A stretch of 64,000 nucleotides of DNA, taken from positions 3,348,499 to 3,412,498 of the forward strand of contig NZ_CP039456.1 in assembly GCF_006974145.1 (NCBI RefSeq), in the 5' to 3' direction. The notes below the pieces were generated by a model. It saw nothing but the letters and a program-made list of their open reading frames with translations, was not told the DNA's origin and searched no databases. Each line of letters opens with the position of its first letter. Positions within the stretch are counted from its first letter, which is position 1. The position numbers were made by a program, and so were the translations under genes. The DNA is from Changchengzhania lutea. GTDB lineage: Bacteria > Bacteroidota > Bacteroidia > Flavobacteriales > Flavobacteriaceae. Of the stretch, positions 1 through 64,000 are shown in pieces.

Positions 1-612
1 ACGATTGTAGAGTCCATAGTATTAGTATCTATAGATAATGCATTTGCAGGCTATGTGGTTATTGCAGATGAATTAAAGGAGGATGCTAAAGAAACAATTA
101 CAGCACTACATAAGGTAGGGATTAAAAACATCATGATGCTCTCTGGTGACAAGGATTCCATAACACAAAAAATAGCTTCTGAATTGAATATTGAAAAAGC
201 CAAAGGTGGTTTATTGCCAGAAGATAAATTAAATGAAGTTGAAAATTTAAAGCAAAATCCTAATAATAAGATAGCTTTTATTGGCGATGGTATTAATGAT
301 GCACCAGTGTTGGCAGTAAGTAATGTAGGCATTGCCATGGGAGGATTAGGAAGTGATGTTGCTATTGAAACCGCAGATGTTATCATTCAAACAGACCAAC
401 CTTCAAAAGTGGTAAAAGCCATTAAAATAAGTCGTTCCACCCGAAAAATTGTATGGCAAAATATAGTATTGGCATTCAGTGTAAAAGTGATTGTTCTAAT
501 TTTAGGAGCAGGTGGTTTGGCTACTATGTGGGAAGCTGTTTTTGCAGATGTAGGCGTCGCATTATTGGCCATATTGAATGCAGTTAGATTGCAGCGAATG
601 AAATGGGATTGA
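1..612 (+). CDS. Zn/Cd/Pb-type P1B ATPase, C-terminal part
   Basis: The reading frame is open from the first base, so the gene starts outside the window and only about 203 C-terminal residues are seen. It holds the end of the cytoplasmic ATP-binding region (LSGDKDSITQKIA, then GDGINDAP, the hinge that closes the P-type ATPase active site) and the last two membrane helices. The final segment has WEAVFADVGVALLAILNAVR. The conserved Asp in this last helix is the metal-binding position of the Zn/Cd/Pb exporters (ZntA/CadA, P1B-2), so export of these ions across the inner membrane is likely. The phosphorylation motif DKTG and the metal-site CPC lie upstream and cannot be checked. Confidence 0.85.
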   Translation, partial: TIVESIVLVSIDNAFAGYVVIADELKEDAKETITALHKVGIKNIMMLSGDKDSITQKIASELNIEKAKGGLLPEDKLNEVENLKQNPNNKIAFIGDGINDAPVLAVSNVGIAMGGLGSDVAIETADVIIQTDQPSKVVKAIKISRSTRKIVWQNIVLAFSVKVIVLILGAGGLATMWEAVFADVGVALLAILNAVRLQRMKWD

Positions 613-782
613 AAATCTTAAACAAATAGAGTTCCTGCGTTTCCAGGACCCAACATACTACCAAAACTTGCGATTGTCTTTGTTAATACCTCAGAATATA
701 AACTAAAAAGGGTTACCCACTTCTCTTGAGTCTTTCAGCGACAATAATAACTTGTAGTACGACTTGAACTATATTATAAATA

Positions 783-834
783 TTGGACAGAATGAATGTA
801 TTAAATTTTATATCAATACATTCATTCTGTCCAA
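783..834. repeat. 20-bp perfect inverted repeat between convergent genes
   Basis: Two arms, TTGGACAGAATGAATGTATT at 783-802 and its exact complement at 815-834, are separated by 12 bases. It lies between the 3' ends of the P-type ATPase and the GerW-like gene, which converge here. It could act as a bidirectional terminator hairpin, but there is no clear T-run on either side, so a short palindromic repeat element is the alternative. Confidence 0.7.
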
Positions 835-866
835 ACTGTTGAAAATTTTGTTTAAAACGAATAAGT

Positions 867-1241
867 TTAAGCACTCATTTCGCTCTTAGATCTTTTTTCA
901 ACAAATTTTTCAATTAGATCTGGTACTTTTTCAAAAGCAGCAGAAAGGCCATGTGCTTTGCCAGTTTCAATAAAGGAAATCTCTTGATCTTTAGTTACCA
1001 AAAAGCCTATTGGCTCAATGCCAACACCAGCACCAGCGCCAGCGCCCTGACCTTTTCTAGCTTTTGCTTTGGTTTCAACACCTTCGCCACCACCAGAGCC
1101 AAATCCCATGCCCACTTTAATTACTGGGACACATTTAAATAGTCCTAATTCAAATGGTTCACCAACGACGGTTTCGGTTTTAGTTTCAGACTTTATAAAG
1201 TCTGTAACTTTTTCTAATAATTCTTCAGAATGTAAGTCCAT
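867..1241 (-). CDS. GerW/YtfJ family protein
   Basis: A 124-residue protein of the GerW (YtfJ) family. The signature is visible: VVGEPFELG near residue 25, a glycine-rich FGSGGGEG stretch, and GVGIEPIGFLV. In Bacillus YtfJ is a sporulation and germination protein. In Bacteroidota, which do not sporulate, its role is unknown. It follows a DUF2953-like gene by 11 bases. The same pairing (ytfI-ytfJ) is known in Bacillus, which supports both calls. The two probably form one transcript with the TGAT box at 1800-1811 upstream. Confidence 0.75.
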   Translation of the reverse strand: MDLHSEELLEKVTDFIKSETKTETVVGEPFELGLFKCVPVIKVGMGFGSGGGEGVETKAKARKGQGAGAGAGVGIEPIGFLVTKDQEISFIETGKAHGLSAAFEKVPDLIEKFVEKRSKSEMSA

Positions 1242-1252
1242 AATGTAATTTT

Positions 1253-1753
1253 TTAAAAGTTAATAAATGATTTGATTATATAAATTGGTCTGTTTTTAAT
1301 AAGCAAAACCAATTGATTCTGTCCTTGAAAATTGATATGATATTTTCCTCCGTTATAATTTAATAGAGCAAATACAGGGTATAGTTTAGCATTCAAAATT
1401 AAATCTCCAGTATCAATATTGATAAAAAAATCTTTGACTTTAAATGTTTTTAACATTTTTAAAACCCTAATAAATGGTAAGTGTCTTTTGTTTTTATCTA
1501 CGTCGTTTTTTTTAGATTTTCCTCGTTTACTTAAACGCTTTTTTTTTAATGGGTATATGTAAAATTTCATCAACAAAACGTTTAATTTAATCCTGAATAC
1601 TTCTGTGTCGTGTCCTTCTAAATTTGCCTTAACTATACCTTGTAATTGTATGTAGTATTGTTTAGATACAGTGTCTATACATATAATAACGGGCACCAAT
1701 AGCAAGGCAATTATGAGCAGTAAACAGATTACTATGACTATAGAAAGAGTCAT
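1253..1753 (-). CDS. DUF2953-like membrane-anchored protein
   Basis: A 166-residue protein with one N-terminal membrane helix (residues 4-25), a basic segment rich in Lys around residues 75-92, and a C-terminal region consistent with the DUF2953 family (YtfI in Bacillus). The family call rests on size, layout and its GerW-like partner downstream rather than on a strong motif. It is first in a two-gene operon. A TGATATATATCA box lies 47 bases before the start codon, so it belongs to the putative regulon described in the findings. Function unknown. Confidence 0.55.
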   Translation of the reverse strand: MTLSIVIVICLLLIIALLLVPVIICIDTVSKQYYIQLQGIVKANLEGHDTEVFRIKLNVLLMKFYIYPLKKKRLSKRGKSKKNDVDKNKRHLPFIRVLKMLKTFKVKDFFINIDTGDLILNAKLYPVFALLNYNGGKYHINFQGQNQLVLLIKNRPIYIIKSFINF

Positions 1754-1799
1754 GATTAAATTTTAGTTTAAAGTAAACATTGGCGCGTATATAAAACAA

Positions 1800-1811
1800 T
1801 GATATATATCA
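1800..1811 (-). promoter_or_regulatory. CRP/FNR-like box for the 1753 operon
   Basis: TGATATATATCA, a perfect 12-bp palindrome. It is followed after 24 bases by TACTTTAA (1775-1768 on the minus strand), a weak match to the -7 element TAnnTTTG. Confidence 0.6.
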
Positions 1812-1898
1812 ATTTAAAGTAATATTTCTGATAGTTTTCCTTGTTGTTTTCGTATTAAATCAGAAAGCTCTTCTCATAAAAAAGTCTTTAATCTAAAT

Positions 1899-2105
1899 TT
1901 AAAGATAAATGTCCTTGAGGGTTATTGAAATGATAATGGCTATGGCATTGTAGCCATTGACATAGCTTCCTATAACAGCATCGCAATCAGCCTTTAATGT
2001 TTCTACTGGAAAATTATTGAGCGCCCCACCATCAACATAATAAGAAACTTCAATTTTTACGGGCAATACACCAGGAAAATTACAATCAAGGCCACTTGCT
2101 CGAAA
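1899..2105 (-). pseudogene. Patatin-like phospholipase remnant
   Basis: Read on the minus strand, this start-less frame encodes about 68 residues including RASG, FPGVLPV, YYVDGGALNNFPVE and DAVIGSYVN, ending in TAA at 1901-1899. These match the region around the catalytic Asp (DGG) of patatin-like lipases, in the family order. The catalytic Gly-x-Ser-x-Gly half and the start are absent, and the frame is cut at about 2105 where the promoter region of the mla operon begins. It is therefore a decayed fragment, presumably left by a deletion. No function is expected. Confidence 0.7.
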
Positions 2106-2135
2106 TGATATTTATCAGACCAATGATTTTTATCA
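2106..2135 (+). promoter_or_regulatory. Two tandem CRP/FNR-like boxes for mlaE
   Basis: TGATATTTATCA at 2106-2117 and TGATTTTTATCA at 2124-2135. The proximal box is followed after 23 bases by a perfect -7 element TACATTTG at 2159-2166, and the start codon of mlaE is at 2187. Confidence 0.75.
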
Positions 2136-2186
2136 TTTCACGTATACCGCGATTGCCATACATTTGGATAGAATGCTATATTCAAT

Positions 2187-2969
2187 ATGTCAGGATTCGG
2201 TAATATACGTGCCCAATTAAAGGCCTTCTTAGTTGAAATTGGGGAGCTGTCCTACTTTACGGCACGTTTTTTTAACAATGTTTTCAAACCACCTTTTGAA
2301 TTGAAGGAACTATGGCGCCAATGCTATAATATGGGAAATCGCTCCTTAGTACTGGTAGGCATTACAGGTTTTATAATTGGACTCGTACTGACCTTGCAAA
2401 CCCGTCCAACCCTCATGGAATTTGGTGCCGTATCATGGATGCCGTCCATGGTCGGTATTTCTATCGTAAGGGAGATTGGCCCAATAATTACGGCCTTGGT
2501 CTGTGCTGGTAGAATTGGCTCCGGTATAGGTGCGGAACTGGGTTCTATGCGCGTAACAGAACAAATTGATGCTATGGAAGTGTCTGGAACCAACCCTTTC
2601 AAATATTTGGTGGTGACCCGGGCATTGGCGGTCACGTTAATGCTTCCGTTATTAGTGGTGGTAGGAGATGCGATTGCGTTATTTGGATCTTTTTTGGTTG
2701 AAAGCGTAAAAGGTAACGTCTCCTTTGTTCTCTATTTTAACAAGGTGTTCGATTCGTTGGAATTTGGTGACATTGTGCCTGCAACCATTAAATCATTTTT
2801 CTTTGGTCTGGCCATTGGCCTTGTGGGTTGTTTTAAGGGCTACTATTGTAAAAAAGGAACGGCTGGTGTTGGAAAGGCAGCAAACTCTGCGGTTGTTTTT
2901 TCATCATTGTTATTGTTTATTATCGATTTTATGGCTGTTTTGGTAACCGATATATTTTATGGTTTATGA
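2187..2969 (+). CDS. mlaE: MlaE-type lipid transport permease
   Basis: A 260-residue inner-membrane permease of the MlaE/YrbE family, with about five hydrophobic segments and the typical MVGISIVREIGPIITALVCA and RIGSGIGAELGSM segments. With an ATPase (MlaF) and an MCE-domain protein (MlaD) it forms a complex that moves phospholipids between the inner and outer membranes. The start is ATG at 2187. The stop overlaps the start of mlaF by 4 bases, which points to translational coupling. Two TGAT boxes and a -7 element precede it. A patatin-like phospholipase remnant lies just upstream. Confidence 0.92.
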   Translation: MSGFGNIRAQLKAFLVEIGELSYFTARFFNNVFKPPFELKELWRQCYNMGNRSLVLVGITGFIIGLVLTLQTRPTLMEFGAVSWMPSMVGISIVREIGPIITALVCAGRIGSGIGAELGSMRVTEQIDAMEVSGTNPFKYLVVTRALAVTLMLPLLVVVGDAIALFGSFLVESVKGNVSFVLYFNKVFDSLEFGDIVPATIKSFFFGLAIGLVGCFKGYYCKKGTAGVGKAANSAVVFSSLLLFIIDFMAVLVTDIFYGL

Positions 2970-3733
2970 CAGAGCTCCATAACATACCAGATAAAGAGGT
3001 TGTTCTTGAAATTAAAGGTTTGCATAAGGGCTTTGGAGATAACCATGTGCTTAATGGCTTCAATATGCAATTGTACCACGGTGAAAACTTAGTGGTCATG
3101 GGGAAGTCAGGTTCTGGAAAATCGGTGATGATCAAATGCCTGGTAGGGCTCATGGAAGCCGATAGCGGTTCTATTTCGGTAATGCACAGGGACATTACCA
3201 AACTGGATCAGGGTGCACTGGATACGCTACGAGCAGATATTGGCTTTTTATTTCAAGGCAGCGCACTATATGACTCCATGACTGTCCGAGAAAATTTGGA
3301 GTTTCCTTTACGGCGGCATACCAGAAAAAATGATCAAACCGTTGACACCGAAAAGTTGGTTGTTGAAGCTTTGGAAAATGTCGGTTTAGCGAGTGCCATC
3401 GATTTAATGCCGGCAGAACTATCTGGAGGGATGAAACGGCGAGTAGCTTTGGCAAGAACCCTTATTCTACGACCAAAAGTAATACTGTATGATGAGCCCA
3501 CTAGTGGATTGGACCCCATAACGGCCAAGGAAATTATTATCCTGATGCAGGACATTCAAAAAAAATATGGCACCTCCTCACTCATCATCACCCATGATGT
3601 GGATTGTGCACGGGTTATTTCGGATAGGATGATATTGCTCATAGACGGCATCGATTACGCTGTCGGAACATTTGCCGAATTATCAACCTTAAAGGACCCC
3701 AAAATTAAAGCTTTTTTTAAACAAGAACTATGA
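2966..3733 (+). CDS. mlaF: MlaF-type ABC ATPase
   Basis: A 255-residue ABC ATPase that powers the MlaEFD lipid transporter. Walker A is GKSGSGKS near residue 46, the Q-loop lies in FLFQGSALYDSMTV, the signature is LSGGMKRR, Walker B is VILYDEPTSGLDP, and the H-loop is IITHD. FQGSALYDSMTV and LSGGMKRRVALAR are characteristic of the MlaF subfamily. It overlaps mlaE and mlaD by four bases on each side, so the three genes form one tightly coupled operon. Confidence 0.93.
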   Translation: MTELHNIPDKEVVLEIKGLHKGFGDNHVLNGFNMQLYHGENLVVMGKSGSGKSVMIKCLVGLMEADSGSISVMHRDITKLDQGALDTLRADIGFLFQGSALYDSMTVRENLEFPLRRHTRKNDQTVDTEKLVVEALENVGLASAIDLMPAELSGGMKRRVALARTLILRPKVILYDEPTSGLDPITAKEIIILMQDIQKKYGTSSLIITHDVDCARVISDRMILLIDGIDYAVGTFAELSTLKDPKIKAFFKQEL

Positions 3734-4734
3734 GAGATACAGGCCCACAAAAATTACGGTTAGGACTCTTTGTCATCATAGGCACGGTTTTGTTTATTGT
3801 GGGTGTTTATGTAATTGGGCAGCGGCAAAACATGTTCAAAAAAACATTTGCAATAAGTGCTTTTTTTCAAAATGTAAATGGCTTGCAAAAAGGGAACAAT
3901 GTACGCTACTCGGGAATTGGCATCGGGACAATTAAAGAGATCGCCATGGTTAATGACTCTACAATCAAGGTAGACATGGCCATTGAAGAATTTATTGTGG
4001 CCCACATTAAAAAGAATGCCATTGCTACGATTGGCTCAGACGGGTTGGTCGGTAACATGATTGTCAATATCGTTCCGGGCAAGGGGAGCTCTGAAGCCAT
4101 TGGCAATGGCGATATTATTGAATCTTATAGCAAATTGGGAGCAGATGATATTTTGAGCACCTTAAGTGTGGGTTCTGAAAATGCCGCGATCCTTACCTCG
4201 GATCTATTAAAGATCACAACCGCTATGATTGAGGGCAAAGGTACTTTGGGTGTGCTATTGAATGATACGATCATGGCAGAAGGTTTAAAGCGATCCGTCA
4301 ACAACCTCAGAGTTGCTAGTAGAGGGGCAACAAATGCAATTAACGGATTAAATACAATCATCTCTTCGATAAAAACAAATGACGGCACCGTTTTGGGCAT
4401 GTTGATGAATGACACTATATCTGGCATAAAACTAAGAAACATTGTTGGTCATCTTGAAACCTCAAGTATTGAGATTGAAACTGTCTTGGCAAATATCAAT
4501 ACCGTTGTTGATGATTTCAGTTCTAGTGAAGGTGCCTATGGTTATATTCTAAAGGACACGTCTTTGGTCAATAATTTAAAGTCTGCAATCAAAAACATAA
4601 ATGAGGGCACAGATAGGTTCAACCAGAACATGGAAGCCTTAAAGCACAATTTTTTAACGCGAGGCTATTTTAGAAAATTGGAACGGCAAGAAAAAAGAGA
4701 AATGAAAAAAGGCGAAAATCAGAAAATACACTAA
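3730..4734 (+). CDS. mlaD: MlaD-type MCE-domain protein
   Basis: A 334-residue substrate-binding component of the Mla transporter. One N-terminal membrane helix (about residues 12-31) anchors it to the inner membrane. An MCE domain follows (about 38-115, with [20 protein letters not shown]), then a long, mostly helical C-terminal part of about 200 residues. This is longer than the 180-residue E. coli MlaD, as is usual in Bacteroidota. MCE domains form hexameric rings with a lipid-conducting pore. It is last in the operon. Confidence 0.9.
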
Positions 4735-4865
4735 AAACAAACTATTATTCCCAACGGATGATGCCGTAATGAAATCTGTCTTTTTAGCACTAAGAGAAAG
4801 CATTAAAAAATGGACAATTGCTATTAGAAATTAGGGCATCATATTAGATCAGTTTCTGGCAATCT

Positions 4866-4903
4866 ATAAAAAAAGGGTCAGACTTTAAGTAAAAGTCAAA
4901 CCC
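4866..4903 (-). terminator. Rho-independent terminator
   Basis: On the minus strand an imperfect stem (AGGGTTTGACTTT paired with AAAGTCTGACCCT, one A-C mismatch) with a short loop is followed by a run of T residues (4874-4867). It fits transcription ending after the minus-strand operon that stops at 4957. Part of it could also serve the mla operon from the other side. Confidence 0.65.
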
Positions 4904-4956
4904 TCGTTATTTTAAGTTACACACTTTTTAGGATAGTGTCAGTGAGTTCAGACCCA

Positions 4957-5265
4957 TTAATTTTCATCAAAACTCTCTAAAACCAATGGCAAATATTTTG
5001 ATGCAGCTTTCATTCCAATTACAGATAAACCTAAAAGAACCGTTGTTTTCATTTCTGGCCTTGTTGCTCCTGCATTCTTCGCCATTGGCACGTGCATTTT
5101 GACGGCTCTTTCATCATCTGCAATCATTTTCATTCCGATGTATATCAATTGCTTGGTTTTATTATCTAAACCTTCGTCTGCAATTAATGATTGAATAAAG
5201 CCTGCGTAAGCTCTTTGAATTTCAGGCGCTTCTTCAACAAATGTTTGTAATGGATTATTGTTCAT
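4957..5265 (-). CDS. Carboxymuconolactone decarboxylase-like protein lacking redox cysteines
   Basis: A 102-residue all-helical protein with the outline of the carboxymuconolactone decarboxylase/AhpD family (LDNKTKQLIYIGM, then MHVPMAKNAGATRPEM). In AhpD-like members a C-x2-C-x3-H motif carries out peroxidase chemistry. Here the two cysteine positions read Asp and Ala (DERAVKMH), while the His is kept, so thiol redox activity is not expected. It begins two bases after the stop of the PAF-acetylhydrolase-like gene and ends the operon, just before a terminator. Role unknown. Confidence 0.7.
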   Translation of the reverse strand: MNNNPLQTFVEEAPEIQRAYAGFIQSLIADEGLDNKTKQLIYIGMKMIADDERAVKMHVPMAKNAGATRPEMKTTVLLGLSVIGMKAASKYLPLVLESFDEN

Positions 5266-5266
5266 A

Positions 5267-6814
5267 TTATTTAATATTTAGATTTGAATAACTTATTGAT
5301 ATGCTTTCGTATTTATTTTCAAGCGCTTTGAGTTCTATTGGAATCTCTTTGATATACTTATCAAAAAATGATAATACCAAGGCTCTTTGTAATTCCATCG
5401 CATTTTTGTCGCCTTCGGTTATATATTTTAAGTCTGTAAAATTATCGTGAGAGAACCCATTGATGGTGATTTGATAGCAATCTTGTACAGCGTTTTCTAT
5501 AAATGTCAATGCTCTTAAATATTGATTTCCTTCTTGATTACTTGAAACAAACATAAATGGAACTTTGAGTTTGTTATGATACAAATCTCCAAATTGAAAT
5601 CCATCCAAATTTATTCCTGCCCTTATATCAGTGTTACCGGAACATATTTGCCCAGCAGTTGCTCCACCTAAAGAATGACCAAATATTCCTATTCTATCAA
5701 AATCGAATATGCTGTGGATAATTTCATCATTATTATGTATTGCCTTTATCTTCTCAAGTGCTACTTCCGTATCTGATGCCCATAAAGTTGTGCTTTCATT
5801 ATGTAAAGGAGTAAGTTGCAGCATTTTTCTATAGGCTTCTGCATTTTCTTTAATATCGTTTGAATTTAATATTGTGGATTGCCACCTCCCAATTTCCGAA
5901 CTATTTAATTCTGGTTCTCTTTTGCTATAAAATTCATTGTCAGTTGTGTTGCTAATAACCTCTCCGTTATCTTTTATAAGCAAAGCAGATTCGTTTTCGT
6001 GTCCAACACTTACAATAATATATCCATGACTAACAAGTTCTTCAAACACAGTTTGGTAAACTTGGGTAAAACCACCGTATCCATGATTATATATAAGAAC
6101 CGGAAATGTTTTATTAGAAACGGGTGGAGCATTTAAAATAGTATTACTCTCTATTTCAGAGAAATAACTGGTGGCAAAAGTTGGAATTCCTAAAAAATCA
6201 GAAGCATTTGAAATGACTTGTTTCGTTCTAAATGGTTCTTTTTCCTCAGAGAGTGAGTTCGTTGGGTACCAAATTTGAAATGAAAGAAGTCTTTCATTTC
6301 CTGATTGGGACTTATTGTAAAAAAAGGTGCGTTGTCCAACTTTATATTCACCTGTTGGGTCAAGCATTTTCGGCAACTCTCTTATTAATTCATCTTCTTT
6401 TCCAAAAGCAATTTCCAATATTTTAAAAATAGTGTTTTGTTTTGCAAATACAGCCTTGAAAGATTGCACAATATTTTCTGAGTTAACTTTCTTTGTTGTA
6501 AGCTTACCATACTCAAAATAAAACTGACCATTATAATTAGTTGAATCTACTTTGTATTCCACATTTTCGACATCATTTCTTGAAAATACAAACTCGTATA
6601 TAGAAACAATCTCACTTTTATTCTTTATTGGCATTAATTCAGTTGTATAAAAAATTGCGTTCTCATCAAAAATCAACTTTATTTCATTTAGATTTTTTGA
6701 ATTTTCAGCTTTTTCCAATCTCTTGATGAGTTGATTGCCTTTGTTCTTATGAGAGGCTTTATTATTGCAACTTACTACTAATAAAATTAAAAATACTCCT
6801 AAGATATTTTTCAT
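5267..6814 (-). CDS. PAF-acetylhydrolase-like lipoprotein esterase
   Basis: A 515-residue secreted hydrolase. The N-terminus is a lipoprotein signal (LLVVSC, Cys16). Residues about 28-140 look like an NTF2-like domain. The rest is an alpha/beta hydrolase of the platelet-activating-factor acetylhydrolase type: FPVLIYNHGYGG near 238-248 forms the oxyanion region, GHSLGG carries the nucleophile Ser381, and Asp404 (NLDG) and His456 (GFSHDNF) complete a plausible triad. It should hydrolyse short-chain esters or oxidised phospholipids at the cell envelope. It follows an S41 protease gene by about 50 bases on the same strand. Confidence 0.8.
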   Translation of the reverse strand: MKNILGVFLILLVVSCNNKASHKNKGNQLIKRLEKAENSKNLNEIKLIFDENAIFYTTELMPIKNKSEIVSIYEFVFSRNDVENVEYKVDSTNYNGQFYFEYGKLTTKKVNSENIVQSFKAVFAKQNTIFKILEIAFGKEDELIRELPKMLDPTGEYKVGQRTFFYNKSQSGNERLLSFQIWYPTNSLSEEKEPFRTKQVISNASDFLGIPTFATSYFSEIESNTILNAPPVSNKTFPVLIYNHGYGGFTQVYQTVFEELVSHGYIIVSVGHENESALLIKDNGEVISNTTDNEFYSKREPELNSSEIGRWQSTILNSNDIKENAEAYRKMLQLTPLHNESTTLWASDTEVALEKIKAIHNNDEIIHSIFDFDRIGIFGHSLGGATAGQICSGNTDIRAGINLDGFQFGDLYHNKLKVPFMFVSSNQEGNQYLRALTFIENAVQDCYQITINGFSHDNFTDLKYITEGDKNAMELQRALVLSFFDKYIKEIPIELKALENKYESISISYSNLNIK

Positions 6815-6863
6815 ATATTTTCTGTTTTATGTCTCTAATTTTTTCTAATTGAATAAAACACTT

Positions 6864-8138
6864 TCAATTGTTGTTTAAATATTCTATTGCCTTTAATAGT
6901 TGTGTGTCCTTGTCTTTTAACAAATCTTCTCGTTTCATTTCTATGGCGATATCAGGTGTAATTCCATTATTTTCTGGATTAAACCCATTTGGATATTCAA
7001 ACTTGTAAATTGGGATTACTAAAGCAATACTATCGTTTATTAAATATCCGTTTCCCCACAACATTTGACCGGGTGTTTGATTTCCAATAATTTTCCCAAT
7101 TTTAAAATATTGAATTATTCCTGCCATATTTTCTGCTCCCGAAATACTCATTTCATCAATTAATATAGCAACTTTGCCTTGATACTTACTGCCTATAGGT
7201 TCTATAAAATCTTCATTTTGTTCATTTCTATTGATATAAGTTCCGTATTTTCTCCTTTCTGAAACAAACCTACCGAGCAATAATTTCATAGCTTCAATTG
7301 AACCACCGTCATTTCCCCTTAAATCAATAATTAATCCCTTTGATTTCTCCACTTTTTCTAAATTGCTTAATACATGATCTAAATTGGCAGGATTAAAAGC
7401 ATTAAATGATAGGTAAGCAATATCCTTTGAAATAAAATAACTTTCAGAATGCAAGAAGGCTAGTGGCAATCCACCACCTAATGATATTCCGTTTTGTCTT
7501 TCTGTTCGTGTTAATATTTCAGAATGGGATTTATTATGTTCATCTAAAAAGACTAGTTCAACCCTTGTCCCTGATTGACCATAGATTAGCCTTAAAACTT
7601 CTGATGTAAGATGAAATGTTCTATTTATATCATTGAACGGTGGTTTGAATTTTACTAGCTTTTCGATTTCAGATAGTGTTAAACTTTCAATTCTTTCAAT
7701 AATGAAACCTACATTAATATTTGCAATGTCTGCTGAAAAGTTTTTTAATACCTTTGTAACTACTATTTGATTTTTAATAACTCGGATATCAATTCCTATT
7801 TCACCATTACTAAATATATATGGTGACACTGTTTTGTTTAATTCAGATATTAACCCAACACCACAATGAGAGCTATTAAGTTCAAATAGCATTATATTTA
7901 GTAATGAAAAAAGGGAGTCGGTGTTATTACAAGCTTCAATTTGGGCTTTGTAATCCATATGCTTTTTCTCCCAGTCAATTCCATTAAAATTTGGGTCATA
8001 GAAATGCTCGTTAACAGTATTCCAAACCTGTTCAAATATTTCAATTCTTTCGCTCTTTGCCATTCCTGTTTCTTGTGATTGACAAGAAGTGAAGAGAAAA
8101 GGGCTTATAAAAAGAAGTATGTATGTAAGTTTGTTCAT
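6864..8138 (-). CDS. S41 family peptidase, lipoprotein
   Basis: A 424-residue protein with a lipoprotein signal (FLFTSC, Cys19). It is a C-terminal-processing-like serine peptidase (S41). Visible family marks are KGLIIDLRGNDGG (about residues 267-279), LIDEMSISGAE (about 326-336, holding the catalytic Ser), and a final ITPDI segment typical of the family. No clear PDZ domain is visible, so it fits the tricorn/retinol-binding-protein-like S41 group common in Bacteroidota. The start shares one base with the stop of the CPBP protease gene, so the two are co-translated. Confidence 0.82.
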   Translation of the reverse strand: MNKLTYILLFISPFLFTSCQSQETGMAKSERIEIFEQVWNTVNEHFYDPNFNGIDWEKKHMDYKAQIEACNNTDSLFSLLNIMLFELNSSHCGVGLISELNKTVSPYIFSNGEIGIDIRVIKNQIVVTKVLKNFSADIANINVGFIIERIESLTLSEIEKLVKFKPPFNDINRTFHLTSEVLRLIYGQSGTRVELVFLDEHNKSHSEILTRTERQNGISLGGGLPLAFLHSESYFISKDIAYLSFNAFNPANLDHVLSNLEKVEKSKGLIIDLRGNDGGSIEAMKLLLGRFVSERRKYGTYINRNEQNEDFIEPIGSKYQGKVAILIDEMSISGAENMAGIIQYFKIGKIIGNQTPGQMLWGNGYLINDSIALVIPIYKFEYPNGFNPENNGITPDIAIEMKREDLLKDKDTQLLKAIEYLNNN

Positions 8139-8863
8139 TATCTAAATTGAATTATAAAAAAAGCAAACTGTATGCCGTCATAAAGGGCGTGAGATACTAT
8201 TAACGGTAATAATCTGCGATATTTATAAAAGTAAAAACCCATAATGACACTTTTAAGTCCTATAGAAATTATTCCAGCAGTTCCTTGATATAAATGGGCT
8301 ACTCCAATTAGTGCAGAAGCCAAAAATATTGCAGCAATATGCCAATTCTTGTTGTCATTAATATTCCACAAGCATTTTAATAAAAACACTCTGGATAATT
8401 CTTCAAAAAGTGCAATACCAATCCATAAAACAGGTCCAAACCAAATAATCATTAACAACGGATTATTTGCCAAATCAATCATTGTATTAATCAATTCGGT
8501 GTTTGGCGGATTTTCATTGGGTATCCATTGATAAAGCGTTGCTCTTTCTAAAAAGAACAAAGCAAAATAGATTGCAGTTAAACCTAAACCTATTAAAGTA
8601 TCCCAATACCAAGTTCCTTTACCAGAATTAAATGTTTCTTTAAATGTATCCCTTATCAAGTACTTATTAAGAAATAAAATCAGAAGGCTTATACCAGCAC
8701 CAAAAATCAAAGGATAAACTGTCATATCAGTTGTCGAGAAATTTTCAGTTTGTGTCAGTCTATACCAAATCATTATGATATTGATTGGTAAAATTGCAAT
8801 GCTGATTGCTAAAATATTTCGTAATGTTTTATTCATTCTTTCTTGGTTTTCCAATGACTCCAA
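8138..8863 (-). CDS. CPBP-family intramembrane metalloprotease
   Basis: A 241-residue protein with about seven membrane segments. The CPBP (Rce1-like, ABI) core is seen as EELSRVFLL near residue 155, GVAHLYQG and SHALYDGIQ. Glu and His residues in these motifs form the membrane-embedded metal site. The first motif reads EExxR rather than the usual EExxxR, a small deviation. Substrates are unknown. In bacteria such proteins are linked to bacteriocin self-immunity or prenyl-protein cleavage. It overlaps the preceding membrane-protein gene by 35 bases. Confidence 0.78.
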   Translation of the reverse strand: MESLENQERMNKTLRNILAISIAILPINIIMIWYRLTQTENFSTTDMTVYPLIFGAGISLLILFLNKYLIRDTFKETFNSGKGTWYWDTLIGLGLTAIYFALFFLERATLYQWIPNENPPNTELINTMIDLANNPLLMIIWFGPVLWIGIALFEELSRVFLLKCLWNINDNKNWHIAAIFLASALIGVAHLYQGTAGIISIGLKSVIMGFYFYKYRRLLPLIVSHALYDGIQFAFFIIQFR

Positions 8864-9314
8864 CGTAGTAGAGATATTTTTGAATAACAGGTGGAAGGGA
8901 ATCCATATCTTTTTGGATTATGAGGTCCTCGGTGAGAGGAGCAGCTTTTATCTCAGTTAAAACATCGTCTTTATAATGGTTTTCAAACCGACATATTGCT
9001 AAATAAATAATAGCAGTTATAAGAATAATACCATTTGCTATGGGACCAAATTTGGTATCCTTCCAATAGATAATAATTAAGATTTGAGATATGAAGACTG
9101 CTAGAATTGCAAGCACGATCCACCAATTGTGATTTTGAATAAAGAACATAAAAGTAACTATAAATAATAGTGCAGTTGAGCCCCAAAGTATTCCCAATGG
9201 TTTGGAAATACTTTGGGATAATTGGCTTATTTCTGCTAACTGAAACGCTTTTATAAAACCTAAAAAATGTAAAAGGGCATGAGTTAACATTAGAAAACCA
9301 AAGAGATATTTCAT
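8829..9314 (-). CDS. Four-helix membrane protein, probably C-terminally truncated
   Basis: A 161-residue protein with four hydrophobic segments (about 4-22, 38-58, 65-85 and 93-110). Its last residues (LPPVIQKYLYYVGVIGKPR) match the beginning of a soluble domain that in larger proteins (DUF6544/DUF6920-like, remembered consensus LPxPVQRYLRYxGVVGKP) continues for some 200 residues. Here the frame stops ten residues later inside the start of the CPBP gene. This suggests the soluble domain was lost by deletion or frameshift. Function unknown. It begins 10 bases after the outer-membrane protein gene. Confidence 0.6.
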   Translation of the reverse strand: MKYLFGFLMLTHALLHFLGFIKAFQLAEISQLSQSISKPLGILWGSTALLFIVTFMFFIQNHNWWIVLAILAVFISQILIIIYWKDTKFGPIANGIILITAIIYLAICRFENHYKDDVLTEIKAAPLTEDLIIQKDMDSLPPVIQKYLYYVGVIGKPRKNE

Positions 9315-9324
9315 GGTATACTAT

Positions 9325-9900
9325 TTAAAACGTCTTCGCAATCCCAAGCCCAAAAGCCACATAATTAAGATCTACATCAATGCTTAGATCGTCCGTAACC
9401 TCTAAGTCCCTAGTGAGACTATGATATCGAACTGTTGGACGAAAGCTCCAATCATTACCAATATTATAGTCTAATCCAGCTTCAATCTGCCAACCCAAAC
9501 CATGACCGGAATCGTCTATAAGATCTCCATCGCTATCCTCAAATTCTAAATGATTGTAAATGGCACCTGCTCTTAATAGGTAGGAAAGATTTTCGGAAGA
9601 ACCAATAGGATGGATGAACTGTAACCCTAAGGTATAGCCTGTTTCATCTAAGTCGGCATCAGAATCTTCAATAGGAAAGTTATTGTAACCCCAACCAAGA
9701 TACGCATGTAAATGTTCCATAAAACGGTAACCTACAGTGGCCTCAAACCCAAAGCCAGTTCTTATTTTTGACGCTCCTAAATCTTCAGATGGAAAACTAA
9801 GAGCTGGCCTTAATTCTGCCGACCATTGGTTTTGTGTAAAAACCATACTTGACATAAGCAGGAATATTGCACACATTAAGTGAATTTTTGGATTCTTCAT
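9325..9900 (-). CDS. Outer-membrane beta-barrel protein
   Basis: A 191-residue protein with a signal peptide (residues 1-22, ending FTQNQ) and a small OmpW/opacity-like beta barrel. It has alternating strands such as ATVGYRFMEHLHAYLGWGY and ends in Phe (GIAKTF), the usual outer-membrane insertion signal. Acidic loops (EDSDADLDE, EDSDGDLIDD) could bind divalent ions. It is first in an operon reaching down to 4957 and is preceded by a TGAT box with a perfect -7 element. Confidence 0.75.
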   Translation of the reverse strand: MKNPKIHLMCAIFLLMSSMVFTQNQWSAELRPALSFPSEDLGASKIRTGFGFEATVGYRFMEHLHAYLGWGYNNFPIEDSDADLDETGYTLGLQFIHPIGSSENLSYLLRAGAIYNHLEFEDSDGDLIDDSGHGLGWQIEAGLDYNIGNDWSFRPTVRYHSLTRDLEVTDDLSIDVDLNYVAFGLGIAKTF

Positions 9901-9959
9901 TATACTGTGTTTTAGATTAAAATTTAATCAAAAGTATAATTGCACTATGGTTGACACAA

Positions 9960-9971
9960 TGATATTAATCA
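9960..9971 (-). promoter_or_regulatory. CRP/FNR-like box for the 9900 operon
   Basis: TGATATTAATCA, followed after 23 bases by TACTTTTG (9936-9929 on the minus strand), a perfect TAnnTTTG -7 element. A degenerate second copy, TGATATTGGCCA, lies at 10008-10019. Confidence 0.78.
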
Positions 9972-10048
9972 GTGTAGAGATACATAAATTGAAACCTGTT
10001 TACAAAATGATATTGGCCAGTGACGCCCCATTAATAAGACTTTTTTGG

Positions 10049-10237
10049 CTAATCTTTTACTTTGAATACTTTTTCTAAAATAGTGTCCATTAAACACCAT
10101 TTTGAAATGCCGGATTGCAATAAATTGGTACCTACAAAAGCCGTGAACCAGAGCCAATTTATGTTTACATAAATGGCTAATAACAAGCTTATTAATATAA
10201 ATGTTCCTGCAATGCTTCTTACGATTCTATTTTTCAT
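10049..10237 (-). CDS. DUF2892 (YgaP-like) small membrane protein
   Basis: A 62-residue protein with two membrane helices (NRIVRSIAGTFILISLLLAI and WLWFTAFVGTNLLQSGI). This fits the DUF2892 family, found alone or as the membrane tail of rhodanese YgaP. It lies 10 bases after the PII-like gene and closes the TolC-adaptor-RND-PII cluster. In Bacteroidota such genes commonly sit beside metal or sulfur stress genes. Molecular role unknown. Confidence 0.75.
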   Translation of the reverse strand: MKNRIVRSIAGTFILISLLLAIYVNINWLWFTAFVGTNLLQSGISKWCLMDTILEKVFKVKD

Positions 10238-10247
10238 AATGATTTAT

Positions 10248-10553
10248 TTAAATGAATTTTTCAATGGGAACCACTATTGCTTTAATAGGGTTATTGGTTA
10301 CTAATTCGGCATTGAATTCCTTGATTAATTTGAATGCAGCATCGATATTTTTGCCTTCCGTAAACGAAAAGAACATTCTGGAATCTGCCCCTCCTTTGCT
10401 ACTTGGAAACCAGCTTGAAGTCATTAATAATGCTGCTGGGTTTTTATAGCCATCGATATCTGATTCGCTAAAATTCTCGATTTTTGCGTCTTTAAATAGT
10501 TGTATAATATCCTTATGATATTCCTCTACAACAGTTACGATTAATAGTTTCAT
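10248..10553 (-). CDS. PII-like (ferredoxin-fold) protein
   Basis: A protein of about 101 residues if it starts at the ATG at 10553 (MKLLIVTVVEEYH), which looks better than a start 11 codons upstream. The pattern of a beta strand, helix with DIIQLFKDAKI, and a C-terminal strand NNPIKAIVVPIEKF resembles the PII/CutA ferredoxin-like fold, and the family often follows RND efflux genes in Bacteroidota. No uridylylation tyrosine loop is evident. It may sense a ligand and tune the efflux pump encoded upstream, but this is inference. Confidence 0.6.
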   Translation of the reverse strand: MKLLIVTVVEEYHKDIIQLFKDAKIENFSESDIDGYKNPAALLMTSSWFPSSKGGADSRMFFSFTEGKNIDAAFKLIKEFNAELVTNNPIKAIVVPIEKFI

Positions 10554-10735
10554 GTGTTTATATTTATTGTTTTTTATAGGACACATGCTGTTCGCTATTA
10601 ATCATTCCATTGGGTGATAAAGCTTTTAGCATGCTCGTTTCATGTGCTTATATTTATTGTTTTTCTATTGTCACATGTAACATCCATACAATCATTTTTA
10701 TGTGTGACTAAAGGTTTAGTCATGGATGTTTCATT

Positions 10736-13700
10736 TTATTTGTAATTTTTGCGTTCAATCATAAAATACACCAAGGGCACAACTAATAAAGTGAGCACTG
10801 TAGACACAATGGTTCCTCCCATTAATGAGATTGCCAGTCCTTGAAAAATGGGGTCAAATAAAATTACAAAGGCTCCTATGACTACTGTTCCGGCGGTTAA
10901 TAAAATTGGTGTTGTTCTAACAGCTCCTGCTTCAATAGCGGCTTGTTTTAATGGGATGCCATCATCCAATCTAAGATTGATAAAATCAATCAATAAGACT
11001 GAGTTCCTTACCATAATCCCTGCTAAAGCGATCATACCAATAAAAGATGTTGCCGTAAAAAAAGCGCCCATAACCCAATGCCCTAGTATAATGCCAATCA
11101 AGGATAACGGAATAGCCACCATCATAACTATAGGTGCCTTAAAATTTTGAAACCAACCTACAATTAACAAATAAATAATGATGATTGCTCCCATAAATGC
11201 GATACCTAAATCTCTAAATACTTCAAGCGTAATTTGCCATTCGCCATCCCATTTCACGGTGTAGTTATCTTCAAATTCTGGTTGTCCTAAATACATTTCA
11301 TCCAGTTTGTAACCCTCAGGAAGTTTTACGTCTTTCAATTTATCTTCCATTCCTAAGATTGCATATACAGGACTTTCTAGTTTTCCAGCCATATCGGCCA
11401 ATATATACACCACGCGTTTTTGATTTTTTCTGTAAATGCTTTTTGCTTTTGTTGTTGACTGAATATTCACCAAATCACCAATAGTAATCATACGTCCTTG
11501 TTTCGATTTCACTTTTAGTTGTGAAATATCACTAATGGTTGATTTTTCTTTTTCATCCAAGGCTAAAATTAAACCAACTTGATTTGAAGCATTTTCATCG
11601 TACAATGTTGTAATCGCCCTATTGGATAATGCCATATTCATGGTGTAAGCAATTTGTTGTGGTGCTACACCATATAACATGGCTTTTTCTTTATCGATGA
11701 TGAATTCATATTCCACCTGATTGGCTTCAACCATCCAATCGATATCCACAACATCATCTGTGTTTTTAAGGATATCCTTTATCTGGTTGGCGACATCAAT
11801 TTGCTGGTCGTAATCCGGTCCATAAACCTCGGCTACAATGGTTGATAATACAGGAGGGCCTGGGGGAACTTCAACCATTTTTACATTCGCATTGTATTTT
11901 GAAGCTATTTTTTGAATCTGCGGACGTAATAATTTGGCGATATCGTGACTTTGTGCATTTCGTTCTTCTTTATCAATCAAATTCACCTGAATATCTGCCA
12001 TATTGCTACCACCACGTAAATCGTAATGACGCACCAAACCGTTAAAGGTTATTGGCGCTGAAGTTCCAACATAGCTTTGATAGTTCACTACTTCTGGTCT
12101 TGTAGATAAATACTGTGCAATCTCTTGTGAAACCACAGCAGTTCGTTCTAAAGTCGTGCCTTCTGGCGTATCGATAACCACTTGAAACTCATTTTTATTA
12201 TCAAAAGGCAACATTTTTACAGCCACCGATTTGGTAAAGAACAATACCATAGAACCCATTAATAGTAGGAATGTGAGTCCTAAAAACAACCAACGTTTGG
12301 ATTTACTCTCTAGTAAAGGACGTTCGAACTTATCATACATTTTGTAGATAAAAGTCTCTTCCATTGGTTTTTCAACCTTTTCTTCTTCACCCTTTTTATC
12401 TTTTTCACGAAGGAAAATAAAACCCAAATAAGGTGTAATTGTTAAAGCAACGAATAATGACAAAATCATCGCAATAGAAGCTCCAATTGGCATCGGACTC
12501 ATATATGGCCCCATTAAACCAGATACAAAGGCCATTGGTAACACCGAAGCAATTACAGTAAATGTTGCTAATATAGTGGGGTTACCAACTTCATTAATGG
12601 CATATAAAGCCGCTTGTTTAAATGGCAAGCGTTTCATTTTGAAATGCCTGTGCATATTTTCGGCTATAATAATGGAATCATCTACCACAATACCTGTTAC
12701 AAATACTAAGGCAAACAATGTAATTCGGTTTAGTGTGTAATCCAGCATGTAGTAGCTCAACAAGGTTAAAGCAAAGGTAATTGGCACGGACAAGAATACA
12801 ACCAATCCACCACGCCAACCCATGGCTAGCATGACCACGAATGTAACTGCAATGATAGAACCTATAAGGTGTAATAATAATTCTGATACTTTTTTAGAAG
12901 CGGTTTCTCCGTAATTTCTTGTGATTTCTACGTGAACGTCATCTGGAATCAAATTAGTGCGTAAATGTTCTACTTTATCTAAAATTACATCTGCAATTTT
13001 CATGGCATCAGCTCCTTTTCGCTTTGCGATAGATATAGTAACTGCTGGATATTCCGATTTATAGGTTGTTCCTTTATCACTGGCTTGACCAAAGCCTAGA
13101 CTTACGTAATTGATTGGCACTTCCGGACCATCAACAATTTTTGCAACTTGCTTTAAATAAATGGGCTGATTTTGCTGAACACCTACTACTAAATTCTCTA
13201 CATCTTCTACCGTTTCCAAAAATTTTCCTGTATTTACAAGGAATTCCGTATCACCTTTATCAAAACTTCCAGCGCTTAACTGTTTATTATTGGCTTTGAT
13301 CATTTCAGAAATAGCCAAGAAATCCAAACCGCTTGCAGCGAGTTTATCCTTGTCTAATATCACTCTTAATTGACGGTCTCTACCACCAATTTCATGAGTT
13401 ACTGCAACATCATTTATCTTTTCAATTTCACCTGTTAGTTCCTGAGCAATTTGCTTTAGTTGGTAATCATCATGATTTTCACTCCATAATGTTAATCCAA
13501 GCATGGGCACATCGTCAATGGCACGTGTTTTTACCAATGGAAACGTTACACCTTCTGGCATTTGATCCATGTGTTTATTGATTTCGTTGTATAATTTTAC
13601 AAACGAACGCTCAATATCTTCGCCAACATAAAACTGGACAATCACCATGCCTTGTTCCTTCATCGACGTTGAATACACATATTCAATACCTTTTATGTTG

Positions 13701-13930
13701 GAAATCAATTTCTCCAATGGCTTGATAACCCGAGATTCCACTTCAGTTGGGCTTGCTCCTGGATATCCCACGAAAATATCTGCTATTGGCACATCAATTT
13801 GGGGTTCTTCTTCACGTGGAATTAAAAAGGAACTATAGACTCCAATAACCATAAACACAATCATTAAAAGCACTGTAAGCTTAGAGCTAATAAAGACTTT
13901 TGCTATTTTTCCTGCTAAACCTTCTTTCAT
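10736..13930 (-). CDS. RND efflux pump inner-membrane transporter
   Basis: A 1064-residue RND permease of the AcrB/CusA superfamily with twelve predicted helices and two large periplasmic loops. PREEEPQIDVPIADIFVGYPGASP after the first helix (only quoted in part by family convention) is typical of the EEEPQ subgroup. TM4 carries FVTGIVVDDSIIIAEN, with the adjacent Asp pair of the proton relay. It pumps substrates from periplasm or inner leaflet to the outside with the adaptor and TolC encoded upstream. The substrate cannot be read. Metal ions or lipophilic compounds are both possible. The stop is about 180 bases before the PII-like gene. Confidence 0.92.
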   Translation of the reverse strand: MKEGLAGKIAKVFISSKLTVLLMIVFMVIGVYSSFLIPREEEPQIDVPIADIFVGYPGASPTEVESRVIKPLEKLISNIKGIEYVYSTSMKEQGMVIVQFYVGEDIERSFVKLYNEINKHMDQMPEGVTFPLVKTRAIDDVPMLGLTLWSENHDDYQLKQIAQELTGEIEKINDVAVTHEIGGRDRQLRVILDKDKLAASGLDFLAISEMIKANNKQLSAGSFDKGDTEFLVNTGKFLETVEDVENLVVGVQQNQPIYLKQVAKIVDGPEVPINYVSLGFGQASDKGTTYKSEYPAVTISIAKRKGADAMKIADVILDKVEHLRTNLIPDDVHVEITRNYGETASKKVSELLLHLIGSIIAVTFVVMLAMGWRGGLVVFLSVPITFALTLLSYYMLDYTLNRITLFALVFVTGIVVDDSIIIAENMHRHFKMKRLPFKQAALYAINEVGNPTILATFTVIASVLPMAFVSGLMGPYMSPMPIGASIAMILSLFVALTITPYLGFIFLREKDKKGEEEKVEKPMEETFIYKMYDKFERPLLESKSKRWLFLGLTFLLLMGSMVLFFTKSVAVKMLPFDNKNEFQVVIDTPEGTTLERTAVVSQEIAQYLSTRPEVVNYQSYVGTSAPITFNGLVRHYDLRGGSNMADIQVNLIDKEERNAQSHDIAKLLRPQIQKIASKYNANVKMVEVPPGPPVLSTIVAEVYGPDYDQQIDVANQIKDILKNTDDVVDIDWMVEANQVEYEFIIDKEKAMLYGVAPQQIAYTMNMALSNRAITTLYDENASNQVGLILALDEKEKSTISDISQLKVKSKQGRMITIGDLVNIQSTTKAKSIYRKNQKRVVYILADMAGKLESPVYAILGMEDKLKDVKLPEGYKLDEMYLGQPEFEDNYTVKWDGEWQITLEVFRDLGIAFMGAIIIIYLLIVGWFQNFKAPIVMMVAIPLSLIGIILGHWVMGAFFTATSFIGMIALAGIMVRNSVLLIDFINLRLDDGIPLKQAAIEAGAVRTTPILLTAGTVVIGAFVILFDPIFQGLAISLMGGTIVSTVLTLLVVPLVYFMIERKNYK

Positions 13931-14032
13931 CTTTTAAGCCCCTTTTAATTTCCCAAAGGAAAAAAATATTACGGGGTGTTTTTTAATTAATATTTGTTTT
14001 ATACTATTCTAAAGCTGAACACTGAAAACTGT

Positions 14033-15115
14033 CTACTGAATACTAATTTTAGCTCCGTTAAATAATTTTCCTTCCGCAGACACGATATACGGTTCATCAG
14101 GAGATAAACCTGATAAAACCTCTACATGGCCTCCATAAGTTCTTCCTAAACGTAACCAACGCAATACAGCTGTGTTGCTTTGACTTGTAGTGTAAACACC
14201 TGATAATTGACCACGAGTAACAATAACTTCAGTTGGAATTAAAACCATATTTGATGCGGTTGCTTTTTTAGCTATTGGAAATTGAACTGTGGTGTACATT
14301 CCTGATAAAATAGTAGCGTCTGTTTTATCTAAAGCTACTTTTACCAAGAATTGTCCACCTGTATTTTTTGCCGATGTACTTACTTCAGTCACTTTTCCTT
14401 TTATGGTTTTGTTTATTGATTTTACAACCACATCGACTTCAATTCCTTTTTTGATTTGTGATATTTCACTTTCTGGAACCATGGCCATTACCTCAAACTT
14501 CCCCGGAGTTTCAACAGAAATCAAAGGCACTCCTGGGTTTGCCATATCGCCAGCGTCAATATTTTTGCTAGTAACTACACCACTAAAAGGTGCTGTAATA
14601 TTCGAATAAGCGAATTGAGAATTAACTTCGTTCTTCATCTGGTTTGCAGCTTCTAAGCGTGCTTTAGCCATTTCATAACGGGCTGTCATATCATCCATTT
14701 CCTTTTGGGACGCACTGTTGTCTGCAAACAGGTTTTTAAAACGATTGTAATCTTTTTGGGCATTATTAAAAGCAGCTGTTGCTTCGGTAATACTTGCGTT
14801 TGCTTGCGCACGTTTTGCTTGTAGGTCGGCATTGTTAATAGAAACCAATAATTGTCCTTTTTTAACTTTATCGCCAACATCTACGTGAACCTTGTTTACA
14901 AAACCCATCATACGCGTGCTTAAATCGGCACTATTTTCTGCTTGAATTTTTCCACTTGCAGTTACAAACGGATTTTCTCCATCTGTTTGTACCAAATTTA
15001 CCTTTACAGCAATTGGAGCCGAATTATCTGCGACTACTTTTTTTTCATCGCTACCACAATTCGTCATAAAAATTGATAATGTGATTAGGGCGATCATGTA
15101 TGTATATTTTTTCAT
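14033..15115 (-). CDS. RND efflux periplasmic adaptor, lipoprotein
   Basis: A 360-residue membrane-fusion protein. A lipoprotein signal (SIFMTNCG, Cys20) anchors it. It has the barrel-sandwich half (VHVDVGDKVKKGQLLVSI), a coiled-coil hairpin rich in Ala, Gln and Lys (about 95-150), the second lipoyl half (ITAPFSGVVTSKNIDAGD), then beta-barrel and membrane-proximal domains. It links the RND pump to TolC. It lies between the TolC and RND genes in the usual order. Confidence 0.92.
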   Translation of the reverse strand: MKKYTYMIALITLSIFMTNCGSDEKKVVADNSAPIAVKVNLVQTDGENPFVTASGKIQAENSADLSTRMMGFVNKVHVDVGDKVKKGQLLVSINNADLQAKRAQANASITEATAAFNNAQKDYNRFKNLFADNSASQKEMDDMTARYEMAKARLEAANQMKNEVNSQFAYSNITAPFSGVVTSKNIDAGDMANPGVPLISVETPGKFEVMAMVPESEISQIKKGIEVDVVVKSINKTIKGKVTEVSTSAKNTGGQFLVKVALDKTDATILSGMYTTVQFPIAKKATASNMVLIPTEVIVTRGQLSGVYTTSQSNTAVLRWLRLGRTYGGHVEVLSGLSPDEPYIVSAEGKLFNGAKISIQ

Positions 15116-15207
15116 TGAATTTGTTTTTTTATTTTAAAACCTTGCAGGATAATCCTATTTATGTTATTTGCCGACTGCTCACTGCGACTGAATACTGCAT
15201 ACTATTG

Positions 15208-16521
15208 TCATTCCTTAGTTAAAAATTGTAAATAGGCTTGTGCATAATTATATTCGAAAACGGTTTGATAATAGTCCAGTTGTTTTTGTGCATATTGCGT
15301 TTCAACCATTAATAAATCGGATGTTTTTTCAAGACCTTCTTTAAATCTATTGGTTCTAATTCGCAATGATTCCTTGGATTGGTTTAATGCCAACTCCGTT
15401 AGTTTTAACCTGTTTTCAGCATCTAGGAACATGCGTTTTGCTTTATTGAATTCCAGATTGCTTTGCGATACGTATTGCTCATATTGTAACTTCGATTTTT
15501 CAAAAGTAGCTCTGCTTTTTTGGGTTTTTCCGAAACGTTTGGAGCCTTCAAAAATGGTCCAGCTTAACTGCGCTCCAAATAAATAGCCGTTGGCATCTCC
15601 TTGAAAGACCTGGTCATCATACAATTCATAACTTCCAAAAGCATTTAGTTGTGGTAGAAATGTCATTTTATCAGCTTTATATAGAGATTCATAAGAGTCA
15701 GTTGCTAATTGCATCGCTTTAATATCTGCGCGGGTTTCGGGAATTATTTGGTTTTTTGTCCCAAATGTTGACACCTTCAAACTATCTTGGGGCTGATATA
15801 GTACGTTTATGGGGTCATTCATTAAAAATGATAGGTAATCTGAGGTATTCTGTACATTACTTTTTGCTGTGTATAATTGGTTTTCAACTTCGGTGACGCG
15901 CACTTCCATCGCTAAAACATCGGCACGTTGTAAGTAGCCTTGTTTAAAACTATTGTTTGCCAGTTTATTGTTTTCGTATGCAGCTTCCAATACTTTTTCC
16001 AATACATGCACCGCTTTATATGCCAACTGCAATTGCATATAAGCTTTTTCTACTTCAAACATTAAATAATCATGTGTGCGTTTGGTCTGTAGAGCCGTGG
16101 CCTGCATTTTGGTTTTAGCTGCTTTGCGTTGGTATAAACCATCTAAATTAATTAATGGTTGCTGAATTTCGAACTTGGTCGCAAAATTTTGAATTTGATT
16201 GGGGTCATTTAATAGGTCTGGATTAAAGTCGTTTTGTGAAATAATTTCCTGATTCAATTTGGAGCCAAAAGCCATTAAGGGGTTTGTGGTGGAAATACCA
16301 GTATGCGAAACCGAAACATTAGGAAGAAAAAGGGCGTTGGTTTGCCTAAATTCGGCTCTAGCTTCATTAAACTCTTGCTCAGAGATTTTAATGGATGTAT
16401 TTGTTTCCGCTACTTTGTTCAATACTTCGGCTTTGGTAATTGGAATGCCTTGTTGTGCATATAATTTTGCTGCAAACCCTACGATTAGACCAAAAATTAT
16501 GATAACTATATGATTCTTCAT
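15208..16521 (-). CDS. TolC-family outer-membrane efflux channel
   Basis: A 437-residue protein with a signal peptide (ending near AKLYAQQ) and two TolC repeats of long coiled-coil helices, for example EQEFNEARAEFRQTNALFLP and the second-half equivalent near residue 340. This is the outer-membrane duct of the tripartite pump. It is first in the operon. Two adjacent intergenic stretches (about 14010-14040 and 15165-15205) carry ACTG-rich imperfect repeats of no known function. Confidence 0.9.
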   Translation of the reverse strand: MKNHIVIIIFGLIVGFAAKLYAQQGIPITKAEVLNKVAETNTSIKISEQEFNEARAEFRQTNALFLPNVSVSHTGISTTNPLMAFGSKLNQEIISQNDFNPDLLNDPNQIQNFATKFEIQQPLINLDGLYQRKAAKTKMQATALQTKRTHDYLMFEVEKAYMQLQLAYKAVHVLEKVLEAAYENNKLANNSFKQGYLQRADVLAMEVRVTEVENQLYTAKSNVQNTSDYLSFLMNDPINVLYQPQDSLKVSTFGTKNQIIPETRADIKAMQLATDSYESLYKADKMTFLPQLNAFGSYELYDDQVFQGDANGYLFGAQLSWTIFEGSKRFGKTQKSRATFEKSKLQYEQYVSQSNLEFNKAKRMFLDAENRLKLTELALNQSKESLRIRTNRFKEGLEKTSDLLMVETQYAQKQLDYYQTVFEYNYAQAYLQFLTKE

Positions 16522-16810
16522 TGCTTTTTAATTTCGTGCGCAAAATTAGATTTATATATCCTATATCTGTGTAACTTATGTTACTTGCAGCAAAAGAATC
16601 AAGACTCCCACACGTGCGGGACTGATAGAATATAGACTCAAGACTTGATTGTGATTAGCTGATGATCAATTTAAAATAGATTTATAATTTCAGAAATCCT
16701 AATATTTTTACTTTTCCTAAAAACAAAGGGTGCATCTTAAAAAAGTCTTTCAGCCTATACCCAATATTTGGTTCAGATGGTTCACAAATTTTAACCGGAC
16801 ACTGCTAGTA

Positions 16811-17266
16811 TTATTTGATTCTTTTTTTACCTGAAATATCTTCAATTTTGATTAGGAATACGGCAGGGACATTGTCTTTATAGATTTTACTGGAAAACTC
16901 GCTAATGAAGTTAAGTTTTTTATGCTCTTTTTCCATGATTACATCCTTAACCCCTAAAGAGAACTTGTGTAAATAAGCCTTGGCATCACTACCAAAACGT
17001 TGTTCAAATTGACCGTGAATTAGTATAGATTTCCAATTGGTTACCGTCTCAATTTCTTCGACTTGCATTGATACTGTATTATTTTTGCGCATGGCATTTA
17101 TTTTATGCCCATCGCCAGAGTAACAAATAATGGCATTGTTCTCTCTATCAAAATAATAGGTGATAGGGATCACATAAGGCCTTTTTTGATAGATGTAGCC
17201 TAGGTGTCCTATATAATTATTTTCTAGAACGAACTTAATTTCTTTATCCTCTAGATTGATAAACAT
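16811..17266 (-). CDS. Pyridoxamine 5'-phosphate oxidase-like flavoprotein
   Basis: A 151-residue FMN-binding split-barrel protein. NYIGHLGYIYQKRPYVIP near residue 15 and the strand ICYSGDGHKINAMRKNN are typical of the NimA/PNPOx-like group, in which GDGHK contacts the FMN phosphate. Such proteins are often induced at low oxygen. It has a TGATAATTATCA box 49 bases before its start, linking it to the other box-bearing genes. The substrate is unknown. Confidence 0.78.
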   Translation of the reverse strand: MFINLEDKEIKFVLENNYIGHLGYIYQKRPYVIPITYYFDRENNAIICYSGDGHKINAMRKNNTVSMQVEEIETVTNWKSILIHGQFEQRFGSDAKAYLHKFSLGVKDVIMEKEHKKLNFISEFSSKIYKDNVPAVFLIKIEDISGKKRIK

Positions 17267-17314
17267 GGCTTTAGATTTAATGGGTAAGATAGCGCATTGC
17301 AGGCTATATATAAA

Positions 17315-17326
17315 TGATAATTATCA
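17315..17326 (-). promoter_or_regulatory. CRP/FNR-like box for the 17266 gene
   Basis: TGATAATTATCA, a perfect palindrome, followed after 23 bases by TATCTTAC (17291-17284 on the minus strand), a partial -7 match. The first three bases lie inside the stop-proximal end of the metallophosphoesterase gene. Confidence 0.6.
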
Positions 17327-18544
17327 GTCTGTACCTTTAAGTTGTATTAAAGTGATTTCAGGTCGCATCCCTAAGCGTCCTGGAAACCCTAGCCAGCCCA
17401 ATCCTCGGTTTACATTTAGATATTGTGTTCCTAGCTTGTACAAACCAGCCCAGTGGCGGTATTTGTATTTAATAGGACTCCATTGTTGGTTTTTAAATTG
17501 AAATGCTGCTTGCATACCATGTGTATGTCCAGCTAATGTCAATGCGATATCGGTTTTATTAATAACTTCTTCGTTCCAATGTGTTGGGTCATGCGACAGT
17601 AAAATTTTAAAAGGGATATCATTAGTATGTATTAAGGGTTTTTGTAGATCTCCATACTGTTTAAATGGAGGTTTTCCCCAATTTTCAACACCCACAATAG
17701 CTATTTGCTCACCGTTTTCTGAAATAATCACTGCTTCATTCAATAAGAGTTTGAAACCAATATCATGATAGAATTGTTTAATGGCATTAAAATTTTCTTG
17801 TTTTGCTTTTATTGAATCCCATTGGCTGTAATCACCATAATCATGATTTCCTAAAACAGCAAATTTTCCTTTTTTAGCCTTTAACTTATTGAACACTTTA
17901 TCCCATCCGTGTAGTTCCCATGAAAAATTATTTACCAAATCACCGGTCATGCAGATGTAGTCCGGTTGTAAATCATTAATCTTTTTAACCGCTTTTTCTA
18001 AAATGGCATAGCGATAATTAAAGCTTCCTAAATGGATATCTGAGATATGCACAATGCGTAAACCATGAAATGATTTTGGTAAGTTTTTAGATAAAATGGT
18101 ATGGTGATGCACTTTAAATCGATAAGCCGCTTTAAAAATGCCATATAGGATCACAAAAAATGGCAGAAAGCCTGAGAACAACCCAATGATAGGAACTACA
18201 ATGATTGATTCCGAATCAGAAAGTATAAAATTCGTGAAATAAAGGATAGAAATAACGACAACAAAAATGAATTTGGGTATAAACGAAGAAATAGCCAGCC
18301 CATAAAATGATGAAATCAATAGGTGTTTTCTAATAGGATTTATATCGTCTAACCTTACTTTTAAGATTATTATTGAACTGATTAATCCAATAGTAAAAAC
18401 CCAAAAAAGTATATTGATACTTAATCTAATTATTGGTGAAGCGATAAATTGTGTAATAGATTGCAACCAATAGAATGCTAGTATGTCTATAACCAAAATT
18501 GCTATACACAATAAGATGATGGTGAATAATGAATACGACCTCAT
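17324..18544 (-). CDS. Membrane metallophosphoesterase
   Basis: A 406-residue protein with about four N-terminal helices and a calcineurin-like phosphoesterase domain (about 150-390). Metal ligands are seen in order: HISDIHLG, CMTGDLVN, GNHDYGD, LLSHDPTHW and LAGHTHG. It resembles the YkuE/YaeI group, possibly UDP-diacylglucosamine or other phosphodiester hydrolases at the membrane. It directly follows the CDP-alcohol phosphatidyltransferase gene with no gap, so a joint role in phospholipid metabolism is plausible but unproven. Confidence 0.85.
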   Translation of the reverse strand: MRSYSLFTIILLCIAILVIDILAFYWLQSITQFIASPIIRLSINILFWVFTIGLISSIIILKVRLDDINPIRKHLLISSFYGLAISSFIPKFIFVVVISILYFTNFILSDSESIIVVPIIGLFSGFLPFFVILYGIFKAAYRFKVHHHTILSKNLPKSFHGLRIVHISDIHLGSFNYRYAILEKAVKKINDLQPDYICMTGDLVNNFSWELHGWDKVFNKLKAKKGKFAVLGNHDYGDYSQWDSIKAKQENFNAIKQFYHDIGFKLLLNEAVIISENGEQIAIVGVENWGKPPFKQYGDLQKPLIHTNDIPFKILLSHDPTHWNEEVINKTDIALTLAGHTHGMQAAFQFKNQQWSPIKYKYRHWAGLYKLGTQYLNVNRGLGWLGFPGRLGMRPEITLIQLKGTD

Positions 18545-19135
18545 TTATGACTTCTTTTTTAATCGCCGTTTATCGCGCAAAGCCCACAAAATGCTTTTTA
18601 CATCCGAGGCCCAATTATCGTACATAAATATAAGGGTTATTTCTTCAAAGGTTTCTAAAAGTCCAATCGCAATCATAATATAAAACAAACTGTATTCTGG
18701 TCCATAAAAAAGTGATGTTAGAATAAATATACTTTGTATAATAGCCGATAGTTTTGCTAAATAGGTATGAAAAGCAGTTGCTCTGCCATATTTAAGATAT
18801 GCAATTACCATTTGAATAATGTAGGGTATAAAAACAATAAGAATTAGTACAAGATTTGTTTTTATGAAGTTAGTTTCAAAATAAAACAGCCCAATTAGCC
18901 CAACAATAAGTGTTACTTGGTCACCAAATGAATCGAGTTGAGACCCTCTGGGACTTACTATTTTTAATTTTCTTGCCAAAAAACCATCAATAGCATCTGT
19001 ACAATAACTTATTAAAAGCAGCCATGAGAAAACTAAACGTAAATCGAACCCAATTAGCACTAATAAAAAAGGAGCAGCAAATATTCTGTAGAATGAAAAC
19101 CAATCAGCAATATTAAAATTTTTGAATGTGAGCAT
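18545..19135 (-). CDS. CDP-alcohol phosphatidyltransferase
   Basis: A 196-residue integral membrane enzyme with the family motif D-x2-D-G-x2-A-R-x8-G-x3-D-x3-D seen as SYCTDAIDGFLAR followed by SPRGSQLDSFGDQ. It transfers a phosphatidyl group from CDP-diacylglycerol to an alcohol, as in phosphatidylglycerophosphate or phosphatidylserine synthesis. The alcohol acceptor cannot be told. It is upstream of the metallophosphoesterase in a two-gene operon. Confidence 0.85.
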   Translation of the reverse strand: MLTFKNFNIADWFSFYRIFAAPFLLVLIGFDLRLVFSWLLLISYCTDAIDGFLARKLKIVSPRGSQLDSFGDQVTLIVGLIGLFYFETNFIKTNLVLILIVFIPYIIQMVIAYLKYGRATAFHTYLAKLSAIIQSIFILTSLFYGPEYSLFYIMIAIGLLETFEEITLIFMYDNWASDVKSILWALRDKRRLKKKS

Positions 19136-19233
19136 ACGCCTTTATTTTAAACGAGTTCTTTAATAAAAATAGAAAACATACACTAAACCAGAAATGAGAA
19201 TTATCAGCTTTCTTTAACTGTGTTCTTTAAAAT

Positions 19234-21207
19234 TTAATTCTTATTAAAACGAAGCAATCTTAAAGCGTTGATAACTACTACTAAGGTAGAGCCTTCATGA
19301 AAAGCGACTGCTAAACCAATGTTTGTAAGACCTAGAATGGTAACGGGAACTAGCAATACTACAACTCCTAAACTTATGAAGATATTCTGTTTTATTATGC
19401 GTTTCGATTCTCTACTTAATCCTATTACAAAGGGTAAATTTTCAATTTTATCAGACATTAATGCCACATCTGCAGTTTCTAAAGCAACATCGCTTCCAGC
19501 TGCTCCCATAGCGACACTAACAGTGCTTAATGCCATTGCTGGTGCATCATTCACACCATCGCCAACCATAGCAATTTTACCGTAGCGTTGTAATAGTGAT
19601 TTTATTGCCGTTACTTTATCTTCAGGTAGCAAATTACCTTTGGCTTCGGTAAGGCCTATTTGTTTGGCAATAGCATTACCGACATTTTGATGGTCTCCAG
19701 TAAGCATTACCATATGTTTAATGCCTATTTCTTTTAATCGCTTTAAAGTGGTTGTTGCCGCTTTTCGCGGTGTATCCATAACACTTATTAAGCCTATAAT
19801 CTCTTTTTTATATGCTACAAGCATTACAGTATGTCCGTTTTCCAAAAGGTTCTTCATTTTAGAAATGATATCATCATCGACCTTTATACTAGAGTCTTCC
19901 ATCAACTTGACATTTCCTATAAATACTTGTTTGCCATCATAACTAGCTTTAATTCCTTTTCCTTGAATGGCATTAACGTTGGACGCTTTATTTTGGGACT
20001 CGATACTGTATTGTGCTTTAATGTCCTTTACTATCGCCTTTGCGAGTGGATGATTACTCAAACTTTCCACTTCAAGCACGAGCTCAACAAAAAGATTTTT
20101 ATCAAAATTATTGATAGGCATTACATTGGTGAGTTTTGGTTTTCCTTCAGTTAAAGTTCCCGTTTTATCAAATGCTATTGTTGTGATCTCACCCAAATCT
20201 TCTAAGGCTTTTCCTCCTTTAATGAGCACGCCTTTTTGAGCTGCTCTTGCAATACCACTTAATACGGCACTAGGTGTTGAAATAGCCAACGCACAAGGAC
20301 TTGCTGCTACTAAAACGGTTATGGCTCTGTATAAACTGGTTTTAAAATCTTCGTCAATAATTAAATATGCAAAACACAAAAGGAAAACGATGAGTATGAC
20401 GATTGGGACATACCATTTCTCGAATTTTTTTGTAAGCCTTTGTGTAGGCGATTTTTGTGTTTCAACTTCACTTACCATTTTAATTAACCTTGAAACGGTA
20501 GAATCTTGAGTTAGTTTAAGTACTAATACTTCAAGACTTCCATCGCCATTAATTGTTCCTGTAAAAACGATATGTTTTTTGTCGATCTCTTTAAATCCTG
20601 GTAAATTGCTTGAGTCTTGAATATATGTTTTATCAACGGGCATGCTTTCACCTGTTATTGGCGCCTGGTTTATACTACTGCTTCCGCTAATAATAACACC
20701 ATCTGCTGCAATTTTTGTATTGGGCTTCACAACGATAATATCATTGATACGCAGATTTTCTATGGGGATGTCTTTTAATTTACCGTTATTTTTAACCAAG
20801 GCTGTTTTTGGGGATAAGTCACCCAAAGCTTCAATAGATTTTTTAGCCTTATTCATGGCATAATGCTCTAAGGCATGCCCAAGACTAAAAAGAAATAGGA
20901 GTAAAGCCCCTTCGGTCCAACTACCAATGTATGCCGCTCCTGCAGCAGCAGCAATCATCAAAAAATCGATATCAAAACCACCTTTAGCGATTTTATTTGT
21001 AGCTTCAATGCTTATATAAAAGCCTCCAAAAAAATAAGCGATGAGATAACTTGATAAAGAAACGTAATTATTAAAATCGGTTAACTTTTCAACTAGAAAT
21101 CCTGTTAAAAGGAAAACCCCGCAAAGGATTGCAAAATAAAGTTCTGTGTTTTTTCCAAAGATTTGATTCTGCGAGTGGTTATGAGGGTTTTCCTTTTTAT
21201 CTACCAT
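19234..21207 (-). CDS. P1B-4 type metal-exporting ATPase
   Basis: A 657-residue P-type ATPase with no N-terminal metal-binding domain. It has the actuator TGES, the phosphorylated DKTGTLTEG, TGDHQNVGNAIA and GDGVNDAP. The transmembrane metal site reads SPC (VAASPCALAIS) rather than CPC, and the last helix holds HEGSTLVVVINALRLL. Together these define the P1B-4 group (CoaT, CtpD, PfeT), which exports Co, Fe(II) or Zn. It is thus a different subclass from the exporter at the window start. Confidence 0.88.
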   Translation of the reverse strand: MVDKKENPHNHSQNQIFGKNTELYFAILCGVFLLTGFLVEKLTDFNNYVSLSSYLIAYFFGGFYISIEATNKIAKGGFDIDFLMIAAAAGAAYIGSWTEGALLLFLFSLGHALEHYAMNKAKKSIEALGDLSPKTALVKNNGKLKDIPIENLRINDIIVVKPNTKIAADGVIISGSSSINQAPITGESMPVDKTYIQDSSNLPGFKEIDKKHIVFTGTINGDGSLEVLVLKLTQDSTVSRLIKMVSEVETQKSPTQRLTKKFEKWYVPIVILIVFLLCFAYLIIDEDFKTSLYRAITVLVAASPCALAISTPSAVLSGIARAAQKGVLIKGGKALEDLGEITTIAFDKTGTLTEGKPKLTNVMPINNFDKNLFVELVLEVESLSNHPLAKAIVKDIKAQYSIESQNKASNVNAIQGKGIKASYDGKQVFIGNVKLMEDSSIKVDDDIISKMKNLLENGHTVMLVAYKKEIIGLISVMDTPRKAATTTLKRLKEIGIKHMVMLTGDHQNVGNAIAKQIGLTEAKGNLLPEDKVTAIKSLLQRYGKIAMVGDGVNDAPAMALSTVSVAMGAAGSDVALETADVALMSDKIENLPFVIGLSRESKRIIKQNIFISLGVVVLLVPVTILGLTNIGLAVAFHEGSTLVVVINALRLLRFNKN

Positions 21208-21360
21208 GAAATGACTTTGGGCTAAATTTAGAAAAATTTATTCAATTTATTAATATGAATAGCTTCAACCTAAATAGCTTCATTGTTTAAATCTTCTTTA
21301 ATATTTTCCATGTTTAATTTGAATGTAAAGATTCTCCGATCCTTGGGTCGGGGGTTCCTG

Positions 21361-21513
21361 TTTACCTCTCCTTGGGAGAGGTCAGAACTGCCATTTTCAG
21401 CAGTTCTGGGTGAGGTAAAATACAAAATTTTGATTTTTGGTCCAGAGGCCAAAATGAAACAGGTGAAATATCCTATGTCTTGTCTCGGGGATAGTTGGTT
21501 TTCAAGATTTTTT
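21361..21513 (+). repeat. Dispersed intergenic repeat, copy 1
   Basis: About 153 bases closely similar to 26638-26790 in the same orientation. It opens with a hairpin pair (ACCTCTCC/GGAGAGGT and CAGAACTGC/GCAGTTCTG), then a shared GGTGAGGTAAAATACAAAAT and TTTTGGTCCAGAGG, and ends TTCAAGATTTTTTTTA. The surrounding 515-base stretch (21208-21722) holds no convincing gene; a short open frame across the repeat is not conserved between the copies. Confidence 0.75.
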
Positions 21514-21722
21514 TTATTTATTAAAATAACACCTACCATAAGAAAAGTGGTGTTTTCGTCATTAATGTAAGTTTGCTCCTTTATGTTTTTAGGTTGTTGT
21601 ATCGGTAGTAACTATAATATTAATTCAGCTTCAAAAGTTATATAGAGAGCCTATTTTATATGCACTCAGAATCATAACAGTATGCCGAGTGAAATTTATT
21701 ACTGGTTTTATCATGATATTTT

Positions 21723-22601
21723 TTAAAACCTATAACTAGCGCCTACTAGCCAATAGAAGGTGTTTTCTAAATCTTCTTTATAAATGGTATCCTCTATAGT
21801 TAATGTAGCTGGATTTTGTGGTATTACTAAAGTTGGTGAAAATGACAGTGTAATAGATTTATTCACATACCAAATGGGTAAGCTAAATTCTATTGCCATT
21901 AAATCAAATTTTTCACTTTCTTGAAGCATTGTTGTTACTGTAGTGCCTCCTGTTCCTTGGCCTGAACCTCTTCCACTGCCAAAGCGATTGTATATATAGT
22001 ACTGTTCGTAAAAGTTTTGAGAACCAAAGTAAATTCCAATTGCTGGAGAGATTTGAAAATTTTGATCGTCAGTAATAAAATCATGACTTATTTCAGATGA
22101 TAAAAAGATATCAGAATCACTACCACTATTAAAAAAGGTAGTAGCAGACAACCCTAAATTTATGATATTAAAATCATAAATTAAACTAGCGGTTAGATCT
22201 GCTTCAACTTCCGATATGACATTATAACTATCATCATTAAAAAAATATTTGGTAAAAGAGAGATCCCCTCTAATTTTTTTACCAGTAAAATCATATCCAA
22301 TGGTTCCTAAAAATAAATCGATCCTACTTTCTTCTGATTTAGTGAGATACGACAATGATCCCGAAGCGTAAAATCCAGTTTTATTGTGATACGTAATTGA
22401 AGGGTATAAATATGGCGCAGTAATAGAATCTTTTCTGCCTAAAAAAACAGCATCACTAATAAACCCAAGGCTTAATGTAAAATAAGATTCGTCATCGGTT
22501 TTGGTTTGGTAATCTGTATTTTTACTGTTTTGACTTAATGCCGTGTTATTAGATATAATAGTAAGTAAAAAAATAATCCAAGTATGCTTTAAAATTTTCA
22601 T
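21723..22601 (-). CDS. MipA/OmpV-like outer-membrane protein
   Basis: A 292-residue protein with a signal peptide (about 1-23) and a beta-barrel body ending GASYRF, with a terminal Phe. Segments such as YLYPSITYHNKTGFYASGSL fit the MipA/OmpV-like group. Bacteroidota copies are common near metal or stress genes. Role unknown. It lies about 70 bases after the DUF6799 gene on the same strand. Confidence 0.6.
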   Translation of the reverse strand: MKILKHTWIIFLLTIISNNTALSQNSKNTDYQTKTDDESYFTLSLGFISDAVFLGRKDSITAPYLYPSITYHNKTGFYASGSLSYLTKSEESRIDLFLGTIGYDFTGKKIRGDLSFTKYFFNDDSYNVISEVEADLTASLIYDFNIINLGLSATTFFNSGSDSDIFLSSEISHDFITDDQNFQISPAIGIYFGSQNFYEQYYIYNRFGSGRGSGQGTGGTTVTTMLQESEKFDLMAIEFSLPIWYVNKSITLSFSPTLVIPQNPATLTIEDTIYKEDLENTFYWLVGASYRF

Positions 22602-22669
22602 GGTTTATGTTTTTAAATTTGAAAAAAGGAATGTTATCATTGGTATTACAACATCCCTTTTTTCTAAAA

Positions 22670-23320
22670 TTAAGAAGCTCCTTTTTTCTTGGCTTGCTTT
22701 TTAATTACTGATTTTTTTTGAATCTTATTTTTCATCATAGGTTTTTTTGCAATCATTTTACGATGCTGAAGTGTGCTTTTAAACATGTTTCCATCCATAT
22801 TTAAGCATTCACCATCTTGAAGACGTAGTTGCTTACGATTTTTTGTTTGGTAAGTACCGTCTGGATTTACAACAACGCCATCATTAAGTTTTAACTGTTG
22901 GCGAATTTGATTTTGAGATAGGTTTTTAATTTGATAAGCTTCACCATCCATAACCATAATTTGATATCTGTTTTGGTTTCGTTCTTGAATTTGTGCTTGT
23001 GATAAGCCTTTATTTTCTTGTTGAACTTTATAGCGGTATTGATATTCATTACGGTATTTTATACCATCATTATCTAAACATTCGCCATCTTTTAATTGTA
23101 AACGAATACGATCTCTGGTTTGATAAGTGCCATCTGGATTTACTACGGTGCCATCATTCAATGTAATTTTGTCTTTTAACCGAATTTGATCGCGATCCTT
23201 AATTTGTAAAACATCGCCATCAACTAACATAACACGGTCGCGGTCGCGATCTTGATCTTGGGCCTTTAATGTGGTAGTGCCTAAAACGATAAGCAGTACT
23301 AAAAAAATCATTTTTGTCAT
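22670..23320 (-). CDS. DUF6799 repeat protein, secreted
   Basis: A 216-residue protein with a signal peptide (ending TTLKAQ). Two nearly identical modules carry LNDGTVVNPDGTYQT and LxDGECLxxDG, matching the DUF6799 family of Bacteroidota, which is often found beside copper and other metal genes. The C-terminus is highly basic (about 20 Lys in the last 40 residues), unusual for an exported protein. A TGATATCCATCA box with -7 element precedes it. Function unknown. Confidence 0.7.
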   Translation of the reverse strand: MTKMIFLVLLIVLGTTTLKAQDQDRDRDRVMLVDGDVLQIKDRDQIRLKDKITLNDGTVVNPDGTYQTRDRIRLQLKDGECLDNDGIKYRNEYQYRYKVQQENKGLSQAQIQERNQNRYQIMVMDGEAYQIKNLSQNQIRQQLKLNDGVVVNPDGTYQTKNRKQLRLQDGECLNMDGNMFKSTLQHRKMIAKKPMMKNKIQKKSVIKKQAKKKGAS

Positions 23321-23380
23321 CTTAATAATATTTAAATTTATATTTGGTTTAAAATTAATACAGCACTAATGTCTATACAA

Positions 23381-23392
23381 TGATATCCATCA
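23381..23392 (-). promoter_or_regulatory. CRP/FNR-like box for the 23320 gene
   Basis: TGATATCCATCA, followed after 23 bases by TAATTTTA (23357-23350 on the minus strand), a near match to the -7 element. Confidence 0.7.
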
Positions 23393-23451
23393 GTTAGAGT
23401 TTCATGTTTAACATAGTTTATATGATATTTAATTTATATTTCTCTTGTTCA

Positions 23452-23904
23452 TCACACCTTTTTTTTACGCCAACCACTCCATACCGGATATCCATTTTTA
23501 TCTCTTAAATTGAGTTCTACATCATCTTTTATAGCACGCATGACAATAATTGTAGGGGCGTTTTTATATATAATTCTTGAACCTGTAATAATAATCTTAT
23601 CGCCTTTAATAAATTGAATGTCTTGATTATCAACAAACCAAGCGGGCCCTAAATGCACAGAAATGGTTTCAGATTTGGTTTTTACTTTTAAATGAATGCC
23701 ATAGGACATCTTTTCATCATATAAAACTCTATCAATAGATTCTACTGTGCCTGTTAAAGTTTTAACTGTTTTTGGATTGAATAATCTTCCGTAGTTTGAG
23801 TTGCGTCCCCAACCCGTGTTTCGTTGTTGTGCAAAAACATCTGTATTTGCACTTAACACTATTACCACTAGAAATAATAATGTTTTAAATGTTGAGCGTT
23901 TCAT
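23452..23904 (-). CDS. Secreted OB-fold-like protein
   Basis: About 150 residues starting at ATG 23904 (MKRSTFKTLL), chosen over an upstream ATG because the signal peptide then begins properly and the TGAT promoter fits. After the signal (ending VFAQQ) a small beta domain follows: LTGTVESIDRV, a strand IHLKVKTKSETISVHLGPAWF, and GDKIIITGSRI. This is the layout of OB-fold proteins annotated in Bacteroidota as putative DNA-binding or exported proteins. No catalytic residues are seen. Function unknown. Confidence 0.6.
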   Translation of the reverse strand: MKRSTFKTLLFLVVIVLSANTDVFAQQRNTGWGRNSNYGRLFNPKTVKTLTGTVESIDRVLYDEKMSYGIHLKVKTKSETISVHLGPAWFVDNQDIQFIKGDKIIITGSRIIYKNAPTIIVMRAIKDDVELNLRDKNGYPVWSGWRKKKV

Positions 23905-23955
23905 GTTTTTATGTTTATAAGACATAAAATTAATCTTGGGTGATTTGTGCTACAA

Positions 23956-23967
23956 TGATATTGCTCA
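23956..23967 (-). promoter_or_regulatory. CRP/FNR-like box for the 23904 gene
   Basis: TGATATTGCTCA (one half perfect, one half imperfect), followed after 23 bases by TAATTTTA (23932-23925 on the minus strand). Confidence 0.6.
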
Positions 23968-24054
23968 TTTTTAGTTTTATTGAATCAACCGAGGCTTTAC
24001 TTTTATGACTTATGTCACATAATAGTCTTTACAGAACAGTTATTTTTACGTGTA

Positions 24055-24429
24055 ATGAAAATAAGCAATGGTATCATTTCATTTTTATTGGCAATAACCC
24101 TGTTGCTAAACGCTTTATATGTAAGCGTTACATATGCTTATTATAATATTGATACTTTGGGTTTTATTGAGAAATTATGTAAAAATAAGGATGCGCCCGA
24201 ATTGCAGTGTAATGGAAAATGCCATTTAAAAAAAGTTTCTCAATCTCAAAATAAAGAACAAAAAACACCAGAAAGCATAGATTTTAAAGTGTTATTGCTT
24301 TACATAAACACTGTTACAAATCACTTGTTTTTGCAACAAAACGCTTCAACAAAACAAATAGTTATAGCATACCAAAACCTATATTCTTTCTCGAGAATAA
24401 AAGTTTGTTTCCATCCCCCACAAGTATAG
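24055..24429 (+). CDS. Small Cys-rich membrane/periplasmic protein beside copper receptor
   Basis: A 124-residue protein starting at ATG 24055 (MKISNGIISF). It has one N-terminal helix or uncleaved signal (about 5-28), then LCKNKDAPELQCNGKCHLKK, where three Cys and a His form a possible metal site. I recall similar short proteins upstream of copper-type TonB receptors in Flavobacteriaceae. It ends 80 bases before the receptor, on the same strand. Metal sensing or delivery is inferred from context only. Confidence 0.55.
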   Translation: MKISNGIISFLLAITLLLNALYVSVTYAYYNIDTLGFIEKLCKNKDAPELQCNGKCHLKKVSQSQNKEQKTPESIDFKVLLLYINTVTNHLFLQQNASTKQIVIAYQNLYSFSRIKVCFHPPQV

Positions 24430-24508
24430 TCCGCTTTTTAGATTTTATGTTCGAGTGCATGGTCACATTGAACACTTTAATTTTTAAATAACTATAAATA
24501 TTATAAAA

Positions 24509-26599
24509 ATGAAAATACTTTATAGTGTACTTTTATGTGCACTTATTTCTGCAATGTCGTTTTCTCAAGAAAAAAATGACACTGCCAAAGATTCAACAGC
24601 CCAAAAGCAAGTTAAACTTGATGAGGTTTTAATTACAGGAAATGTAAAAACAGATCCTATTTTAACATCTATTTCATATAATTATGCTGAAAAAGTAGTT
24701 CAGCCAAAAAACGTAGCCGATTTATTTAACAATATTAATGGCTTTTCTGTTATAAAAAGAGGAAATTATGCCATAGACCCTTCGTTTAGAGCGTCTCAAT
24801 ATGAGCAACTAAATATTCAATACGATGGCGGAACTAAAGCCATGCACGCTTGCCCCAATAGAATGGACCCGATAACTACTCATATTATTCCAGAGGAAAT
24901 CGAGAAAATTGAAATCATAAAAGGACCATATACGGTGCGTTATGGACCCACTTTTGGAGGCGTTATAAATATGGTCACCCAAAAACCAGATTATCAAGAC
25001 AGAGGATTTCATGGTAAAGCCTCAGCTGGATACGAAAGCAATGGAAACTCTTTTGTTAATATGTTTCAGTTACAATACATAAAAGATAAATATGATATTG
25101 TTGGAAATGTTGGTTATAGAGATTTTGGTAACTATGAAGATGGTAACGAAATAGAAATCCCATCTTCGTTTAGAAGTACAGATTATGGAATAAAATTAGG
25201 TTATAACTTTACAGAAAATCAACGTTTACAAGCGCATTGGAGACAATCTTTTGGAAGAGATGTACTGCACGCCGCACTGCCGATGGATACAGATTATGAT
25301 AACAGTAGTATCTTATCTTTAGATTATAAAATCTCTGATCTGGGGAAAACCATAAAAAGTTTAACTGCAAAAGCTTATTATAGTTATGTCGACCATTTAA
25401 TGCATAACAGAAACAGACCAACGTTTATGATGACAGAAGCAGCATCGGATGTGAATGCAACAACTATTGGTGGAAAATTAGAATTAAATTGGAAACCTTA
25501 TGAAAAACTTAGTGTTTTTAGTGGTTTTGATGTGATGCATATTGCTAGAGATGGAGGCAGAACACGATTAGTTAAAATTATGAACGGTAACCCTCTACCA
25601 ATGCCAATGATTTTTAATGACAAAGTCTGGCAAGACTCTTACGTAGATGATTTTGGGGTATTTACAGAAGCGAAATGGTCTGTAAATAACTCAACTATAA
25701 TAACTGCTGGTTTACGTTACGATATGGTTATATCTGACATCAAAGATCCTGAAACCGATTTTGCTGCTATGTACGATTTAGAAAAGCGTACAGAAAACAA
25801 TGTAAGCGGAACCGTTTCTGTTAAAACAATGGTTTCAGATAACTTTACTCTAGAAGCGGCTTATGGTCGTGGTGTGCGTTCTGCAAATATGATAGAGCGC
25901 TATATTAACCATTTTACAGTCGGTCAAGATCCTTACGAATATATTGGAAACCCTAATTTAGATGCTGAAGCAAACAATCAATTTGAAATAGGTTTTAAAG
26001 GGCGTTCAAACTTAAACACTTTTAAATATGCGACATCTTTTTACTATGCTTCATTTGAAAACTACATTGTAGCTGTTGTGGATGAAAGTTTAAACAGAAA
26101 GTATATGCCCATGGCAGAACCACGACACCCTAAAGTTTTTAGGAATTTAGATAAGGCTTATAAAACCGGATTTGAAGCAATGGCTCAAGCTAATTTCTTA
26201 AAAGGCTTTTATTTAAAAACAGAATTGGCTTATGTATATACTAAAAATAAGGATTTAAATGAACCCTTGCCACTTACAGCTCCTTTTAACACAAGGCTTT
26301 CTCTTGGTTTTGAAAAGGAAAAATACTGGGCTAATATGCAGTATAACATAACAAGTAAACAAGAGCATATTGCTGAAAGTTTTGGAGAAACTAGAACTAA
26401 CGGTTACCAAACATTGGATATTCGCCTAGGAGTAAAACCATTTAATCATGTAACTTTTGGTGTGGCCGCTTTAAATGTATTTGACGAAGCTTACAACAAC
26501 CACTTAAACTTTTCTTTTACAAATCAGGCAGGTTTTGGAAGAACACCAATTACAGATCCAGGAAGAAACTTAACGGCATTTCTTCAATATAAATTTTAA
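24509..26599 (+). CDS. OprC-like copper TonB-dependent receptor
   Basis: A 696-residue outer-membrane receptor with a signal peptide (1-19), plug domain (about 50-165, with IEKIEIIKGPYTVRYGPTFG) and 22-strand barrel ending FLQYKF. Two features of Pseudomonas OprC, which binds copper through CxxxM and HxM, are present: CPNRM at residues 115-119 and HLM at 296-298, both in positions consistent with the family. This makes copper import the best guess. A Cys-rich small gene precedes it. A strong hairpin terminator follows. Confidence 0.82.
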   Translation: MKILYSVLLCALISAMSFSQEKNDTAKDSTAQKQVKLDEVLITGNVKTDPILTSISYNYAEKVVQPKNVADLFNNINGFSVIKRGNYAIDPSFRASQYEQLNIQYDGGTKAMHACPNRMDPITTHIIPEEIEKIEIIKGPYTVRYGPTFGGVINMVTQKPDYQDRGFHGKASAGYESNGNSFVNMFQLQYIKDKYDIVGNVGYRDFGNYEDGNEIEIPSSFRSTDYGIKLGYNFTENQRLQAHWRQSFGRDVLHAALPMDTDYDNSSILSLDYKISDLGKTIKSLTAKAYYSYVDHLMHNRNRPTFMMTEAASDVNATTIGGKLELNWKPYEKLSVFSGFDVMHIARDGGRTRLVKIMNGNPLPMPMIFNDKVWQDSYVDDFGVFTEAKWSVNNSTIITAGLRYDMVISDIKDPETDFAAMYDLEKRTENNVSGTVSVKTMVSDNFTLEAAYGRGVRSANMIERYINHFTVGQDPYEYIGNPNLDAEANNQFEIGFKGRSNLNTFKYATSFYYASFENYIVAVVDESLNRKYMPMAEPRHPKVFRNLDKAYKTGFEAMAQANFLKGFYLKTELAYVYTKNKDLNEPLPLTAPFNTRLSLGFEKEKYWANMQYNITSKQEHIAESFGETRTNGYQTLDIRLGVKPFNHVTFGVAALNVFDEAYNNHLNFSFTNQAGFGRTPITDPGRNLTAFLQYKF

Positions 26600-26610
26600 T
26601 CAATAGAATT

Positions 26611-26634
26611 CCCCGAGGCTTTGCCTCGGGGTTT
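26611..26634 (+). terminator. Terminator of the copper receptor gene
   Basis: CCCCGAGGC-TTT-GCCTCGGGG followed by TTT, 12 bases after the receptor stop codon. The stem is perfect and GC-rich. Confidence 0.8.
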
Positions 26635-26637
26635 CCG

Positions 26638-26790
26638 ATTCAACTCTCTTTTGGAGAGATCGGAACTGCCTTTTTGCAGTTCCGGGTGAGGTAAAATACA
26701 AAATTTCGGTTTTTGGTCCAGAGGTCAAAATGAAACCGGCGAAATACCTCTATGGCTCTGCTAGGATAGTCGGTTTCAAGATTTTTTTTA
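26638..26790 (+). repeat. Dispersed intergenic repeat, copy 2
   Basis: Second copy of the repeat at 21361-21513, with compensated changes in its stem (ACTCTC/GAGAGA and GGAACTGC/GCAGTTCC). The change of both arms together suggests the hairpin is under selection or formed by the element's mechanism. Like copy 1 it lies 3' of an outer-membrane protein gene. Confidence 0.72.
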
Positions 26791-26798
26791 TTTAAAAA

Positions 26799-26956
26799 AA
26801 CTCGTTTAAACTTTTTATATTTCCTAAAAAATGGCTGAAATTCGCCCATATTTCGTTACTTTTTTCATGCGTAATGCTACTATGCCTTGCAAAAAGTACC
26901 TTATCTGGACAGGTTTTAACTCATTTTCGGATAAAAACAAAAAGTTTAAACGAGTT
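26799..26956. mobile_element. MITE-like element with 18-bp terminal inverted repeats
   Basis: AACTCGTTTAAACTTTTT at 26799-26816 and its exact complement at 26939-26956 enclose 122 bases with no gene. The size, perfect ends and lack of coding capacity suggest a non-autonomous element. Part of the end sequence (TAAACGAGTTC) recurs alone at about 19148. It abuts the dispersed repeat copy 2. No target duplication was recognised. Confidence 0.55.
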
Positions 26957-27042
26957 CATTATTGACAGGCTTAAAAGGTTTTAAAATGAGTCTTTTTTAA
27001 GTTTTAGGAGGTTGTGCCACGGTTACCGTTGTTGGCCTTTCG

Positions 27043-27441
27043 TTATTTCATCTTTAATTGTGTGTTTCCTTTGAAATATTGTTGCAAGCAAATACTTTGG
27101 TCATCTAAAAACTCTTCAATTTCTTCAATAAATGATTCTTTTTGTTGTTGACGATTTATTGTTAGATGAATAACTATAACGTCTGGATCTGGATGAATGC
27201 CGGTTGTAATGGTCCAAGTTAATGCATTAGGGCATTCTACCAATGCAAAACGCAGTCCACCTCTAATAAGGGTTCGGGTTAAAGTGAATTCCCCCCAAAT
27301 ACCTCCAATATCAGCTTCAGTTTTATTTTGATCACCAATAACAAAAATCTCATTGCCAATCATTTCGAGATTTTCAATAGTTAGTTCATCTTGAATAGTC
27401 TTGTCTTGTGTCTTTACTTTAATAATTCGGAAAAACTCCAT
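27043..27441 (-). CDS. Uncharacterised protein, 132 residues
   Basis: ATG at 27441 (MEFFRIIKVK) is chosen over an upstream TTG. The protein has no signal or membrane helix. It shows ALVECPNALTWTITTGIHPDPDVIVIHLTINRQQ and an acidic C-terminal helix (quoted only by outline). I do not recognise a family. Both flanks carry short sequences resembling the ends of the cassette hairpins of the right part (CGTTGTTGGCCTTTCGTTAT at 27027-27046 and GGCTAACAATTATAC near 27500), so it may be a lone captured gene. Confidence 0.5.
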   Translation of the reverse strand: MEFFRIIKVKTQDKTIQDELTIENLEMIGNEIFVIGDQNKTEADIGGIWGEFTLTRTLIRGGLRFALVECPNALTWTITTGIHPDPDVIVIHLTINRQQQKESFIEEIEEFLDDQSICLQQYFKGNTQLKMK

Positions 27442-27561
27442 ACTGCAATTTATTGTTCTTAGTAATTTGTCAATCAAGCAAGATTGAGTTTTAATGAAGG
27501 CTAACAATTATACACGTTGTGCCTATTACAAGTCCACCCTGACAAATCAAATATAAAACTT

Positions 27562-28458
27562 TTAAGACAGCTTATCTTTAAGTTCAGGTATTTTAATAAG
27601 CTCTAAAGTAGACGATGCTATTTTTACTTTGCCATCTGTTTTATCAACTGCCTCTCGAATTCCATCATTTAAAAGATGCTTTGTAGAACGTCTTTTTTTG
27701 TAATCTACAATATACCTTAGATTGAATTGTATCCAATTATCGGTCAAGGTGATGGCTAATGTTGAATTTACTTGAGCATCTTCAATATAATATTTGTTAA
27801 CCACGTCATACCATTGTGATTTTGAATTAGTGGTGTATTCAGAAAGTGTTTCAGACGCGATTTTAATCACTATAGATTTTGCTAATTCCATATCAGATCC
27901 ATATCTAACAGGAATATTAAATTCGTCCCAAATAAAAGGAAAGTCTCGTGAGTAATTATAAATAGGGCCTTTAAATACAAATGCATTGCTTAATTTTACA
28001 ATGCGTCCACTATAATTATCACTGCTTACCCATTGCCCAATTTCCATCATGGTAGTGTAAATACTATCGACATCTATCACATCGCCTTTAATGCCGTTTA
28101 TTTCAATCCTGTCACCTGGTTTATATACTTTAACTATAAATATGTATAATGAACCTGCAATACTTAAAATGAGCTCTTGTAAAGTAAATGCAATACCCGC
28201 TGAAAACAGACCAATAGCTAAGGTGAAATCTTTAATATTTCCTGTGAAGTATGAAAATGACAAAATAACTAAAACAATGTACCCTAGTATTTCTATGCCT
28301 TTTTGAGACTTGTAGCGCACAGCGCTATCTGTAACCTGCTTTCTTAAAAAACGCCTTATTAGCTGAATTATAAAAAGCACAAAAGCGATCAATAGGGTAT
28401 ACCTTAAAACACCAAAAAGTGTCGGGTTTTCTATAATCCATTGTTTGATCGTTTCCAT
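27562..28458 (-). CDS. MscS-type mechanosensitive channel
   Basis: A 298-residue small-conductance mechanosensitive channel. Three helices occupy about 15-100, with the pore-lining third helix ending SAGIAFTLQELILSIAGSLY. The beta domain follows (VYKPGDRIEINGIKGDVIDV) and then the cytoplasmic alpha/beta domain. It releases ions when the membrane is stretched by osmotic downshock. It is last in an operon after cbpA and cbpM, 9 bases from cbpM. Confidence 0.88.
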   Translation of the reverse strand: METIKQWIIENPTLFGVLRYTLLIAFVLFIIQLIRRFLRKQVTDSAVRYKSQKGIEILGYIVLVILSFSYFTGNIKDFTLAIGLFSAGIAFTLQELILSIAGSLYIFIVKVYKPGDRIEINGIKGDVIDVDSIYTTMMEIGQWVSSDNYSGRIVKLSNAFVFKGPIYNYSRDFPFIWDEFNIPVRYGSDMELAKSIVIKIASETLSEYTTNSKSQWYDVVNKYYIEDAQVNSTLAITLTDNWIQFNLRYIVDYKKRRSTKHLLNDGIREAVDKTDGKVKIASSTLELIKIPELKDKLS

Positions 28459-28467
28459 TTCTACCCA

Positions 28468-28764
28468 TTAATAATCTTCATAAAGACGCAGCCTGTTATG
28501 TAATGCGTTAATTTCTTGCTTTAAAAAATCGACTTGCTTTAGTAAGTTACAAATGGCATCAACACCTTCTAAGTTAATATCCAAACCATAATGCAATCGT
28601 ATTATTTTTTCAATGTCCTTTATTTGTGTGGTATGAATATAATAATTGTCTTTTTCAGCTATCAATTCTATAAGTTGAAACTCCTGCAACATACTCATAA
28701 AAGATACTGGAACTTCATAGCGCTTACATATTAACTTTACGGGTATTAGATCTTGTGCCTCCAT
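28468..28764 (-). CDS. cbpM: CbpM chaperone modulator
   Basis: A 98-residue MerR-HTH-like protein. LIPVKLICKRYEVPVSFMSML and LHYGLDINLEGVDAICNLLKQV match the CbpM group, which binds the J-domain of CbpA and inhibits it. It is two bases downstream of cbpA, the family's usual partner, so the call is strong by context. Confidence 0.85.
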   Translation of the reverse strand: MEAQDLIPVKLICKRYEVPVSFMSMLQEFQLIELIAEKDNYYIHTTQIKDIEKIIRLHYGLDINLEGVDAICNLLKQVDFLKQEINALHNRLRLYEDY

Positions 28765-28766
28765 AA

Positions 28767-29654
28767 TTAGCGTAGTTTTTGTAACTTTTCTATCAGTGTT
28801 TTTTCTTGACCAGTAAGTTTAGTGGGTGTTTTTATTTGGTAAGTGATATATAAATCACCAAACTGACCTTCTTTTTTATACTTGGGAAAACCTTTTCCTT
28901 TAAGTTTTACTTGCGTACCGTTTTGAGTTTCTGGTTTTATGTTGAGTTTTACTTTTCCATCAAACGTGTCAACCATAAGCGTGCCTCCCAATAAGGCTGT
29001 ATATAAATCTAAATCTACGGTTATGTGCAGATTAGCCTTATCCCTTTTAAATTTAGAATGGTTAATGATTGAAAACTGAATAATTAAATCGCCATTGGGT
29101 CCGCCATTGACCCCTTTACCACCGTGACCTTTAATTTTAATGATCTGTCCATTTTCTACACCGGCAGGAATGGTAATTCTAATGTTTTTACTGTTAACTG
29201 TTAAGGTGCGTTTGTGCGTGGTGTAAACATCTTTTAAGTCCAGTTTTAATTCGGCATTGAAATCCTGACCTCTAAATTGAACTTGTCTACCACGCCCTCC
29301 TGAAGATGCACCACCAAACATGTTCTCGAAAAAATCTGAAAAATCTTCTTGAGAAAAACCTCCTGAAGCACCTTGATAACTGCTTTGATATTGCCGTTGT
29401 TGTTTTTTTGCTTTCTCGTATTCCTCCCCATGCTGCCAATGTTCCCCATATTGATCGTATTTTTTTCTATTTTCTGGATTGCTCAACACTTCATTGGCTT
29501 CATTGATTTCCTTGAATTTCTTTTCGGCAACTTTATCGTTGGGATTTAAATCTGGGTGGTATTTGCGTGCTAATTTCCGATACGCTTTTTTAACATCCTT
29601 TTCTGATGCTGTTTTTGTAATGCCCAATATTTTATAGTAGTCAATAAATGACAT
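28767..29654 (-). CDS. cbpA: CbpA-like DnaJ co-chaperone
   Basis: A 295-residue J-protein. The J-domain (about 4-68) has the HPD motif in [11 protein letters not shown] Gly/Phe/Gln-rich linker (about 85-125) is followed by two C-terminal substrate-binding domains and a dimerisation end. There is no cysteine zinc finger, so it is CbpA-type rather than DnaJ. It stimulates DnaK and in some bacteria binds curved DNA. It heads the operon cbpA-cbpM-mscS. Confidence 0.9.
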
Positions 29655-29778
29655 ATAATTGGTTTTAAGGGTTTTAATATGGTGCTTTAAAATCTACTTT
29701 AAACATTCCAGATAGTCTTCCTTGATTTTAGTATTAATTAGGGTTTATTTACAGATAGTATAGCTATAAGGTTTTCTT

Positions 29779-29865
29779 CTAAAATGTATATAACTCTGGA
29801 AAATCAGTTTCTATTACAGTGGTTAGCTTGGTGGTCTCATTTTCTAAGGCTTGTGATTTATTCAT
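29779..29865 (-). pseudogene. Frameshifted small ORF
   Basis: ATG at 29865 opens a 28-residue frame (MNKSQALENETTKL start) ending at TAG. Adding one base in the T-run near 29782 would continue it as LEENLIAILSVNKP to a stop at 29740-29738. A short acidic protein beginning like this is common in Flavobacteriaceae, so I read it as a remnant. It lies between cbpA and the 29873 gene. Confidence 0.35.
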
Positions 29866-29872
29866 TACTTGC

Positions 29873-30325
29873 TTAATTAAACATCCAGACCTGTTTCGGT
29901 TTTTCGTTTTCTAAAATATCTTTAATCATACTATAAATAACTCTTTTCATTTCTCTTTCATTATTTATAAACTCAAGAATATCATCTTCAAGTTGTTCAT
30001 TTTCAATTCTAAATTCTTCAGTGTTATAAATATAAGTATTATTAATAATATCAACAATACTCTCTAAATTTGTTTTGATGCATCGTTGTATGTATTCACA
30101 CTGGTTGCGTAGATCAAAAGTATCTCTTTGCAGTTCTCTTAATTCATCCAAGTTTTCACATAACAACAGTTTAGAAAAATGTTTTTCAATGAGAGACTCT
30201 AAGAATTTCATTTCAAATAAATAAAAATCTAAATCGTTCTTCCAATGTTCTGTTAGAATAAATAAATCATTCCAACTCGCTTGTTTGATATACTTTCCTT
30301 TAGGCCTGTTTCTAATATTATACAT
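29873..30325 (-). CDS. Uncharacterised all-helical protein
   Basis: A 150-residue, mostly alpha-helical protein with repeated Leu, Glu and Arg (for example LRELQRDTFDLRNQCEYIQR), no signal and no membrane segment. A coiled-coil four-helix bundle is likely. I know no family name. It carries a TGACATATATCA box and a -7 element upstream, so it is likely expressed with the stress genes around it. Confidence 0.6.
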   Translation of the reverse strand: MYNIRNRPKGKYIKQASWNDLFILTEHWKNDLDFYLFEMKFLESLIEKHFSKLLLCENLDELRELQRDTFDLRNQCEYIQRCIKTNLESIVDIINNTYIYNTEEFRIENEQLEDDILEFINNEREMKRVIYSMIKDILENEKPKQVWMFN

Positions 30326-30382
30326 AAAGATGTTTTAAAATGTTAAGTGATTAAAATTAATTTTTAAAACCCTTATTTGAAA

Positions 30383-30394
30383 TGACATATATCA
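30383..30394 (-). promoter_or_regulatory. CRP/FNR-like box for the 30325 gene
   Basis: TGACATATATCA, followed after 23 bases by TAATTTTA (30359-30352 on the minus strand). Confidence 0.7.
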
Positions 30395-30488
30395 TGTCTT
30401 TTGAAATTAGAGTATTGATTTTTTAAATAATTATTGAGATAAATTTGTGCTCAGAATTCTGAGAAGTGAGATATGGCATTGAAGTGGT

Positions 30489-31163
30489 TTATGTTATAAT
30501 CTTACCGTCTTCCATAGTAATAATTCTATTGGTTCGTTTGGCAAAATCTTCGTCATGCGTTACTACCAGAAGGGATAAGCCCTGTTCTTCACTTAATTTT
30601 TTAAAGATGTTGAATACATTTTCAGAGTTATGACTATCCAGATTTCCTGTAGGTTCATCTCCCATAATGAGCGTTGGATTATTAATTAGGGCTCTGGCTA
30701 TGGCTACGCGCTGCTTTTCACCACCAGAGATGCGAGACGCTTTCTTTTTTGCCAGATGATCTATATTTAGCATTTTCAGCTTGTTGAACGCATCATGCTC
30801 AATTTCTTTACTTGTTTTTTCAGCAAGTTTTTTAGCTGGAAGCATAACGTTTTCTAAAACGGAAAATTCAGATAATAAATAATGAAACTGAAATACAAAA
30901 CCAATATGTTTATTTCTGATATAGGAAAGATGATCTCTGGTTTGACCTGTGATTAATTCATTATTTATTAAAAGTTCACCTTCATAATCGGTATCCATAG
31001 TAGAAAGTATATAAAGGAGCGTAGATTTTCCGCAGCCCGATTTTCCCATAATGGAAGCGAATTCACCCTTTTTAATTTGGAAATTAATATCCTTTAGCAC
31101 ATGGAATAACACGGGCTTTTTGAAGTATTTGTTAATATGTTTGGCTTCTAATACAATACTCAT
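30489..31163 (-). CDS. MacB/LolD-type ABC ATPase
   Basis: A 224-residue ATPase with Walker A GKSGCGKS, signature ISGGEKQR, Walker B LIMGDEPTGNLD and H-loop VVTHD. DEPTGNLDS is typical of the MacB/LolD/FtsE group. It works with the FtsX-like permease gene one base away and the adaptor beyond. Together they form a MacAB-like exporter in the inner membrane. Confidence 0.9.
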   Translation of the reverse strand: MSIVLEAKHINKYFKKPVLFHVLKDINFQIKKGEFASIMGKSGCGKSTLLYILSTMDTDYEGELLINNELITGQTRDHLSYIRNKHIGFVFQFHYLLSEFSVLENVMLPAKKLAEKTSKEIEHDAFNKLKMLNIDHLAKKKASRISGGEKQRVAIARALINNPTLIMGDEPTGNLDSHNSENVFNIFKKLSEEQGLSLLVVTHDEDFAKRTNRIITMEDGKIIT

Positions 31164-31164
31164 G

Positions 31165-32427
31165 TTATTGGCCTCTTATTATTTTTACAGGATCTATCTT
31201 TTTTGCTTTTTGTGAGGGTAAATAACCTGCTAAAAACGTTGAAAGCATCGCAAACGAAAAGCCGATTAAAAAAAACGCGGGATTCAAGTTGATGGGGTAA
31301 GTTTCAATCGTTGGCAGTGCTTCAGTTTCAAATGGAATGGTGTCAATTAAATTTACCAAACCAAAACCAATAAGCAAACCTAAAATTCCTCCAACAAAGC
31401 CAATAATCATTGCTTGACTCATAAAAATAAGCTGCACATCTTTACCAGAAAACCCCGTGGCTTTTAAAATGGCAATATCATTCATTTTTTCATAAATAAG
31501 CATGTTTAAAATATTGTAAATACCAAACCCAGCAACTATAAGAAGTGTTATGGAAACCGCATAGGTAATCAGGTTTCGTATAGAAGTGCCTGTTTCAAAT
31601 TGTGCGTTGGCTGTTTTAACATCAACTGCCTTTAAATTAAATTGTTGCTCTATTTTTTTTGATAGCGGTATAGCCTGTTCAATATCATACAGTTTCACAT
31701 TAATGTCTGTAATATAATTTTTGGCTTCTCCTAAAATACGTTGTATGGTTTTTATATTGGTAAAGCTTTGAATAGCATCTATATCTGCAATACCGCTTTG
31801 ATAGAGTCCAACGATTTTTAACGGGAAGATACCGCCATTAATAGGGCTAACTTGTACGCGGTCACCAATTTTTAACGACATTTTTTCAGCAATTCCAATG
31901 CCTAATAAAATTCCATTGTCTGTATTTTGCAATGCCTCAGCTGATCCTTCAAGAATGTAATCACTCATATTGAACAACCGAGCTTCATTAATAGGGCTAA
32001 TACCAGTGAGATTTCCACCCAATTCTATAGAACCCGCCATGTAAAAAATTTGTGTTTTTACCTGCGGAAGTGCGCCACGAACCTGATTGTTTTCTTCTAA
32101 ATATTTTATAATTGGTAAGGCATTATGAATTTTTTTTTGAGTGCGTTTTGGTTTTATAGAGTGTACGACATTAAAAGTTTCTTTCATATCATCATATAGC
32201 GAAACAGGTTGTTTTTTAGAAGGTTCAATCTCATTATAAATATGTATATGAGGTGTTTGATTAAGAATTAAATCGTCCAGCATAGTGTTTAATCCCGTCA
32301 TAAAACACACCAAAGTAATGTAAGATCCAATACCGAAAGCAACTCCTAATGCCGCTGTTGCAGTTTGCTTTATTTTAGTGAGCAAGTGCGTTTTGGCAAT
32401 ATTTAATAAGACTTTCCAATTAGTCAT
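31165..32427 (-). CDS. FtsX/MacB-type ABC permease
   Basis: A 420-residue permease with one N-terminal helix, a long periplasmic MacB-type domain (about 45-280) and three C-terminal helices (AVSITLLIVAGFGIYNILNM and following). This is the type VII ABC (mechanotransmission) layout. It shares one base with the end of the adaptor gene and precedes the ATPase gene, so the three are one operon. Export of a peptide, lipoprotein or drug is possible. The substrate is unknown. Confidence 0.87.
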   Translation of the reverse strand: MTNWKVLLNIAKTHLLTKIKQTATAALGVAFGIGSYITLVCFMTGLNTMLDDLILNQTPHIHIYNEIEPSKKQPVSLYDDMKETFNVVHSIKPKRTQKKIHNALPIIKYLEENNQVRGALPQVKTQIFYMAGSIELGGNLTGISPINEARLFNMSDYILEGSAEALQNTDNGILLGIGIAEKMSLKIGDRVQVSPINGGIFPLKIVGLYQSGIADIDAIQSFTNIKTIQRILGEAKNYITDINVKLYDIEQAIPLSKKIEQQFNLKAVDVKTANAQFETGTSIRNLITYAVSITLLIVAGFGIYNILNMLIYEKMNDIAILKATGFSGKDVQLIFMSQAMIIGFVGGILGLLIGFGLVNLIDTIPFETEALPTIETYPINLNPAFFLIGFSFAMLSTFLAGYLPSQKAKKIDPVKIIRGQ

Positions 32428-33506
32428 TATTCTGGTTTATAGATGTATGTGTCTTTGGTAATTCCTGATTTTACTTCTATGAAATCCATATTCTGTAACC
32501 CTGTTGATATGGTTGTTAACCCGTCATCAGTTTTTACTTTATTAGCATCAATTAAATACGTTTTGGGAATTGTCAACACGGTATCCTTTTGTGCTATAAT
32601 AATATTGGCTTCACCAGAAAGCCCAGGATATAAAACACTTGGAGCTATATCAAAAATAGCTTCCACTTTAAAGGTTTGGTTGCGTTCATCTTTTTTAGGA
32701 TATATTTTTGATACTTTTCCTGTGAAAACTTTAGCATTATAGGCATCTAAATTTATAAGGACTTCTTGGTTTTCTGAAATGTGAACAATATCAACTTCAT
32801 CAACCAGCATTTCAATCACAAAAGTAGTTGCGCTGCCAATAGTGGCCAAGGGTTCTAGAGTCGATACAATTTCTCCGGGCTCTTTGTATAAAGCGTATAC
32901 TTTCCCGTTTATCTTACTTTTTACAGTAAAATCTTTGGTATTAATCAATGCTGTTTGATACATGTTTTGTGCCTGTTTAACAAGTGTTTGCAATTCGTTT
33001 CTGGTATTATAATATTTGTTTTGAATCGTTTTTAAATTGTTTGAAGCCAGTTGGTAATTAAGTTTTTTGGTATCGTAGTCCACTTTGGAACCAATATTCT
33101 GTTCCCACAGATTTTTTTGCCTGAAATAGTTAATTGAATCATTTTTAAGTTTCAGCTTTGCCGAAGCTATTTCATCTTCAATATTGCTTAAAATGGCGGC
33201 ACTTCCGTTATAGTTCTCTTTAGCCAGTTCTAAAGTGAATTTTGCATTTTGAGTGTTCAGTTTTGGTGCTTTATTTATAATTTGAATCAAGGGCTGATTT
33301 TTTAAAACGTTATCGCCTTCTTCTACCAAATTATCATCTAAAATACCCGCGACAATGGCATAAGCCTGATATAAGCTATCGGGTTGAACGGTTACAGAGG
33401 AATACACAGATTCTGTTAATGCGCGTTGTTCAGGGAGAATTTTGTCTTCTTTATTAGAGCAAGACACTATGATTAATAGTACACCATATAATCCAATGGT
33501 TTTCAT
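32427..33506 (-). CDS. Efflux periplasmic adaptor (MacA-like), lipoprotein
   Basis: A 359-residue membrane-fusion protein with lipoprotein signal (IVSCSNKED, Cys16), split lipoyl halves (LVEEGDNVLKNQPLIQI and SKINGKVYALYKEPGEIV) around a coiled-coil hairpin of about 90 residues, and a beta-barrel domain. It should bridge the MacB-like ABC permease to an outer-membrane channel, not encoded here. It is first in the operon. A half-conserved TGATAT site lies at 33553-33542, but no good -7 element follows. Confidence 0.85.
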   Translation of the reverse strand: MKTIGLYGVLLIIVSCSNKEDKILPEQRALTESVYSSVTVQPDSLYQAYAIVAGILDDNLVEEGDNVLKNQPLIQIINKAPKLNTQNAKFTLELAKENYNGSAAILSNIEDEIASAKLKLKNDSINYFRQKNLWEQNIGSKVDYDTKKLNYQLASNNLKTIQNKYYNTRNELQTLVKQAQNMYQTALINTKDFTVKSKINGKVYALYKEPGEIVSTLEPLATIGSATTFVIEMLVDEVDIVHISENQEVLINLDAYNAKVFTGKVSKIYPKKDERNQTFKVEAIFDIAPSVLYPGLSGEANIIIAQKDTVLTIPKTYLIDANKVKTDDGLTTISTGLQNMDFIEVKSGITKDTYIYKPE

Positions 33507-33608
33507 ATGATTAAATTTGTTTTATCTCGTAGACTAATGGGTATCAGATATCACTTTCACACAATCGTTTTTTGTGTAAATGGAATTTTATTGATGGATG
33601 TTTTATTA

Positions 33609-34694
33609 TTAATAAGCCAATTTAGTTTGTAATAATATATATTCATTTAGGTTGGTGGCATCGATAACGCCAACCAGTTTTTCTTGATCTACAACTGGTA
33701 TAAATGATTTTTTTCCATCATAAATTAGCTGATATGTTTTTTTGAGGTCGTCTGTACTTTTAACGGTCTTAAAAGTGATATCCATAATATCTTTAACCAA
33801 AACATTTTTATTGGAGTTGTCAATAATGTTTTTATGGTATAAGATGCCTACAACTTTGTGGTCTTTAACTACAACAAAATTAGTTTCGGTGCCAGATATT
33901 ATTTTATTAACAACCAAATCTAAGGCGTCTTCTGGACTGAAGGTGGTTATGTTTATTATCATGGCTTCTTCTATTGTGTGGTCCTTGAGCAATTCTAAAT
34001 GTTGTACCATTTGATTTTCGCCATAAGCACCTAAAAAAATAAACAGTGCAATAATGACTAAAAAGGGGTTGTACAATAAACCTATTAATAAAAAGAAAAC
34101 TGCGATAACTTGCCCTACACTAGAGGCAATTTTAGTAGCCTTAACACGACTCATTTTCATGGCTAATAATGCTCTTAAAATGCGCCCGCCATCCATTGGA
34201 AACGCCGGGATGCTATTAAAAAGGACCAACCCTACATTAACTATAAATAAATAAAAAAGAAAATTTTGTAATGTAAAAGCCATTAATACATCAAAGGTTT
34301 CTGTAAAATTTAAATCCATATATTCATTTACAGGTACGATAAAATATAGGAGTAACGCAATTATGATATTAACCAATGGGCCGGCCAAGGTTACCAAAAG
34401 TTCTTGTTTTGGAGATTCTGGAATACGCTCCAAACTTGCCATACCACCAATGGGCAATAAGGTTATTTTTTTAGTGTCTATGCCAAACCTTTTAGCAGTT
34501 AAAGCATGGCCTAATTCATGCAATACCACACATGCAAAAACAGTTAAAACCAGTGCGACATTAAAGAATATACTTTCGTTAGTGCCTCCTCGTTTTAATT
34601 CGCTAAAAACAATCCAGGCTATTAAAAAAAAGAAGGTCCAATGTACTATGATTTTAATGCCAGAAATACTTCCTAAATTTAGATTTGCTTTCAT
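33609..34694 (-). CDS. Site-2 protease with CBS domains
   Basis: A 361-residue M50-family intramembrane metalloprotease. The zinc motif HELGH is at residues 59-63 and the third ligand lies in FPMDGGRILRALLA. About six helices are followed by a pair of CBS domains (about 240-355), which can bind adenosine ligands. Such S2P-CBS proteins cut membrane-bound regulators, and they occur in hypoxia-linked gene clusters of other phyla. No TGAT box is visible upstream. Confidence 0.88.
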   Translation of the reverse strand: MKANLNLGSISGIKIIVHWTFFFLIAWIVFSELKRGGTNESIFFNVALVLTVFACVVLHELGHALTAKRFGIDTKKITLLPIGGMASLERIPESPKQELLVTLAGPLVNIIIALLLYFIVPVNEYMDLNFTETFDVLMAFTLQNFLFYLFIVNVGLVLFNSIPAFPMDGGRILRALLAMKMSRVKATKIASSVGQVIAVFFLLIGLLYNPFLVIIALFIFLGAYGENQMVQHLELLKDHTIEEAMIINITTFSPEDALDLVVNKIISGTETNFVVVKDHKVVGILYHKNIIDNSNKNVLVKDIMDITFKTVKSTDDLKKTYQLIYDGKKSFIPVVDQEKLVGVIDATNLNEYILLQTKLAY

Positions 34695-34705
34695 TTAAAA
34701 GGATT

Positions 34706-35311
34706 CTAGTTATTAATAGATACAATACTCCATTTTTTATTCTCGTCTAAAACTGCATAGAGATTATTAGAAATCTTTTCAGAAGTAATTTTAGGTGGCG
34801 TGCGCAGAAATTTCTTATCTAAAGCTATATTAATTCCTTTTGGGTTTAAAAAGTCTTTAATGTTTCCATCAGTATCTATTGTGACTTCGTAATATCTGTG
34901 ATATACTATGTTCTTACCTAACAACTCATTCTTACCGAGTTTCTCTTTAATCACGTGTAATACCAAAGCTTTGTCATTATCGAAGTTAGATGCATTTAAA
35001 AATTTTGGTTGTATTATCGTTTCACCTTTTTTATCTATATAGCCAAAATAGGTGATGCCGGCTTTCTTTTCTGAAATTAAACACCTGCCATCTTTAAAAA
35101 TAGGGTAACGACCATCATCAAATTTGGTTAAAACTAAATCGTTTCTAAAATCTATAATAATGGCGCCTTTATCATTTACAAAACCCCAGGAATTATCTTT
35201 TTTAATGGCAGCTACACCGTCGTACATGGGTGCTACAAAGTCTAGGGCTTTTGTAGTTTGTGTAAAAGCAAGGACAGGAATAATTAATAAAATAATTAGT
35301 ACTTTTCTCAT
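34706..35311 (-). CDS. WG-repeat secreted protein
   Basis: About 201 residues from ATG 35311 (MRKVLIILL), which begins a proper signal peptide and lies 20 bases after the predicted transcription start. WG-type repeats are visible: GVAAIKKDNSWGFVNDKGAIII and YFGYIDKKGETIIQPKF (given in outline). WG repeats form beta structures of unknown binding role and are common in Bacteroidota exported proteins. A TGATATTCATCA box precedes it. Confidence 0.72.
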   Translation of the reverse strand: MRKVLIILLIIPVLAFTQTTKALDFVAPMYDGVAAIKKDNSWGFVNDKGAIIIDFRNDLVLTKFDDGRYPIFKDGRCLISEKKAGITYFGYIDKKGETIIQPKFLNASNFDNDKALVLHVIKEKLGKNELLGKNIVYHRYYEVTIDTDGNIKDFLNPKGINIALDKKFLRTPPKITSEKISNNLYAVLDENKKWSIVSINN

Positions 35312-35366
35312 GAGTAAATATTTAAAGTTAATATTTAAAAGTATCATGTTTGTTTGTTCTACAAAA

Positions 35367-35378
35367 TGATATTCATCA
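35367..35378 (-). promoter_or_regulatory. CRP/FNR-like box for the 35311 gene
   Basis: TGATATTCATCA, followed after 23 bases by TACTTTTA (35343-35336 on the minus strand). Confidence 0.72.
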
Positions 35379-35390
35379 TGAGTTGTGATT

Positions 35391-35690
35391 TTACTGATGT
35401 TGTTTTATTACTGAGATAATATCATTTTTTTGTAGAACACCAGATTGTCGCCAAAGCTGTTTTCCGTTTTTAAAAAGGATCATGGTTGGAACACCTCTAA
35501 CTTGATATTGAGCTGCTAAGGATTGATTTTTATCCACATCAATTTTAATGATTTTTATAGAATCATCAAGCTCATGTTTAACTTCTTTTAAAATAGGTGC
35601 TAGCATTTTACAAGGACCACACCAATTGGCATGAAAATCGATTAAAACGGGTGTTGTAGAATTTATAATCGTATTGAAATTATTTTTCAT
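35391..35690 (-). CDS. Thioredoxin
   Basis: A 99-residue thioredoxin with the active-site motif WCGPC at residues 23-27 and the cis-proline loop VRGVPTMILF. It is cytoplasmic and reduces protein disulfides. Its start lies inside the end of the preceding gene (11-base overlap), so it is translated with the helical protein upstream. Confidence 0.92.
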   Translation of the reverse strand: MKNNFNTIINSTTPVLIDFHANWCGPCKMLAPILKEVKHELDDSIKIIKIDVDKNQSLAAQYQVRGVPTMILFKNGKQLWRQSGVLQKNDIISVIKQHQ

Positions 35691-36105
35691 GGGACTTTAT
35701 TTTCTTTAGTTCTATATCCAATTTTGCGAGCATGATTAATTCTGATTTGTTTATTCCAGAAAATGATGCTGCTATGGCACTGGCTGTTTTTAAAATAAGT
35801 TGCTTTACTTGATTTGTAAACAGATGCTGTTGTTCATTTTTGAAATTTACAAAATCATCAAAACATTTTTTTGCATTTATCGCATTTTCTTGATTTAGAT
35901 GATTAAAAACGAATTCTATTTGGTGGGCTGCATCAGTATTAAATCTGTTATTTGTATCATTTATCTCTGGCCATTGTTGTCTTATTAATGCTTTTAATTT
36001 ATCAAATTCCACTTCGCGCACTTGCTTATCTGCTGCTGCTATGGCATAAAATAACTTGCCGAGGTTTTGATAAAACTTGAGTGTCAATTTCTTTTTAGCG
36101 ACCAT
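35680..36105 (-). CDS. Uncharacterised helical protein, TerB-like
   Basis: About 141 residues from MVAKKKLT (36105); a start three codons further up is also possible. The all-helical layout with FYQNLGKLFYAIAAADKQVREVEF recalls TerB-like proteins (AxADGxVxxxE), but the acidic metal residues are incomplete. It is co-transcribed with thioredoxin, and shares a divergent regulatory box with the LOV kinase. Role unknown; stress-linked by context. Confidence 0.6.
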   Translation of the reverse strand: MVAKKKLTLKFYQNLGKLFYAIAAADKQVREVEFDKLKALIRQQWPEINDTNNRFNTDAAHQIEFVFNHLNQENAINAKKCFDDFVNFKNEQQHLFTNQVKQLILKTASAIAASFSGINKSELIMLAKLDIELKKIKSHEK

Positions 36106-36158
36106 TTTAAGCAAAGTTGAATTTTAGTAAAATTACATACATGTTTTTTATTTTTATA

Positions 36159-36170
36159 TGATATAAATCA
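36159..36170. promoter_or_regulatory. Shared CRP/FNR-like box, divergent promoters
   Basis: TGATATAAATCA. On the plus strand it is followed after 23 bases by TACTTTTA (36194-36201) for the kinase gene. On the minus strand it is followed after 23 bases by TAATTTTA (36135-36128) for the TerB-like/thioredoxin pair. Equal spacing on both sides is strong evidence that one palindromic site serves both promoters. Confidence 0.8.
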
Positions 36171-36228
36171 GTATAAATATAATGGATTTTTCATACTTTT
36201 AATGTACCATCCAAAAGCATAATTTTTT

Positions 36229-38109
36229 ATGTTTCCGCAAGACCAACAAATATTCAATATTCTTTTAGAAACCGTCTCAGATGGCGTTATCATTGTTGAT
36301 AATCATCAAAAGATTATGGAGGTTAACACCTCTGCAGAATATATTTTTGGATATGCTAAAAGTGATCTCATTGATAAAGATTTAAATTTACTGCTCCCTT
36401 CAAATTATCATAAAAGCCATTCAGGGTATTTTGAAAAATTCACCCAAAGAGGTAAGCGTCGAAAAATGGGTGAAACCACTGATATTTTTGCTTTAAAAAA
36501 AGATGGGACTATTTTCCCAATAGAGGTTGAATTGAATCCTTTTACCATATACAACCAAACCTATGTTATGGCTTTGGTTAAGGATGTTTCAGAAAAAAAG
36601 GAGATTGAAAAAAACCTCATGCTTCACTCTAAAGCTTTACAATCTGCCAACAATGGTATCATTATTACCGATGCTTTAAAACATGATAATCCGGTTATTT
36701 ATTTTAATTCGGCTTTTCAAAAGCTTACCGGGTATTCTGAAAAGGAAATACTAAATCATAATTGCAGGTTTTTGCAGGACAAAGACAGAGACCAAAAACC
36801 ACTTAAAAAACTTCGTGAAGCTATAAAAAATGGTGAGAGCTGTCAAGCAACACTCCGCAATTATAAAAAGGACGGTACCATGTTTTGGAATGACTTGTTT
36901 ATTTTTCCGATAACAAATACTCAAGGCACGGTTACAAACTTTATTGGCATACAAAATGATGTGACGCTGAGAAAAAAAGCTGAGGCAGAACAACACCACC
37001 TAGCGACTATTTTTGATGAGTCTTTGAATGAGATCTATGTTTTTGATGCTAAAACATTAAAATTTATAAATGTAAACTTCGGAGCACAAAAGAATATTGG
37101 GTATACTTTAGAGGAATTAAAGGAGATGACACCTTTGGATATTACAACGATTGACAGTAAAATTGAATTTATAAAAACTATTGAGGTCTTACTGAAAAAG
37201 AATGTAGAAAAAATAGAGTTCGAGACGGTACACCGTCGTAAAGATGGGACTATTTATCCGGTGGATGTACATTTGCAGTTATCAAACTTGGGTGAAAAAA
37301 ATGTTTTTGTGGCCATCATTTTAGATATTACCGAACGTAAAAACTACACCACAAAACTAGAATACAAAGTTGAAGAGAGAACGCAGCAACTTCAAATCGC
37401 GCTTAGTAAAGAAAAAGAGCTTAATGAATTAAAAACTAATTTTCTATCCTTGGTTTCGCATGAATTTAAAACCCCTTTAAGTGGCATTTTAACCTCGTCT
37501 TTATTATTGAGTAAATATCAATTAACTGAGGACCAACAAAAACGCGATAAGCATATTAAAATAATTACAGATAAAGTACATTTTTTAAACAATATTTTAA
37601 ACGATTTTTTATCGGTAGAAAAACTGGAGAGAGGTAAAGTGAATTATAGGTTTAGCCATTTTAAACTGAGCAAGGTTGTTAATGAGGTAGTTTATGATGC
37701 CAACATGCTTTTAAAAGAAGGACAACAAATTAAGTACCCAGAAAATATTGATGATTTATCGCTTTACCAAGACGAAAAAATTATTCAGCTGATATTCTTT
37801 AATTTAATCCATAATGCCATTAAATATTCATCTGAAGGCACAGTTATAAGCTTAAATCTTAAGCAGGATCAAAACTTTACGACGTTTGCTATAAAAGATG
37901 AGGGGATAGGCATTCCAGAAAAAGATCAAAAAAATATTTTTGAACGCTATTTTAGAGCAGAAAATGTTATTAATACACAAGGTACGGGCATAGGCCTAAA
38001 CATTGCTAAAAACCACTTAGAAAATCTGGGAGGCTCTATATCTTTTGCAAGCAAAGAACATGTTGGCTCAACCTTTACAGTAACTTTTCCAAATACAGTA
38101 AACTTATGA
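36229..38109 (+). CDS. LOV/PAS hybrid sensor histidine kinase
   Basis: A 626-residue cytoplasmic kinase without membrane helices. PAS 1 is at about 8-122, and resembles the FixL PAS but has no His at the heme-ligand position. The second domain (about 128-245) is a LOV domain: NCRFLQ with the photoactive Cys179, then NYKKDGTMFWN and FIGIQND, the flavin-contact residues. PAS 3 covers about 255-370. HisKA has His411 in VSHEFKTPL, and the ATPase has N-box HNAIKYS, DEGIGIP and GTGIGL. It should sense blue light or redox state through FMN and phosphorylate the response regulator, whose start overlaps its stop (ATGA). Confidence 0.88.
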   Translation: MFPQDQQIFNILLETVSDGVIIVDNHQKIMEVNTSAEYIFGYAKSDLIDKDLNLLLPSNYHKSHSGYFEKFTQRGKRRKMGETTDIFALKKDGTIFPIEVELNPFTIYNQTYVMALVKDVSEKKEIEKNLMLHSKALQSANNGIIITDALKHDNPVIYFNSAFQKLTGYSEKEILNHNCRFLQDKDRDQKPLKKLREAIKNGESCQATLRNYKKDGTMFWNDLFIFPITNTQGTVTNFIGIQNDVTLRKKAEAEQHHLATIFDESLNEIYVFDAKTLKFINVNFGAQKNIGYTLEELKEMTPLDITTIDSKIEFIKTIEVLLKKNVEKIEFETVHRRKDGTIYPVDVHLQLSNLGEKNVFVAIILDITERKNYTTKLEYKVEERTQQLQIALSKEKELNELKTNFLSLVSHEFKTPLSGILTSSLLLSKYQLTEDQQKRDKHIKIITDKVHFLNNILNDFLSVEKLERGKVNYRFSHFKLSKVVNEVVYDANMLLKEGQQIKYPENIDDLSLYQDEKIIQLIFFNLIHNAIKYSSEGTVISLNLKQDQNFTTFAIKDEGIGIPEKDQKNIFERYFRAENVINTQGTGIGLNIAKNHLENLGGSISFASKEHVGSTFTVTFPNTVNL

Positions 38110-39164
38110 AAACAGTTTTACTTATAGAAGACGATATTGTTTTAAGAGAAAATACAGCCGAACTTTTGGAGCTAGCGCATTACAAAGTACTAACGGCTTC
38201 AAACGGCAAAGTAGGCATAACTTTGGCAAAAAAACACCTACCAGATATTATTGTATGTGATATTATGATGCCGGAACTAGATGGTTATAGCGCCCTGAAA
38301 ATACTTTCTAAAAGCAAAACAACTAAACACATTCCTTTTATATTTTTATCCGCAAAAACAGAGCGCTCCGATATAAGGAAGGGCATGAATTTAGGGGCAG
38401 ATGATTATATAACCAAGCCATTTTCTGAGGACGATTTGATTAGTGCTATTGAGAGTCGTTTAGCAAAGGTTTCGATTCTAAAAGATTTAGGGAAAAAACT
38501 TCATAATATAACAGAAGAAGTTCATGAAGAAGATGAAATAAAAACACTCAATGAGTTAAAAAACTTTTTTGATGATTATGGCGATGAATTTGAGTTTAAT
38601 AAAGACGATGTTATTTATCATGAAGGCGACCATTCTAATTATATATATCTAATAAATCGAGGCGCTGTAAAATGTTATAGGATTGATGAACAAGGTAAAG
38701 AACTTGTAACCGCACTGTATAAAGAAGATGATTTATTTGGTTATACATCCTTTACGCAAAATATAGCCCATAAAGAAACCGCGACAGCCATTGCAAACAC
38801 TAAATTATTTGGGGTTTCAATTATAGAATTTAATACTATTCTTGATAAAAATCACAAAGTAGTATTAGAACTTATAGAATTATTAACCGATGATTTGTCT
38901 GTTATCAAAGAACAACTCTTACAAATGGCCTATGGTTCGGTAAATAAAAAAACAGCGGATACTATTTTAAAATTTGCAGAAAAAATAAACAAAAAACCAG
39001 GTGACCCTATTCAAATCTCTCGAAACGATTTGGCAAGCGTTGCAGGCATCGCAACAGAAACTTTAATTAGAACCTTAACATTATTTAAAAAACAGGGCAT
39101 AATTGAAATAAATGGCAGGAATATTAAGGTAGTAAACCTGGATAGATTGAAAAGAATTAATTAG
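38106..39164 (+). CDS. Response regulator with CRP/FNR-type output
   Basis: A 352-residue protein: receiver domain (1-120, phospho-acceptor Asp52 in VCDIMMPELDG, Lys in YITKPFS), cyclic-nucleotide-binding-like fold (about 150-265) and CRP-type HTH (about 280-340). The recognition helix reads TETLIRTL, keeping the Glu and Arg that in FNR and CRP contact TGA, while the FNR Ser is Ile. There is no FNR iron-sulfur cysteine set, so control by phosphorylation is likely. It is translationally coupled to the LOV kinase. It is the best candidate to bind the TGAY-N4-ATCA boxes in this window. Confidence 0.88.
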   Translation: MKTVLLIEDDIVLRENTAELLELAHYKVLTASNGKVGITLAKKHLPDIIVCDIMMPELDGYSALKILSKSKTTKHIPFIFLSAKTERSDIRKGMNLGADDYITKPFSEDDLISAIESRLAKVSILKDLGKKLHNITEEVHEEDEIKTLNELKNFFDDYGDEFEFNKDDVIYHEGDHSNYIYLINRGAVKCYRIDEQGKELVTALYKEDDLFGYTSFTQNIAHKETATAIANTKLFGVSIIEFNTILDKNHKVVLELIELLTDDLSVIKEQLLQMAYGSVNKKTADTILKFAEKINKKPGDPIQISRNDLASVAGIATETLIRTLTLFKKQGIIEINGRNIKVVNLDRLKRIN

Positions 39165-39186
39165 ATTAATATTAGATTTTATAAAA

Positions 39187-39198
39187 TGACATTTATCA
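39187..39198 (+). promoter_or_regulatory. CRP/FNR-like box for the Usp gene
   Basis: TGACATTTATCA, followed after 23 bases by TAAATTTG at 39222-39229, a perfect TAnnTTTG -7 element. The start codon of the universal stress protein is at 39251. Confidence 0.8.
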
Positions 39199-39250
39199 TT
39201 TCATGTAAGTCGACTAAAATATAAATTTGGTTTTGTAAAGATGATAATAA

Positions 39251-40105
39251 ATGAAAAATATACTATTACCAACAGATTTTTCAGAGAATTCATGGAATGC
39301 TATTAAATATGCTCTCAATTTCTTCGAGAATGAAACCTGTAATTTTTACTTACTACATGTAAGCAGTTTGAGATATATTGTAATTGATGACTCTCCATAT
39401 ATTGGTGCAGAAAAGAGTTTAGAGGCTATTTATACTACACCAGCAAAACAAGAATTACGTAAAGTCTTAAAACGTATTGCTGAACAGTTTTCACCCAACA
39501 AAAGCCATAGGTTTTATACACTTTCCGACTACAGTTTTTTTATAGAATCAATTAGAAAACAGGTTGAAGAAAAGAAAATCGATATTATTGTAATGGGCAC
39601 TAAAGGTGCTTCTGGGTTAAAAAAAGTAATTGTAGGAAGCAACACCGCGGATGTTATTACCAAAGTAAAATGCACCACTTTAGCCATTCCAGAAAATGCT
39701 AATTTTAAGAGTTTAACAGAAATAGCATTTCCAACAGATTTTTCATTAAGCTATGATATAGATACGTTGAACACTATTTCGGAACTATTAGAAAATCATT
39801 CTGCCTCATTAAGAATTATTCATATAAGCAAAAAGCGGCAAGACTTAAATAGTAGTCAAAGGAAACACAAAGAGTTATTAGAAGATTTTTTTATTCATCA
39901 TCCGGTTGTGTTTCATTTTTTAAAAAATAAAAGTGTAGAGGACGCCATTCAATGTTTTGTAGAAAGTAGAAATATTGATCTCATTTGTATGATAGCAAAG
40001 AGCTTGAATTATTTTCAACAAATTTTATTTCATTCAAAAGTTAAAGAAATCAGTTACCATACAGATGTTCCATTTTTAGTGTTACATGAAAAAAAAAGAT
40101 TATGA
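39251..40105 (+). CDS. Universal stress protein, tandem UspA
   Basis: A 284-residue protein with two Usp domains. Domain 1 (1-148) has ILLPTDFSENSWNA and the ATP-binding signature MGTKGASGLKKVIVGSNTADV. Domain 2 (about 155-284) begins EIAFPTDFS but lacks the glycine-rich loop, so only the first is likely to bind ATP. It is typical of low-oxygen or starvation regulons. Its stop overlaps the start of the next small gene. Confidence 0.9.
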   Translation: MKNILLPTDFSENSWNAIKYALNFFENETCNFYLLHVSSLRYIVIDDSPYIGAEKSLEAIYTTPAKQELRKVLKRIAEQFSPNKSHRFYTLSDYSFFIESIRKQVEEKKIDIIVMGTKGASGLKKVIVGSNTADVITKVKCTTLAIPENANFKSLTEIAFPTDFSLSYDIDTLNTISELLENHSASLRIIHISKKRQDLNSSQRKHKELLEDFFIHHPVVFHFLKNKSVEDAIQCFVESRNIDLICMIAKSLNYFQQILFHSKVKEISYHTDVPFLVLHEKKRL

Positions 40106-40320
40106 ACCATTCTATTTTTTTAGCGAAGTTTTGGGGTTGGTACCTTATTATTTTCTTTTTGATATTAAGTTTTAACCCCAAACGGATTCAGCAGATTTTT
40201 AATGATCTTAAGGATGAGAAATTTTTAATTATTGGTGCATTTTTGGTTCTTCCTCATATTTGGGGAAACATCAACCAGTTTGAGATAATATCACCTTCTT
40301 ACGCAATAGATCAAAGCTAG
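40102..40320 (+). pseudogene. Small membrane protein truncated by ISL3-type element
   Basis: ATG overlaps the Usp stop (ATGA). About 48 native residues (MNHSIFLAKFWGWYL start, one membrane helix, FNPKRIQQIFNDL) run to 40244, where the element's end begins. The remaining codons to 40320 are read from the element. The native protein probably had further helices. It was presumably co-expressed with the stress protein. Confidence 0.6.
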
Positions 40321-41986
40321 CCCTGCCATACATTTGTCTTTTTATACTCTTTATCCGGTTTACATGGCCTTCCACAGCACCATTGCTCCAGGGCATGTTA
40401 ATTCCGTTTTTAACGGCTTTAATATCCCTCAATAAACCATTGGCAAAAGAGGTTAAGCCCGGCATTTTGTATTTTGAGCGTTTTATAAATTCAATCCATC
40501 GGTTTATATTGCCACATCCTCTTTTTAACATCGTTTTGAAAATCTGCACCAATTTTCGAATGACCTGTAGTTCTGATATATTATCTAATAGTGTTTGTGG
40601 ATACTTTCGCTCATCAGGATCTTTAATAACAGTTAAGCAAGAACCAATATATTTAGCCAGTGTCCTTGAACTTAAGGGTTTTATATAGGGGATTTTTGAA
40701 TTTGTGCAAAATCCGGCGTGGATATTTCAAATCTTTCCTTTATGATATTTATATTGTGGTAAGCCTGCGTTCTACTTCCTTTGTATCCCAATTCATAAAT
40801 CTCGTCTATTATATCTTTCATCATATATCCTTGGTCATTTAATCGAGCAACAATGTGCTGGGCAAATAACTCAATATTGGTTGACTTAGAGCTTATTCTG
40901 GGAGGTAATGATTCTAGTGGGAGATATGAATGAACAGTATTACGGCTTATGCGCAAATCCCTTGCAATCTTTCGTTTAGATATGCCCTTAGCCTGTAATT
41001 CCTTAACCTTATTGAAGGTATCCTGCCTCTGGTCTACTTTTATTTCAACTATTTTTTGGACTTTTGATAATGGTTGCGACTTTTTTCCCTTATCACAGCC
41101 TGCATTCTGACCATCGGACATATTTAAAAGCCCATTGCTTTTATCTTTAATAAGCTTTTTAATTTTTGGATTCACACTTTTGAAATACTTGTCCAAAGCA
41201 TCGGATAGGTTCATTAATAAATGAAATCGGTCCGCGACCTGTTCAGCATTTGGACAAACTTCATTGATAGCAGAAGCATACGAACTGGCCCTGTCTCGAA
41301 GGTAAAATATCAATAGGCTTTGAAGTCTCCATATCAATGAGGATGGTTCCGTAACTTATCCCTTTTCGGTATGCAAAATCATCAACGCCAAGCACCTTTG
41401 GCTGTATTATTGGTGGTAGTTGTTGTCTGTGGACTATTCGTGTAATGGTTGGGCTGCTAACCGAAATTAGTAGTTGTTTAGACAGTATACTGCCCAGTTT
41501 TCCTGTTAATTCAATTGACAAGGCATCCAGTATCTTTGATACCCTTTTTGTCCTTCTTGAATACCTCAGAATATATGGTGTTTGTTCTGAGAATACTTTT
41601 CGGTTACATTGTGGGTTTTGGCATTTAAATTTGCGCGTCTTTAGGATAATAGTGGTTTTGTTTTGAAATACTGGAAGATCTGATAGTGTTCGGGTATAAT
41701 GATCGTGGACTTTATTGCTATATTTTTCACATTTCGGACATTTTGATCGCTTAGCTTTTACTGATGCGTATATTTTAACAATGGAGCAAGAGTAATCAAT
41801 ATTATTTACAATTAGCACAGGCATGCCAATCAGTCGTTTTATGGTCATAAGTAGTTGTCTGATAACTACTTAAAGATAATAAATATGGTCTTACAAAACA
41901 AAAGAATATGCTTTTATTTATCTGACTATCAACAATATAAGACGCCAACCAATGTTTGTGGATTTCCCCAAATATGAGGAAGAACC
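40245..41986 (-). mobile_element. ISL3-family insertion sequence, degenerate
   Basis: The ends are inverted repeats: GGTTCTTCCTCATATTTGGG at 40245-40264 and its complement at 41967-41986, matching for about 24 bases. Inside is one minus-strand transposase gene split by frameshifts. ISL3 elements normally make an 8-bp target duplication, but the flanks (GCATTTTT and ACTTTTAC) do not match, and each flank is a different truncated gene. Confidence 0.8.
40271..41848 (-). pseudogene. ISL3-family transposase with two frameshifts
   Basis: Reading down the minus strand: an N-terminal part (41848-41261) with a zinc finger ([17 protein letters not shown], then [11 protein letters not shown]) and [12 protein letters not shown], the first catalytic Asp region. 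A one-base shift near 41300 leads to a middle part ([30 protein letters not shown], a helix-turn-helix). A second shift at the CCCC run near 40688 leads to the C-terminal part (WSNGAVEGHVNRIKSIKRQ) with the last catalytic Glu. All catalytic segments are present, but the gene needs two repairs, so it is most likely inactive. Confidence 0.8.
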
Positions 41987-42342
41987 ACTTTTACCGGATT
42001 ATCCACATTATCAATTCGGGACATTAAATCTACATAATTTGCAGTTTTTTCATCATCCTCAAATATGATTTCTATATTCGAATAATCTTCTCCGTACTTT
42101 ATGTAATCTTTTTTACCGACTTTCAGATATCTGTTTTGTTCAACTTCTAAAAGGTCTTTAAATTTCTGTCTTTTTAGTTCAATCAATCCATCTAAAATAT
42201 TGCCTAATAAAAGAGTTTTACCAGAACCGTTTTTACCAATAAAAACTATAGGTTTGGGATTTCCATTTTCCTTAAATTTTGGCTGTATATCCAAATTAGA
42301 TATTGGTCCATAATTCTGGAATTTCAAATTCTTTATATACAT
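41987..42342 (-). pseudogene. AAA/ABC-type ATPase, truncated by ISL3-type element
   Basis: The gene starts at 42342 with MYIKNLKFQNYGPISNLDI and a Walker A motif VFIGKNGSGKT near residue 40, as in RecF/SMC-like AAA ATPases used in defence systems such as OLD- or retron-type ATPases. After about 118 residues it runs into the insertion sequence at 41986. Walker B, the signature and the end are missing, so it is not functional. A cassette-like hairpin lies just upstream at 42377-42503. Confidence 0.75.
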
Positions 42343-42376
42343 TCTATTATTTTTCTATCAGGCAGTCAAAATGGTT

Positions 42377-42503
42377 GCCAACGTTTATGTGTATGGTTTG
42401 CGTGGTTAAGCAACTAATTTAGCAAATAAATCACAGATAGAATATTCCGCAGGAATGTTCGTAAGTCGGCAGTGACCAAGCAATTAATTATACAATGTTG
42501 AAC
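42377..42503. repeat. attC-like hairpin E
   Basis: The ends GCCAACG (42377-42383) and AATGTTGAAC (to 42503) face each other. Inner arms GTGTATGGTTTGC (42390-42402) and GCAATTAATTATAC (42480-42493) pair with bulges. The middle has ATTCCGCAGGAATG, itself a small hairpin also found at site F. It lies between the truncated ATPase gene and the IS91-type unit. Confidence 0.6.
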
Positions 42504-42556
42504 TAATCCTCGTACCTCGGAAGCTTTTAAGTTCGTTATAAAAATACAGTAACTTC

Positions 42557-43490
42557 ATGACTTCACAAAAACCTGAAGATATGTATTTAAAAAAAAGCGA
42601 AGACAATTTTAGAAACTGCCTTAGCACAAGTACCTGAATTTAAAAAACTTGCAGATACCTTAGAGAGAAATTTTGCCATAAATGGTAAAGCAACCAGTAC
42701 CTTAAACAATTACTTGCGCTGTTTAGCGCACATCACTATTCATTATAAATGTAGTCCAGAGCACCTTGAAGAATCTCAGATACACGATTATCTCTATCAT
42801 TGTCAAAATCTGCACAAAACACCTTCCGAGAGTTTTTTTAAACATACCATTTATGGGCTCCGAACCACTTACAAGGTTCTGGGGATGGATAAAAAGCGCA
42901 TTCAACTTCCACAAATAAAAAGGCAAAATGACCTTCCTCTTGTTTTGAACAAACAAGAGGTTCGCGAATTATTAAACGCTCCTAAATATCTAAAACACCG
43001 GTTAATTCTGGGTATGCTTTATGGCTGCGGATTGCGCAGTTATGAACTTTGTAACCTGTTACAGTCTGATGTAGATTTTGAACGAAAAACGGTATTTGTA
43101 AAAAAGCAAAAGGGAAAAGCAGACCGTTATGTGCCTTTAAGCACACACCTTGTTCGAGGGCTAAAAAGATATTTTGCAACCGAGAACCCTGTAAAGTATG
43201 TCTTTAATAGTCAGGTTACCAAAGACGGGGTTGTGCAACCACTTACCACCGTTGGTATCCAGTGGGTTATAAAAGAGAGTCGTTCCAAGGTAAACACCCA
43301 AAAGAAGTTTACCACCCATACGCTTCGCCATTCTTACGCCACGCATTTGCTTGAAGACGGGATGAACATTATGTGTTTAAAGGAACTGCTAGGTCATGCT
43401 CGTATTGAAACGACCATCGTGTATTTGCAGGTATCTAATTCCGGGAGCTCGGTTAAATTTAGTCCGTTGGACACCTTGTTTGCAAGGTAA
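42557..43490 (+). CDS. IS91-associated tyrosine recombinase, frameshift in A-run
   Basis: The catalytic part (about 258 residues from 42714) has the tyrosine recombinase residues Arg (GCGLRSYELCNLL), HTLRHSYATHLLEDG and LGHARIETTIVYLQVS. The natural start looks like ATG 42557 (MTSQKPEDMYLKK), but it is one frame off: removing one A from the 8-A run at 42589-42596 joins it to AKTILETALAQVPEFKKL. This is either a mutation or slippage. The start of the IS91-type transposase overlaps its stop by one base, a common pairing in Bacteroidota. Confidence 0.75.
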
Positions 43491-44638
43491 TGCAAGGGAT
43501 ACATAAAGTGGCAGATGTGTTAAATTTAGAAGTAGACCATCTGCAGGACATCGCGCATACCAGTTGGAATTCAAGGGCTTTGCATGCCATTAGAAAATGC
43601 CGTACTAAGGACCTAGGTGGGCATTTAGATTGGTGCATGCATTGTGATAAACTACATTTACAATTTAACTCTTGTCGTAATCGGCATTGTCCTACCTGCC
43701 AAGGCCATAAACAGCAGCAGTGGATTGCCGCTAGAACACAAGAACTGCTTCCTGTGCCTTATTTTCATGTTGTTTTCACACTTCCCGATACTCTAAATCC
43801 TTTGGCATTACAACATCCGCGAGTGCTTTATAAGCTGTTATTCGCGAGTGTTTGGGAAACACTTAGTGCTTTTGGGAACAACCCCAAACATCTAGGGGCA
43901 AAACTGGGCATGATTGCCGTATTGCACACTTGGGGTCAGAACTTAAGTCTACATCCACATCTGCATTGTATCGTCCCTAAAGGTGGCGTATCTAAATCAG
44001 GGTTTTGGAAAAAAGGTAACGCAAAGGATGATTTTCTATTTTCAGTAAAAGCCATGAGCAGAAAATACCGAGGTGTTTTTGTAGCAAAATTACGAAGGGC
44101 ACTTCCAGAATTACCACAAAGTTTATACGATACCCTGTTTAAAAAAGAATGGGTCGTTTATGCGAAACCCCCTTTTGGCAGACCAGAGCACGTGATTGAA
44201 TATTTAGGAAGGTACACCCATAAAATAGCCATTGGCAACCACCGCATCTTGAATATTGATACGGTAGATAAGATCGTTACCTTTGGTTTGAAAGATTATA
44301 AAAAAGGAGGTGAGAAAACAACCTTAACACTACAGAGCAAAGAATTTATACGGCGTTTTCAACTTCATATATTACCTAAAGGGTTTACTAGAATACGGCA
44401 TTATGGATTTTTGAGTAGCAGTTGGAAGAAAGACAGGTTGCCCATGTTGCAATTACAATTAGCAGACAAGGATTTAACACAAATAGAACACCCTATCAAT
44501 CAAAAGGAAGCACTACATCGCTGTTGCCCGAGTTGTAAAAAGGGACGGTTAATAACGCTTTTAACCTTTGGTAGCCGTGGCCCGCCCAAGAATTATATAC
44601 AAATTATAAAACGTAAACTACTAAACTACAACACTTAA
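43490..44638 (+). CDS. IS91-family Y2 transposase
   Basis: A 382-residue HUH-type rolling-circle transposase. The N-terminal zinc-binding domain has CRNRHCPTCQGHKQQQW, the HUH motif is HPHLHCIVPKGG near residue 158, and YLGRYTHKIAIGNHR has the catalytic Tyr region. A second Cys cluster (CCPSCKKG) is near the end. It moves DNA by single-strand rolling circle, without target duplications, and can mobilise neighbours by one-ended transposition. It is about the usual family length. Confidence 0.9.
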   Translation: MQGIHKVADVLNLEVDHLQDIAHTSWNSRALHAIRKCRTKDLGGHLDWCMHCDKLHLQFNSCRNRHCPTCQGHKQQQWIAARTQELLPVPYFHVVFTLPDTLNPLALQHPRVLYKLLFASVWETLSAFGNNPKHLGAKLGMIAVLHTWGQNLSLHPHLHCIVPKGGVSKSGFWKKGNAKDDFLFSVKAMSRKYRGVFVAKLRRALPELPQSLYDTLFKKEWVVYAKPPFGRPEHVIEYLGRYTHKIAIGNHRILNIDTVDKIVTFGLKDYKKGGEKTTLTLQSKEFIRRFQLHILPKGFTRIRHYGFLSSSWKKDRLPMLQLQLADKDLTQIEHPINQKEALHRCCPSCKKGRLITLLTFGSRGPPKNYIQIIKRKLLNYNT

Positions 44639-44864
44639 AAATGGTTCTAAAAGGAACCCTAACATACTAGTGCCTAGAACGAAATAAAGCAACAAAAGCA
44701 AGGCAAATTCTCATAAAAAAATGAGAATTAATCTAAATAAATTTTTCTTATGTTAATACGCTTAGAAAAAAGAAACCATAAGAGGTATAAGCACAACCTT
44801 CTTGTTTGCTAAAGATCTTGTAAACTTCTCGTATTCCCCCTTATCCTCAAATCCCGGATCAGTC

Positions 44865-44921
44865 AACATAGCATATAGCGTTGGCCTATCGGCACGCCAT
44901 ATGCTTAGTTATTGTGGTTAG
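44865..44921. repeat. attC-like hairpin D (short)
   Basis: AACATAGCATATAGCG at 44865-44880 faces ATATGCTTAGTTATTGTGGT to about 44918. TAGCATAT and ATATGCTTA pair with one bulged base, with GCGTTGGCC/GGCACGCC inside. It follows directly after the immunity gene stop (44925). The rest of the 286-base gap (44639-44864) holds the IS91 right end (a small hairpin GGTTCTAAAAGGAACC at 44643-44658) and no gene. Confidence 0.6.
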
Positions 44922-44924
44922 TTT

Positions 44925-45320
44925 TTATTTTCTTCCTTCAAACCGTCCACGAATTATATTGCCTGTTATTATATCAGCCCAAGCTTCATATCCAATCCCA
45001 TAACCTAAATATAATTGGTTGTCTTGAATACTCAAATTTGATACTTCAAATTCATGCTCGCCAAAGACAGGCTTATTTAACTTTAAAAGCCCCGTTTTGT
45101 ATATTAAATTACCTTGTAGGTCAAACTTCAGTACATTATTCTCTTTGGTGTTTCTAAGTTCGGGATAAGCTTTACTCATGTATTCTGTTAAATAGGTACA
45201 TACATATATATAGTCATCATTGAGTATAAATTGATTGATTCTTCTTTTATTCAAATGTTTACCAAGCGTAATGGTTTTATCATTTAATTGTATTATGCCT
45301 AATGAGCTAAATGAAATCAT
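44925..45320 (-). CDS. Putative immunity protein of orphan toxin domain 1
   Basis: A 131-residue soluble protein without signal. It is similar to the 128-residue protein at 45645-46031: both share VFDLQGxL or LKFDLQGNL, a Leu-x-Leu-x-Tyr segment, YEAWxDI and G-x-IR near the C-terminus. Its place directly after a toxin domain that is itself a homologue of the carrier's toxin domain makes immunity the best explanation. No family name known. Confidence 0.65.
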   Translation of the reverse strand: MISFSSLGIIQLNDKTITLGKHLNKRRINQFILNDDYIYVCTYLTEYMSKAYPELRNTKENNVLKFDLQGNLIYKTGLLKLNKPVFGEHEFEVSNLSIQDNQLYLGYGIGYEAWADIITGNIIRGRFEGRK

Positions 45321-45329
45321 ATTTTTAAA

Positions 45330-45642
45330 TTAATTAAAGAAATTTGAAATTACCTCTGTTGTTTCTACCCAAGCTTCTTGGACTGTTCCATTAATAAAAA
45401 ACTGAAAACCACCTCCATCAAAACCATATAGCCCATTAGCAGAACCAGAATAAATATTAGTTCCAGCGGGTACGGTCATAGTGCTATAGTGAGTTAGAGA
45501 ATTTGAAGATGGTATGGAATAGAAATTTCTTATTTCGTCTATTGAATTAAATCCTTTAACATCTGACAATTTCATTACCCAAGGGTGTGCAGGATTAGCT
45601 GTATTATGGAATCTAACAAACTGTTCAGATTCTTTGGTTGCA
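45330..45642 (-). pseudogene. Orphan toxin C-terminal domain 1 (no start)
   Basis: The frame FATKESEQFVRFHN... has no start codon and begins right after the stop of the preceding immunity gene (TAA then TTTGCAACC). It matches the end of the 46037-48130 carrier: WVMKLSDVKGFNSIDEIRNF against WIMKASDVQNLTESEIRNLF, then PAGTNIYSGSANGLYGFDGG against PAGTKLFNGKANGLYGFDGG. It is a displaced cassette, as known for orphan CdiA-CT or Rhs tips, that could be recombined onto a carrier. The same domain ends many filamentous haemagglutinin-like proteins. Confidence 0.75.
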
Positions 45643-45644
45643 AA

Positions 45645-46031
45645 TTATTTCTTAAAAACATACTCTTCTCTTATGAATTTTCCAGAGTCTATATCACACC
45701 AAGCTTCATAGTTGGATTGATAATATAATTTTAAATTTTCACCTTCTATTTCAATATAATCTGAATAAGAAATAAAGTCATTATTCTCTTTTCTGCTACC
45801 GAAATTAGATAATAAGCTTCCTTGGAGATCAAAAACAAAAACATTATCCTTACTGAAATCTTTATCTATATAATCACAAGGAGGAGTAAGATGTCTTTTA
45901 GGCATTCCTAGTATAATAATTTTATCTCTGAAAAGAATTACCTGTTTAATTTCTAATTTGTACTTGTTAAAAATTGAAATAGTTTTTTCTTTAAATGAAA
46001 TATTTTGGAATTGTATATTTATATTTATCAT
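45645..46031 (-). CDS. Putative immunity protein for carrier 1
   Basis: A 128-residue protein, 5 bases downstream of the toxin carrier gene, with ATG at 46031. It is a homologue of the 44925-45320 protein (shared FDLQGSLL, LKLYYQSNYEAW, DIDSGKFIR). Small size, no signal, place after the toxin, and the paired homology with another toxin-immunity pair all support an immunity function. No catalytic residues seen. Confidence 0.7.
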   Translation of the reverse strand: MININIQFQNISFKEKTISIFNKYKLEIKQVILFRDKIIILGMPKRHLTPPCDYIDKDFSKDNVFVFDLQGSLLSNFGSRKENNDFISYSDYIEIEGENLKLYYQSNYEAWCDIDSGKFIREEYVFKK

Positions 46032-46036
46032 TGGTT

Positions 46037-48130
46037 TTAATTTAAAAAAGTAGAAATAGGTATTGGTGGACTAAAGAATGATGAAGGAATAAAGGCATCA
46101 TTTCCTCCAAACTGAACTCTATCTATAAAGAATTGACTACCACCCCCGTCAAAACCATAAAGTCCATTTGCTTTTCCATTAAACAACTTAGTTCCTGCAG
46201 GAATATCCACATAACTAACTAATGGAATAGAGTTATCAACAGGTATAGCAAATAAATTTCTTATTTCAGATTCTGTCAAATTTTGAACATCTGAAGCTTT
46301 CATAATCCAAGACCTTGCTTGATTCCCTGAATCGTGAAATCGAACAAATTGACCAGACTCTTTAGTCACGAACTCAACTACGTTACCAACAAAAGGGGGA
46401 TCTATGTAACCCTGCAATTTTACTAGATTATTGGTTTCACCAGCAGTTCTAAAAATCACAGAACCATCCACAGCTTTAATACCATGTTTGGAAACCGTCA
46501 TGACTCCGTCCACAATTTTAGCCACTTGATTACCAGAACTGTCAATAAGCTTTAAAATACCACTACTATCCAAAACAGTTTTAATACCGTTCTCTATTGC
46601 AGTTGCAATACTCGCCAAAAAGTTATAGGCAATCTTAAAAATCTTAAAGGCACTTTTGCCAATATCGTAAATCTTTGAGGCTATTTTAGCAAGTTTAGCC
46701 CAAGGCACAAACTCCATAATAATGCCTACCACACCAATTACGGCGGTTGTGTAATCTCCGCTACTTAAACCAGCTAAAGTATCTTTACCAGCATTGAAAA
46801 CGCCACCACCGGGCAGGAACTCAATACCAATTTCCAACAAAAGTGGCCCCATAAGGTTAAAGAGTACGCCCCATTCCTCGCTATTTTTGGGCCAAAACTC
46901 ACCAATAATAGATTTTACGCTAGAAAACAAGGCCATTTCTGTGGTATTCTTGGTATAGCTTTCCTGTTCCTGTGCATCCAGACTAGAGAAAAACGTATTG
47001 AATGTACTAGGTGAAGTAGGGTTGTTGTTCTTTACAATATCATAAAGAGCCTTACTCTTTGCCCATAAATTAGCTCTATCTGTAACATTAAGTGTACTGT
47101 CATAAAGGTTTATGGCCAATAAAGTGCTTAAATCTTGAAATACAGGTTGGTTGGTCTCCATGAGATAACCAATCAAAGCACTATTTTTTTGTGCGATCTC
47201 ACCTTCAGATGGAATTCTGGACAAGGGCGCTTCAATAATTTCGGTAAGTACATCAATAACATTAAAATCTTCTTCTTGCCCAGCTGGAGGAGGCATGGTT
47301 GTAATTGGAGATGGTGTTCCCCCATTATCAGGAACATCTCCAACATACCCACCGCCTGTGTCTGTTCCCCCACCAGAGCCATCAGAACCGCCTGTATCAC
47401 CACCAGTTCCAGAACCACCACCACCGCCAGTACAAGTAATTGTGTACTCAATAATAACATCGCATTCACCAGGATGTTGACAAACAGAACCCTCGCCATA
47501 TACAAATTCTCTGCCATCAGGGATGCGGTGGTAGACCACAAAGGTTACTGTACAATCACCACTTGATTTTGCAGATAAGCCTTCTTTGGAAGATGATTTT
47601 CCCGAAATAGCAGAAGTATCGTTACTGGACGAAAAAAAATTATAATCTGTGTCAAACTTTGAAACGGATAGAAATTTTTTAGAGTTGTTTTTAACAAACT
47701 CCAATTGGTCATATTCATATCTCAAAATGAATTCTTCAATCGTTCCATCATGATTTTTTTGAATTACATAATTGTCAAATGTAAATAAGGGTTGGTCTTG
47801 GTTTTTAATTCTAAAAGTATAGGCTTCGTAATCTTTGAAAGATGCTTTTGAAATATCATCGGTCAATATACTATAATCGTTAGTGTTTTTTGAGCTTGAT
47901 GAAGTTTTGGATTTGTAAACGTCAATTTTTGAAGTTTTATTAGAAATAATTGAACTAAAAAGCGAATTGTTCTCAATCTCATTAAGGGAAACAGTTTCAA
48001 CAATGAGGTTATTGTTTTTAAATTCTTGTAAATCGATGATTTCATCTTTATTACAAGATTGAAAGAAGAGCGAAATCCCGAGAATCAGAATTCCGATTTT
48101 AAAATAGTTTTTTAAGTTTTGTTTGTTCAT
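46037..48130 (-). CDS. Polymorphic toxin carrier 1, lipoprotein
   Basis: A 697-residue protein. Residues 1-25 form a lipoprotein signal (LFFQSC). A Ser-rich region, a Cys-containing domain (about 190-240, CTVTFVVYHRIPDGREF), a Gly/Ser/Thr linker (about 233-262) and a helical region follow. A hydrophobic segment near 430-500 (FLPGGGVFNAG, EFVPWAKLAK) resembles pre-toxin translocation segments. After residue 536 the sequence diverges from its paralogue at 53140. The unique tip ends with ANGLYGFDGGGSQFF and SSFFSPPIPI, as in many haemagglutinin-type toxins. The tip is probably a secreted toxin acting on neighbours. Its activity is unknown. Confidence 0.75.
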   Translation of the reverse strand: MNKQNLKNYFKIGILILGISLFFQSCNKDEIIDLQEFKNNNLIVETVSLNEIENNSLFSSIISNKTSKIDVYKSKTSSSSKNTNDYSILTDDISKASFKDYEAYTFRIKNQDQPLFTFDNYVIQKNHDGTIEEFILRYEYDQLEFVKNNSKKFLSVSKFDTDYNFFSSSNDTSAISGKSSSKEGLSAKSSGDCTVTFVVYHRIPDGREFVYGEGSVCQHPGECDVIIEYTITCTGGGGGSGTGGDTGGSDGSGGGTDTGGGYVGDVPDNGGTPSPITTMPPPAGQEEDFNVIDVLTEIIEAPLSRIPSEGEIAQKNSALIGYLMETNQPVFQDLSTLLAINLYDSTLNVTDRANLWAKSKALYDIVKNNNPTSPSTFNTFFSSLDAQEQESYTKNTTEMALFSSVKSIIGEFWPKNSEEWGVLFNLMGPLLLEIGIEFLPGGGVFNAGKDTLAGLSSGDYTTAVIGVVGIIMEFVPWAKLAKIASKIYDIGKSAFKIFKIAYNFLASIATAIENGIKTVLDSSGILKLIDSSGNQVAKIVDGVMTVSKHGIKAVDGSVIFRTAGETNNLVKLQGYIDPPFVGNVVEFVTKESGQFVRFHDSGNQARSWIMKASDVQNLTESEIRNLFAIPVDNSIPLVSYVDIPAGTKLFNGKANGLYGFDGGGSQFFIDRVQFGGNDAFIPSSFFSPPIPISTFLN

Positions 48131-48177
48131 GCCGTTTGGCTTAATTTTAATAAAAATGTTTAATAAGTGGTCAAATT

Positions 48178-48305
48178 AACCACAACTGTCTCGGCTATGA
48201 GTAGTTGCGTCGGTTAGCACTCAACTTTGCAAGTACACACCAAGTTGGAAATTCCGCAGGAATTTCCAAAATAGGCGAGAACAAGCAATTACTTATAGCC
48301 ATTGT
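48178..48305. repeat. attC-like hairpin F, left portion
   Basis: AACCACAACTG (48178-48188) would pair with TTGTTGTGGTT formed by 48302-48305 and 52019-52025, once the two introns between are removed. Inner arms GGCTATGAGTAGTTGC (48193-48208) and GCAATTACTTATAGCC (48285-48300) pair along all 16 positions with two G-T wobbles. A small hairpin GGAAATTCCGCAGGAATTTCC lies in the middle (given in outline). Confidence 0.75.
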
Positions 48306-50151
48306 GTGTGCCCAGCATGGGCATCTTTAAATTTACCGAAAGGTAAATAATTAATCTAGAGGGTGCAAGTCCCTTATGGGCAGGGGTACGGCCTTGAACC
48401 ATTAGTAAGCTGCAAGGTTGCTAGTTGCGAAACTAGGACTAAAGGAAGCAGGACTACAAAGCTCGGTACTGACGAACAGAAACCGTATACGAGGCATTTA
48501 TGCACGGGTAAGCAAGCACATCATTGTAACGCCCAAAAGATTACCAAAAGTGTATTTATGTAGATACGGCAGCGATTGAGTGAAAGAAGATGCCATTACC
48601 TGGGGAGGTCTCTATAACCACGAGTTGGTAAAGTAGAGAAGTCAGCAGAAGTCATAGTAACCGACCGCCTGATAGGTTGGTGAAGGACAGAACGATAATG
48701 GTCTTTAATAAACTCAGGAGTTGTTTTACGTTACGGATAGCTTTCCAGTAAAATAATAGCCTTTGATTAAGCGAGACAGCAAATCAATTTAGTATTAATG
48801 ATTAAACAATTAACAAGTAAAAAGAATCTAAACTATGCCTATGAGCGGGTATATCGTAACAAGGGTTCAGCAGGCATAGACAGAGTTCATATCACTGAAC
48901 TCAAATCTATATTGCAAACCCAAGGTAACCGATATATCTGGCAAATAGAAAGAGAGATGTATCAGGTGTCTCCAATATTGGGCGTTGAAATACCAAAAAG
49001 CAACGGGAAGAAACGATTACTCGGTATTCCCACGGTTGTTGACAGGGTGTTTCAACAAGCATTACATCAAGTTTTGCAACCTATATTCGAGCCAGACTTT
49101 CAACAGCATAGTTATGGATTCAGACCACAGCGCAACGCCCATCAGGCAATTGCACAGAGCCTAGAAAATATCAATTCAGGCTCTAAGGATATAGTAGATA
49201 TAGATTTAAAGAGTTTCTTTGATGAAGTAGAACACTATATTCTTTTAGAATTGATTTACAAAAAGGTAAAATGTAAACCGACGATGAAGCTACTGCGCTG
49301 TTTTCTTAAAGCCCCGATACTAATCAATGGTAAATTACACAAACGGAAAAAAGGTGTTCCACAAGGTTCGCCTTTAAGTCCATTGCTCTCTAATATCCTG
49401 CTCAATGAGTTGGATAAAGAATTAGAGCAACGAGGACATCGCTATGTAAGATACGCTGATGACTTCAGTATTTATGTTAAGAGTAAAATGTCTGCAAAAC
49501 GAGTAGGTAACAGTATCTACAAGTTCCTGAAAGACAAACTTCAACTGCCAATAAACAGGGAGAAAAGTGGTATACGTAAGCCTTTAAGTTTCCAAGTATT
49601 AGGGTTTGGTTTTGTACCGACCTACAAGAAAGGAGAAAAAGGTAAATATCAACTGGTGGTAAAACCGTCCAAATGGAAGGAATTCAAAGCAAAGCTTAAA
49701 TACCTTACCAAAAAGACGATACCCGCAAGTTTTGAAGAACGTATCGACCGTATCAATCTGCTAATACGTGGTTGGATAAATTACTTTAGACCGGCATCCA
49801 TTCAAGCGAAACTTAAAAAGCTGGAAGAGTGGTTAAGAAACCGATTACGGTATTGCATATGGCATCATTGGAAGAAACCAGAACGAAAACGGAAAAACCT
49901 GATTCGTCTAGGAATTGACCAAGACCATGCCTATGCGTGGAGTCGTACAAGAATGGGAGGATGGGCAGTCGCTCAAAGTCCTATACTACGGACTACCATT
50001 ACCATAAAACGTTTAAAGAGGAAAGGTTATGTTAGTTTAATTGAATACTACAAACGATAAGTTTCATTATCGAACCGCCGTATACGAGACCCGTACGTAC
50101 GGTGGTGTGAGAGGCGCACTCTCCTTTAGTCAGGAGAGCCGTCTACTCGAT
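48306..50151 (+). mobile_element. Group II intron 1
   Basis: It begins GTGTGCCCAGCATGGGC (5' consensus GUGYG) and ends with a domain V-like hairpin (CCGTATACGAGACCCGTACG at 50078-50097) and a further stem before CTACTCGAT at 50143-50151. The same 5' and 3' signals recur in intron 3. It interrupts hairpin F after TTGT. The first 490 bases hold the ribozyme's domains I-III and no other gene. It is on the strand opposite to the cargo genes. Confidence 0.85.
48798..50060 (+). CDS. ltrA: Group II intron reverse transcriptase/maturase 1
   Basis: A 420-residue reverse transcriptase. RT motifs: RNKGSAGIDRV, RLLGIPTVVDR, HSYGFRPQRNAHQA, VDIDLKSFFDEV, KGVPQGSPLSPLLSN and the catalytic RYADDFSIY. The maturase (X) region has LLIRGWINYF. 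There is no C-terminal HNH endonuclease, as in introns that enter single-stranded or hairpin DNA. It should reverse-splice its intron into new sites and copy it. It is about 60 percent identical by eye to the RT at 55846. Confidence 0.93.
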   Translation: MIKQLTSKKNLNYAYERVYRNKGSAGIDRVHITELKSILQTQGNRYIWQIEREMYQVSPILGVEIPKSNGKKRLLGIPTVVDRVFQQALHQVLQPIFEPDFQQHSYGFRPQRNAHQAIAQSLENINSGSKDIVDIDLKSFFDEVEHYILLELIYKKVKCKPTMKLLRCFLKAPILINGKLHKRKKGVPQGSPLSPLLSNILLNELDKELEQRGHRYVRYADDFSIYVKSKMSAKRVGNSIYKFLKDKLQLPINREKSGIRKPLSFQVLGFGFVPTYKKGEKGKYQLVVKPSKWKEFKAKLKYLTKKTIPASFEERIDRINLLIRGWINYFRPASIQAKLKKLEEWLRNRLRYCIWHHWKKPERKRKNLIRLGIDQDHAYAWSRTRMGGWAVAQSPILRTTITIKRLKRKGYVSLIEYYKR

Positions 50152-52018
50152 GTGTGCTGTGAGGTGTCTATTGACACCGTAACTAAAATTAAGATGGAAG
50201 TAGACCTTCCGATTAGGGCTTTTAGGAGCACTAATCAAACCACTTTTATGATGTGCCAGCGGTAACAACGGTGCATGAAGCGATAGAAGAAAAGGCTGTT
50301 TAAAACAGTCAGGTGTGAATAAGAGAGATGAGCGAAAGCGAACCATCCGATGAAGTGACGAAAAGGCAAGTTGTTGTCAAAACCTAAGGACTATCGAGGT
50401 TTTAGGGATAAGTATAGCGGCAACCTAATTACTGGCTATACGGCAACCGTCATAAAGGAGGCATGACTTTTATTTAGGCTTTATTTTGGAACACAGGAAA
50501 CCTAAACAAAGTATGAAAGGGAAAAACCAAGCAGGAAGTACCTGTAAGGCGATTACCAATATTTGTTTAGGTGGCGGATGAATCCGTATTAGTGTTGAAG
50601 CCTCTGTAATGGAAGTGGAGCAAAGGGATTCAATTATGTAGTTTAGAATTAAAAACAACTTAAAAAGTAAGGATGATTTTTAAGGAACAAACAAAGTCAG
50701 TACCCATTACAAAGATGATGGTATGGGATGCGTATAAACTGGTAAAAAGGAACAAAGGAAGTGCTGGAGTGGATTTACGGACCTTGGAGGAATTTGAAAA
50801 AGTTCGTTCTAAAGAATTGTATAAAATCTGGAATCGGTTATCTTCTGGGAGTTACTTTTCATCAAATGTTAAACGTGTAGATATTCCAAAAGACGGCGGT
50901 AAAACACGTCCATTAGGAATCCCAACGGTTGGCGACCGAATCGCACAGCAGGTTATCAAAACGTATATCGAACCGCGCTTGGATGCTGAATTTATGGACA
51001 ACTCTTATGGTTATAGACCAAACAAGAGTGCGCACCAAGCTGTAAAAGAAGTGCAGAAAAACGCACGAAAATACAGTTGGGTAATAGATTTAGATATTCA
51101 AGAATTTTTTGAGAATGTCAACCACGAATTACTCTTTAAAGCGCTACAAGTTCATGTTCCTGAAACATGGGTGCAAATGTATATTAAGAGATGGTTAGAA
51201 GCACCTATCCAACTTGAAGATGGTACATTAATACACTCAAAAGGAAAAGGAACTCCGCAGGGAGGAGTAATTAGTCCATTGCTATCCAATTTGTTTTTAC
51301 ATTATTGTATAGATAAATGGCTTGCAAGTCATTTTCCTGAAATACAAATGGTTCGTTATGCTGATGATATGATTATTCATTGCAGCACACAACGGGAAGC
51401 AAAGTATTTGCTTGATAAAGTAACCGAACGTTTTAAGCAATGTGGGCTCCGTGTTCATCCGCAAAAGACGAAAATAGTGTACTGCAAGAAACAGGGAAGA
51501 AATCTAAAAGGATTACCAGTGCAGTTTGATTTTCTAGGTTTTAGTTTCCGTCCTATTATGATTAAACTAAGAAAGGGAGGATTCTTTTTACAATATGATT
51601 GTAAGATGAGCCGAAAATCTAAGAAGCGAATTCTAAAAGATTTAAGGGAATTGAACATTCATAACAAAACTCAATCTAATTTACAAGACCTAGCATTTAT
51701 GCTAAACCCTAAAATTAGGGGTTGGATAAATTATTATGGGAAAATAAAGCGTAACGCTCTTAAACCTGTTTTTTACTATCTCCATCATCGCATTATTAAA
51801 TGGATTTTGAACAAGTATAAACGCTTCAAAAGAAGTCGGGTTTTAGCCGTAAAATGGTTAAGACGTATTACTAAAGATTATCCAAATATGTTTTATCATT
51901 GGGCGTTGGGTTATCAGTTAACCTAACTATTGACTACATAATAAGAGCCGTATGAATTGAGAGGTTCACGTACGGTTCTGTGAGAAGTTAGGGGTGAAAA
52001 TCCCCTGGCTTACTCGAC
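50152..52018 (+). mobile_element. Group II intron 2, directly after intron 1
   Basis: It starts GTGTGCTGTGAGGTGTC at 50152, immediately after intron 1 ends, and ends with a domain V hairpin (GAGCCGTATGAATTGAGAGG from 51945, closing TACGGTTCTG to 51980), a further stem (AGGGG/CCCCT) and TTACTCGAC (to 52018). The sequence then returns to hairpin F at 52019. The RT and ribozyme differ from introns 1 and 3. The 520 bases before its RT contain the ribozyme 5' part and no other gene. Confidence 0.8.
50673..51926 (+). CDS. ltrA: Group II intron reverse transcriptase/maturase 2
   Basis: A 417-residue reverse transcriptase of a different subgroup than the other two. Motifs: RNKGSAGVDLRTLEEFE, RPLGIPTVGDRIAQQ, NSYGYRPNKSAHQA, IDLDIQEFFENV, GTPQGGVISPLLSN and catalytic MVRYADDMIIHC. 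The X region has NPKIRGWINYYGK. It has no HNH endonuclease. It appears intact, with family-typical length. Confidence 0.93.
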   Translation: MIFKEQTKSVPITKMMVWDAYKLVKRNKGSAGVDLRTLEEFEKVRSKELYKIWNRLSSGSYFSSNVKRVDIPKDGGKTRPLGIPTVGDRIAQQVIKTYIEPRLDAEFMDNSYGYRPNKSAHQAVKEVQKNARKYSWVIDLDIQEFFENVNHELLFKALQVHVPETWVQMYIKRWLEAPIQLEDGTLIHSKGKGTPQGGVISPLLSNLFLHYCIDKWLASHFPEIQMVRYADDMIIHCSTQREAKYLLDKVTERFKQCGLRVHPQKTKIVYCKKQGRNLKGLPVQFDFLGFSFRPIMIKLRKGGFFLQYDCKMSRKSKKRILKDLRELNIHNKTQSNLQDLAFMLNPKIRGWINYYGKIKRNALKPVFYYLHHRIIKWILNKYKRFKRSRVLAVKWLRRITKDYPNMFYHWALGYQLT

Positions 52019-52030
52019 TGTGGTTAGTTT

Positions 52031-52333
52031 TTATAAATCAGTTTCATCAAATGTCAAATTAAAGTCTCTCACACGGTTTGATGTTGAACTTCCATTCTTT
52101 TTCTCATATTCTGCGAAATATAATACATCTCTCCAGTCAGAAATGGCTGTTTTAATATTATGTTTTAATTCAAATAAACTCCCATTTGATAGGTATATAA
52201 TAGACCTAATAATTCTAGGGTGATTTATACATTCATTTTCATTTATATTTTTATTTAAAATAGTCAATGCTTTTTCTGAATCAATTTGAAAATCTTCTTC
52301 AATTTTTTTTATTATATCTTTTTCAATTATCAT
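52031..52333 (-). CDS. Putative immunity protein of orphan toxin domain 2
   Basis: A 100-residue soluble protein located 10 bases after an orphan toxin tip. Its segment HPRIIRSIIYLSNGSLFELKHN followed by IKTAISDWRDVLYFAEYE (in outline) recalls small immunity proteins that I remember next to the same toxin-tip family in CdiA-like loci. It is not similar to the immunity protein of carrier 2, although both toxin tips are homologous. Confidence 0.65.
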   Translation of the reverse strand: MIIEKDIIKKIEEDFQIDSEKALTILNKNINENECINHPRIIRSIIYLSNGSLFELKHNIKTAISDWRDVLYFAEYEKKNGSSTSNRVRDFNLTFDETDL

Positions 52334-52343
52334 ATCTTATATA

Positions 52344-52735
52344 TTATGGTGTGAATTCAAATGTATTAGGATTAAAAGTATATCCTGCTAGATTTAATCT
52401 ATTTACCTCTAAACCAAAAGGAGTCAATTCGTTGGTAACATTCCCAAAAGAATCTAAACGAAATAAGTTTCTATCATCCAATGGATTTGAAACGACTCTA
52501 ATAACATCATTTCTTTGAATAGCTTCATTTAGCCAATTCAAGTTAAGTTCTTCCGTCCATGTTCCAGGTGGTGCATCTAGTATATTAATACCTCCTATGT
52601 TTTCACCATAATTAAATAGGCCGCTTTCTTTTATCTTACTGACACCTCCGCCGTGTATGGCATCATTTATTACATTTATAATTGGAGGATAAATACCGTC
52701 ATAAAATCTGACAATTACTGTGGTTGTGGTTAGTT
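52344..52735 (-). pseudogene. Orphan toxin C-terminal domain 2 (no start)
   Basis: The frame begins TTTVIVRFYDG next to the stop of the upstream immunity gene, with no start codon. It aligns to the tip of carrier 2: TTTVIVRFYDG against TTTVIGKWIDS, GVSKIKESGL against GTKQIIESGL, ENIGGINIL against ENLGGINAL, and NWLNEAIQRNDVIRVVSNP against PWLEAAVSRGDIIRAVSDP. The C-terminus ends FGLEVNRLNLAGYTFNP, as in CdiA-like tips with FGxExxYL. It is a second displaced toxin module. Confidence 0.78.
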
Positions 52736-53143
52736 TCTAAAGTTCATTTCTTTTAATTTGATTAAATATTCTCTATAAACTAATTCCGATTTATTTTTAT
52801 ACCATTTTATAAATTTTTCAACTTCATCTTTTTTATTTAATACTAAAAACAGACCTGTTTCAAATACTAATTTATCAAAATACTTTAATATTTGATTTTC
52901 AGTTTTATCACCTAGCCTTTTACTAATTAGATATTCTATACTTAAATTATCTTCAAAAATCTCAAGAGTAAAGTCTAATTTTATATTATTGCTCGATGAA
53001 TTTGAAAAGTATATCTCAATTTCATTGAATCTTTGCTTTATAAGTTTGAAAACGATATTTTTTTTTGTGAAGTATAAGATAGAATTATCTTCATTTACCT
53101 TGTATCCATATTTTTCAAACTTACTTTTTAGATTATCAATCAT
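52730..53143 (-). CDS. Putative immunity protein for carrier 2
   Basis: A 137-residue soluble protein rich in Lys, Glu and Ile, whose start overlaps the stop of the carrier 2 gene by four bases, so both are translated together. No signal, helices or known motif. Its place directly after the toxin tip is the only basis for calling it an immunity protein. Its stop is followed by CCACAACCACAG, which leads straight into the orphan toxin frame. Confidence 0.65.
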   Translation of the reverse strand: MIDNLKSKFEKYGYKVNEDNSILYFTKKNIVFKLIKQRFNEIEIYFSNSSSNNIKLDFTLEIFEDNLSIEYLISKRLGDKTENQILKYFDKLVFETGLFLVLNKKDEVEKFIKWYKNKSELVYREYLIKLKEMNFRN

Positions 53144-55170
53144 GGGATGTATATTTTATTAATAGTATCGTAGGTGTAATTTGCAATATTGATAAGATAA
53201 TCATGCTCCATGCCAAAGTAGGATAAACCATTAAAAGTATTTGGGTTTGCAAGATTTGAAGCTACATTTGGGTCAGAAACAGCTCGAATTATATCACCTC
53301 TTGAAACAGCTGCTTCTAACCATGGTTTATTTACAGTATTCCAAATTTCTGAAGATGAAAGACCATCAACGACTTCATTAAGAGCATTTATACCGCCTAA
53401 ATTTTCACCAGATTTAGAAAGACCAGATTCGATAATTTGTTTTGTTCCTCCATCATTAACACTATCTATCCATTTTCCAATAACCGTAGTAGTTTTATTA
53501 GGATTTGTAACAATATCTCCACCATAACCCGAATATTTAAAAGTCAAAATATTATTTACAATCCTACCCACTTGGTTACCAGAATTATCAATAAGCTTTA
53601 AAATTCCACTGCTGTCCAGTACGGTCTTTATACCATTTTCAATAGCCGTGGCAATACTAGCCAAAAAGTTGTAGGCGATCTTAAATATTTTAAAGGCACT
53701 TCTGCCTACATCATAAATCTTGGTGGCTATTTTGGCAAGTTTTGCCCAAGGCACAAACTCCATGACGATGCCAACTATACCTATAACGGCAGCAGTATAG
53801 TCATTATTAGCAAAACCTGCCAAGGTATCCTTGCCCGCATTAAAAACACCGCCACCGGGAAGGAACTCAATACCAATTTCCAGCAATAGCGGCCCCATAA
53901 GTTTAAAAAGCACGCCCCATTCCTCAGCGTTTTGAGGCCAGAACTCACCAACAATGGATTTTACACTTGAAAACAAAGCGGTTTCCATAGTGTTTTTCGT
54001 GTAGCTTTCCTGTTCCTGTGCATCCAGACTAGAGAAAAACGTATTGAATGTACTGGGTGAAGTAGGGTTGTTGTTCTTTACAATATCATAAATAGCCCTA
54101 CTCTTTGCCCATAAATTAGCTCTATCTGTAACATTAAGTGTACTGTCATAAAGGTTTATGGCCAATAAAGTGCTTAAATCTTGAAATACAGGTTGGTTGG
54201 TCTCCATGAGATAACCAATCAAGACGCTATTTTTTTGTGCGATCTCACCTTCAGATGGAATTCTGGACAAGGGCGCTTCAATAATTTCGGTAAGTACATC
54301 AATAACATTAAAATCTTCTTCTTGCCCAGATGGAGGAGGCATGGTTGTAATTGGAGATGGTGTTCCCCCATTATCAGGAACATCTCCAACATACCCACCG
54401 CCTGTGTCTGTTCCCCCACCAGAACCATCAGAACCGCCTGTATCACTACCAGTTCCAGAACCACCACCAGTACAAGTAATTGTGTACTCAATAATAACAT
54501 CGCATTCACCAGGATGTTGACAAACAGAACCCTCGCCATATACGAATTCCCTGCCATCAGGGATGCGGTGGTAGACCACAAAGGTTACCGTACAATTACC
54601 ACTGGATTTTGCAGACAAACTGCTATTAGAAGATGATTTGTTAGAAATGGAAGACGTATCTTCACTAGAAGAAATAAAATTATATTCAGTGTCAAACTTT
54701 GAAATTGAAAGAAATTTTTTAGAATTGTTTTTAACAAACTCCAACTGGTCGTACTCGTACCTTAAGATGAATTCATCAATTGTTCCATCATGATTTTTTT
54801 GAATGACGTAATTATCAAAAGTAAATAAGGGTTGGTCTTGGTTTTTAATTCTAAAAGTATAGGCTTCGTAATCTTTGAAAGATGCTTTTGAAATATCATC
54901 GGTCAATATACTATAATCGTTAGTGTTTTTTGAGCTTGATGAAGTTTTGGATTTGTAAACGTCAATTTTTGAAGTTTTATTAGAAATAATTGAACTAAAA
55001 AGCGAATTGTTCTCAATCTCATTAAGGGAAACAGTTTCAACAATGAGGTTATTGTTTTTAAATTCCTGTAAATCGATGATTTCATCTTTGCTACAAGATT
55101 GAAATAATAGCGAAATTCCGAGAATCAGAATTCCGAATTTTAAATAATTTTTAAGTTTTTGTTTTTTCAT
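53140..55170 (-). CDS. Polymorphic toxin carrier 2, lipoprotein
   Basis: A 676-residue paralogue of the 46037 carrier. ATG 55170 (MKKQKLKNYLKFG) is chosen, since it opens the lipoprotein signal (LLFQSC) like the paralogue; an upstream ATG lies inside the hairpin. Residues 1-534 are nearly identical to carrier 1, at the DNA level as well over long runs. After V534 the tip is different: KTTTVIGKWIDS, NLGGINALNEV, NKPWLEAAVSRGDIIRAVSD and MEHDYLINIANYTYD. This fits a CdiA/haemagglutinin-type toxin tip whose activity I cannot assign. Confidence 0.77.
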   Translation of the reverse strand: MKKQKLKNYLKFGILILGISLLFQSCSKDEIIDLQEFKNNNLIVETVSLNEIENNSLFSSIISNKTSKIDVYKSKTSSSSKNTNDYSILTDDISKASFKDYEAYTFRIKNQDQPLFTFDNYVIQKNHDGTIDEFILRYEYDQLEFVKNNSKKFLSISKFDTEYNFISSSEDTSSISNKSSSNSSLSAKSSGNCTVTFVVYHRIPDGREFVYGEGSVCQHPGECDVIIEYTITCTGGGSGTGSDTGGSDGSGGGTDTGGGYVGDVPDNGGTPSPITTMPPPSGQEEDFNVIDVLTEIIEAPLSRIPSEGEIAQKNSVLIGYLMETNQPVFQDLSTLLAINLYDSTLNVTDRANLWAKSRAIYDIVKNNNPTSPSTFNTFFSSLDAQEQESYTKNTMETALFSSVKSIVGEFWPQNAEEWGVLFKLMGPLLLEIGIEFLPGGGVFNAGKDTLAGFANNDYTAAVIGIVGIVMEFVPWAKLAKIATKIYDVGRSAFKIFKIAYNFLASIATAIENGIKTVLDSSGILKLIDNSGNQVGRIVNNILTFKYSGYGGDIVTNPNKTTTVIGKWIDSVNDGGTKQIIESGLSKSGENLGGINALNEVVDGLSSSEIWNTVNKPWLEAAVSRGDIIRAVSDPNVASNLANPNTFNGLSYFGMEHDYLINIANYTYDTINKIYIP

Positions 55171-55219
55171 ACCGTTTGGTTTAAAGTTAATAAAAATGTT
55201 TCTTGTGTTGGTCAAAATT

Positions 55220-55351
55220 AACCACAACGGTCTTGTATATGAAAAGTAGCGGATTTTATGCACGAACTTTTCGGTTTAACACAAACCTTTTTTTATATTT
55301 ACTTACTTTCGTTTAAGCACCAAAGCCGCTATTTTTTTTTATATACGTTGT
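55220..55351. repeat. attC-like hairpin G, left portion
   Basis: AACCACAACGG (from 55220) faces ATATACGTTGT (to 55351) and, after intron 3, TGGCAAC at 57207-57213. Inner arms TAGCGG (55247-55252) and CCGCTA (55326-55331) plus flanking A/T runs pair. The outer sequence AACCACAAC is the same as at hairpin F, so the two carriers share this upstream element. Confidence 0.65.
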
Positions 55352-57206
55352 GTGTGCCCAGCATGGGCATCTTTTATTTACGGAAAGGTAAATAATTAAT
55401 CTAGAGGGTGCAAGTCCCTTATGTACAGGAGTAACGTCTTGAAGCATTAGTAAGTCGCAAGGGTGAAAACCGTGAGGTTCTATCTGAAGGAAGCGGAACT
55501 ACAAAACTCGGTACTGACGAACAGAAATCGTATACAGAGGCATATTTACTTGGGTAAGCAAGCACATCATTGTAACGCCCAACGAACACCAAAAGGGTAA
55601 ATATGTAGATACGGCAGTGATTGAGAGAAAGAAGATGTCATTACCTGGGGAGGTCTCCAAAACTACGAGTTGGTTATTTGGAGAAGTCAGCAGAGGTCAT
55701 AGTACCTACGGGAAACGAGTTGAGGCAATACCTCAGATGGTCTCACAAGTAGGGAAGGACAGAACATTAAATTACGTTGGAATTCGATTAGGATGCCTAG
55801 CTAGCCTAGTTTTAAACCAACAGGAGTACACGAATTATTAAACCTATGATTGAAAACGTATTATCAGCAACAAACCTTTTTAAAGCAACACGACAAGTGG
55901 AGCGCAATAAAGGCGCGAGCGGTGTAGATGGTATGAAAACAACGGAGCTTTCCGCTTATATATTAGAAAACCGTTCGACTATACTATCGACTATTCGCAC
56001 AAACAGCTATAATCCAAATTCAATATTAGGAGTAACCATTCCAAAAGGACAGGGTAAAACCCGACTATTAGGAATACCAACTGTAGTCGATAGGTGGCTT
56101 CAAAAAGCGGTAAGTCAACAATTAATGGTTCATTTTGAATATGATTTTGAACCCGTTAGTTACGGTTTCCGTCCACAAAAGAACATCCAAAAAGCAGTAT
56201 TACAAGCTCAAACGTATATCAATTCTGGTTATCAAGATATTGTAGATATTGATTTAGAAGGATTCTTTGACCAAGTAGACCACTGTATCTTACTGCAACT
56301 TATTTACCACAAGGTAAAATGTCCGACCACTTTGCGATTAATCCGAAAATGGCTTAGAGTTCCCATATTAATAGATGGAAAACTCCAAAAGCGCAGAAAA
56401 GGCATCCCGCAAGGCAGTCCAATTAGTCCCTTATTATCTAATATTATGTTAGATGTTTTGGACAAAGAAATGAAAAGCATGGGCTTGCGTTATGTTCGCT
56501 ACGCTGATGATTTTAGCGTTTACGCCAAAAGCAAAAGCGAGGCTAAACAAATAGGAAATAGACTGTTTGTCTTCTTAAAAGATAAACTTAAATTACCTAT
56601 AAACAAAGCCAAAAGTGGCATCCGCAGACCTGTAAACTTTGAGTTACTCGGGCATGGTTTTGTACCCATCTATAAAAAGGGTGTAAAAGGACAATATGTA
56701 CTAGTGGTAGCCAATAAAAGTTGGGCAAAGTTTAAACGTAACCTAAAAAGTATAACCAAGAAAACCAAACCCATGTCGTTGTTAGAACGACTCGAACGAC
56801 TTAATCAAGTCTGCCGAGGCTGGATGAACAATTACCGCTTAACCAACATCTATGCAAAAAGTAAAAAGCTAGATGAGTGGCTAAGAAATCGGTTGCGCTA
56901 TTGTATTTGGCACGATTGGAAGAAACTAGAACGGAAACGTAAAAACCTAATTCAATTAGGTATAGAAATCGGACAAGCCTATGCTTGGAGTAGAACAAGA
57001 ATGGGAGGCTGGGCAGTTGCTCAAAGTCCTATTCTAAAGACTACTATTACAGTCTCTAGACTTAAACGAAAAGGGTATAAACCTTTGTTAGATTACATTA
57101 ATAATACGCAAACTTCAATTTGGTGAACCGCCGTATACGAGACCCGTACGTACGGTGGTGTGAGAGGCGCAGTGACGACTTTTAAGTCGTCACCCGTCTA
57201 CTCAAT
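55352..57206 (+). mobile_element. Group II intron 3
   Basis: It begins GTGTGCCCAGCATGGGCATC and has GAGGGTGCAAGTCCCTTATG near 55404, as in intron 1. Domain V (CCGCCGTATACGAGACCCGT) is at 57128-57147. The end CTACTCAAT is at 57198-57206. The 5' exon ends TTGT and the 3' exon starts TGGC, giving GTTGTTGGC when joined, the same core as free hairpins. The first 494 bases are ribozyme. Confidence 0.85.
55846..57126 (+). CDS. ltrA: Group II intron reverse transcriptase/maturase 3
   Basis: A 426-residue reverse transcriptase closely related to RT 1. Motifs: RNKGASGVDGM, RLLGIPTVVDR, VSYGFRPQKN, VDIDLEGFFDQVDH, KGIPQGSPISPLLSN and catalytic RYADDFSVY. The maturase region has VCRGWMNNYR, and the shared C-terminus is AYAWSRTRMGGWAVAQSPIL. 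There is no HNH endonuclease. Probably active by sequence. Confidence 0.93.
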   Translation: MIENVLSATNLFKATRQVERNKGASGVDGMKTTELSAYILENRSTILSTIRTNSYNPNSILGVTIPKGQGKTRLLGIPTVVDRWLQKAVSQQLMVHFEYDFEPVSYGFRPQKNIQKAVLQAQTYINSGYQDIVDIDLEGFFDQVDHCILLQLIYHKVKCPTTLRLIRKWLRVPILIDGKLQKRRKGIPQGSPISPLLSNIMLDVLDKEMKSMGLRYVRYADDFSVYAKSKSEAKQIGNRLFVFLKDKLKLPINKAKSGIRRPVNFELLGHGFVPIYKKGVKGQYVLVVANKSWAKFKRNLKSITKKTKPMSLLERLERLNQVCRGWMNNYRLTNIYAKSKKLDEWLRNRLRYCIWHDWKKLERKRKNLIQLGIEIGQAYAWSRTRMGGWAVAQSPILKTTITVSRLKRKGYKPLLDYINNTQTSIW

Positions 57207-57220
57207 TGGCAACTGCTATT

Positions 57221-58231
57221 TTAGTAAATATTCACACTTCTATAATTATAAAAATTACTACTATTATTTATAATAGATTCGTTTTTAGTGTCGACATTTA
57301 TTTTAAGTAAATTTCCAATGTCTAATAAAATATCATTGGTTTCGCTAAAAGAAATGATATCAGAAACACTAGGTGAGCCCGTATTTTCAAACTCTTTTAT
57401 TATATCGATTTCATCTCCATTATTAATATTTACCTCTACAATCCCATAAAAAGTAATTTCTCCTAAGTTTGGATCATATGTTTTCTTGACAGCAAATAAG
57501 CGACCATTTCTCCCTAGGGTAATGTCTTCATAATGATTTGTCTTAACAATTTTTTTTGCACCTGAATTAGCATCAATTTTAATTAAGTCGTCTATTGCAC
57601 CAGGAAGGAAAGAAGTTCTTCTAGGGATTATTAACTCATTAGTGTCATAAGAATAGTATATACTTGACACACCTGTTTTGTCATTACTTGGTGCGTTCTC
57701 TAGAGCTTCAAATACTTGCATTGTAGAAATTTTTGAAGCATTTTCTGCATTAATTTCTACTAAATTTATTGATTGAAGTTCTGTATTAGCAACAATGCGT
57801 TCGAGACCAAACAGTTTTCCATTTCCAGCAATTATTGTACTGTAATTTTCTGAACTAATAATAGTTTCTTCTTTAGTATCAATATTGACCTTTATTATTT
57901 GAGGTCCAATTCCGTTTTCATAAACGTTTCTTCTAATGAACAATTGATTGGTTGTATTAAAATATGTAAAATCAAAGTCTACGCTGGCTTGCATTGGTTC
58001 AAAATCTAAAAATGTTGAAGTTGAAACGCCACTTGTAGGATTTACTTCAACAATTTTTAAGTTACTACCAAATCCTTCAATGGCAAGTAACTTGCTTGTT
58101 GATTGATTAAAACTATTTTCATTTTCGTTGTCATTGCTACAACTAAATTGTATCAATGTCATTATTGCGAAAATTGAAATTTTAAAAAAAGATTTTAATT
58201 GTTGTAATTTGGTTACTGTCATAATTTTCAT
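57221..58231 (-). CDS. Lipoprotein with probable beta-propeller
   Basis: A 336-residue protein with a lipoprotein signal (TLIQFSC). The rest shows repeated short strands and asparagine-rich turns (for example KIVEVNPTSGVST, QIIKVNIDTKEETI and DLIKIDANSGAKKIVK), a repeat pattern as in six- or seven-bladed propellers. It occupies one unit of the hairpin-separated array. No enzymatic motif. Function unknown. Confidence 0.65.
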   Translation of the reverse strand: MKIMTVTKLQQLKSFFKISIFAIMTLIQFSCSNDNENENSFNQSTSKLLAIEGFGSNLKIVEVNPTSGVSTSTFLDFEPMQASVDFDFTYFNTTNQLFIRRNVYENGIGPQIIKVNIDTKEETIISSENYSTIIAGNGKLFGLERIVANTELQSINLVEINAENASKISTMQVFEALENAPSNDKTGVSSIYYSYDTNELIIPRRTSFLPGAIDDLIKIDANSGAKKIVKTNHYEDITLGRNGRLFAVKKTYDPNLGEITFYGIVEVNINNGDEIDIIKEFENTGSPSVSDIISFSETNDILLDIGNLLKINVDTKNESIINNSSNFYNYRSVNIY

Positions 58232-58258
58232 TTAGGGTTAATGTTCGTCATAGTTGTT

Positions 58259-58386
58259 GCCAACGTGATTTTATATGATTTGTGCGCCTAAAAATCGGAG
58301 ATTTTTCGGTGGTAGCAAATCGTTTGTTGATTGTTTGTCGGTTTGTACTAGTTCAAATTTGAGCATAAATTATATGCAGTGTTGGC
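58259..58386. repeat. attC-like hairpin A
   Basis: GCCAACG (58259-58265) faces GTGTTGGC (to 58386). The arms TTATATGATTTGTGCG and GCATAAATTATATGC pair with bulges. The centre AAAAATCGGAGATTTTT is a small hairpin. It is nearly identical to hairpin B over its 5' 65 bases. Confidence 0.75.
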
Positions 58387-58392
58387 ATTTCG

Positions 58393-59241
58393 TTATTTTT
58401 TTATTTCAAATCGAGTATGAATTCTTTTATAAACCATTCCGTTTTCTGGACTTGACCTTTCTTTATCTATTTCAAATATTCCTTTAAATTTATATAAAAC
58501 GAAACCTAAATTATCAATACTTCTTGGAAAGGCAATTCTTTTTATCGGACTATTAATTAAATCAGAATAATGTGTGTCTATTCTTCCGTCGATTTTACAC
58601 TTTTCAAATATGGTTTCTCCGTCGTCTGATATTTTATTATCCCAATCTGCATTTTCGTAGAATTTCGGAAACCACAGATAATGATTATCATAAATTTTGC
58701 TCTTAAAATAAGCACGTTGAACTCCTTTGTAATTTTGTCCTAAACAATTACTTGCGTCTAAAATTGTTCTAAATGCGGGATTTTCTTTTATATCCAAATA
58801 TCCTTTTTTTCTATAAAAATCAGGACTAAATTCTTTTTCTAAATCCCAAGGCTCGTATGTGTTATTTTTTGTTTTTTTTCTTCTCAAGTTTTTTATTAAC
58901 TCAATGATTTTATCAGTTTGCTCATTGATAGCGTTTGTGCTATCCGTTATTGCAATTCGTTCAAAACAGTGATTTGTTGAGTTTATAACATCAATCTCTC
59001 GTTTTTTATCCAGTTCTTCACGACTTATATGTGCTGGTTCATCAATCTCAATATGTAAATCAAATTGAGGAAAAAACATATCAGTTAAGGCATAGCCATT
59101 CGGTCGATTAACATATTGTTGAGTTACAAATTTTATGTCTAAACAATTCAAACCGTGCCAAATTCTGGTTACAACATAATTTTCGTAATTCTTTTTATTT
59201 GTTTTAGAAATCTGTTTAATTATATATTCTAATTCTGTCAT
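58393..59241 (-). CDS. PvuRts1I/AbaSI-like modification-dependent nuclease
   Basis: A 282-residue protein. The N-terminal half carries YALTDMFFPQFDLHIEIDE followed by PAH, an Asp-Glu-x-Asp/His pattern of PD-(D/E)xK or Vsr-like nucleases as in PvuRts1I and AbaSI, which cut DNA with glucosylated or hydroxymethylated cytosine. The C-terminal half (about 175-282, HYLWFPKFYENADWDNKIS) would correspond to an SRA-like base-sensing domain, but I cannot confirm it. This suggests an anti-phage role. It is the only gene between hairpins A and B. Confidence 0.6.
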   Translation of the reverse strand: MTELEYIIKQISKTNKKNYENYVVTRIWHGLNCLDIKFVTQQYVNRPNGYALTDMFFPQFDLHIEIDEPAHISREELDKKREIDVINSTNHCFERIAITDSTNAINEQTDKIIELIKNLRRKKTKNNTYEPWDLEKEFSPDFYRKKGYLDIKENPAFRTILDASNCLGQNYKGVQRAYFKSKIYDNHYLWFPKFYENADWDNKISDDGETIFEKCKIDGRIDTHYSDLINSPIKRIAFPRSIDNLGFVLYKFKGIFEIDKERSSPENGMVYKRIHTRFEIKK

Positions 59242-59264
59242 TTTTACGCTTTTTTTTAATGAAT

Positions 59265-59394
59265 GCCAACGTGTTTTTATATGATTTGTGCGACTAAAAA
59301 TCGGAGATTTTTCGGTGGTAGCAAATCGTTTGTTGAATGTTTGTCAGTTCGTTATTTAGTTTAAATGTAAGCATAAATTATATGAGGTGTTAGC
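59265..59394. repeat. attC-like hairpin B
   Basis: GCCAACG (59265-59271) faces GTGTTAGC (59387-59394), so the last core differs from hairpin A by one base (GTTAGC against GTTGGC). Arms and the AAAAATCGGAGATTTTT centre are as in hairpin A. Confidence 0.75.
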
Positions 59395-59404
59395 TAAAGT
59401 TTTT

Positions 59405-59644
59405 TTAAATATTTGGGATGTCTCTAATAAAAGTTTCTCCTTCCCAGATTGCACAAAGTCGAAACTCTTGGTTTATAGAATGACTTTTAGCTAATTCTAC
59501 TTTATCTGTCATATTTAAAAAATCATTTAAAAATAATTGATAATCCTTGTCTCTTTTTGGAGCAATAAAAATAGTCATATCAAGACCTCCATCTTTATAA
59601 GTTCCTATTTGTTTTTTTCTTCTCAAAGCTTTCTCTAAATTCAT
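59405..59644 (-). CDS. Uncharacterised small protein, 79 residues
   Basis: A soluble protein starting MNLEKALRRKKQIGTYKDGG. No known motif. It begins 19 bases after the FISUMP lipoprotein gene with no hairpin between, so the two genes form one array unit. The acidic/basic mix and size are compatible with an accessory or antitoxin protein, but nothing supports a specific role. Confidence 0.5.
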   Translation of the reverse strand: MNLEKALRRKKQIGTYKDGGLDMTIFIAPKRDKDYQLFLNDFLNMTDKVELAKSHSINQEFRLCAIWEGETFIRDIPNI

Positions 59645-59663
59645 TTTCTTTCTTTTTATTTCA

Positions 59664-60668
59664 TTAATCTTTTATGCAACGAACTGTATAACCATTATTA
59701 ATATCTTGTTCAACAATTCTAATAGTAGTTTCATTGTTTAAGAACATTGTAAAGACATCAGAATTTACTTGGCTTGAACTTTTTTTCGTAGTAGTCCACC
59801 ATTCAGCTCTTCCGTCTGGGGAACTACTAAAAGTTCCTCCCATACGAGTTCCAGTTGGGATAGCTGAAAAGCCAGAACTATTAGTTTGGTCATTACCAAC
59901 CCAACCACTTTTAGACATTAATGCTTTTGCAGATTCTAATCCACCTACGCTAGCTGATAGGTTTAAGAAATCAGTATAACTAGATACTTGCCAACCTTCA
60001 GGAGCCAAGCCACGCGAATCATTTACTGCATACCAATTATAGATTTTTCCTCGGTCAGTTACTAATGTACCGTTTCCATTTTCAAAATAACACCAAGCTC
60101 CTGTTTTTAAAGAAGCCCATTCAGAACTATTTTGAACTTGTGGAATATCATCTCCATTGCGATATTTTGAAGTGGATAAGTTTTCTTTCATCCAGCATTT
60201 GTCTCCAATTGTTACAGTTGAATATATATTTCCATCAATATCTTCAATTTTACCACAGTTAGGAAATAATGAATTTGTTCTAAAACTTAATTCATTTCCA
60301 TATGATGTTCCAATACTATTTGTTGCGTAAGATCTTAAATAATAATTGGTATCTTCGTTGAGATTTAATATACTTGATTTGAACTCTCCGATTTCGGTTC
60401 CATCAGATGTAATATTATCTAATATTGTTGGTAATGTGTTTAGACTCCAACAAACTCCTCTTGAAATTATTTCTTTTCCTCCATTTGAGGTTATATTTCC
60501 TCCTGAAACTGCTGTGAATTCTGTAATTTCAGTTATCGTTAATGTTTCCAAAATTGGTTTAGTAAAATTTGTTTCTTCAATTTCAGTTTGATTCAAATCT
60601 TCATTAGCACAATTTAATAGTATTAAACTTGTTGCAATTAAAAATAGATGTCTTGTAATTTTGTTCAT
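59664..60668 (-). CDS. FISUMP-domain lipoprotein
   Basis: About 334 residues from ATG 60668 (MNKITRHLF), which opens a lipoprotein signal (LILLNC). Residues about 40-130 look like a fibronectin-type domain (ISRGVCWSLNT, LNEDTNYYLRSYATNSIGT). The C-terminal FISUMP domain (about 135-334) has GKCWMKENLSTSKYRNGD, KIYNWYAVNDSRGLAPEGW and a final VRCIKD. These are surface proteins of unknown binding role, abundant in Bacteroidota. Confidence 0.82.
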   Translation of the reverse strand: MNKITRHLFLIATSLILLNCANEDLNQTEIEETNFTKPILETLTITEITEFTAVSGGNITSNGGKEIISRGVCWSLNTLPTILDNITSDGTEIGEFKSSILNLNEDTNYYLRSYATNSIGTSYGNELSFRTNSLFPNCGKIEDIDGNIYSTVTIGDKCWMKENLSTSKYRNGDDIPQVQNSSEWASLKTGAWCYFENGNGTLVTDRGKIYNWYAVNDSRGLAPEGWQVSSYTDFLNLSASVGGLESAKALMSKSGWVGNDQTNSSGFSAIPTGTRMGGTFSSSPDGRAEWWTTTKKSSSQVNSDVFTMFLNNETTIRIVEQDINNGYTVRCIKD

Positions 60669-60693
60669 ATTTAGGGTTTTTGTGGAAATTTTA

Positions 60694-60753
60694 GCTAACT
60701 GGTTATATCCGTACATATTATACTGTTTATCGGTTTCTGTTTCCGGATAAACG
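60694..60753. repeat. Hairpin C beside the recombinase gene
   Basis: GCTAAC (60694-60699) begins the site as in the mirror of hairpin B. GTTATATCCG (60702-60711) pairs with CGGATAAAC (60744-60752) with one bulge. It is shorter than hairpins A and B and lies between the first array gene and the recombinase stop, the place where an attI-type site would be expected. Confidence 0.5.
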
Positions 60754-60904
60754 TAATAAGTATTAATCTTTATTGGTACGTTATATTATTAAAATTAGTA
60801 AATTTCCGTTTCAAATATATGATTTTTCTTCAAATTTATTTATCAAAAGCAATATGCCCTTTTAGTTTTACACTAAATTAATGTATTTCTATTATGGAAA
60901 AATA

Positions 60905-62080
60905 TTAATAATACTTTAATTGACTTAGAGCGCCCTGCTTATTGGGTTCTCTACCTATCTTTTTCACAGCAACATCTAATGGACTTTCTATTCTTAATAA
61001 ATCCTTTTTTGAGACGTGTGTATAGATCATTGTTGTTTCTGGTTTGGAATGACCTAATAGTTCTTGGATATATCTTAAATCAATACCATTCTCTAATAAA
61101 TGGGTTGCATAGCTATGTCTAAGAGTGTGAGGTGTCACTTTTTTAGTGATATTGGCTGCTTTACATGATCTTTTTAAAAATGCTCGGACACTTTCTGGAC
61201 TATACTTTTCCGAGGGTTTACCTTCTGCGAAATATATGTTAGGTTTATAGGTGTTTAGATAATTCAACACTAATGGAATACAACTCTTCGCTAATATTAT
61301 ATTCCTATCCTTTCTCCCTTTGCTATTTTTCACAATAAGTTGCCTTCTTTGAATATCTATATGTGATAGTTCTAAGCTTAAAAGTTCACTTATCCTTAAT
61401 CCCGCTGAGTAAATCATAGCTAGTATCGCTCTATGCTTTAAATTTTTAGTACATCTAAGGATATTAATAATTTCTTCATTTGAAAGCACCGTTGGTAATA
61501 TGTATGACTTTTTAGGTCTATCTAAAGTAAGGTTATCTATTTTGCTATCTGGATAAAAATTAACAAACAGTTTCATAGCACTTATAAACTGACGATGTGT
61601 ACTGATACTGTATTGTCTTGGTATAAACACCTTTTCAATAAATAGCTCTACATCTCTGTTTGTTAATGATTCAGGAGGAACATGGTTAATAAAGTCAAAA
61701 AAATCGGCAATAAATGAGAAATAAGTCTTAATCGTACTTTCACTGTAGCATTTCCCTCTTAAATAGGACACATAAGCTCTAATGATTTCTTTGTTCTTTT
61801 CTGAAATAACTCGCTTCTTTTTGGTTGATGGTTGAGTGGGTAGTTTATTGATGGATTGATCAATATTAATTACAGCAATTGTGTCAAAAATTTGGTTTGT
61901 GAGTTTTAGGCTATGATTTGTAAATGGTGTGTACCAACATCGTTTTGAAATACTCCATTTAAATGCCTTTGTACGTTTTACGACAGTAATTAATTGATCG
62001 TTATATTTAAAGTAAACAAAAATCGAGTCTTGATTTTTGTAATACCCCCTTTTAATGCTAACAGTTGGTAATGTATTCAT
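60905..62080 (-). CDS. Xer/integrase-type tyrosine recombinase
   Basis: A 391-residue recombinase. An N-terminal extension (about 1-90, with KWSISKRCWYTPF) is followed by a SAM-like core-binding domain (about 100-185) and a catalytic domain with Arg (SAGLRISELL), Lys (KNSKGRKDR), HTLRHSYATHLLENG, LGHSKPETTMIYTHV (Tyr nucleophile) and a final RIESPLD. The C-terminal layout resembles IntI, but the extra 16-residue patch unique to integron integrases is not visible. It closes the array on its upstream side, and reads in the same direction as the array genes. Confidence 0.88.
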   Translation of the reverse strand: MNTLPTVSIKRGYYKNQDSIFVYFKYNDQLITVVKRTKAFKWSISKRCWYTPFTNHSLKLTNQIFDTIAVINIDQSINKLPTQPSTKKKRVISEKNKEIIRAYVSYLRGKCYSESTIKTYFSFIADFFDFINHVPPESLTNRDVELFIEKVFIPRQYSISTHRQFISAMKLFVNFYPDSKIDNLTLDRPKKSYILPTVLSNEEIINILRCTKNLKHRAILAMIYSAGLRISELLSLELSHIDIQRRQLIVKNSKGRKDRNIILAKSCIPLVLNYLNTYKPNIYFAEGKPSEKYSPESVRAFLKRSCKAANITKKVTPHTLRHSYATHLLENGIDLRYIQELLGHSKPETTMIYTHVSKKDLLRIESPLDVAVKKIGREPNKQGALSQLKYY

Positions 62081-62106
62081 ATGCTAAAATTCATAAAAAA
62101 AAATGC

Positions 62107-62149
62107 TATATTTGATTAATAAACGTTTATATACGTATATAAACGTTTA
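62107..62149 (+). promoter_or_regulatory. Promoter with 30-bp perfect palindrome
   Basis: TATATTTG at 62107-62114 fits the TAnnTTTG -7 element for the zinc-ribbon gene at 62161. A perfect palindrome at 62120-62149, with half-site TAAACGTTTATATAC, lies over the expected transcription start and between the divergent recombinase and zinc-ribbon genes. It could be an operator for autoregulation or a recombinase binding site. Confidence 0.6.
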
Positions 62150-62160
62150 AAAAATGATTA

Positions 62161-62574
62161 ATGAATACATTATATTGTTTGACTTGTGGCAAAGAACTTA
62201 AAGGGCGTTCTGATAAAAAGTTTTGTGACACTCAATGTAGAAGCTCTTTTCATAATACTAATAGAGCTCCCCATGAAGTAACGATTCAAAATATAAATAG
62301 TGCATTACGTCGAAATAGGAGTTTGATGGCTCATTTTTGTCCTAGTGGCAAAAGCACTGTTGATAAATACGTTTTGATAAAATTAGGTTTTAAGTTTGAT
62401 TTATTTACTCATATTTTTCCCTTTAGTAGTGGAACCTACTTTTTTTGTTATGATTATGGGTTCTTACCTATCAAAGATAAAGGAACTGAAAAGATGGTCA
62501 TTGTTCAAAAACAGAGCTATATGGAAAATCTAAACTTCCATCCTTGGGATTTTAATATTGTAAAAGACAAGTAG
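62161..62574 (+). CDS. Small zinc-ribbon protein divergent from recombinase
   Basis: A 137-residue protein. The N-terminus has CLTCGKEL and KFCDTQCRSSFHN, four cysteines of a treble-clef or DUF2116-like zinc ribbon. The helical segment NINSALRRNRSLMAHFCPSG and a mostly beta C-terminal part follow. I recall such proteins in many Bacteroidota genomes. It is head-to-head with the recombinase gene, about 80 bases apart, and shares the palindrome. A DNA-binding or regulatory role is plausible. The following gap (62575-62923) holds no gene that I recognise. Confidence 0.65.
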   Translation: MNTLYCLTCGKELKGRSDKKFCDTQCRSSFHNTNRAPHEVTIQNINSALRRNRSLMAHFCPSGKSTVDKYVLIKLGFKFDLFTHIFPFSSGTYFFCYDYGFLPIKDKGTEKMVIVQKQSYMENLNFHPWDFNIVKDK

Positions 62575-62923
62575 TCTTAATATTGTTTAGAGTGAAAATA
62601 ATATTTCAAAAAAATCCGTAATTTTTTATTAATGAATCAAACTAAATTTTTGTAATTCACCTATAATTAGGTTCGACATTTTTTCTGTTCGGTCAAATTA
62701 AATGGGGCTTATTTTCCTTTTATATTTTAAGCTTACTTATTGCAGATAATATTTAAAATAATTTATATTTGATATTGGTAATGAAAAATTGATATTTCGC
62801 TATTATTTCACCAATTCTTTTGAAAGGAATTATAAGTCAATAGATAAAACGGGATAATGAAAATAGCTCGAATCCTTCAGGGCTCACTTAAAGCTTCACT
62901 ATTTTAGTCAGGCTTTTTTGTTT

Positions 62924-64000
62924 TTAAGGTTTATTGCACACCAATATAATTTTCTCATTATTTAGGTTTGTTGAAAAAAATAAATACAAATCCCCTCCAT
63001 GTACAATTTTAAATTTTTTCCGAATTTGTTCTACGCTTTCTGGAAAATTTCGCGTGGTTATATTGGCTTTATAGAACCCTGCCTTTTTTAAAGTACGTTT
63101 GTTATAGGGAATAGATTTCAAAACTTTAAAAACCCGTCCTGGAAAATCAAGTAAATCATCACTTGTATATAAATGGGAATGTTTATGAAGTTTACTTAAT
63201 ACTAATTTGATAGCTATAGAATTAAAACCTCCAGCCTTTAATATGGCGCTATTTGGCTCGTATAAATAGGCAAGGGGATGGGACAGAATTATGGCATCTT
63301 GCTTTTCATCTTCAAAATTAAAATGGAATTGCTCTTCTTCATTTTTTTTAAAATTGATAGTTTGAATTGAGATTCCTTTAGTATGGCCTTTCTCCAAAAC
63401 CCATAGTAATTCTTTAACATCATTATTAACAGCAACCACATGTATCGTCTTAACGTTCTTCAATTCGTTTAGGCCCATAGAGATATCTAACAATGGTGAC
63501 GTTTTTATCATGATGTTGTTTGTATGCTCGAAAAGCATTGCTAAATGTTCGGGAACTTTTGGAAGACAATCTTTTAATAAGAAAACCTTGCCTTTGGTAT
63601 TGTGCCGTCTTGAAGGGTCTATATAAATCCAATCAAAAAAGATCTTAGAATTTTTTACAAATTGAATGCCATCTTCATTAATAGCTTGAATATTATCAAC
63701 TTTTAAAACCCCATAATTGTGAGCTACAATAGCAGATAAACGGCTATCAATTTCACAATGAATAACCTTATCTGTTTTTTTTGAAAAGTAATACGCGTCC
63801 ACGCCAAAACCACCTGTTACATCAACTACATATGTCCCAGAGATGCAGCTAGCTTTATATTGTGCTGTACGTTCTGAAGACGTCTGTTCTATATTTAATT
63901 TATTGGGATAGTAAATGTTTTTACTATGAAACCATGTAGGGAGTTTGTGTTCTGAGTGCTTTTTGGCTTCAATTTGCTCAATAATTTCCTTGGTATTAAC
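62924..64000 (-). CDS. THUMP-like class I SAM methyltransferase, 5' end outside window
   Basis: The frame is open to base 64000, so at least 358 residues are present and the start is missing. The SAM motif I is VVDVTGGFGVDAYYF, motif II is IHCEIDSRLSAIV, and motif IV is WIYIDPSRR. PLLDISMGLNELKNVK and VVAVNNDVKELLWVLEKG follow, typical of the THUMP-like-domain methyltransferases of Bacteroidota, probably RNA methyltransferases. It looks like core chromosome beyond the array. Confidence 0.8.
   Translation of the reverse strand, partial: VNTKEIIEQIEAKKHSEHKLPTWFHSKNIYYPNKLNIEQTSSERTAQYKASCISGTYVVDVTGGFGVDAYYFSKKTDKVIHCEIDSRLSAIVAHNYGVLKVDNIQAINEDGIQFVKNSKIFFDWIYIDPSRRHNTKGKVFLLKDCLPKVPEHLAMLFEHTNNIMIKTSPLLDISMGLNELKNVKTIHVVAVNNDVKELLWVLEKGHTKGISIQTINFKKNEEEQFHFNFEDEKQDAIILSHPLAYLYEPNSAILKAGGFNSIAIKLVLSKLHKHSHLYTSDDLLDFPGRVFKVLKSIPYNKRTLKKAGFYKANITTRNFPESVEQIRKKFKIVHGGDLYLFFSTNLNNEKIILVCNKP

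Follow-up and report, generated by a model that had tools for sequence, protein, structure and literature searches.

TGAY-N4-RTCA promoter boxes and candidate regulators of a putative low-oxygen survival regulon in Changchengzhania lutea and related Flavobacteriaceae

In rhizobia, the cbb3 oxidase is controlled via the anaerobox TTGAT-N4-ATCAA by the FixL-FixJ-FixK cascade, and by hFixL-FxkR-FixK together with FnrN (PMC7888657). In mycobacteria (DosR/DevR) and in Streptomyces (OsdR), the hypoxic response of Usp and heat-shock genes is governed by two-component systems; the Usp genes of Streptomyces are for the most part located near the regulator genes (PMC5069765). With regard to the CRP/FNR homologs of Flavobacteriales, one study predicted carbon sensing of a MalR-like kind (PMC8510549).

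In the present study, we analyzed a window of 64,000 nucleotides of the C. lutea genome, in which boxes of this type accompany the genes of a sensor kinase (36229..38109, + strand) and of a response regulator with a CRP-type output (REC-CRP; 38106..39164, + strand). Judging from the comparisons below, we consider it likely that these boxes serve as operators in a regulon for survival and respiration at low oxygen, read both by an FNR-like protein, L021, and by REC-CRP driven by its FixL-type kinase. The arrangement would share with the rhizobial Fix systems (PMC7888657) the FixL-type PAS kinase, the cbb3 oxidase as core target, and one anaerobox used jointly by a CRP-type activator and an FNR that contains Cys; it differs in that a FixJ/FxkR step is missing and one protein combines the receiver with the CRP-type activator. 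No LuxR-type FixJ partner is adjacent to the kinase gene, whose neighbor is REC-CRP.

The regulons of FNR and ANR, whose targets include hemN, cbb3, pfl and Usp genes, are alike in box core, class II-like position and these targets; here, however, the second putative reader is a response regulator, and the TAnnTTTR promoter element is of the Bacteroidota type. DosR, a NarL/LuxR-type regulator, has another box, whereas the output here is of the CRP type.

The box, its spacing and its targets

The motif TGAYNNNNATCA occurs 25 times on both strands of the window, well above the frequency in shuffled sequence (6.2, largest 15). The promoter form TGAY-N4-RTCA-N23-TAnnTTT was found 10 times, compared with a mean of 0.035 and a maximum of 1 in 200 Markov simulations. 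All eleven gene starts that the preliminary description had placed behind a box were recovered. In ten of them, exactly 23 bases separate the box from a TAnnTT(T)-like element, and in one (gene 1753) 24; the class II-like position is likewise backed by computation.

On the minus strand, the box TGATATATATCA (1800..1811) stands at gap 24 from TACTTTAA upstream of gene 1753-1253, and 322 b upstream of this gene lies a further box, TGATAAATATCA (2106..2117), with TAATTTTC at gap 23. The other promoter boxes of the window have gap 23 as well. A plus-strand box (2124..2135), with TACATTTG, precedes mlaE (2187-2969) of mlaEFD (2187-4734). Minus-strand boxes at 9960..9971 (with TACTTTTG), 17315..17326 (with TATCTTAC) and 23381..23392 (with TAATTTTA) stand upstream of an OMP beta-barrel gene (9900-9325), a Pyridox_ox_2 flavoprotein gene (17266-16811) and a DUF6799 gene (23320-22670), respectively. 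The same element TAATTTTA accompanies the minus-strand boxes of gene 23904-23452 (23956..23967) and of gene 30325-29873 (30383..30394), the 150-aa product of which has no Pfam match; the former box, TGAGCAATATCA, reads TGAG-N4-ATCA and thus falls outside the TGAY form. Another minus-strand box (35367..35378, with TACTTTTA) precedes a WG-repeat gene (35311-34706). The palindrome at 36159..36170 serves, as had been proposed, two divergent promoters at gap 23 either way, those of the kinase gene and of gene 36105-35680, whose product has no Pfam match and which is followed by a thioredoxin gene (35690-35391). On the plus strand, a box at 39187..39198 (with TAAATTTG) stands upstream of a Usp gene (39251-40105), and TGACTTATGTCA (24006..24017), with TATTTTTA and an ATG at 24055, precedes a short ORF (24055-24429) followed by a TonB receptor gene. 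The sites at 2106 and 24006 are additions to the earlier list. Four further 12-mer matches (16196, 17161, 36297 and 38843) lie within ORFs, and the genome-wide pattern scan attached no N23-TAnnTTT-type promoter to them.

The scan of the whole genome for the same box and spacing returned 51 sites, compared with 1 for the reversed-pattern control. With TAnnTTTG as the promoter element and spacers of 8-38 bases allowed, 20 of 37 matches fell on spacer 23. The promoter form precedes genes for the cbb3 oxidase, hemN, pflB, pta, PFOR and nosZ, and also NiFe hydrogenase, a ribosome hibernation factor (HPF) and several Usp genes (names lacking a Pfam call were assigned by reading of the sequence). These targets point to a low-oxygen programme rather than a local regulon. 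At the loci of 80 orthologs of the 38106 protein, 374 sites carry spacer 23, and every other spacer from 0 to 49 gives 1-44. Usp-like genes lie behind 163 of the 374 and Hsp20-like genes behind 7, with families assigned by clustering and the Hsp20 label by reading, a likeness to the Usp and small heat-shock targets of the DosR dormancy regulon. Furthermore, the ccoN promoter carried the box in 30/30 genomes inspected, taken from 114 with a ccoN match. The regulon first proposed for this locus is therefore real, reaches through the whole genome and the family, and has targets that look low-oxygen; from these targets, the boxes mark what is, with low oxygen as the presumed signal, a low-oxygen survival regulon across Flavobacteriaceae.

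The sites contain the core TGAT-N4-ATCA of the FNR/FixK anaerobox, and the base preceding TGA in the 374 sites is C in 208, A in 139, T in 16 and G in 11. C or A thus accounts for 347, and the outer T of the rhizobial TTGAT-N4-ATCAA (PMC7888657) is present in just 16. Sites linked to the response regulator are richer in C at -1 (208/374).

Candidate readers of the box

The 38106 protein combines a receiver (PF00072), in which the phospho-acceptor Asp52 and Lys104 are invariant in the alignment, with a cNMP-type beta-roll and an HTH_Crp domain (PF00027 and PF13545, both over cut-off). In the recognition helix of CRP, a Glu and an Arg read TGA; as previously claimed, alignment to CRP places both in this protein, and they are invariant in 42/42 sequences. 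The residues Gly-Glu and Arg-Ser that line the CRP pocket for cAMP are absent from it in the same alignment. The structure model from a 42-row alignment (pLDDT 78.5) finds CRP/FNR proteins as its fold matches, with a pTM of 0.54 that leaves the domain arrangement uncertain; the single-sequence model (pLDDT 36) was not used. REC-CRP is a probable reader of the box.

The TGA-reading pair is kept in two proteins of the genome, REC-CRP and L021. The gene of the latter lies near the cco operon, ~2.7 kb from ccoN, and the protein has an N-terminal CxxC and further Cys residues in a spacing unlike that of FNR, in which Cys residues hold a [4Fe-4S] cluster; its best NCBIfam match is Fnr, below cut-off. 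We propose that a CRP/FNR-type dimer would sit on TGAY-N4-RTCA, centered near -41.5, and recruit RNA polymerase to the TAnnTTTR promoter by class II activation, and that L021 and REC-CRP would be two activators for this one box.

One competing explanation is that the FNR-like protein reads the box alone, the REC-CRP pair residing in the cluster but using another operator. The anaerobic targets, the position of L021 beside ccoN with the same Glu and Arg, and the boxes in genomes lacking the response regulator (RR) fit it, as do the site logos, which are nearly equal (C at -1 in 14/60 versus 24/60, p=0.077). Among 148 relatives, however, the boxes per genome amount to 16.7 (FNR+RR+), 10.2 (FNR-RR+), 6.9 (FNR+RR-) and 2.1 (FNR-RR-); the second and last classes differ at p=1.3e-8, although all p values here overstate independence, the genomes being related. 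When genome size and an interaction are included in the model, the RR accounts for +7.0 boxes (t=5.0). Nine genomes classed as FNR-lacking carry an FNR homolog of weaker score (E 1e-31 to 1e-38); a stricter set without these and without genome G129 still gives 9.3 (n=22) versus 2.1 (n=27; p=6e-7). In seven FNR-RR+ genomes, moreover, the 10 kb on either side of the RR gene hold 22 of the 60 boxes (expected 0.42), or 15 of 45 (expected 0.33) when G036 and G129 are set aside. Glu-x3-Arg occurs in 15/15 REC-CRP proteins of 14 FNR-RR+ genomes and in 1/14 of their other CRP-family proteins read, a survey that covered 29 of 40 over-cut-off matches. G129 has another CRP protein with this pair; six of the seven genomes with clustered boxes were checked, and five had no other such protein among those read. 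Taken together, these counts make a sole FNR-like reader rather improbable.

Sharing of the box by L021 and REC-CRP thus remains our preferred reading. Each of the four genotype groups has a TGAT share of 0.64-0.68 and, the logos being alike, sites in this genome are not assignable to one regulator. A division suggested by the first own-genome sample, with TGAT..ATCA for REC-CRP and TGAC..GTCA for the FNR-like protein, was dropped on the same grounds. The preliminary description, which named the 38106 protein as reader, is consequently to be amended: L021 probably shares the sites, and the 38106 protein is very likely to bind as well. Of the refuting outcome named there, only the half that concerns another FNR protein probably applies.

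The sensor kinase and its possible signals

The kinase comprises a FixL-like PAS1, a LOV domain (NCRFLQ), PAS3, HisKA and HATPase, and an N-terminal PAS of FixL type is common to the kinase family. The best PDB matches of PAS1 are FixL; the haem-ligand His is aligned as His64, and His is found in 75/77 aligned kinases. The FG-loop Arg of FixL, which stabilises bound O2, is replaced by Thr84, so that oxygen sensing by this PAS1 is uncertain. That Arg is kept in 56/62 kinases without the LOV Cys and lost in 10/15 LOV-Cys kinases, two relatives having lost the PAS His along with it. The FixL-like PAS1 and the REC-CRP partner suggest that the kinase would phosphorylate REC-CRP and that the latter would act directly on an anaerobox-like site, so that two proteins would stand for the three of FixL-FixJ-FixK.

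As in LOV histidine kinases, a LOV domain with the conserved, adduct-forming Cys lies ahead of HisKA/HATPase, whereas here it follows a FixL-like PAS, and most kinases of the family have no LOV. The earlier view, that of a light-controlled stress regulon with LOV as main input and blue light as physiological signal, draws on the NCRFLQ motif, on LOV photoreceptors as best PDB matches and on the loss of the FixL Arg in LOV-Cys kinases. LOV is nevertheless recognised in just 16/79 kinases beside the same regulator and in none of the other 63, around which boxes are present, and light therefore does not serve as the general signal; the targets are largely respiratory and anaerobic, and the link of LOV to Arg loss, though evident in the raw counts, falls short of significance when independent pairs on the tree are compared (3 pairs). 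We regard this view as rather unlikely. Control by light may have been added late; in this lineage, which gained LOV and lost the Arg, light or the redox state of the flavin could modulate the switch. A sensor swap still in progress in one flavobacterial clade, in which an oxygen-sensing FixL-type kinase would have acquired LOV while its haem PAS decayed, with blue light or flavin redox now gating the low-oxygen regulon via an unchanged box, is a doubtful though conceivable extension. Autoregulation may apply here, where the kinase promoter has a box; a strict box immediately upstream of the kinase gene occurs in only 4/80 relatives' loci, and this form of it is therefore not widely conserved. 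Overall, the initial reading is partly supported: regulon, box position, REC-CRP as plausible reader, palindrome and LOV Cys stand, and the extent of the regulon, the number of its readers, light as general signal and the conservation of autoregulation are revised.

Remaining alternatives and significance

Other CRP-family proteins of the genome (L023, L349 and L351) exist that might bind the boxes, but none has the Glu-x3-Arg pair, which renders them most improbable readers. Chance or base composition, for which an AT-rich window (34% GC) with its common half-elements could speak, is already refuted by the window and genome controls and the single prominent spacer.

In our literature search, judged at result level, no prior description of this promoter grammar or target list was found. 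The grammar (TGAY-N4-RTCA, 23 bases, TAnnTTTR) and its target list would be available for the oxygen response of Flavobacteriaceae. Additionally, one operator with two regulators that seem to replace each other between genera offers a testable case of regulator turnover, and species without the FNR-like protein would allow the two-component branch to be studied alone.

Box architecture and the genome-wide regulon

All eleven promoters to which the preliminary description had attributed a box are present in the window, with a gap of 23 bases to the promoter element in ten of them and of 24 at gene 1753; the proposed form, TGAY-N4-ATCA, holds for the listed boxes except that before gene 23904, which reads TGAG-N4-ATCA. 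Counted on both strands of the window, TGAYNNNNATCA matched 25 times, compared with an expected 6.2 and at most 15 in shuffled sequence. There are 10 copies of the composite site TGAY-N4-RTCA-N23-TAnnTTT, where 200 Markov simulations averaged 0.035 and never exceeded 1. Two of these ten, at 24006 (+) and 2106 (-), were absent from the earlier list. At seven of the ten sites 14-30 bases separate the end of TAnnTTT from the assigned start codon, at one site 322, and the remaining two have no assigned ORF. The -7 element of Bacteroidota promoters has the consensus TAnnTTTG, and class II activators bind boxes centred near -41.5.

The boxes had been proposed to mark a regulon, and their frequency is also above control throughout the genome (4.13 Mb in one contig, the window being bases 3,348,499-3,412,498), with 51 composite sites versus 1 for the reversed pattern. 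When TAnnTTTG was required and the spacer left free from 8 to 38, 20 of the 37 genome matches fell at 23. Ten of the 51 sites lie in the window and 11 in a second island (3.863-3.886 Mb), among genes for Usp, Hsp20, a beta-CASP nuclease, a ferritin-like protein, a P-type ATPase and a copy of mlaEFD; two form a divergent palindrome separating a NiFe hydrogenase from hypA, and 28 are scattered. The scattered sites precede ccoSN, hemN, pflB, pta, PFOR/KOR and hemA, among others, as well as nosZ-like, HPF, cytochrome c and CBS-pair protein genes (targets without a Pfam match were named by reading the sequence); two have no assigned ORF, and one, within a long ORF, is probably a chance match. Judged from these gene identities, the target set looks like an oxygen-limitation programme.

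The two islands share mlaEFD and its promoters at 99.9% identity (window 2074-4697; 5341-7964 of L305, the second-island sequence), and 193 b where the Usp gene ends (40052-40244) match the second island at 99%, which argues for recent exchange between them. The window's island also carries a MerR_2/DnaJ pair (CbpM/CbpA-like, 28468-29654) and an M50 peptidase with a CBS domain (33609-34694); in some relatives boxes precede DnaJ-like and, by sequence reading, M50-like genes. To the right of the regulon extends a mobile-element zone (40681-62080) with ISL3-type transposase pieces, a tyrosine integrase and an IS91-type transposase, another integrase, three group II intron reverse transcriptases and an SRA/PvuRts1I-like restriction enzyme. 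Two ORFs of ~700 aa, each with a ~130 aa ORF alongside (46037-48130, 53140-55263), had no Pfam match.

Candidate regulators of the box

The response regulator at 38106-39164 (+) has the domain order REC-cNMP-HTH_Crp (hereafter REC-CRP). Alignment to CRP upheld the claim that it keeps the TGA-reading Glu and Arg of the recognition helix, invariant in 42 aligned sequences; the first Arg of that helix is Thr, and the cAMP pocket of CRP is not kept. Searches with PF13545 and PF00027 found five CRP-family proteins in the genome, and Glu-x3-Arg occurs only in REC-CRP and in L021, an FNR-like protein with an N-terminal CxxC, whose best NCBIfam match, Fnr, is below the cut-off and whose gene lies ~2.7 kb from ccoN. 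In five related genomes (G061, G071, G110, G121 and G133) a REC-CRP gene has the FNR-like gene on one side and ccoN on the other, all within about 10 kb.

Around REC-CRP orthologs, the 80 closest named loci (1,558,815 b in all), selected from at least 546 relatives, contain 374 composite sites, at least one per locus, versus 1-44 at each other spacer from 0 to 49. An ORF was assigned to 336 of them, and target families were obtained by clustering, own sites removed. Usp-like genes lie behind 163 sites in 75 loci, and relatives of the short ORF divergent from the window's kinase behind 42 sites in 41 loci; ccoN-like genes follow 14 sites and DnaJ-like genes 9, with a few sites for each of MlaE, Hsp20, thioredoxin, HPF and hemN. 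The arrangement of the window, where a strict box immediately precedes the kinase gene, recurs in 4 of the 80 loci.

We scored 149 family genomes (148 after removal of our own) for the FNR-like protein, full-length REC-CRP and boxes, counting TGAT..ATCA and TGAC..GTCA at N23-TAnnTTT and leaving mixed boxes out. Boxes per genome averaged 16.7 in the 34 genomes that have both regulators, 10.2 in the 30 that have only REC-CRP, 6.9 in the 55 that have only the FNR-like protein and 2.1 in the 29 that lack both; for REC-CRP alone versus neither p=1.3e-8, a value made optimistic by relatedness. A regression with genome size and interaction assigned +7.0 boxes to REC-CRP (t=5.0), +3.7 to the FNR-like protein (t=2.9) and 2.3 to their interaction (t=1.3). 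A weaker FNR homolog is present in nine genomes scored as lacking FNR, and G129, a REC-CRP-only genome, has another CRP protein with Glu-x3-Arg (L381); with these genomes removed, REC-CRP alone still gave 9.3 (n=22) versus 2.1 (n=27), p=6e-7, again optimistic owing to kinship.

Of 60 boxes fetched from seven REC-CRP-only genomes, 22 are no more than 10 kb from the regulator gene (expected 0.42), or 15 of 45 (expected 0.33) without G036 and G129, and five of the seven genomes have a ccoN box among the fetched sites. Twenty sites read in REC-CRP-only genomes gave hemN four times, Usp twice and no ORF three times; twenty from FNR-only genomes gave each gene once. Across 14 REC-CRP-only genomes, where 29 of 40 matches over the cut-off were read, Glu-x3-Arg is kept in 15/15 REC-CRP proteins and in 1/14 other CRP-family proteins (L381). 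Box counts, clustering and recognition residues thus indicate that REC-CRP most likely needs no second regulator to read the box and is able to assume control of FNR-type targets. In our own genome, where both regulators are present, neither the TGAT share nor logos separate the sites by regulator.

The kinase and the proposed circuit

In 78 of the 80 loci the regulator gene is immediately preceded by a kinase ORF. Among solved structures, its N-terminal PAS is nearest FixL (E 1.1e-13 for the window's kinase, 36229-38109 (+); 2.2e-15 in one relative tried). In an alignment of 77 kinase PAS domains, the haem-ligand column is His in 62/62 kinases without the LOV Cys and in 13/15 with it, the window's included, and the FixL Arg is kept in 56/62 and 5/15, respectively; a link between LOV presence and Arg loss was not proven over independent pairs on the tree. 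The haem His is lost in relatives L031 and L032. LOV was found in 16 of 79 kinase rows, counting a Cys-less copy (L030), L037 being a short ORF unable to show it. The window's kinase carries a real LOV by sequence: the domain shows the motif NCRFLQ, and its best matches are LOV photoreceptors. On the tree LOV requires 4-6 changes and is nested among LOV-less kinases; the family being FixL-like by its sequences, light control, if any, would be derived.

In the circuit that we propose, low oxygen, a signal suggested by FixL kinship and the targets, would activate the kinase; a phosphorylated REC-CRP dimer would bind the box and activate in class II fashion, and the FNR-like protein would act on the same box. 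This arrangement would resemble that of rhizobia, where FnrN and FixK act on one shared box (PMC7888657), and the many Usp genes around the regulator recall DevR and OsdR (PMC5069765). For Flavobacteriales CRP/FNR homologs, carbon sensing has been predicted (PMC8510549). A search of titles and abstract openings, which took in a minor part of the subscription literature, yielded no paper on a REC-CRP regulator, such a box or such a regulon in Bacteroidota. The system would consist of known parts in a new wiring and, in the boldest case, may possibly include a sensor swap in the kinase.
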